Virus record (IMG/VR): IMGVR_UViG_3300005747_000273
Coordinates: 1 to 28,287 of that record
Strand: one strand, 5' to 3'
Length of the DNA stretch: 28,287 nucleotides
Origin: a virus
The notes beneath the pieces are model-generated. The model searched no databases. It saw nothing but the letters and a program-made list of their open reading frames with translations, and was not told the DNA's origin. The number at the start of each line of letters is the position of its first letter. The stretch's first letter is position 1. The position numbers and the translations under genes are program-made. Shown in pieces: positions 1-28,287 of this stretch.

Positions 1-3000
1 ACAAACACTCCATCAAACATGGATTCGAATGTCATCACAAAGATGTCGCAACTTGTTAATTCTCGCTGCCCAGATCTAGCACCAGTTCTCGGAGATCCTC
101 AAGATATCAAAGATTGCTTTGGTTCGATGCAAAAATTCATCCCACCAGAACTTCGATCATTCTTAAAGGAGCAGGCAAATGCAGTTCCAGAAGGTCCAAT
201 TTTCGACTCGATCTGTTTAACTCAAGCAGAGCTTGACAAATGGAACAATGATCGAAAGATGATTTATCTCAGCAATGGTCTTGACGAAAACACTGCTCAG
301 GAGCTCGTAGATAAAGCTAACGCTCGTGCACTTGATGATCTAGGCACTGTGTCCGACATGCTTCAAAAAGGCCCTGAAGGGCTATTGGAGGAAGCGATAG
401 ACGACCTTTTGAAACAATCCGATCCTGCATGTGAAACAGATCCATCTGCGATCATTTTAGAAGATGAAGATCTTGCAGCACAAAAGCTGGATATGCTCAA
501 TGATTTTTATAAGACAATCGAGAAGAAGTTCATCTCAGACCTCATTGAAGGAAAGCATTCGATACTCAACAACATCCTTGTTGACACCAACGGATTTCGC
601 CTTAACAAACATGAGAGACGAGCAGATAGTCCATTCTTAAGCCCAAACTATGTCGATAATGAAGAAATGTGGGAAAGAAGAGAGGAGTCTTCTCCCAGAA
701 TTATGACATGGAGAATGAAGGAAGAAAGGATGAAGGGAATGTTTCCCGAGACCGTTGGAGGAAGAATGCTTCAGAAAATGAAGAACATGAAACTTCAATA
801 TGACTCGAAAGCAAAGAACACAGTTGTAATGAAATTTAAAGACATTCAGGATGATCCTGATTATGAAAGCAAATTGATTTATCGAGTTCTTCCTCGACCA
901 AACCCAACGCACCTAATCAAAGTTGATGAGACATTCCATCGTAAGATGTCAAAGGAAGAAAAGAAGAAGCTCGGACTCGAAGGAATCAAGTTTGGAGCAG
1001 TAGAGAGTCCCAACTCAAGTCGATTTAGAATCAAAGACTTTTCTGCACAAGACATGACAAATGAAATCGACTACAGCGTTTTCAAGGACCACTTTAACGT
1101 TGAGACTGTATTGTTCCGAAACTTCTTAATGAAGAAAGCAAACATCATGATGGGTAACTCAACACTCAATAAGCTCGAAAAGATAACAGATGAGTGGAAC
1201 CTCGACACCTTGAGTTTTGTGAGAAAATCTATTATTGAAAAGCCAAACGGAAAGTTGCCGGTTGGATTTAACTTCGGAGCAGACGATCAGCAAAAGATAA
1301 CATTCAGAGACATGCTTTATGTGAATCCCGAATCAGACCCAGAAGACATGTTGACTTGGTATTACAACAAGTTCCCATGGGACAAAGTGTTAGGAAAATC
1401 AGCAACTGAACATCCAAGAGTTCATTTCTTGGATCCTTCAATTCACGGAGGATCTTACTTGTTTCCAAAGATCTACATTGAACCCGCTACCTATAATGGT
1501 TGGATGGGAATGATAAAAGCATTCATCCCAGAGATGGAGGTGTGCGATGATGTCGACAATGGGTTTTTGCAAATCAACGATATTGCGCGAAGAGCAAAGA
1601 AGATCGAAGGCTCGTTACCTGTAGATAAGCGATTATCTCAGGCACCAGAGTGTAGATTTGAAGTGCCTTATGATCGTCAGCTAACACCTGCAAATCATGG
1701 AATCCTTGAAGGTCTTGTGATTGCCACATTGAGAACTTTTGGAACTGAGTTTATCATAAGGTCTCTTCCGATTTTAGGATCAGTCAGGTTGTCTTTAGAC
1801 AACTATGACGACTCGCTGTTCACAATGATGGCCGAGAAGATGGAACAAGAATTTATAGCAGAAGAAGGTTCTTGGGACATTAACATGGTTAAGTCATACA
1901 CTTACTATCTCCTATTTATCGAACAATGCGTGCAAGTGGCTCAGAGACAAATCAAAGATGGTCTTCTAGAAGAAACCCCAGAAATGACTCAGGCCCTACA
2001 GAAACTAAACAGGGTGCAATTGGATTTCCCTAGGGAAATGAAGAGCCCTAGGGGACTAGAGATGACTATCAAGGGAGCATCAATCATAGGACATAATGCA
2101 GATTGGGAAGTTTACTTTAATAAGTTCGACGCTTCAGATTATAGAGGCAGGCTCAGGACAATGTTGCCCCATCGCCGTAGAATGGCTATAAAAGTGGCAG
2201 CAATCCACGACTCCAAAGAGCATGCACAAGTCCTATTGGCAGCATTGTTGAGAAAAGAAATGGCAAACCTCACAAAAAGGCTTGAGCAGAATCTACGACC
2301 ATTGCCTCACGTTTGGGACGTAAAGAAGTATGCCTTATCAGAAAATGGAGTCTTGAATTTCTCTGACATTAAGTCTGGACATGCAGCTGTTGAGATTGAA
2401 GTCATCGAAGGCTCATCAAAGCCCACCTATGGTTCTATCATAGATTGTCCAACCAATCGGAATGCAACGGCATTTGGGACACGAGTTCCATCCGATTCAC
2501 TACCATCGAAAGGAGCGATGTTCCTTGAAAAATACATCAGAACAATTTCGAAAAATGGTGCCGAACAGGTAATGACAATTAAAGAGTTTGAACAACTCAT
2601 CACAAGCCCAGGAAGATTCGAGGAAAATTCAAAGATCTCAGATCACTTTGGAAATGCAACTATCTTGAATGGAAAGTTTTATGGATCCATCGGGGTTAAA
2701 TTTGGCGTAAGATTAATTTACGTTCCACATAAGGACTCTGGGATAACTTCGAATCTTGACTCTTCAAAGGAGAGAGTTGGAAAGATTGGAGACTACCATC
2801 ACATTCCTCTTGCTCACTACGAACATGATGTGTTAGACAAAACCATCAAAGACATCGACTTCACCGATGAGAACATAGGTGAAGATTTAAAGTGTTACGT
2901 TGATAAATTGGCTGAAACTGATGATTTCAAGTTTATGTTTGAGACAATCATCAAAACAACGACGTTTACATCGTTATTCGGAATCTATTCTTACTATAAC

Positions 3001-3339
3001 TTCTTCGAATCAATTGGTCTCGGACCTAATGAGGTTGAAGAAGATCGCCGAAGAAAGATTAAAGGCAAATGGAAGAGAAAGATTTTCGATGATGTTAAAA
3101 AAACTTTGAAGAAGCAGTTTAGATCAACTTATCGATCCGATGACGATGAATATGAAGGCAATAAGCAAGAGAAGCGACAATTTGATGCTCAATGGTTGAG
3201 CAATTTGCTACCAGAGTCTTATATAGGATTAGATGGAAGCGTTCGATGGTGGCAATCAGCCAGAATTGTGGATGTCAAGCCATTCAATAAAGACGGTGAA
3301 GATTGCCTCAGCGATTTTCAGAAACTTTTTAAGGATTAA
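1..3339 (+). CDS. Large virion structural protein, probably 5'-truncated by the window edge
   Basis: The first ATG in this frame is at 19, but the frame is open back to base 1 (TNTPSN precedes the Met). No purine-rich ribosome site lies in bases 1-18, unlike nearly every other gene here, so the true start is probably outside the window. At least 1,106 residues are visible. I recognise no enzymatic motif. Residues 225-265 are Met-, Lys- and Glu-rich and could be helical. Around residues 855-915 an EFEQLITSPGRF segment is followed by GNATILNGKFYGSIGVKFGVRL, a pattern I recall from uncharacterised giant structural proteins of marine T4-like phages. The C-terminus has a basic/acidic stretch (about 1010-1065) and ends near a WW pair. 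It sits 3 bases upstream of the gp25-like gene, which suggests a baseplate or tail role. That role is inferred, and T4 gp7/gp10-type wedge functions cannot be excluded. Confidence 0.75.
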   Translation, partial: TNTPSNMDSNVITKMSQLVNSRCPDLAPVLGDPQDIKDCFGSMQKFIPPELRSFLKEQANAVPEGPIFDSICLTQAELDKWNNDRKMIYLSNGLDENTAQELVDKANARALDDLGTVSDMLQKGPEGLLEEAIDDLLKQSDPACETDPSAIILEDEDLAAQKLDMLNDFYKTIEKKFISDLIEGKHSILNNILVDTNGFRLNKHERRADSPFLSPNYVDNEEMWERREESSPRIMTWRMKEERMKGMFPETVGGRMLQKMKNMKLQYDSKAKNTVVMKFKDIQDDPDYESKLIYRVLPRPNPTHLIKVDETFHRKMSKEEKKKLGLEGIKFGAVESPNSSRFRIKDFSAQDMTNEIDYSVFKDHFNVETVLFRNFLMKKANIMMGNSTLNKLEKITDEWNLDTLSFVRKSIIEKPNGKLPVGFNFGADDQQKITFRDMLYVNPESDPEDMLTWYYNKFPWDKVLGKSATEHPRVHFLDPSIHGGSYLFPKIYIEPATYNGWMGMIKAFIPEMEVCDDVDNGFLQINDIARRAKKIEGSLPVDKRLSQAPECRFEVPYDRQLTPANHGILEGLVIATLRTFGTEFIIRSLPILGSVRLSLDNYDDSLFTMMAEKMEQEFIAEEGSWDINMVKSYTYYLLFIEQCVQVAQRQIKDGLLEETPEMTQALQKLNRVQLDFPREMKSPRGLEMTIKGASIIGHNADWEVYFNKFDASDYRGRLRTMLPHRRRMAIKVAAIHDSKEHAQVLLAALLRKEMANLTKRLEQNLRPLPHVWDVKKYALSENGVLNFSDIKSGHAAVEIEVIEGSSKPTYGSIIDCPTNRNATAFGTRVPSDSLPSKGAMFLEKYIRTISKNGAEQVMTIKEFEQLITSPGRFEENSKISDHFGNATILNGKFYGSIGVKFGVRLIYVPHKDSGITSNLDSSKERVGKIGDYHHIPLAHYEHDVLDKTIKDIDFTDENIGEDLKCYVDKLAETDDFKFMFETIIKTTTFTSLFGIYSYYNFFESIGLGPNEVEEDRRRKIKGKWKRKIFDDVKKTLKKQFRSTYRSDDDEYEGNKQEKRQFDAQWLSNLLPESYIGLDGSVRWWQSARIVDVKPFNKDGEDCLSDFQKLFKD

Positions 3340-3342
3340 ATT

Positions 3343-3762
3343 ATGTCAATTTCTATTATTTTTCCAATTGAAGTCGGAGACAACGGTGCACCCGTAACAA
3401 ACTCCTCTTCTTCTAGAGTAACTTCGACATCATTCGGAGCAGCATCTTATGCTGATTGGAGTCAAACAGACGCTATCAAGCAAAATCTAAAAATGCTATT
3501 ACTCACAAGACAAGGAGAATATGTCATGGATGCGAACTATGGCGTTGGTCTTCAAGATTACTTGTTTGAACTAGAGACTCTCGTTAATACAACTGGTCTC
3601 GAATCAATAATTAGATCACAAGCTTCGACTTACATGCCCTATATGACAATCAACAACCTCTCAGTTTCAATTGAAGAGGGATCGAGTATGATGAGAATTC
3701 GGATCGAATTCTTCTATAATGAACTGACAATCCCAGAAGTTTTTGAATTGGAAGTTATTTAG
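3343..3762 (+). CDS. Baseplate wedge subunit, GPW/gp25 family
   Basis: This 139-residue protein has the length and core of the GPW_gp25 family, which includes T4 gp25 and P2 gpW. These are small proteins that join the baseplate wedges to the central hub and start the sheath. The core is at residues 44-75: AIKQNLKMLLLTRQGEYVMD, then NYGVGLQDYLFE. It follows the family pattern of an Ile-x-x-Asn-Leu helix, a Leu-Thr-x-x-Gly-Glu turn, a Gly-x-x-Leu helix and Phe-Glu. The C-terminal third alternates hydrophobic residues as expected for beta strands (MMRIRIEFFYNE). A ribosome site (AAGGAT) sits at the end of the preceding gene, so the two are probably co-expressed. The next gene is the gp6/gpJ-like wedge, the same W-J adjacency seen in P2-type phages, which supports the call. 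Confidence 0.9.
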   Translation: MSISIIFPIEVGDNGAPVTNSSSSRVTSTSFGAASYADWSQTDAIKQNLKMLLLTRQGEYVMDANYGVGLQDYLFELETLVNTTGLESIIRSQASTYMPYMTINNLSVSIEEGSSMMRIRIEFFYNELTIPEVFELEVI

Positions 3763-3768
3763 GTCAAA

Positions 3769-3776
3769 CTATTTAG
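3769..3776 (+). promoter_or_regulatory. CTATTTAG motif upstream of the gp6-like gene
   Basis: The octamer CTATTTAG lies in the 35-base gap between the gp25-like and gp6-like genes, 21 bases before the ATG at 3798, with a GAGGG ribosome site in between. It belongs to a 10-mer, ACTATTTAGT (3768-3777), that recurs exactly at 15056-15065. A second TATTTAG begins 14 bases upstream at 3756 and overlaps the stop codon of the previous gene. The position would suit a -10-like late promoter giving a very short leader. It could instead be an RNA processing or protein-binding site. Function is inferred from position and recurrence only. Confidence 0.45.
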
Positions 3777-3797
3777 TCTTTGTAGAGGGACCATTAA

Positions 3798-5600
3798 ATG
3801 TCAAAACAAAAGAAAACACCTATCAAGTACACAAGCAGAGACTTCGATTCTATCAAATCAGACATCGTTGAGCACGCTAAAAGATTCTATCCAGAACAAT
3901 GGAAAGACTTTACAAAAGGAACAATCAACTCATTGTTGGTTGATTCTGTTGCGTATGTCGGAGATATTCTATCTTACTATCTCGACTATCAGGCGAACGA
4001 ATCATTTATGGATTCAGCCATCGAGTTCAACAACATTCGAAAGCACGCGAGATCAATGGGTTACAAGTTCGCAGGATCAGCCAATTCTTATGGGTTTGTT
4101 TCTCTTTATGTTCTTGTTCCATCAAATCCCGACGGAACAGCACCTGATTTCAATTACATGCCTATTCTTCAGAAGGGATCTTCGTTCACAGCATCAAATG
4201 GTGGAGTTTTTACTTTGACAGAAGATGTTGCATTTGATAATCCAACAAATGACATGGTAGCAGCAAGATTTGATTCCTCAAACGGCCAAACGACCCACTT
4301 TGCAATCAAGGCTGTTGGTCAAGTTGTTTCTGGTGTGTTCTCGAGAATTACAGTTGACTTAACAAATGCAACCTTCGAGAAATTCAAGAGAATCCGAGTT
4401 GGAGATGCAACATTCAGTGAAGTTATTTCAGTTAAAGACTCAGATGGCAACACTTACTATGAAGTTGACAATCTTGCTCAAGAGGTCGTGTTCAAGGAAA
4501 CAACCAATAGAGAAGCAGCAAGTGAAGGCGTAAGATCGATTTTAAAGCCCTTCGTAGCCACGAGACGCTTTGTTGTTGAACAAGACGACACTGGAACCTA
4601 TCTACAATTTGGATTTGGCTCAGAGGACTCTGAGGCTGAGGAAATAGCTGATCCAGCAAAAGTATTTCTAGAGATGCATGGAAAGAACTATATCTCTTCT
4701 CAAACATTTGACCCGTCAAGACTTATCGGAACAACTAAAATGGGCATTGCTCCATCAGGAACTACATTGACAGTTGTTGCAAAAGCAAACACAACCGACC
4801 TATCTAGTGCACCATCAAACAGCATTACATCCGTTGGAACTGCGAGAATGAAGTTTCCATCGGAAATCAATCTCATTTCTTCGAAGAAAAGCGCAGTTGT
4901 CAGCTCTCTAGAGCTTACAAACGAGGAGCCAATCATCGGTTCCGCCGAGAGAATGACAAACGAAGAATTAAAGCAAAGAGCCAAGAGCTACTATGCAACT
5001 CAAGGGCGCGCAGTGACTCGTCAAGATTATGAATCTCTCATTTACAACATGCCAAACAAGTTTGGAATCATCAAACGCGTGAGCGTTGTCAATGATCCAT
5101 CTGCGACAAACAGGAGAATGGCAATTTACATCACATCTGAAGGAGATGACGGAAAGCTTGTAAATGCAAACGACAGATTAAAACAAAACATTAAGAATTG
5201 GCTATCTCAATACAAGTCTCTCAATGATGTTATCGACATCTATGATGCTAAGATTGTAAACTTCGGAGTAGACTTTAAGGTCTCTGTAGATCCTCAGTTC
5301 TCTAATGAAAACATTTTATCCCGATGCAACGCCGCAATCAGGAACTATTTCTCGAACCAATCTTACATCGGAGAACCGATTTACATCACGAGACTTTATG
5401 CGATTCTCTCAAAGGTCGAAGGAGTCGCAGATGTAAAGAAAGTGAATGTTTATCAGAAAACAGGTGGAGACTACTCAATGGTCAGGATGAACTTCAAAGA
5501 AGCAATGTCTCAAGATGGAACGTTCATTAAGACACCTAAGAATGTAATTATGGAATTAAAATATCCAACCAGAGACGTAAAAGGAGTATTGGTCAGATGA
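3798..5600 (+). CDS. Baseplate wedge protein, T4 gp6-like / baseplate J family
   Basis: The product has 600 residues, close to the 660 of T4 gp6. It would form the wedge dimers that make the continuous inner ring of a contractile baseplate. The N-terminus matches the family signature I know from T4-like phages: YTSRDFDSIKSDIVEHAKRF at residues 11-30, then a Leu-Val-Asp-x-Val-Ala-Tyr-Val-Gly-Asp-x-Leu-Ser-Tyr-Tyr-Leu-Asp-Tyr-Gln-Ala-Asn-Glu run (about 47-68). Residues 380-440 carry a typical baseplate-J middle (NEELKQRAKSYYATQGRAVT, then DYESLIYNMP). The start has a GAGGG ribosome site 10-14 bases upstream and a CTATTTAG motif before that. The stop overlaps the next start as ATGA, so translation is probably coupled. 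The next gene encodes a virion protein as well, as expected for a baseplate cluster. Confidence 0.93.
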   Translation: MSKQKKTPIKYTSRDFDSIKSDIVEHAKRFYPEQWKDFTKGTINSLLVDSVAYVGDILSYYLDYQANESFMDSAIEFNNIRKHARSMGYKFAGSANSYGFVSLYVLVPSNPDGTAPDFNYMPILQKGSSFTASNGGVFTLTEDVAFDNPTNDMVAARFDSSNGQTTHFAIKAVGQVVSGVFSRITVDLTNATFEKFKRIRVGDATFSEVISVKDSDGNTYYEVDNLAQEVVFKETTNREAASEGVRSILKPFVATRRFVVEQDDTGTYLQFGFGSEDSEAEEIADPAKVFLEMHGKNYISSQTFDPSRLIGTTKMGIAPSGTTLTVVAKANTTDLSSAPSNSITSVGTARMKFPSEINLISSKKSAVVSSLELTNEEPIIGSAERMTNEELKQRAKSYYATQGRAVTRQDYESLIYNMPNKFGIIKRVSVVNDPSATNRRMAIYITSEGDDGKLVNANDRLKQNIKNWLSQYKSLNDVIDIYDAKIVNFGVDFKVSVDPQFSNENILSRCNAAIRNYFSNQSYIGEPIYITRLYAILSKVEGVADVKKVNVYQKTGGDYSMVRMNFKEAMSQDGTFIKTPKNVIMELKYPTRDVKGVLVR

Positions 5601-6970
5601 TTAAACGTTATTATGCAACAAAGGACAACACGATCACCAATGCTTTTCGCGAAAGTTTAGCAACAGATGGAAAAGATGCAAACATGGGAGCCTCGGACAT
5701 CCTCGAGGTTTTCTCAATCTATGGTCAAGTTGTGGACGAAAACGAGAACTATTCTCTTGAAGAATCAAGAATTCTAATTGAGTTCGACATCTCCGAGATT
5801 CAATCTGACATCACGGCAGAGATTGTCGATCCCAATGCTAAGTTTTATTTGAGATTGTTCAATGCCGAACACGGTAGAACCTTGCCTTTAAACTTTGAAC
5901 TAGAGATAGATACTGTAACTGCCGAATGGGAAGAGGGAACCGGTCTTGATATGGAGCAATATCAGGACTTAACCTATGGAAAAGGCTCGAGTTGGAATGA
6001 AAGCGGTGCTGGGAACCTATGGATCACGAAGGGTGGCGACTTCACTGGATCTCCAGTAACTGCTGAATTCGAAGAAGGCACTGAAGATCTGGTAATAAAT
6101 GTTACCAGTTTCGTGTCGAACTGGTTGTTGAATCCATCTAGTAACTATGGTTTGATTATTAAATTACCAGCAACAGCTACAGCACAATCTCGATCTTATT
6201 ACACAAAGATGTTCTATGCCCGAGGAACAAGCAACTTCTTTAAGAAACCTCTGCTTGAAGCTCGATGGAAAAGCCAATTGACAGATCATCGCAAGACCTT
6301 TCTTTCAGATGTCTCGAACAACATTTACCTTTACAATGAAGTTCGAGGGCAGCTGACAAACCTTGACGCCCCTGTTACTGTTAAATTTTACGAAGAGCTT
6401 GGTGGAACAGAAATTGCTGCAACCACAACTGTAACATCAGTCGAAACAGGTGTTTACGAGGCCTCTACGACCCTTACAACGGCTGCTAGCACAATCTATG
6501 ACGTTTGGTCCGCTGACGGAACAGAAGTCGTCACAGGATCAATTACGGTCCTCCAACAAGCACCCTCTACAACACCGAGCGTTAGCGATCTCGTTGTATC
6601 TGTTTTGAACAACCAAGACGTTCACTATGTCAATCAAACTTCTCGCTTCTATTTTTACATTCGAGAGAAGAATTGGTCTCCGAACATTTACACCGTGGCA
6701 ACGTCGAGACCGGATTCAAAAGTCTACGACAAATTAATTTACAAAATCTCCAAAGTTGTAACAGACGAGATCATCTTCGACTACGACATGACGGATGAAG
6801 CAACTACTCTTTCCTATGACTCAAACGGGAACTTTTTCGATCTTGACATTAGTATGTTAGAACCTAATTATGTTTACGAAATCAAGTTAGCTCTATTTAA
6901 TGTAATGACCAAGAGCTATCAAGAGCTCCCTTTCAAGCATAGATTTAGAGTGGTAAATAATGAGCATTAA
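5597..6970 (+). CDS. DNRLRE-like virion structural protein
   Basis: This 457-residue protein starts at an ATGA overlap with the gp6-like gene and has an AAGGAG site at 5581-5586. The first 235 residues resemble a DNRLRE-type beta-sandwich: an N-terminal KRYYATKDNTITNAF strand, ILIEFDISEIQSDI (about 56-69), an EWEEGTGLDMEQYQDLT loop with a following SSWNESG, and a VTSFVSNWLLNPSSNYGLII segment. DNRLRE domains occur in carbohydrate-binding and cell-surface proteins. Residues 255-320 look like an Ig- or fibronectin-like strand set (PVTVKFYEE, VETGVYEASTTL). From memory, proteins with this N-terminus follow gp6 in other marine myoviruses. A baseplate-peripheral or surface-binding role is inferred. 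No catalytic motif is visible. The gene overlaps the next start by 11 bases. Confidence 0.75.
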   Translation: MIKRYYATKDNTITNAFRESLATDGKDANMGASDILEVFSIYGQVVDENENYSLEESRILIEFDISEIQSDITAEIVDPNAKFYLRLFNAEHGRTLPLNFELEIDTVTAEWEEGTGLDMEQYQDLTYGKGSSWNESGAGNLWITKGGDFTGSPVTAEFEEGTEDLVINVTSFVSNWLLNPSSNYGLIIKLPATATAQSRSYYTKMFYARGTSNFFKKPLLEARWKSQLTDHRKTFLSDVSNNIYLYNEVRGQLTNLDAPVTVKFYEELGGTEIAATTTVTSVETGVYEASTTLTTAASTIYDVWSADGTEVVTGSITVLQQAPSTTPSVSDLVVSVLNNQDVHYVNQTSRFYFYIREKNWSPNIYTVATSRPDSKVYDKLIYKISKVVTDEIIFDYDMTDEATTLSYDSNGNFFDLDISMLEPNYVYEIKLALFNVMTKSYQELPFKHRFRVVNNEH

Positions 6971-9900
6971 AGATTTATTCGGTAAGACTTCACCAAACCT
7001 AGAAGACACAGTTCAAGACGTCGAAAGCATCGCATTTGTAGAAGAAAAGACGAAAGCGGATCAAACATACCATCCGCAAATCGACTTCTCTGATCCCGAG
7101 AACTTTGTTTATTACGGCTCTGCCGAGCTTTACTATGATGCTGCCATTCGTCGAATCTACGAAGACTATCCCTATGATGGCTCAAAAGCTGAACAAATTG
7201 CTTTTGAAGAGGCTGCGTCTTCTTTAGAGCGTTGGGTATTCGAGAATAAATATCCAAAGACCACAGGGCATATCCAACTTGGAACAACAGGTGACATGGG
7301 TGCACTGAATGGAACGTGGAGAGAGACTGGGACTCCAGAATATATTCGTGTTTGGGGAGGTCTACACACAGATAGCTCAACTAACTTAAAAGATAAGTTT
7401 GAAAAATCAGCAAAATTTGATGAAGACAAGAACAGAAATCAAAACTGGAATTGTGATTTCGATAGAGGAGTTACGATTGAGTTTTTCATGAAGCTCCCAC
7501 AAAAATCTGTCTATGAACAAAGAGTGATCTTGGATCTATGGAATGGAAAATCTGGTAATGAATCTTCTAGATTTTTACTATATGCCGTTGCTCAAAATGG
7601 AAATACTAGTCTCTTCGCAACCATAGAGGCAAATGGTGCATTCGTAATTACCCCAGTTATTGACGCAAATCAAGTTTTTGACGACTGGGGTCATATCGCA
7701 ATTACCTTATTTAATGAGGGCGGAAGACTAAAAGGATTTGGATTCATCAATGGTGAACTCAATAGAGAATTTGCATTCGGTTCAACATATGAATTTACAG
7801 GTCGAATGGATGCTTTTATTGGAGCATTGCAAAAACCTGTCGGTACAAGCGGCGACATTTATGGCGGTAAGCTCCAAGGGTCTCTTGATGAGTTTCGCTT
7901 CTGGAAAACGAAACGAACTGCTCGACAAATTAAACTCAACTGGTTTCAGCCAATCGGTGGTGGGGCAAACACTGACGATGCAACATCGGATCTTGGAGTT
8001 TACCTCAAGTTTAATGAAGGTATCGTTGGAAACAACCAAGTCGACAATGTTGTTCTCGACTATTCTGGCCGTTTAGCAAATGGAGTCTGGATTGGTTACG
8101 AGAACACGACAAGTGCTCGCTCAACAGAATCGGCAATGGAATCTCTAGGTTATACCGAAAAGCCATCGCCAATCATTTACAAGGACCATCCGTCCGTTAA
8201 AGACCTGATCTCCGAGATGCAAGATAAAGGTATCTCTTACGATGCAGACCGCGGACAATCCTTTTTCAGATCGATGCCAACATGGCTTCAAGAAGAGGAC
8301 AATGGAAACCTTAGATTGTTTGCTCAGATTCTCGGCTCTTACATGGATACACTCCATGTGCAGATCAAAGAGTTGACCGAACTCAAGACGAAGCGCTATC
8401 CAATGGAAGGCGTGAAAGCATCGACGATGGCTGCCGATCTTTTGAAAGATAAGGGATTTATGATCTCAAACATGTTCGAAAGTAACGAGGTCTACGAGAA
8501 GCTAGCAGCTATCAACCTGAATGATGCTCAGTTTGAGACCGATCTTGCCGAGATCAAGAACATTATCTACACAAACATTTACAACAACCTCGAGAAGATC
8601 TACAAAACCAAAGGAACCGAAGGTTCGATTCGCAATCTTATCCGTTGCTACGGAATTGACGACGAGCTTATCAGATTGAATCTCTACACAGACGGCGGAA
8701 CTCAATACTTCACAGATAAGTCTAGACCAACATCTGTCAAGAAGAAGTATCTTAATTTTAACCACCCAGATCGATTTGTCTCAACCATTTTCCAAGCGGA
8801 AACGTCAACAAGCACCAGATCATTCATTTCAGCGCCCGATGATGGGTCTAGAATCGCTTTTACGCTAGAGGCAGACATAGTAGTGCCCTACAAGAAAGAA
8901 GTCGGCGAGACAGGCTATTTTGCTACTCCATTCCTATCATCTTCCATCATGGGTTTTCACGAAGCTGCTGACACAGGAATTAACCCTTCGTCGAATTACT
9001 CTTGGGGCAACAATGGAAATGATCTCCAAGTCTTCCTTGTGAAAGACTCAGAAAGTTCTCGGCATGCAAAGTTCGTAATGAAGAATCAAGACGAATCTAT
9101 CTACCAAGAGTCCGACTACATCTATGACATTTACGAGAACGAGCATTATAACGTTGCTCTCCGCATAAAGCCAAAGACTTATCCATATGCTGGAGGTGTC
9201 TCGAACACAACACCAGAGTATGATGTTGAGCTTTACGCTGTTACAACCAACTTCGGAGAGATTGAAAACGAAATCATCCTATCTCAGACAATCACCAATC
9301 AAAAAGGCTCAGATCTCTTGTCTTACGCCAAGCGCGTTTACGCAGGGGCTCACCTAGTAGACATGGATGGTGCTGTTCAAGAACATTGCGACATCCAAAT
9401 TGGCGGTGTTCGCGCATGGCTTGACTATCTCGACAACGATATCATCCTCAGTCACAACAAAGATGTTTTGAACTATGGTCAGAACTCATCTATTGATGGG
9501 TCAAACCTTTATCTCATTGATGATGTTCAGATTCCAACTCAGGATTTGACAATTCTAAACTGGGATTTTGACACAGTTTTGACATCTGATTCTAGCGGAG
9601 AGTTCGAGATCGAAGACATTACCGGTGGACATGATGATGAAATTTATGGCTGGATTGACAACATCATTCGCCGAGAACACAAAGCTAAGGGGTCAAATTT
9701 CCCTCTGAGCGACTCTTCGTTCGTTGGCTATGAGTTTATCCAAGCTTACAAGAAACAGCTCCCAGAGAGCGCATACGACGCTCAAAACATCTATATCAAA
9801 GGTGAGCAAGAGATCAACTTCTCAGATGACGATGATGTTAGCGATAATCTATTCATCATGGAGAAATCACCTGCTGCTTTGATTTCCGAGGAAATGCTGA

Positions 9901-12900
9901 AGTCATTCTCGACAACATTAGAGTTCGCCAACCTCATTGGTCGCCCTGTTGAGAGATTCCGTTTGGAATACAAGGATTTAGCCAAAGCAAGACAATTGTT
10001 CTTCGATAAAGTCGAGAGCGATATGGATTTCGACAAGTTCTTTGAATACTTTAAGTGGATTGACTCAAGCATCTCATCGATGGTTAACCAATTGATTCCA
10101 ATGTCCGCAAACTTCGCCGGTGGAATCGTTGATGTTATCGAGCCGCATATGCTCGAGAGAGACAAATACCAACGACAAGTTGGGCTTCTCAACACTGTTA
10201 CGTCAACTGAAGCATCCATTCGAGGCGTTCAAGAGTTGAAGTACAACTGGAGAGTTGGACATGCTCCATTATCCGGAGACGAAAATGAAAACTGCTTATG
10301 GCAGAAAGAACGCAAAGAGAATGATGTCACTGAAGAAGAGGCGATCCGTCAAGTTCTCGTGAGACAAAACGATCAAGAGTACACGAACCCCGTGGTTCTA
10401 TCGGGCTCAACTCAATTGATCTCTGGTTCTTACGCTGCGCGTAGATTCTCGAGACCTTATGCACTAGACATTGGTTTCAGTAACTCAATTCATGGCGGGA
10501 TTAACTATTCCGAAAATAAAGATCGAGACATGATCACAACACAAATCAATCCCGGAAGTCAGACTCAATCTGGTGCTCCCGAAAATGTTGTTATTGTCGG
10601 AGCGGGCGAAGGACTTGGAACTAACTCCCCAAGCTCATGCACGGATTCTTTCAAGCCCGAAGAATTGACTAAGACGAAGTTTGACGGCTTCGCTGTTCTA
10701 GGTAAGGAATCGTTTTTATCGACTCTCGAACCTAAGAGCGAAGAAAATCAATACTCTTATAGGCAAAAAATCTCTAAAATTATTCCCGGAAACATCATCT
10801 CATCAAGCGTCAATTCTGGCTACTCTAGCATCATCAATAGACCGGGCGCAGATGGTGGTTTTGCCGAAGGATATAATCTAGTAAACTTACATTCCGACAC
10901 AACCGATATCACTAATGAGATTTCCATTCAAGGTCCGTTTACAAACGAACACGTTGGAGGAAGGCAGTCTAGACACGTTCACCTATTGGAAGGTGCAGAT
11001 CCTGCTCTAGGCTACATCACAAGTTCTTATGATAGACCGGAATTTTGGAACATCTACTTTGGCGCTTTAAACCCAGACACATCAAACGATGGAGCAATCG
11101 GTTTCACAGGGCCAGATTATTCTGTTGGAACGCTCGACTATGATTCTAGAAAAGCTGTTTATTATCGAGAAGAACGAGCAAAGCGTCCCGTAAACATCAA
11201 GAACATCCAAACAATCATTGGCACTGGTTCTCACGGAAACTTCACTTACAACTACGAAGTCTTGTCAACATTCGGAGATCAAGGTTATTATCTGAGAAGG
11301 AACGAAGACCTGTTGCCTGACATCATTGCTGATGCTTTGCCGGAAACAACGAATTACCACACACTCATTGCGCAAACATCCTCAGCCGATGGAAACTTCT
11401 TTGGCGGAGAAAGCAATAGACAATATTCATCTACAATTACAACCCCTGACACACCAGCTGTTCAAGCCTCTGGTGGCGAATTTAGAGTCTTTGGTCGAGA
11501 CGATGTAATTGATGGAGAAGCGATTGATCTTGATGGAACATTTTACGAAATAAATACAAATGCCTACGGCGGAGTCTCAGTTTCAACCGGCGGAACGGAC
11601 ACTCAATTCTACAACAACTTTAAGACAGCATTGGAGACTCAATTTCCATTGAATGATTGGATCGTGAGCTATCAAGAGACGGTGACAACAATCCCTGGTA
11701 CATTCGATGCAGTTCAGTTCGACGGGAGGATCAATGGAGTTGGCCTAGAAACCACTGGACTGGGACCTTTGGAGTTTTCTGATTCAGAGCTTACGATTTC
11801 TTTATTTTGGAACACCCCTGCTAACGATGGAACTCAGAGGTACCTGTACTATGAAGACCCAATTAGTGCAACTCACCCAGAAGGGAGGATGTTGTATTCA
11901 ACAGGCGCTGGAACTTTGGTCTTCGCTTTGCCCTATGTAGACAATACAGGCACTTATCGATTAGCTGCGTATCAATTGTCGAACTTTAATCAAAATTATT
12001 CTGGGCAGCTAAATCATGTTGTGGTAACTACAAATGGTTACATCGGTGCACTTAATCTTACCAGTCTTTACATAGATGGTCAACATGTTCCATGGAGCAT
12101 AAATGCAAATTGGGTAAATACCGAGCCTATTAATCCGGGATCTCCTGTTCAGACAAACTTTTTAAGCATTGGGTCGAAAGGCAATGCTTTTTATCAAACA
12201 ACAGGGATATCCAATTCCGGAGCACCTGCTTTGATTGATAACTTGGTATTGATGAATCACCATTGTACATCTCAGGCAGAAATCGACGAATTATATAATA
12301 ATGGAGAAAGAAACAATCCATCAAACCCTGGATTTATGAATTTAAATATCGCAGATGTTACGCACTGGTTTACTTTTGAGGAAACTGGCGATGGATTCAC
12401 GAACGGAGACACTATTCACAACGGAGTGACCAGAGCTTACGTAGGAGATCTATCTGTCTATGATGTAGAAAATGCCACCTTTCCAGATGGTAGAATAATA
12501 AAACTCTTTGAAGAAACTGGTTCTGAGGCTGTTTTCTCAATTGACCCAACTGCTGGTGGGACATATGGAAACTTCTATGTTGCAATTGACGCAGCAATTA
12601 CTTCATTTGACAACCCACAGTCCTCAACTGGTGGAGAGGACCTGATCCCAGGGGAAACTACCTTAGGTGAAACAAACATTACCGATACTCAAGACAGATC
12701 CACAGGATCGGCAAATGTTATCCGAACTCGTTTCTCTGCACCGGGTGGCCCCGAGGTCAACTCTTCTGGCTATCTAGACGTTACAACTCAGCAATACTCC
12801 GTTCACAACTCTCTGAACTATCGAAACTTAACTGTTCGCGCAAGCGGATCTGGTGAAGATGATAGAATTCGAGTCAACTCTCACGCCGGTCGTAGAGAAG

Positions 12901-15041
12901 GGTTGGGAATCTTGAGATCAAGACACCAAGGCAAGTTTGGTTTGGATTCAAAATGGGGCGCAGTCACAGGCGATGCCTCATTCCACAAGCAGCATAGGAA
13001 CAATAACGAAATGCCCTACACAGTTCTTGACGAACAAGGTGTCGAAGTTCCTAAAGTTAGAAACGACAACGACCATTATCACAGACCTCTTCCTGCGACT
13101 GATTTCCAGTACTCTTGGATAAACAATGCTTTGAATGGAGAGGATGCTCCCGAGCAACCTATTTTTGAGAGAGCTCCAAAGAACGGAATGGTGATTGGTT
13201 CCGATGGTTATGTCCCGGCAATCAATTTTCCTGCCATTTCTGACTTTGATCAAAACCTTTGTCTAATTGCTCGGGAGTTAAGAATTCCAATCGTAAATAT
13301 AACATCGAATGACCAACTATATTCGCTATCTTCTGCGAACAATCTAGTCTCTGTTTTTCCGACCGTTAATGATTTCCAAGGAATAGGAACAGAGATAATA
13401 CCAAGCGATTGGTCAACACTAGGTTTAGATTACCAGTTTGCATCCTGTTGCACGGAAGACCCAGAATTTAGATTGAACTCTGGAGAGTGGACAACAACGC
13501 TTCCAACTTCAGAAATTCCTACTGGACCGATTTATTACAGTCCCGGATCAGATGTTTATCTGAACTATGAAATCAGAGATTGTCAAGAGAACATTGGTAC
13601 AACAAGCCTTAGATTTGCTGATGCGAGCTACACGAATCCAACTTTTTCTGCTAGACTTCTCTATACCGCCGGAGGAGAAGGTGGCGGCAGCGAAGTTAAA
13701 TCTACATTCTTTAATGAAACCTTAGTTGTTGCAAAAGATTTAGGCACAAGACAAGTTGGAGAAATCCTGCCTCCTCATTTGTCTCCCGATGATGAACATG
13801 CAGAGTTCAGATTTCTTTGTAATAGCACTCTCGACTCAGGTCAGGTAATTTACCATAGATACTACGGGCAATTTTCTGATGGTGCGGGAACTGTTTATTT
13901 GGAAGAGTCCGAAGATTTTCCATATTATCACAGCCCAGGTCTTTCTCTCGTGGTCACATACAGCCCGCAAGCAAAGCTTCTTGAAGATAGCATTTCCATC
14001 ACCTTAAACGATGCATCATATGGCGAACCATCTGTCGATTTAAATTTCCAAATAGTTTCAGGCACTACTGGTGCTAGCGGCATTTATTTATACACAACAA
14101 TTCCTAACCCATCCTTTTCAGCAAACTATTATAGATTCTGTATTGCTCAACCAGGCTCGGCACAATGCGAACCATATGCTGAAATTGGAAATTTCACAAT
14201 CGATGATTTTAACAAGAGGACAACGTTGTTTATCGTATCAGAGAACTTAAACGTCGGAGATCCGGGATCTTATACTGAATTTAAATACAGACTAAGTGAC
14301 ATTGCCACCAGCGAATCTGAGCCAAATTGGCAATCAAGATGGCTTACTTGTAGCGATCCAACACAGATTCCTTTCATAAATTATGATGAAACTCCAATAG
14401 AAGAGCCTGCGAATGCTGGGTTTAAAAGAAGAATTGAGGTTGTTTACTTTGATTATGATGCTCAAGGTGACCTCGGCAAATTTAATACATATCTCCAAAT
14501 TCCTATTTTCAATGTCGATATGCAAAGAACTGAGACGGAAAGTGCAGAAGCTGAACTTTGGTGGACATGGGGAGACAACGATGAAAATTCAGAGTCTTTA
14601 GTTCCAACAACTCGAACAGACATTGTTGTTGGGCAATTCAAATACATTGAAGGATATGTGTACCAAAACTTGACCAATGTTAGGAACAAAGATTTACTAA
14701 ACATGACTGTTCGCACAAATCATTCTTGGGGAAATGTGCCGACAGAATTCAGAGAATCAATAACTAGCGTAGAATTTAGGCGAGTAAACGTAGCATCTAA
14801 TGGAGATGAAACTGTAGTGACCGATTGGACGACAATAGGTATTTACGATGAAATAAATGCCTTCAGCTCCAATGAACAGTTTGGATACACCGATGTTGTT
14901 GGTGAATTATTCGTAAGAAAAATTGAAGTTAGATTTAATGGCTACAGTGAAGAGTGGCACGAACACTCATTTTACACTTGGGCAACTATTGTAGTGGAAG
15001 ACTTGGAGGTTACCCAACTGTATACCATAGGCTTAGCTTAA
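6960..15041 (+). CDS. Giant baseplate/adhesin protein with LamG-like domains and a possible P2-gpI/T4-gp7-like segment
   Basis: The product has 2,693 residues. The start overlaps the previous gene by 11 bases and its ribosome site is weak. Order of parts: residues 40-100, a helical YPYDGS region; 170-354, a LamG/concanavalin-like sandwich; 439-570, MPTWLQEEDNGNLRLFAQIL followed by a helical region and KGTEGSIRNLIRCYG at 551-565, which recalls the 'KGT' turn of P2 gpI and related wedge proteins; 631-824, a second concanavalin-like sandwich; about 1915-2000, NVIRTRFSAPGGPE and SFHKQHRNN, a pattern I recall from marine phage giants; 1582-1812, an inserted LamG-like domain; 2095-2693, a divergent beta-rich C-terminus with eight cysteines. 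Lying right after gp25-like, gp6-like and DNRLRE genes, it is probably a baseplate arm or receptor-binding protein. Function is inferred, and codon use is mosaic along the gene. Confidence 0.8.
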   Translation: MSIKDLFGKTSPNLEDTVQDVESIAFVEEKTKADQTYHPQIDFSDPENFVYYGSAELYYDAAIRRIYEDYPYDGSKAEQIAFEEAASSLERWVFENKYPKTTGHIQLGTTGDMGALNGTWRETGTPEYIRVWGGLHTDSSTNLKDKFEKSAKFDEDKNRNQNWNCDFDRGVTIEFFMKLPQKSVYEQRVILDLWNGKSGNESSRFLLYAVAQNGNTSLFATIEANGAFVITPVIDANQVFDDWGHIAITLFNEGGRLKGFGFINGELNREFAFGSTYEFTGRMDAFIGALQKPVGTSGDIYGGKLQGSLDEFRFWKTKRTARQIKLNWFQPIGGGANTDDATSDLGVYLKFNEGIVGNNQVDNVVLDYSGRLANGVWIGYENTTSARSTESAMESLGYTEKPSPIIYKDHPSVKDLISEMQDKGISYDADRGQSFFRSMPTWLQEEDNGNLRLFAQILGSYMDTLHVQIKELTELKTKRYPMEGVKASTMAADLLKDKGFMISNMFESNEVYEKLAAINLNDAQFETDLAEIKNIIYTNIYNNLEKIYKTKGTEGSIRNLIRCYGIDDELIRLNLYTDGGTQYFTDKSRPTSVKKKYLNFNHPDRFVSTIFQAETSTSTRSFISAPDDGSRIAFTLEADIVVPYKKEVGETGYFATPFLSSSIMGFHEAADTGINPSSNYSWGNNGNDLQVFLVKDSESSRHAKFVMKNQDESIYQESDYIYDIYENEHYNVALRIKPKTYPYAGGVSNTTPEYDVELYAVTTNFGEIENEIILSQTITNQKGSDLLSYAKRVYAGAHLVDMDGAVQEHCDIQIGGVRAWLDYLDNDIILSHNKDVLNYGQNSSIDGSNLYLIDDVQIPTQDLTILNWDFDTVLTSDSSGEFEIEDITGGHDDEIYGWIDNIIRREHKAKGSNFPLSDSSFVGYEFIQAYKKQLPESAYDAQNIYIKGEQEINFSDDDDVSDNLFIMEKSPAALISEEMLKSFSTTLEFANLIGRPVERFRLEYKDLAKARQLFFDKVESDMDFDKFFEYFKWIDSSISSMVNQLIPMSANFAGGIVDVIEPHMLERDKYQRQVGLLNTVTSTEASIRGVQELKYNWRVGHAPLSGDENENCLWQKERKENDVTEEEAIRQVLVRQNDQEYTNPVVLSGSTQLISGSYAARRFSRPYALDIGFSNSIHGGINYSENKDRDMITTQINPGSQTQSGAPENVVIVGAGEGLGTNSPSSCTDSFKPEELTKTKFDGFAVLGKESFLSTLEPKSEENQYSYRQKISKIIPGNIISSSVNSGYSSIINRPGADGGFAEGYNLVNLHSDTTDITNEISIQGPFTNEHVGGRQSRHVHLLEGADPALGYITSSYDRPEFWNIYFGALNPDTSNDGAIGFTGPDYSVGTLDYDSRKAVYYREERAKRPVNIKNIQTIIGTGSHGNFTYNYEVLSTFGDQGYYLRRNEDLLPDIIADALPETTNYHTLIAQTSSADGNFFGGESNRQYSSTITTPDTPAVQASGGEFRVFGRDDVIDGEAIDLDGTFYEINTNAYGGVSVSTGGTDTQFYNNFKTALETQFPLNDWIVSYQETVTTIPGTFDAVQFDGRINGVGLETTGLGPLEFSDSELTISLFWNTPANDGTQRYLYYEDPISATHPEGRMLYSTGAGTLVFALPYVDNTGTYRLAAYQLSNFNQNYSGQLNHVVVTTNGYIGALNLTSLYIDGQHVPWSINANWVNTEPINPGSPVQTNFLSIGSKGNAFYQTTGISNSGAPALIDNLVLMNHHCTSQAEIDELYNNGERNNPSNPGFMNLNIADVTHWFTFEETGDGFTNGDTIHNGVTRAYVGDLSVYDVENATFPDGRIIKLFEETGSEAVFSIDPTAGGTYGNFYVAIDAAITSFDNPQSSTGGEDLIPGETTLGETNITDTQDRSTGSANVIRTRFSAPGGPEVNSSGYLDVTTQQYSVHNSLNYRNLTVRASGSGEDDRIRVNSHAGRREGLGILRSRHQGKFGLDSKWGAVTGDASFHKQHRNNNEMPYTVLDEQGVEVPKVRNDNDHYHRPLPATDFQYSWINNALNGEDAPEQPIFERAPKNGMVIGSDGYVPAINFPAISDFDQNLCLIARELRIPIVNITSNDQLYSLSSANNLVSVFPTVNDFQGIGTEIIPSDWSTLGLDYQFASCCTEDPEFRLNSGEWTTTLPTSEIPTGPIYYSPGSDVYLNYEIRDCQENIGTTSLRFADASYTNPTFSARLLYTAGGEGGGSEVKSTFFNETLVVAKDLGTRQVGEILPPHLSPDDEHAEFRFLCNSTLDSGQVIYHRYYGQFSDGAGTVYLEESEDFPYYHSPGLSLVVTYSPQAKLLEDSISITLNDASYGEPSVDLNFQIVSGTTGASGIYLYTTIPNPSFSANYYRFCIAQPGSAQCEPYAEIGNFTIDDFNKRTTLFIVSENLNVGDPGSYTEFKYRLSDIATSESEPNWQSRWLTCSDPTQIPFINYDETPIEEPANAGFKRRIEVVYFDYDAQGDLGKFNTYLQIPIFNVDMQRTETESAEAELWWTWGDNDENSESLVPTTRTDIVVGQFKYIEGYVYQNLTNVRNKDLLNMTVRTNHSWGNVPTEFRESITSVEFRRVNVASNGDETVVTDWTTIGIYDEINAFSSNEQFGYTDVVGELFVRKIEVRFNGYSEEWHEHSFYTWATIVVEDLEVTQLYTIGLA
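7467..8021 (+). other. LamG/concanavalin-like domain 1 within the 2,693-residue protein
   Basis: Residues 170-354 carry the strand pattern of the laminin-G/concanavalin superfamily: GVTIEFFMKLP, FLLYAVAQNGNTSLFATI, WGHIAITLFNEGG, LKGFGFINGEL, a glycine-rich IYGGKLQGSLDEFRFWK segment and a closing DLGVYLKFNEG. The 'GSLDEFRFW' and 'YLKFNEG' ends are typical of LamG_3-type domains, which often bind glycans or cell-surface proteins. The assignment is by eye. Confidence 0.7.
8850..9431 (+). other. Second concanavalin-like region in the 2,693-residue protein
   Basis: Residues 631-824 read as another beta-sandwich: RIAFTLEADIVVP, LQVFLVKDS, HAKFVMKNQD, YNVALRIKP, YDVELYAVTTNFGE, KRVYAGAHL and CDIQIGGVRAWLDYL. 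The alternation and the closing 'IQIGGVRAWLDYL' match the expected last strands of a LamG-type fold. The match is weaker than for the first and third copies. Confidence 0.5.
11703..12395 (+). other. LamG-like domain, possible late insertion in the 2,693-residue protein
   Basis: Residues 1582-1812 begin with FDAVQFDGRI and continue with LTISLFWNTP, YLYYED, LNHVVVTTNGY, SLYIDGQHVPW, NFLSIGSKG, ALIDNLVLMNHHCTSQAEID and VTHWFTFEETGDG. This is the full strand order of a LamG_3/concanavalin-like domain. It lies between segments that look like two halves of one surrounding unit. It uses ATA for Ile more than the 8.2-10.4 kb part of the gene, which fits insertion of a binding module. Confidence 0.68.
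13242..15041 (+). other. Divergent, cysteine-richer C-terminal region of the 2,693-residue protein
   Basis: Residues 2095-2693 follow a Tyr/Asn-rich segment (FQYSWINNAL) and are not recognisable to me. The region is rich in Thr, Ser, Tyr and alternating strands, so probably several beta domains. Eight cysteines lie at 2101, 2163, 2164, 2208, 2287, 2394, 2403 and 2464, against about six in the 2,094 residues before it. A glycine-rich linker (GGEGGGSE) lies near residue 2242. It may be the distal, receptor-facing part; this is inference. Confidence 0.5.
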
Positions 15042-15048
15042 ATAAAAC

Positions 15049-15060
15049 ATAGTGCACTAT
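15049..15060. repeat. Perfect 12-bp palindrome in the gap before the 1,413-residue gene
   Basis: ATAGTGCACTAT is a perfect dyad with no spacer and overlaps the first four bases of the CTATTTAG motif at 15057. Without a loop it is unlikely to act as an RNA terminator. It could be a binding site for a dimeric DNA-binding protein, or chance in AT-rich DNA. Confidence 0.4.
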
Positions 15061-15064
15061 TTAG
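15057..15064 (+). promoter_or_regulatory. CTATTTAG motif upstream of the 1,413-residue gene
   Basis: Second intergenic copy of CTATTTAG, inside the 10-mer ACTATTTAGT that is identical at 3768-3777. It is 25 bases before the ATG at 15090, with a TGGGAG ribosome site in between. It lies in the largest intergenic gap of the window (48 bases). A promoter-like or processing role is inferred from recurrence and position. Confidence 0.45.
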
Positions 15065-15089
15065 TTCAGATTACTTTTGGGAGTTTTAA

Positions 15090-18000
15090 ATGGCGTTTTT
15101 TAAAGATTTTTTAGGTCTGAATTATTATATATATGACCCGGTCAGTTCAGCTGGTGAGTTGTCCAAGGAAAATCTCATAGGGTATGATTTTGATGATCAA
15201 TTCTCCTATGCCGATGAGCTTGGATCTGGGAATCCAAATATAACCTTGAAGGTGCTACACGACCCAGAGCACACAATGGTTCTTCTCAATCTTCATCGCA
15301 ACGGCCCATATGGCTACTCCACATGGAAGCAAGTCCGAGTTTCTGATAATCATCTAACAAGGTATCAGCGAAAATCTAACATCTTCACTTATATCGAAGA
15401 ACACGATGGAAGATTCGGAGAAACTAGATCCTTCGTTGAACCTGTTGTCGTAGACTCCTATAAACCAGTGTCTCTCGTTGGAGAAGTAAAGGTTTATAAT
15501 GATAAAACTAACGAGTTCCAAAACCGATCCGTCGAACTCAAGACGTCGTTTGGAAACGAAACCGCATTCTTCGCAAACTCGAAGGTCAATGATTACTTTG
15601 AGACAATTGCTGAAACAGACGAGAATTATGAGCAAATGAAGGACCTTTATCTCGATGGAGGCCTTGAAGACGAAGGGTCGCCAATTGACTCTTTTAACAT
15701 GTTTGTCTACCGACAGTCTATCTACCCTAAGCAACAATATGCTTATCTTGATGAGACAAGATCTAGAAGAAGCTATGAGAATCTATTTTGGAGGTCAAAT
15801 AGGGCAGATAGAAATAGATCAAATGTTGATGGCGGCTTTGGAATAGACATAGCAGAGCAATCTATTTGGCCGCTCGACACTAGGGATGATTTTGAAAATA
15901 GAACAATACCAGAAAAAGTTCCGGGATTCATTAACGGCATAATTCTGATTCCTGATTATTTTGAATTTGATATTGGTGGTGGCATTGCTGACAACTCTGA
16001 GGGTTCACCTGGTGTTTTGCAGAACAGATATTCATCCTTTACTTTGGGAGGTTACTACGGACTAGCAGATGGACGACCTCAGTTGTTTTCCAACCCTGTA
16101 CCATCACAAAATAGCATGAGAAGTCGACTATCTTCTTCTGTTTGCTACTATAGATTACACACACTAAAGAACTATTACTCTCCAATCAATCCTAGTGGGC
16201 CCAAATTGCCAACACAAACAGAATTAAAAGCAGATTTGGAAGACCCGTCGTCATATCCATTCTCCAACTTCACCGGATCTCTTTTTAATGGTGACGCCCA
16301 TTGGGACGCTTTCAAGCAATCTGGAAAAGAGCCGTTTTATGATTCATATGAAGATTTCTCTTTAGAGACAAGAGTCAAAGGCAAGGGTTATACTAAGATC
16401 CCAGAATTTAAAATAAGCAACCATGTCGGCTTCTACCTAAAAAATTCATTCAAATCAGAGTTGCCAAGCGTCTTCGAAATGTCAGGAGGGTTGGGTCAAT
16501 CCATTGTCACCACGGAGACAGATGGTTTTTATGAAATATTATCAACGTCAGACTTTTTAAAGCACTTTGATTTGGTAAAAACAGACCACAAAGACTTAGC
16601 TAGCGAAGGAATGCTGACACTAAAATGTAAGGCAGTGAAAAAGTTTCTTCCTTACGAAGGTTTTTATCCAGCAGAAAGAACAGTAGCATTGGCGAAGCAA
16701 TTTTACGAAAGCTACAAGGACGAAATTCAGTCACCAAGAAGAGTAACGGATTGGGACGTATCTGAGCCGGTCGATTATGAACAATTTGCAACAAAGCCTC
16801 TTATAGAACCTCTTTTTTCACCAGGAATCTTATTCAATACAATTAAGGCGGGTGTTGCATGTGATTGGCCACTAATCGAATCAGACGATTATTTCAGCGA
16901 ACAAATAGAATATAACGAAGGAGCATATGTACACTCCACAAGAACATATGCTAATGATGTGGGTCAAGGACCACTATACGGCGGACCAAAATATCAAACA
17001 ACAGAAAATAATGTCCTACTAAGCCACACCAAAAGAACTATAAACCCAAACACCTATGTTTCGACTTATTCTACTAGAATTCCTTTCGAAGCTTTAGTCG
17101 AACCACAAGCTTATTTGGCAAACAAAGCTCTTGTTTTACAAGAGCCTCATGACTTTGCTTATGGCGCAGCGACTTTTGAAACTAAATGGAATGGACAGGG
17201 AGACCCTCTTTATTCAAAAATGGCATCAAACTTTTTAGCAGAAGTTCCTGATTTCTTTTTGCAAGGAGAAAACTTTAAAACACTGAGCTCTCTAGAGGAA
17301 CAGAGTCCGGAGTTTGGAAATGCCATTTCTGGTAATTTTTATATAATGAGAATTAAAATGACAAAAAGTCGTAACAAATCGAACCTAGAGCTTGGTGGTT
17401 ACGATGGTATACCGGTCATTCCTCCTCAAAACGTCGTAGATCAATCTGGTGTTCCTGGTACAAATCCAGGAGATGGAGATGATAAGTTTACAACTAGAGA
17501 AACTTTGACAATGTACTCGCGACCAACAGCGTTTGGGCCTCCAACTATCGGAGACGGGAAGTACCATGAAGGTAACGGAGTTGAATCTAGACTTGGGTCA
17601 TCATGGGGCTACAACTTCCCGTATACACCGCCGCATTACCACGGAGAGTCATGGTGCGATGTTATCTTTTATGCAAAAGAAACCAAAAAATATACTTTAG
17701 ATGAGATAATCTCTCAAGCAAAAGAGTATCCATATTACACAAGATACTGGCACCCATCTTTTCAAGATGCCATGAGAGACCTGACTGGTTATGCTGACGG
17801 TAACGCAACGAACGGAGTAGGAAAATATAGAGACTACAACCCCTTAGGGACGGAAAATACCCCTCCATGGTACAAAATGATAACAGAACTAAGCGTAAAA
17901 GGAACCAACCTCAACATTGAGCCAAAAGAAGATGATTGGATTGGCTCTTCGACATGGCTGAACCAAGATGATCTCTATGAAGAAAACACCCTCAAATGGG

Positions 18001-19331
18001 CAAAGCCAGCAAAGACCATAGGAATTGCAAACATAGAAAGGATAGCTTGGCTAAATTCAGGACCACAAAGCGGTTTCCACATAAACAACAATGCAATGCA
18101 TCTTGATTCATCTGTCAATCTTTTTTCAAAAGGGACTATCAAGACAATAAAATCTGCAAATCTAGAACAAGAAATAGAAGTAGCTTCTGGTGATACCGTC
18201 AAGGGTAAAACTCGCTGGATTATTCAATCAAAATTTGAAACTCCAATTCTAAACTTTAATAAATACAATGACTTAGATGCTAGTGGATGCACTCCTCCAA
18301 GTTTTGCAAAGTCTCAAGTCCCTAGGGGAATGTGGCATCAATATGGAGACATACCAAGTGGAAACGAAGGAATATATCTACAAGTGACTGATATGCCAGA
18401 TTCTTGGCTTCGTGGCGCACTTGGTGTCGACAGAGGTAGCACCAAAATCAAGTCTCTGGCTGATCTTGTTGGGTTCTCCAAAGACAAAGTTCGCCTTGGT
18501 GAAGTTGCCAACGTCAAGGAAATCTCGGAAGCTGTTGTCGCCGTCCCATTCATCGAAAAAGATGGAACTCGTCAGTTCTTCTCGATTCCTCGCGAGGACA
18601 TCGATTCATGCATCAACTCATCTTTATTAGAGTCATCTCCCGGTAACTTCGCAGCTGGACAAACTCCAAAAGCAGGAGACTCCGTTTATCAAATGGTAAA
18701 GAAGATGCAGAAGTATGTGTTCCCTCCATCAATGGACTTCGTTCGTTACAAAGAGATCGACCCATTCGCGATGTACATCTTTGAGTTCAAACACAACTTG
18801 ACAAAGCAAGACCTTGCCGACATTTGGCAAAACCTTCCTCCGGAGATCGGAACAAGAATGGAAGAAGCCGAAGCAACAATCTCTCACGAATTGCTTGCTC
18901 ATGAACTTCTTGGTGGAGGCTCGGTTGTTAAGAACGGTGTTCTCGACGACAATGCCGAAGGAAACGGAATCCCATCAAACATCCAATGGATGATCTTCAA
19001 GGCAAAGAAGCGAGCAAAGACAAATTACTTCGACAAAGTCGTGGCAAAGAAAGGAACAACCGAAGACACATCTTCTCAACAACTTGAAAATGCTCAAGGT
19101 CAAACTGGTGATGATCTTGGAGTTACTTACAACTGGCCTTATGATTTCTTTTCTCTCGTAGAACTAGTTAAAATAGATGCTGAAGTTACGTTTGCAAACA
19201 TCGAAAACGACGACAAAGGACAGAAAACTATCAAGAAAGTTGAAAAGAAAAATCCTCTTGAAGTCTCGAAAACTCGCGCTGCTGCTCGTGGCATCAACAT
19301 TGGAAGAGGAAAAGGTAAGCCCAAGAAATGA
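15090..19331 (+). CDS. Giant virion structural protein, apparent continuation of the upstream giant
   Basis: The product has 1,413 residues and a good TGGGAG ribosome site. The N-terminus has FLGLNYYIYDPVSS and, at residues 69-81, HRNGPYGYSTWKQ. Near residues 1025-1056 comes TIKSANLEQEIEVASGD followed by WIIQSKFETPILNF (from 1043), then RGMWHQYGDIP. After residue 1120 follow SLADLVGF, KEISEAVVAVPFIEKDGTRQ, KKMQKYVFPPSMDFVRYKEI, KQDLADIWQNLPPEIGT and SHELLAHELLGGG. I recall this series from very large structural proteins of marine T4-like phages, where these blocks follow the NVIRTRFSAPGGPE region in one longer chain. Here that region is in the preceding gene. Residues 250-1020 are more divergent and ATA-rich, and the last 35 residues are strongly basic. 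The function is unknown; a tail or baseplate location is likely. The stop overlaps the next start as ATGA. Confidence 0.78.
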   Translation: MAFFKDFLGLNYYIYDPVSSAGELSKENLIGYDFDDQFSYADELGSGNPNITLKVLHDPEHTMVLLNLHRNGPYGYSTWKQVRVSDNHLTRYQRKSNIFTYIEEHDGRFGETRSFVEPVVVDSYKPVSLVGEVKVYNDKTNEFQNRSVELKTSFGNETAFFANSKVNDYFETIAETDENYEQMKDLYLDGGLEDEGSPIDSFNMFVYRQSIYPKQQYAYLDETRSRRSYENLFWRSNRADRNRSNVDGGFGIDIAEQSIWPLDTRDDFENRTIPEKVPGFINGIILIPDYFEFDIGGGIADNSEGSPGVLQNRYSSFTLGGYYGLADGRPQLFSNPVPSQNSMRSRLSSSVCYYRLHTLKNYYSPINPSGPKLPTQTELKADLEDPSSYPFSNFTGSLFNGDAHWDAFKQSGKEPFYDSYEDFSLETRVKGKGYTKIPEFKISNHVGFYLKNSFKSELPSVFEMSGGLGQSIVTTETDGFYEILSTSDFLKHFDLVKTDHKDLASEGMLTLKCKAVKKFLPYEGFYPAERTVALAKQFYESYKDEIQSPRRVTDWDVSEPVDYEQFATKPLIEPLFSPGILFNTIKAGVACDWPLIESDDYFSEQIEYNEGAYVHSTRTYANDVGQGPLYGGPKYQTTENNVLLSHTKRTINPNTYVSTYSTRIPFEALVEPQAYLANKALVLQEPHDFAYGAATFETKWNGQGDPLYSKMASNFLAEVPDFFLQGENFKTLSSLEEQSPEFGNAISGNFYIMRIKMTKSRNKSNLELGGYDGIPVIPPQNVVDQSGVPGTNPGDGDDKFTTRETLTMYSRPTAFGPPTIGDGKYHEGNGVESRLGSSWGYNFPYTPPHYHGESWCDVIFYAKETKKYTLDEIISQAKEYPYYTRYWHPSFQDAMRDLTGYADGNATNGVGKYRDYNPLGTENTPPWYKMITELSVKGTNLNIEPKEDDWIGSSTWLNQDDLYEENTLKWAKPAKTIGIANIERIAWLNSGPQSGFHINNNAMHLDSSVNLFSKGTIKTIKSANLEQEIEVASGDTVKGKTRWIIQSKFETPILNFNKYNDLDASGCTPPSFAKSQVPRGMWHQYGDIPSGNEGIYLQVTDMPDSWLRGALGVDRGSTKIKSLADLVGFSKDKVRLGEVANVKEISEAVVAVPFIEKDGTRQFFSIPREDIDSCINSSLLESSPGNFAAGQTPKAGDSVYQMVKKMQKYVFPPSMDFVRYKEIDPFAMYIFEFKHNLTKQDLADIWQNLPPEIGTRMEEAEATISHELLAHELLGGGSVVKNGVLDDNAEGNGIPSNIQWMIFKAKKRAKTNYFDKVVAKKGTTEDTSSQQLENAQGQTGDDLGVTYNWPYDFFSLVELVKIDAEVTFANIENDDKGQKTIKKVEKKNPLEVSKTRAAARGINIGRGKGKPKK

Positions 19332-20272
19332 CATTCTTTGACAAAAAACAAGATGTGCTTAAAATTGAATTGACTCCCTATGGACGCTCCTTGTTGTCCA
19401 ATGGGAAGTTGATGCCAAAGTATTATGCATTCTTTGACGACGACATTGTTTATGATATCTCCGCAATCGGAGGAGAAGAGACTCAAGATCAAATCAAAAA
19501 CCGAATTCTCAGCGAGACTCCTCGACTAAGACCTCAGAGGGACGTGGTCTCTCCGGAGAATCTAATCTCGAACTTCGAACACGGTGAGAGCTCCTCTCGT
19601 CCATTCTCGCAGGTTCAATTAAACTACCTAACCGAACCCCTTGGAACAAGTGACGGAACGGAAAGAAACGCATCCTCGTGGCATTTAACCACTATTCTCG
19701 GAGAAATTGATAACGTCAATTCAACCTATGAGACATCGGGTTCTTATCTTCGACAAATTCCTCAAGTCGATATGACAATTGAATACACAATGCAGGTTCG
19801 AAATGTGAGAGACGATTCTCCCGTTCGAGGTCAAACAATCTCTCCATCTGTTCCAGCTTCGGACATCTTTGATGATGGAACTTATCTTGAGATCATGGAC
19901 GAACAAATCATAACCAGAATTATCGAAGAGAACGGATTTACACTTAAGGAAGGTCTCGAGATCGAAGCATTCATTTATGAAGACGAAGAAAAGATTATTC
20001 CACTAAAGATGACTCCGAGAACAAAAGCTATCGTTAATGACATTTTAATCGATGTGGATGAAGACTCTCTTGTTGAAGTCGACAAGACTTATCTTGAATA
20101 TTGGATGTCAATCTTTTATGATGAAGACATTCCTGATTCTGATCTATGTAAAGGAATCTCGAAACTTAAGAAAGAAGACATTCTTCTCGACATTGACGTT
20201 GAGTGTCCAGATGAACAAGGTGTTGATTTCGATATCTATCGAACTCGTGTCACCGATGTGGAGAAATGCTGA
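19328..20272 (+). CDS. Virion structural protein with an LTPYGRSLLSNG N-terminal module
   Basis: This 314-residue protein starts at an ATGA overlap with the giant gene before it. The first 45 residues read FFDKKQDVLKIELTPYGRSL, then LMPKYYAFFDDDIVYD. This pattern, L-T-x-x-G-R-x-L-L followed by a D-D-x-I-x-Y turn, recurs at the N-terminus of the protein at 25054, and I recall it from several marine phage structural proteins. The middle holds MTIEYTMQVRNVRDD, probably strands. The C-terminal 130 residues are very acidic (for example DILIDVDEDSLVEVDKTYLE) and end in a Cys-containing DVEKC. No enzyme motif is seen. It is probably a minor tail or baseplate component; this is inferred from context. 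Confidence 0.75.
   Translation: MTFFDKKQDVLKIELTPYGRSLLSNGKLMPKYYAFFDDDIVYDISAIGGEETQDQIKNRILSETPRLRPQRDVVSPENLISNFEHGESSSRPFSQVQLNYLTEPLGTSDGTERNASSWHLTTILGEIDNVNSTYETSGSYLRQIPQVDMTIEYTMQVRNVRDDSPVRGQTISPSVPASDIFDDGTYLEIMDEQIITRIIEENGFTLKEGLEIEAFIYEDEEKIIPLKMTPRTKAIVNDILIDVDEDSLVEVDKTYLEYWMSIFYDEDIPDSDLCKGISKLKKEDILLDIDVECPDEQGVDFDIYRTRVTDVEKC
20260..20263 (+). promoter_or_regulatory. Ribosome-binding site that decides the 20272 start
   Basis: GGAG ends two bases before an ATG at 20266 but eight bases before the in-frame ATG at 20272. The second spacing is normal and the first too short. The 20272 ATG also overlaps the upstream stop as TGATG, the usual form of coupled re-initiation, so it is preferred. 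Confidence 0.6.
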
Positions 20273-23028
20273 TGGCTATTGAGAACGTTGGACTTGGCAA
20301 ATTGCCGAATGTTTACTTTGAAAAGATAACTCTCGAAGATCACGATGAAAAGTCATTTCGAGTTGTTCCTCATTTGATTGTTCTCGACGAACTTGACGAG
20401 TCAAGCTTTATCTGGTCGAATGATCCTCTTCTATCCGGCTTCATGAAGATCGCTTTGATCTCGACATCGAATCCTGAGATGAGAGACGAGTTGACAAATG
20501 GCGAAAATGTCCATCCGACAATGCTTAAAATGTCGCAAAATTGGGACAATCAGAGCATGCTCCATGTTTATGGATATGGAGATCTCCACAAGTCCGAAGA
20601 TGCCGACGACAAGCACTTTAAACTAAAAGCACCCATTGTAAAGCCCAAGGATGCCTCTGAATTGGCTTTGTTTGCTTACACCTACATTGACCATAAGGAA
20701 CTCTCAAACTACCTTCACATCAAGCTTACGGGGCTCCTATCGCACTACATGGGACCTGTTGCATCTGAGATTGTGATGAATGGTGGTGTGATTCCAAAAA
20801 CCTTGAATCTATTTAGAAAGCCAAATAAAGAAGTCTGGTCTGGACCTGTCCATCAGATCGACGAAGAATGGTACTCAGGCTCTGAACCTGCCGAAGACAA
20901 CTTGAAGCTTACTCGGGAGCGAGTTAAGAACTCAAAAATAATCGACTTCAGATCAGCGACATTAGCGAATAGATCATCGAAGATGTTCCAAAATCTTCCA
21001 ATTTTCTCTGACGTTCACTACTCTTTGAACTCAGATGCTGACTTATTCGGCGTTTTCTCGATTGATATGAAGAACCTTGTTTTATCAAAAACAAAGTTTG
21101 GAAAGCAAATCTATGGACTCGATGATGCTTTGTTTTTAGATGTCGTCAACTCAATGGCTGTTAATTCTGCTGAAATCTACAGACGGCAAGTCAGATTCCG
21201 TCGCCAAACAAACTATCTTGGAACTGCGATGTTCACCAAAGAAGATGTATTGCCGAGAGAAATGGTTTCTTCAATGGCAGATTTAAAAGAATTGCAAGTT
21301 GCAAATGATGACTTTATCAAAACTTACAGTTTCAATGACATGGATAAGAACGAAGGAGATCGCGGAGAATTCATTTATGAAGCTAAAATGACTTTTATTG
21401 ATAGAACTCAAGAACTTATTGAAAACTTAATATTAAACATAAAATTAAACTTAAATGGCCTTAAGGACGTCGTCAGACGACTTAACGCACCCAACAATTA
21501 CAACGATGCTCTCGATTCACTAAGGGCCGCAGAGGTTAGTCCTGCCATCGTTACAAATTATATTGAAGATTATTACAGATACGTTGGAATCCTAAAGGAC
21601 GTAAATCAACAAGATCTTCAGCAAATGGTTGAAGCAAAAAAGACTTCCTTTAATTCTTCAAACTACAAAAGAAGCTATGGTCTTAAATTTATTGATGAAT
21701 ATCAAAAACTTTACAATATCTTTGTTTTACGTTTCGGCGTTTCTCCGAAAGAATTAAGAACCAATAAAGGGAATCCATCACATGGTTATCCTCCAAACGT
21801 TGTCGAGATCTCAAAGACATTTAATGAGCTTGTTAAGTTCAATAATGTAGAATCCTCTTACGACGTCCTAGGGAAGACTGACAACAAAGAAATTTTAATC
21901 ATTGAAAGAGAAGAGATGGAAGCGAGAGCCGATAAAGAAGTCGAGAGATTCTTTGACACATCCAAGGCTGTTTCGTCCGACGACATGTTCGCAATCGATG
22001 ATAATGACTCGGAAGCACTTAGGGATCTCGGAGCATCAAAGATGATGTTTCTTGCTCCTCTGGCATTTCAGTTTCAAGGACAAAAGATGTCAACCGAAAA
22101 GATCGCCGACATTGACACGGATAAAATTTCAACTAAATTCTTGGAATCAAAGAACAAAAAAGCAGAACGAACAGTCTCATCTAGATCAAAAGCTCGAACA
22201 AATCGCAAACCAATGAAAGCCGAAACGACAAGTAAGCGAAAAACAATGAGAAAATCAAGATTCAAAAAGGACAGGTTTAAATTTAACTTTAGACCAGTTG
22301 CTTTAAAAATCAATCAAATCAGCAAAAAGAGAAATGATTACCGTGAATCAGCAGAATATCTCGGAGATAATTCTGAATTCGTAAACATCGAGACAAAAAC
22401 AGATCGTTCGATTGATGCCAAAGACACAAAGCAGGCATTGGTGCGATTCTCAATTGCAAATGAGGTTTCTGTCAAAAGAAGCAAGAAGCAATTCGACTTG
22501 ACTGAGAAAGGAAGTTTCTATGAAAAACTGAAGGCTTCAAAGCATTATGACCCAGAGAAGCTGAGGAAATTACCTTTGGCAACTAAAGCGTTGTTCAATT
22601 CGAGATCTCGAGCGGCAAAAAACAACATCCATGATTCAGAGTCCGATATCTTAAAAGAAGTTGACACAAAAGTGGCAACAGAAATGATCTTCCATGCAAA
22701 TCAAAAGATTGAAGCGTTGCACGGATTCGAGAAGAATGAGAATGGAGAATCAATTTTGTCAAAGCCGATTTGGGTTGAACTAACCGACGAGCTTTTAGAT
22801 GAAAGAATAGAAGTTTTGTGTAGAATGTCCTACGTAGAGGATGCAGCGACAGGACTGATTCCCGCTGAAGAATTTAAGATGGCAGTTTTGAACTCAACAT
22901 TCATTATCAAAGGAAGCGGGATCACGCCGGAAGACCCATTCGTTATCCCAGATGCCGTAGAAGAATTGCCTGAGGTGTTGGAAATATCTTACACGACAAG
23001 CAACATTGTAAAACAACCAAGGAGCTAA
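20272..23028 (+). CDS. Large structural protein with a VWSGPVHQ motif and a basic central segment
   Basis: The ATG at 20272 is preferred over one two codons upstream because it has proper ribosome-site spacing and a TGATG overlap; this gives 918 residues. The N-terminal third (about 1-240) has PNVYFEKITLEDHDEKSFRV, DESSFIWSNDPLL and VWSGPVHQ at 188-195, followed by a GS-containing turn and KIIDFR. I recall this series from uncharacterised tail-region proteins of marine myoviruses. Residues 340-520 are helical and charged. Residues 621-691 carry 27 Lys or Arg against 5 Asp or Glu, an unusually basic block. The final 200 residues are mixed. No catalytic site is evident. The gene lies between two other structural genes and ends three bases before the next start, with GGAG for that gene at its own 3' end. 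Confidence 0.78.
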   Translation: MAIENVGLGKLPNVYFEKITLEDHDEKSFRVVPHLIVLDELDESSFIWSNDPLLSGFMKIALISTSNPEMRDELTNGENVHPTMLKMSQNWDNQSMLHVYGYGDLHKSEDADDKHFKLKAPIVKPKDASELALFAYTYIDHKELSNYLHIKLTGLLSHYMGPVASEIVMNGGVIPKTLNLFRKPNKEVWSGPVHQIDEEWYSGSEPAEDNLKLTRERVKNSKIIDFRSATLANRSSKMFQNLPIFSDVHYSLNSDADLFGVFSIDMKNLVLSKTKFGKQIYGLDDALFLDVVNSMAVNSAEIYRRQVRFRRQTNYLGTAMFTKEDVLPREMVSSMADLKELQVANDDFIKTYSFNDMDKNEGDRGEFIYEAKMTFIDRTQELIENLILNIKLNLNGLKDVVRRLNAPNNYNDALDSLRAAEVSPAIVTNYIEDYYRYVGILKDVNQQDLQQMVEAKKTSFNSSNYKRSYGLKFIDEYQKLYNIFVLRFGVSPKELRTNKGNPSHGYPPNVVEISKTFNELVKFNNVESSYDVLGKTDNKEILIIEREEMEARADKEVERFFDTSKAVSSDDMFAIDDNDSEALRDLGASKMMFLAPLAFQFQGQKMSTEKIADIDTDKISTKFLESKNKKAERTVSSRSKARTNRKPMKAETTSKRKTMRKSRFKKDRFKFNFRPVALKINQISKKRNDYRESAEYLGDNSEFVNIETKTDRSIDAKDTKQALVRFSIANEVSVKRSKKQFDLTEKGSFYEKLKASKHYDPEKLRKLPLATKALFNSRSRAAKNNIHDSESDILKEVDTKVATEMIFHANQKIEALHGFEKNENGESILSKPIWVELTDELLDERIEVLCRMSYVEDAATGLIPAEEFKMAVLNSTFIIKGSGITPEDPFVIPDAVEELPEVLEISYTTSNIVKQPRS

Positions 23029-23030
23029 TC

Positions 23031-25013
23031 ATGGCAAAACTTAAAATAGCAGATTTCAGAACCGATTCGCTATTGCAAGCAGCAGGTAAGGCGAAAGTTG
23101 TAACTCAAACAGGCAATATTGATAGTAAAATTGAAAACTCCAAAGATGACAAAGTCAAAGTTCATCTGATCTCAAGCGAAATGAGGGAAGATGGAGAAAA
23201 CATTTATGAAGTCACTAAGATCAAAGTCACAGCAGTTGATGGAAAAAGATCTACGATCTCCAGAGCCTTGAGTAATGGAAGATCCGCCACAAACCACGTC
23301 ACATCAGTTGCAAAAATGGTTGATCTTAACTCGATCGATCAAGGTAACATAACTCAAGCGACACCAACTTATTCAATCGATGCTCAATTTAACTACGTCT
23401 CACAAGACTACGACAACCTTCAAGCTAACATTCCAGAGCACAACCTAAACTCATTCTTGGACGAATGCACAAAAGATGAGATTTTGAACTTCAAGAAGCG
23501 TAAGAACTCTCGATTGACAACATTCTCAAGAGGAGATCAGATGAAAAACTTTGTTGTTCCTCATGGATCTCAAGATAAGTTTTCAAAATCAGCACCTTAC
23601 AAAGTGCGCATTGGAATTAATGATGGAGTCAAAGGAGACATTTCTCAATTCTTGCAGAAAATCTCAATCTACGATGAAGTGTTGAACGATTATTTGCAGT
23701 CGGAAAAAACATCTTTACAATTCAACATCCAAGATGGAAGATTCACAAGAGAAGAAGTTGAGATCATGGGCTACGATATCACGTCATTCTTCAATTCAGA
23801 CGTTGAAATTGATCTAGATAACTTCTATGGTTTAAATCAAGACCTTAGAGGCTCAAAAATGAGCCTAGAATTGCGCAAGCATCTTTTCAAGGGCTATCTT
23901 AAGGGTGTAACCAAAACAGGCTTCAGAAGCTTCTCAGAGCTTTTAAATGGCATTGAATGTCACAAAGAGGCACTATGTTATTCGTTCGAGAAATTTAATG
24001 AGTTTGAGCTTGACTCAACAAGACTTCAAAACATTTATGCACCAGCTGGTTCATTGGCTACAGCGTTTAGCGATACTCAAGTAAAATATGGAGCGACTTA
24101 TCTCTATAGAGTTAAGGCTCATTACATGATTGTAGGGAACTCTTATTCTTACAGGGGCGTTCGTTATTACGAAGAAGACGATGTGACTTACGCAACTGCT
24201 GAGGTTGTTAACAGACCAAGCATCATGATCGTTCCGATCGATCTTTTCAGTGTCTCAAAATCTATCATCCAGCCACCTCCGATGTTCCCTCAAGTTGTTT
24301 TTAAGACGGAGAACAACTCAAACAGAGAAATTCAGATCTATTTGTCTCCGACAAAGAACGGAATCAAGTCAGACTTTATTCAAATTACAGAAGCAGATGC
24401 TGAACAAGACCAATTGATGCGACAGTTCTTTTCGACCAAAGAAGGTAAGTTTAAATTTCACACAGCTGTTGACTCAGGTCTCTACGAAGTCTTTAGGCTA
24501 TCTTATCCTCCTAAAACTATTGAAGAATTTGCAAATGCAAAACTTGGAGAAATAAGAATGCCTTATCGATCAACTGATGCGATCTTTCGAGATATGGTCG
24601 AGAGCAACGAAGATTACTATTATATGTTTAGGCAAATCAACGAAAAGGGTTTGGTGTCAAATCCAACCTCAATCTTTAAAACAAGACTGATTGTTGATGC
24701 TGATGATGCGAAAGTTATGGTTGAGACTTACGAGTTTCCAAAGGTAATTGTTAGCAAACCAAGAACTGAGTTTAAATCAATGATGCAAATCAAGCCATCT
24801 GTCGATCAGATTTTATTCAACGAGTCGCAAGATGCTTTGTTCAATAAAACTTCACTGAAGGGAACAATCAATGATCTTAAGCTTGGGATTCAACAAGAGT
24901 CTGTTTGGGGTCGAAAATTCAAACTTCGAGTTCGCTCAAAGACATCGGGCAAAATGATTGACATCAACATCAATTTCGAACTAACAAAAAACAAAACAAA
25001 AGAAGAATTCTAA
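23031..25013 (+). CDS. Virion structural protein with a possible fibronectin-like region
   Basis: This 660-residue protein has an AAGGAG ribosome site inside the end of the preceding gene. Residues 310-375 contain CHKEALCYSFEKF, then LQNIYAPAG, DTQVKYGATYLYRVKAHYMIV, a pattern typical of a fibronectin-type-III-like sandwich with its tyrosine-rich C/F strands. A second sandwich may cover about 410-560 (VVFKTENNSNREIQIYLSP, YEVFRLSYPP, NEDYYYMFRQINEKGLVSNP). The end reads WGRKFKLRVRSKTSGKMID, then NINFEL, a closing motif I recall from related phage proteins. No signal peptide, membrane segment or enzyme motif is seen. It probably forms part of the tail or baseplate; its partner is unknown. Confidence 0.75.
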   Translation: MAKLKIADFRTDSLLQAAGKAKVVTQTGNIDSKIENSKDDKVKVHLISSEMREDGENIYEVTKIKVTAVDGKRSTISRALSNGRSATNHVTSVAKMVDLNSIDQGNITQATPTYSIDAQFNYVSQDYDNLQANIPEHNLNSFLDECTKDEILNFKKRKNSRLTTFSRGDQMKNFVVPHGSQDKFSKSAPYKVRIGINDGVKGDISQFLQKISIYDEVLNDYLQSEKTSLQFNIQDGRFTREEVEIMGYDITSFFNSDVEIDLDNFYGLNQDLRGSKMSLELRKHLFKGYLKGVTKTGFRSFSELLNGIECHKEALCYSFEKFNEFELDSTRLQNIYAPAGSLATAFSDTQVKYGATYLYRVKAHYMIVGNSYSYRGVRYYEEDDVTYATAEVVNRPSIMIVPIDLFSVSKSIIQPPPMFPQVVFKTENNSNREIQIYLSPTKNGIKSDFIQITEADAEQDQLMRQFFSTKEGKFKFHTAVDSGLYEVFRLSYPPKTIEEFANAKLGEIRMPYRSTDAIFRDMVESNEDYYYMFRQINEKGLVSNPTSIFKTRLIVDADDAKVMVETYEFPKVIVSKPRTEFKSMMQIKPSVDQILFNESQDALFNKTSLKGTINDLKLGIQQESVWGRKFKLRVRSKTSGKMIDININFELTKNKTKEEF

Positions 25014-25021
25014 AAACAGAG

Positions 25022-25029
25022 CTATTTAG
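25022..25029 (+). promoter_or_regulatory. CTATTTAG motif upstream of the 320-residue gene
   Basis: Third intergenic copy of CTATTTAG, 24 bases before the ATG at 25054 in a 40-base gap. An AGGAG ribosome site lies between the motif and the start. The flanks differ (GCTATTTAGG here, ACTATTTAGT at the other two). The same distance to the start in all three cases suggests a shared function, possibly a late promoter element. Confidence 0.45.
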
Positions 25030-25053
25030 GGAAGAAATATTAGGAGAAACACA

Positions 25054-26016
25054 ATGGGTTTTTTAGATAACAGTGGTGATATCATCTTGGACGTTGTTCT
25101 CACCGATCACGGACGAATGCTTTTAGCGAAAGGTGACGGATCATTCCAGATCACAAAATTTGCCCTTGGAGATGAAGAGATTGACTATTCTCTTTACGAC
25201 AAGTTGCACTCAAATGGTAGTGCTTACTATGATCTTGAGATCTTGCAAACTCCAATTTTAGAGGCTTTTACAAACAACGCTTCTTCAATGAAGACTCGTT
25301 TGCAAACTTACACCAATCTTGAGTTGTTGTTTCTTCCATCTTTGAGATTAAACGAATCCATGTTGATGAACAAACGCGTTGACTTAAACGGCGATGGAAC
25401 GATTGATGGTCCATTTATCGTTGCTGTTGATGCATCAACGGAAGATGGTAACGGTGGCTCTACAACTGACGGTGTTGCTGTTACATCTGATGGAAGTGTT
25501 AGACAGGGATTCATGTTAGGTGAGACCATCGGCGGATCTTCAATCAAAGTTGATCAAGGTCTTGACACAACAGAGATTTCTCCAAAACGTCGCTTGGATG
25601 ATGACTTAAAAGAAACAAGCTACATTCTCCAAATTGACAATCGATTGGGTAAACTTGTTGACACACAAGGAACACTTGCGGCATTTGATTACATCGATGA
25701 TGATAACATTGCTTATTACACCGTAGATCTCGGAGACACATTTGTTTCAGAAATCACCGTTGACACAAAAGATCCAAAAGAAGTTATCCGCGGACCTCGA
25801 GGAACTCGTGTTGAATTTAGAATTCAGTCCTCTATGGATTTGAACACCAGTTCGTTCCTGTTCGAGCAACTTGGTGGAACAACCACATTGAATGATGCAT
25901 CTGGTGTGACTCCCGGTGCTCCAAATGTTTACTTCATTGACTCAAATGTTCGATTGACCGGTGTTAAGACGGGTGTAATGATTGATGTCCCAGTAAGATA
26001 CGTAAGATTAGTATAA
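25054..26016 (+). CDS. Virion structural protein with an LTDHGRMLLAKG module and a calcium-loop-like motif
   Basis: This 320-residue protein has an AGGAG ribosome site and a CTATTTAG motif upstream. The N-terminus reads GDIILDVVLTDHGRMLLAKG, then FQITKFALGDEEIDY. It is the clearer relative of the module at the start of the 19328 product and a pattern I recall from many large marine phage genomes. Residues 110-118 are DLNGDGTID, like the first nine positions of an EF-hand or dockerin calcium loop, but position 12 is Phe, so binding is doubtful. A Gly/Ser/Thr-rich linker follows (about 128-143). The C-terminal half is beta-rich and ends DVPVRYVRLV. It heads a short run of three structural genes. 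A fibre or neck/tail role is possible; nothing in the sequence decides it. Confidence 0.77.
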   Translation: MGFLDNSGDIILDVVLTDHGRMLLAKGDGSFQITKFALGDEEIDYSLYDKLHSNGSAYYDLEILQTPILEAFTNNASSMKTRLQTYTNLELLFLPSLRLNESMLMNKRVDLNGDGTIDGPFIVAVDASTEDGNGGSTTDGVAVTSDGSVRQGFMLGETIGGSSIKVDQGLDTTEISPKRRLDDDLKETSYILQIDNRLGKLVDTQGTLAAFDYIDDDNIAYYTVDLGDTFVSEITVDTKDPKEVIRGPRGTRVEFRIQSSMDLNTSSFLFEQLGGTTTLNDASGVTPGAPNVYFIDSNVRLTGVKTGVMIDVPVRYVRLV

Positions 26017-26026
26017 GGAAAACAAA

Positions 26027-27124
26027 ATGACTTTTAAACCATTAAACGAAAACGATGTTGTAAACACACGAACCCTTCTTCATGAAGCAATTCCTTTGAC
26101 CGGATCAATTATCTATGGGTCATATGTCGACTCCGTAACTGGTGATCCTACAAACATTAAGAATTATTCACATGGAATGTTCCAGACTGTTTATGACTAC
26201 AATTACTTGAGTTCTTCTGCTAATCATATTTTTGATATCTCAGCGGGCGTCTCTTCCCAAGCTGATTATTATGATGTCAATAACACGATGGCCTCAAAGA
26301 AGAAGAATGTCTATGGACAAATGGCACAGTTGTTAATGGGATACGATTTAACTGGATCTGTTCAGTTGTTTGATGAAGATGGCGATCTCTATGGAAGCAC
26401 TGATGATAAACTTAAAGAGATCATTGTTTTACCATTCTCTAGGTTGCTAGTTAAGGATGAGATAAAAAAGGAAACATTCTCTATGACTCTGAGTCTAGGA
26501 CCATATTCTGCAACGGGTCTAAATGTTGCTCCCGAATGGGATGTAACAATTACAGACACAGGCGCATCAACAGAATATCGAGTAAACTCTCCCGTTGGGG
26601 ATTACGGGATTCTTTATGCCAATGGAGACCCCTTGACCACTCAAGCATCTAAATGTGGATTAATTTTTTATCAAGCAGGAATTGTTGTTTTAACACCAAA
26701 GTTGTTCGCAGCTACAGGACTTACCTCTATTCTTGGCGGGAATGGTCTTATGGATCAAAACATCAATTACGAAAATGGATCGAACATTCAAAAGTCGCTC
26801 GAGGACAGCGAAATTGATGCTATCGGAGAAGTCTTTTTAGAGAGAATCAAAAACATCCAGTTCAACAACACAACCGAATTAAACTCAACCGTTTACTTCT
26901 GCCGCGTTAACCATAACGAGTTTAATTACTCGTCAAATCCAACTTACCTCGAAGATTCTCGAATCCGAGTCAAGACTCAGTCAACAGATGAGCCAGTTGC
27001 TTACATTACAACCGTTGGTCTTTACAATGACCGCAACGAATTGTTAGCAACAGCCAAGCTATCAGAAGCATTGAAGAAATCACCAAGCACAGAATTCACA
27101 ATCCGCGCTCGTCTCGACTACTAA
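26027..27124 (+). CDS. Virion structural protein, paralogue of the next gene
   Basis: This 365-residue protein has an AAGGA ribosome site ten bases after the preceding stop. The N-terminal half includes LYGQMAQLLMGYDL-like sequence (VYGQMAQLLMG, about 104-114). A strand-turn-strand CGLIFYQAGIVVLTP lies near residue 215. The C-terminal module has NSTVYFCRVNHNEFNYSSNP (NPTYL from 304), then YITTVGLYNDRNELL and a closing basic-aromatic RARLDY. The next gene has the same order of blocks: a GNILYDEGVILL strand pair, NPTYL, YISKICLYDEHRRL and a terminal KMKIDL. The two are therefore diverged duplicates. I recall such ends from structural proteins of marine phages. They may pack against each other in one tail or head-fibre structure, but the place in the virion is unknown. 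Confidence 0.77.
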   Translation: MTFKPLNENDVVNTRTLLHEAIPLTGSIIYGSYVDSVTGDPTNIKNYSHGMFQTVYDYNYLSSSANHIFDISAGVSSQADYYDVNNTMASKKKNVYGQMAQLLMGYDLTGSVQLFDEDGDLYGSTDDKLKEIIVLPFSRLLVKDEIKKETFSMTLSLGPYSATGLNVAPEWDVTITDTGASTEYRVNSPVGDYGILYANGDPLTTQASKCGLIFYQAGIVVLTPKLFAATGLTSILGGNGLMDQNINYENGSNIQKSLEDSEIDAIGEVFLERIKNIQFNNTTELNSTVYFCRVNHNEFNYSSNPTYLEDSRIRVKTQSTDEPVAYITTVGLYNDRNELLATAKLSEALKKSPSTEFTIRARLDY

Positions 27125-27137
27125 TTTCGGAGGGCCT

Positions 27138-28211
27138 ATGTCTTATTTTGAACTAAAAGACAATGACGTATTTGTCAACACAATCGAGACAAACCCTCAG
27201 CAGAGCTTCTACATTCATGATGGAAGCACTTACATAAACAATCATCAAGCAGTCTCAGGAACCTACTCCGACAACATTCTTGGTGTTCCAGAGGGTTATA
27301 TCTCATTGTTTGAATACAATGTTAACCGTGATGATGATCAACGAATTTATCCTTTCATCACAAAAGGTGGTCACAAGCAGACCTTTAAGTCAATTTCAAA
27401 GACTGAATGGAGCACTCAATTCAATTACGATGGAGAAGTGATCCAAGGTCACTACAACATGTCTGCTTCGATCTCAAGAGAAACAATGGCAGAGCCATCA
27501 GCGAAACTCAGAGCTTTAAAGTCATCTCTCAATCATTATGCTTTTTGGTCTCGATCATTTGACTTCTCAAACTTCAAAGCAGATGTGACAATGATCAATA
27601 TTCCATCCATCTTCTACGGTTCATCGATCAAGAAGGGATCTTTGAGTTTAAAGATTTTTGGCGAAGGAACTCTGTCAGCAGAGGCTACAGATTCAAATCG
27701 GAGAGGAGAACTAATTCACGATGGAAACATTGTAGGGAACATCCTCTATGACGAAGGAGTGATTCTTCTGAACAACACAGACACCGTCGCAACAATCAAT
27801 GCAGTTGACTATGCATGGACAGACTTCGCAGACTTGGATGCTGTAGGAGAGGTATCGTTCGCTCTTGACTTTCAAGGAGTGTCTCAATTCCAAAACATGA
27901 CGATCCTAGCAAAAGCACCTGAAGGGATGCTTAACCATTCGAACAATCCAACTTATCTTCAAAAGTCTGAAGATCCGTTTGTTCATTATCACACTTCATC
28001 TTATGAGTTCATCGAGAAAAGAAGAAAAGTAAAGAACGTAGTTCCATCAGAACAAACTGATGTAGAACCACCGTTTGGAAAAGAAACATACATATCTAAG
28101 ATCTGTCTCTACGATGAACATAGAAGACTAGTAGGTGTATGTAAGTTAGCTACTCCAATCAGAAAGACAGAAGCTAAAGAATATTTATTTAAAATGAAAA
28201 TAGATTTATAA
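27138..28211 (+). CDS. Virion structural protein, paralogue of the preceding gene
   Basis: This 357-residue protein has a strong CGGAGGG ribosome site. Its N-terminal half contains GYISLFEYNVNRDDDQRIYP, FKSISKTEW, GHYNMSASISRE and IPSIFYGSSIKKGSLSLKIF. These are blocks I recall as widely conserved in marine T4-like phage structural proteins. Residues 195-210 (GNILYDEGVILLN) and the C-terminal NPTYL (270), LYDEHRRLVGVCKL and KMKIDL blocks match the order in the preceding gene. Compared with that gene it has an extra charged stretch (EKRRKVKNVVPS) between NPTYL and the final strands. No enzymatic residues are seen. It is the last gene in the window and is followed by an AT-rich non-coding end with an outward promoter, so it probably ends the structural transcription unit. 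Confidence 0.78.
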   Translation: MSYFELKDNDVFVNTIETNPQQSFYIHDGSTYINNHQAVSGTYSDNILGVPEGYISLFEYNVNRDDDQRIYPFITKGGHKQTFKSISKTEWSTQFNYDGEVIQGHYNMSASISRETMAEPSAKLRALKSSLNHYAFWSRSFDFSNFKADVTMINIPSIFYGSSIKKGSLSLKIFGEGTLSAEATDSNRRGELIHDGNIVGNILYDEGVILLNNTDTVATINAVDYAWTDFADLDAVGEVSFALDFQGVSQFQNMTILAKAPEGMLNHSNNPTYLQKSEDPFVHYHTSSYEFIEKRRKVKNVVPSEQTDVEPPFGKETYISKICLYDEHRRLVGVCKLATPIRKTEAKEYLFKMKIDL

Positions 28212-28216
28212 TTTAC

Positions 28217-28245
28217 TTGACATACTCCTTTTGATATGTTATATT
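28217..28245 (+). promoter_or_regulatory. Strong sigma70-type promoter reading out of the window
   Basis: TTGACA (28217-28222) is followed after exactly 17 bases by TATATT (28240-28245), one base from the -10 consensus, with TG at 28237-28238 forming an extended -10. It begins six bases after the last stop codon. It would let unmodified host RNA polymerase transcribe the next genes, as early phage promoters do. The prediction is from consensus only; AT-rich DNA raises the false-positive rate. Confidence 0.6.
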
Positions 28246-28285
28246 TATATTATCTTATTATTACTATATTAATATTATAACATAT
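28234..28285. repeat. AT-rich inverted repeat overlapping the terminal promoter
   Basis: ATATGTTATA (28234-28243) is repeated in reverse complement as TATAACATAT (28276-28285), ten perfect pairs around a 32-base loop. The left arm covers the extended -10 and most of the -10 hexamer. Without G+C pairs it would be a poor terminator. It might be a paired operator, or chance in very AT-rich sequence. The window ends two bases later. Confidence 0.35.
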
Positions 28286-28287
28286 TA

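Follow-up and report, generated by a model that had tools for sequence, protein, structure and literature searches.

What does the short sequence CTATTTAG do in the few sizeable gaps of a virus genome in which the genes are otherwise tightly packed? The window, meaning the whole 28,287-base virus record that was analysed, carries its genes on a single strand. Only three gaps between genes reach 35 nt, at 3763-3797 (35 nt), 15042-15089 (48 nt), and 25014-25053 (40 nt), and the remaining gaps are all 13 nt or shorter. The first-pass annotation had noticed the 8-mer in these three gaps and read it as a -10-like element of a phage-specific late promoter. Two of its genes, gp25 and gp6, show by their sequences that the window is the baseplate region of a myovirus in the T4 superfamily. 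The phage collection held no near DNA relative of the window, and among cultured phages the closest were Flavobacterium phage immuto and Microcystis phage Mel-JY01, whose gp6 proteins are about 30% identical to that of the window. Each of the three gaps precedes the first gene of a unit (Table 1). The first 637 aa of the 1413-aa gene gave no PHROG match, and the first 85-104 residues of the 320-aa gene are conserved in immuto and Mel-JY01.

By exact match, CTATTTAG was found four times in the window, always on the plus strand, at 3769-3776, 15057-15064, 20809-20816, and 25022-25029. The expected number for both strands was 0.71, and 0/100 dinucleotide shuffles reached four. These results agree with the first-pass annotation on the copies in all three largest gaps, on the number of such gaps, on the spacing from the 8-mer to the ATG (21, 25, and 24 nt), on the 10-mer common to the first two gaps (ACTATTTAGT), and on one further copy inside a gene, at 20809. 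That coding copy specifies Leu-Phe-Arg, and the closest relative has TTATTTAG instead. It looks fortuitous because it is absent from the closest relative, and we rejected it as a functional site for lack of conservation. The 76-nt noncoding contig end (28212-28287), which the earlier annotation had not counted, contained no CTATTTAG copy.

A one-mismatch copy, TTATTTAG, was also observed in the window at 3755-3762, 14 nt upstream of the first box, where it includes the gp25 stop codon. CTATTTA occurs inside a gene at 6893-6899, 67 nt upstream of the ATG of the 2693-aa gene (6960-15041), for which it could be a putative extra start. A further coding CTATTTA lies at 1912.

Table 1. Positions of genes, predicted promoter elements, and related features in the window and in relatives (relatives named by contig).
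Feature	Position	Strand	Remarks
gp25	3343-3762
Late promoter box ACTATTTA before gene 6 (predicted)	3768..3775	+	Exact match; conserved in gene 6 relatives; predicted +1 at 3781 (T4 numbering), leader 17 nt, Shine-Dalgarno GAGGG
Baseplate wedge gp6-like protein (gene 6), 600 aa	3798..5600	+	Opens first unit; phrog_6, E 3.6e-31
Late promoter box ACTATTTA before 1413-aa gene (predicted)	15056..15063	+	Exact match; box in 5/12 ortholog family members; predicted +1 at 15069, leader 21 nt
1413-aa gene	15090..19331	+	Opens second unit
Late promoter box GCTATTTA before 320-aa gene (predicted)	25021..25028	+	Exact match; box in 9/15 family members; predicted +1 at 25034, leader 20 nt, Shine-Dalgarno AGGAGA
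320-aa gene	25054..26016	+	Opens third unit; no family match
Sigma70-like promoter, TTGACA-17 nt-TATATT	28217..28245	+	Contig end; separate from late element
tRNA-Ala(TGC)	L075:6014-6085, L079:15455-15530, L141:10023-10098, L068:14648-14723		Box 17-18 nt upstream
Second sigma-profile match in G005	~59479, reverse-strand offset	minus	E 5e-7

Searches with gp6 and the 320-aa gene gave 60 loci. Counts were made on 12 related contigs of 44-210 kb, with genes called by a simple script. Because these contigs are related by descent and some of them overlap, their counts are not independent events, and distinct sites are used where stated. Upstream alignments of the relatives showed that the box is retained as the sequence around it changes. 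In the 12 contigs, CTATTTA occurred 286 times on the gene strand versus 41 times on the other, and in most contigs it was one of the highest-ranking intergenic heptamers. The strand bias of ACTATTTA extended over whole contigs (for example 23:1, 22:0, and 0:10). With the window included, 133 of the 292 CTATTTA copies stood within 60 nt before a start, versus 5-15 near-start copies for each of nine control (shuffled) heptamers. Upstream of genes, 49 copies were counted versus 1.5 expected in close contigs, and 63 versus 3.1 in far contigs, and the enrichment directly before genes was approximately 20-30 fold. About half of all copies were intragenic, near the chance level. The first-pass annotation had proposed to look at intergenic enrichment and at the distance to the start; enrichment between genes, and also on the gene strand, was borne out across the relatives, and a preferred spacing was found, with a peak at 24-40 nt.

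Most single-base changes of CTATTTA were near background before genes. CTAATTA, in which the fourth base is A instead of T, was the clear exception (8 versus 0.7 and 28 versus 1.7 expected). The base preceding the C was mostly A, and a preference for G following the box was limited to the nearest lineage. As judged from these counts, the conserved unit is [A/G]CTA(T/A)TTA, a refinement of the 8-mer first described. Column information over 106 distinct sites revealed no conserved upstream block, and therefore no -35 box. A second, wider set of 80 loci was fetched with the sigma protein discussed below. Of the 36 distinct sequences before gene 6 in this set, 31 contained CTA[AT]TTA, versus 0.78 in shuffles, and the other five had no box. 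The gene 6 box was retained down to approximately 40% protein identity, and before the 320-aa gene the majority of relatives, with identities as low as about 50%, retained CTATTTA. Some ortholog families had the box in fewer than half of their members.

Ortholog families were defined as reciprocal best hits across contigs. Families with the box and families with a TTGACA promoter were nearly disjoint, the former structural and the latter involved in DNA metabolism. The box families included gp6, the 1413-aa gene, the 320-aa gene, the tail sheath, the head-tail adaptor, and the gene directly upstream of the major head protein; the box-marked head and tail genes were those for sheath, neck, baseplate, and the major-head operon. 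An intrinsic terminator closely preceded 18 of the 120 box sites, versus 28 of 1293 other starts. In six contigs, the box stood 15-18 nt upstream of tRNA-Ala, in one of them in the CTAATTA form, and +1 by T4 numbering fell 3-6 nt upstream of the tRNA. Because tRNA genes lack a start codon, the box cannot be a ribosome signal at these sites, whereas a signal for transcription fits. The box-preceded tRNA-Ala genes are probably transcribed late.

The tRNA sites bear directly on the proposal that the box is an RNA-level leader element, such as a ribosome-binding site, an enhancer of translation, or a site of mRNA cleavage, and not a promoter. The position of the box, no more than a few tens of bases away from start codons, would suit such an element, and the tRNA sites leave some room for a signal that directs processing close to the end of the tRNA. 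We nevertheless consider it unlikely, since the box also precedes untranslated tRNA-Ala genes, varies widely in its spacing to the Shine-Dalgarno sequence, tends to come after terminators, and is mutually exclusive with the other promoter class. The Shine-Dalgarno sequence lay at or after the predicted start (+1) in 90 of 91 protein-gene sites, a result that is partly trivial for distant boxes. Together with the tRNA spacing, this arrangement fits a start one helical turn or so past the box, as expected of a T4-type late promoter. The informative geometry is that boxes fewer than 21 nt from the start were nearly absent, and most of those present stood before a tRNA or a doubtful start.

The other promoter class, TTGACA-17-TATAAT, was found at the DNA primase, SbcCD, and glycosyltransferase families, and in contig G002 also at an exonuclease gene. 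A promoter of this class is present at the contig end of the window (Table 1), and in relatives the class stands before early and replication genes. The corresponding sigma70 pattern, a TTGACA -35 followed after about 17 nt by a TATAAT-like -10, was absent at the three window boxes and at the aligned sites. This result lowers the probability that the box is the -10 of a host sigma (housekeeping with an activator, or alternative) or an activator site, as in the T4 middle promoters. The -10 position is plausible for a host sigma, and TATTTA is loosely similar to TATAAT. However, the box has neither a -35 box nor a second conserved block, clear TTGACA-TATAAT promoters occur at other genes of these phages, and a late-family phage sigma is always present. 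In addition, T to A at -7 and A at -8 were not enriched, unlike in a relaxed sigma70 -10. A role of a host sigma or activator in reading the box is thus improbable.

The T4 late promoter consists of TATAAATA at -13 to -6 with no -35 box (PMC2988020, PMC1524935). It is read by gp55 with gp33 and gp45, both of which are required for full late transcription (PMC2988020, PMC7892883), and in the cryo-EM structure of T4 gp55 on the promoter the bases at -12, -9, and -8 are flipped into protein pockets (PMC7892883). The promoters of T4 and of the present clade share a single 8-bp box, the lack of a -35, a place before late genes, short leaders, and a sigma of the gp55 family. The bases -11 T, -10 A, -7 T, and -6 A are identical, whereas -12 is changed from A to C, -9 from A to T or A, and -8 from A to T. 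It is suggestive that the differing positions -12, -9, and -8 correspond to the three bases flipped by T4 gp55. Among the pocket residues, Y97 is kept as Y, T99 is replaced by S, and H95 by F. Co-variation of pocket residues and box as a simple code was considered and rejected; no such code can be claimed because the cyanophage gp55 shares the F despite boxes reported to be T4-like.

The first-pass annotation was right that the motif differs from that of T4, as TATAAATA was barely present before genes in the relatives (1 versus 0.1 and 4 versus 0.6 expected) compared with the 49 and 63 copies of CTATTTA. We therefore rejected the T4 consensus as a real motif of this clade; the identical pipeline recovered TATAAATA in T4 as a positive control. 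The Aeh1 late box is a/gCTAAATA, with CTAAATA from -12 (PMC1524935, PMC2988020). Aeh1 shares with the clade the a/g and C at -13/-12, the rest of the frame, and a divergent gp55, and differs by AAA at -10 to -8, where the clade has A(T/A)T. CTAAATA was likewise rejected as a real motif here (2 versus 0.6 and 2 versus 3.9 expected). Immuto and Mel-JY01 share full-length sigma homologs and TATTTA boxes enriched before genes, but ATATTTA dominates in them, and immuto has both ATATTTA and CTATTTA. The literature searched gave no description of promoters in these two phages, and no open-access paper was found that names the box as a phage promoter. To call the motif a variant T4 late box is more fitting than to treat it as an element of unrelated origin.

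The gene for the gp55-like sigma lies outside the window, which is too short to contain it. The T4 late sigma family, phrog_234, matched one gene in every contig of at least 120 kb, located approximately 10 kb upstream of gene 6 in close relatives. A profile built from 41 of the sigma proteins matched a set of nine gp55 proteins with E 2.6e-6, over a length of 110 residues. Full-length homologs were found in immuto (E 2e-37) and Mel-JY01 (E 2e-30), and IMG/VR contains at least 540 stretches with a gene for a relative of this sigma. The presence of a gp55-like sigma in these phages, together with the late genes downstream of the box and the lack of a -35 box, supports the -10-like late-promoter reading made in the first-pass annotation. 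Contig G005 (210 kb, the most distant) showed a second, weaker match to the sigma profile (Table 1). Sigma relatives were also seen on the short contigs L279 and L280, from metagenome-assembled genomes of Actinomycetes and Flavobacteriales; these are probably phage contigs binned with their hosts.

The sigma has about 230 aa, compared with 185 aa in T4, and its helical C-terminus is conserved. In L073:8707-9423 and its equivalents (G001-G008 and G010), the C-terminal part, KKAIYLYLRELTGLNTKQIV..., is unseen in T4 gp55. Pfam gave Sigma70_r2 alone, below threshold, and a PDB sequence search with the sigma profile gave nothing. Foldseek with two AlphaFold models of the sigma gave nothing significant (best E 0.03); sigma factors were at the top of the first non-significant list and prominent in the second. 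As these hits were not significant, no claim is built on the fold search. The T4 cofactors gp33 and gp45 were recognised in T4 only. The gp33 family (phrog_254) recovered T4 alone, although a distant form could be missed, and the gp45 families (phrog_223 and PF02916) recovered T4 and gave no convincing match in relatives, although distant versions could escape. One weak gp45 match in G007, inside a 1158-aa frame, was unconvincing, and a bacterial beta clamp was not recognised in the relatives. The C-terminal domain of the sigma was considered as a gp33 homolog and rejected, as it has no sequence match to T4 gp33.

A reader other than a sigma would be a phage-encoded RNA polymerase. Such enzymes exist in some large phages, and sub-threshold matches to the single-subunit family PF00940 were obtained in frames of about 530 aa in L276, L277, and L278. 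However, 0/10 records passed the cut-off of the single-subunit family, a multi-subunit polymerase was not found, and the box has merely 7-8 bp, which makes this explanation highly improbable. Chance, which three copies in AT-rich window gaps might have suggested and which the first-pass annotation had already thought unlikely, is practically negligible, as 200,000 gap shuffles placed copies in all three gaps 0 times and in two gaps once, and the box is conserved and enriched in relatives.

CTATTTA is therefore very probably the -10-like box of a phage-specific late promoter, read by a phage gp55-like sigma. A T4-type late promoter with recoded specificity, common to a large clade, is well supported by the sequence comparison. 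The element, its conservation and placement, its late-gene association, and the missing -35 were seen in the sequences, as was the sigma in relatives; that this sigma reads the box, the exact start, and the late timing we infer. The phage gp55-like sigma would bind the host RNA polymerase, and the complex would read [A/G]CTA(T/A)TTA without a -35 box. Transcription would start about 12 nt past the C, at or just upstream of the Shine-Dalgarno sequence. The resulting leaders on head and tail operons and tRNA-Ala would be short, mostly approximately 9-33 nt.

The box could serve as a marker of late operons across this large, uncultivated group of aquatic phages. T4, Aeh1, the present clade, immuto, and Mel-JY01 form a natural series whose promoters differ at the bases flipped by the late sigma, so that sigma specificity becomes testable residue by residue. 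The T4 literature has asked what accounts for the lack of any known fused late sigma, and whether late transcription is generally coupled to the clamp (PMC2988020). Both questions are touched by the present sigma, which is longer than that of T4 and is not accompanied by a recognised gp33 or gp45. A tentative and rather doubtful possibility is that this large aquatic clade of the T4 superfamily uses a one-piece late sigma, in which a gp55-like region 2 is joined to a C-terminal helical domain that replaces gp33/sigma region 4, with a box recoded at every base flipped by T4 gp55 and no T4-type clamp. If this were true, late transcription in these phages would, for lack of such a clamp, not be tied to replication as it is in T4.
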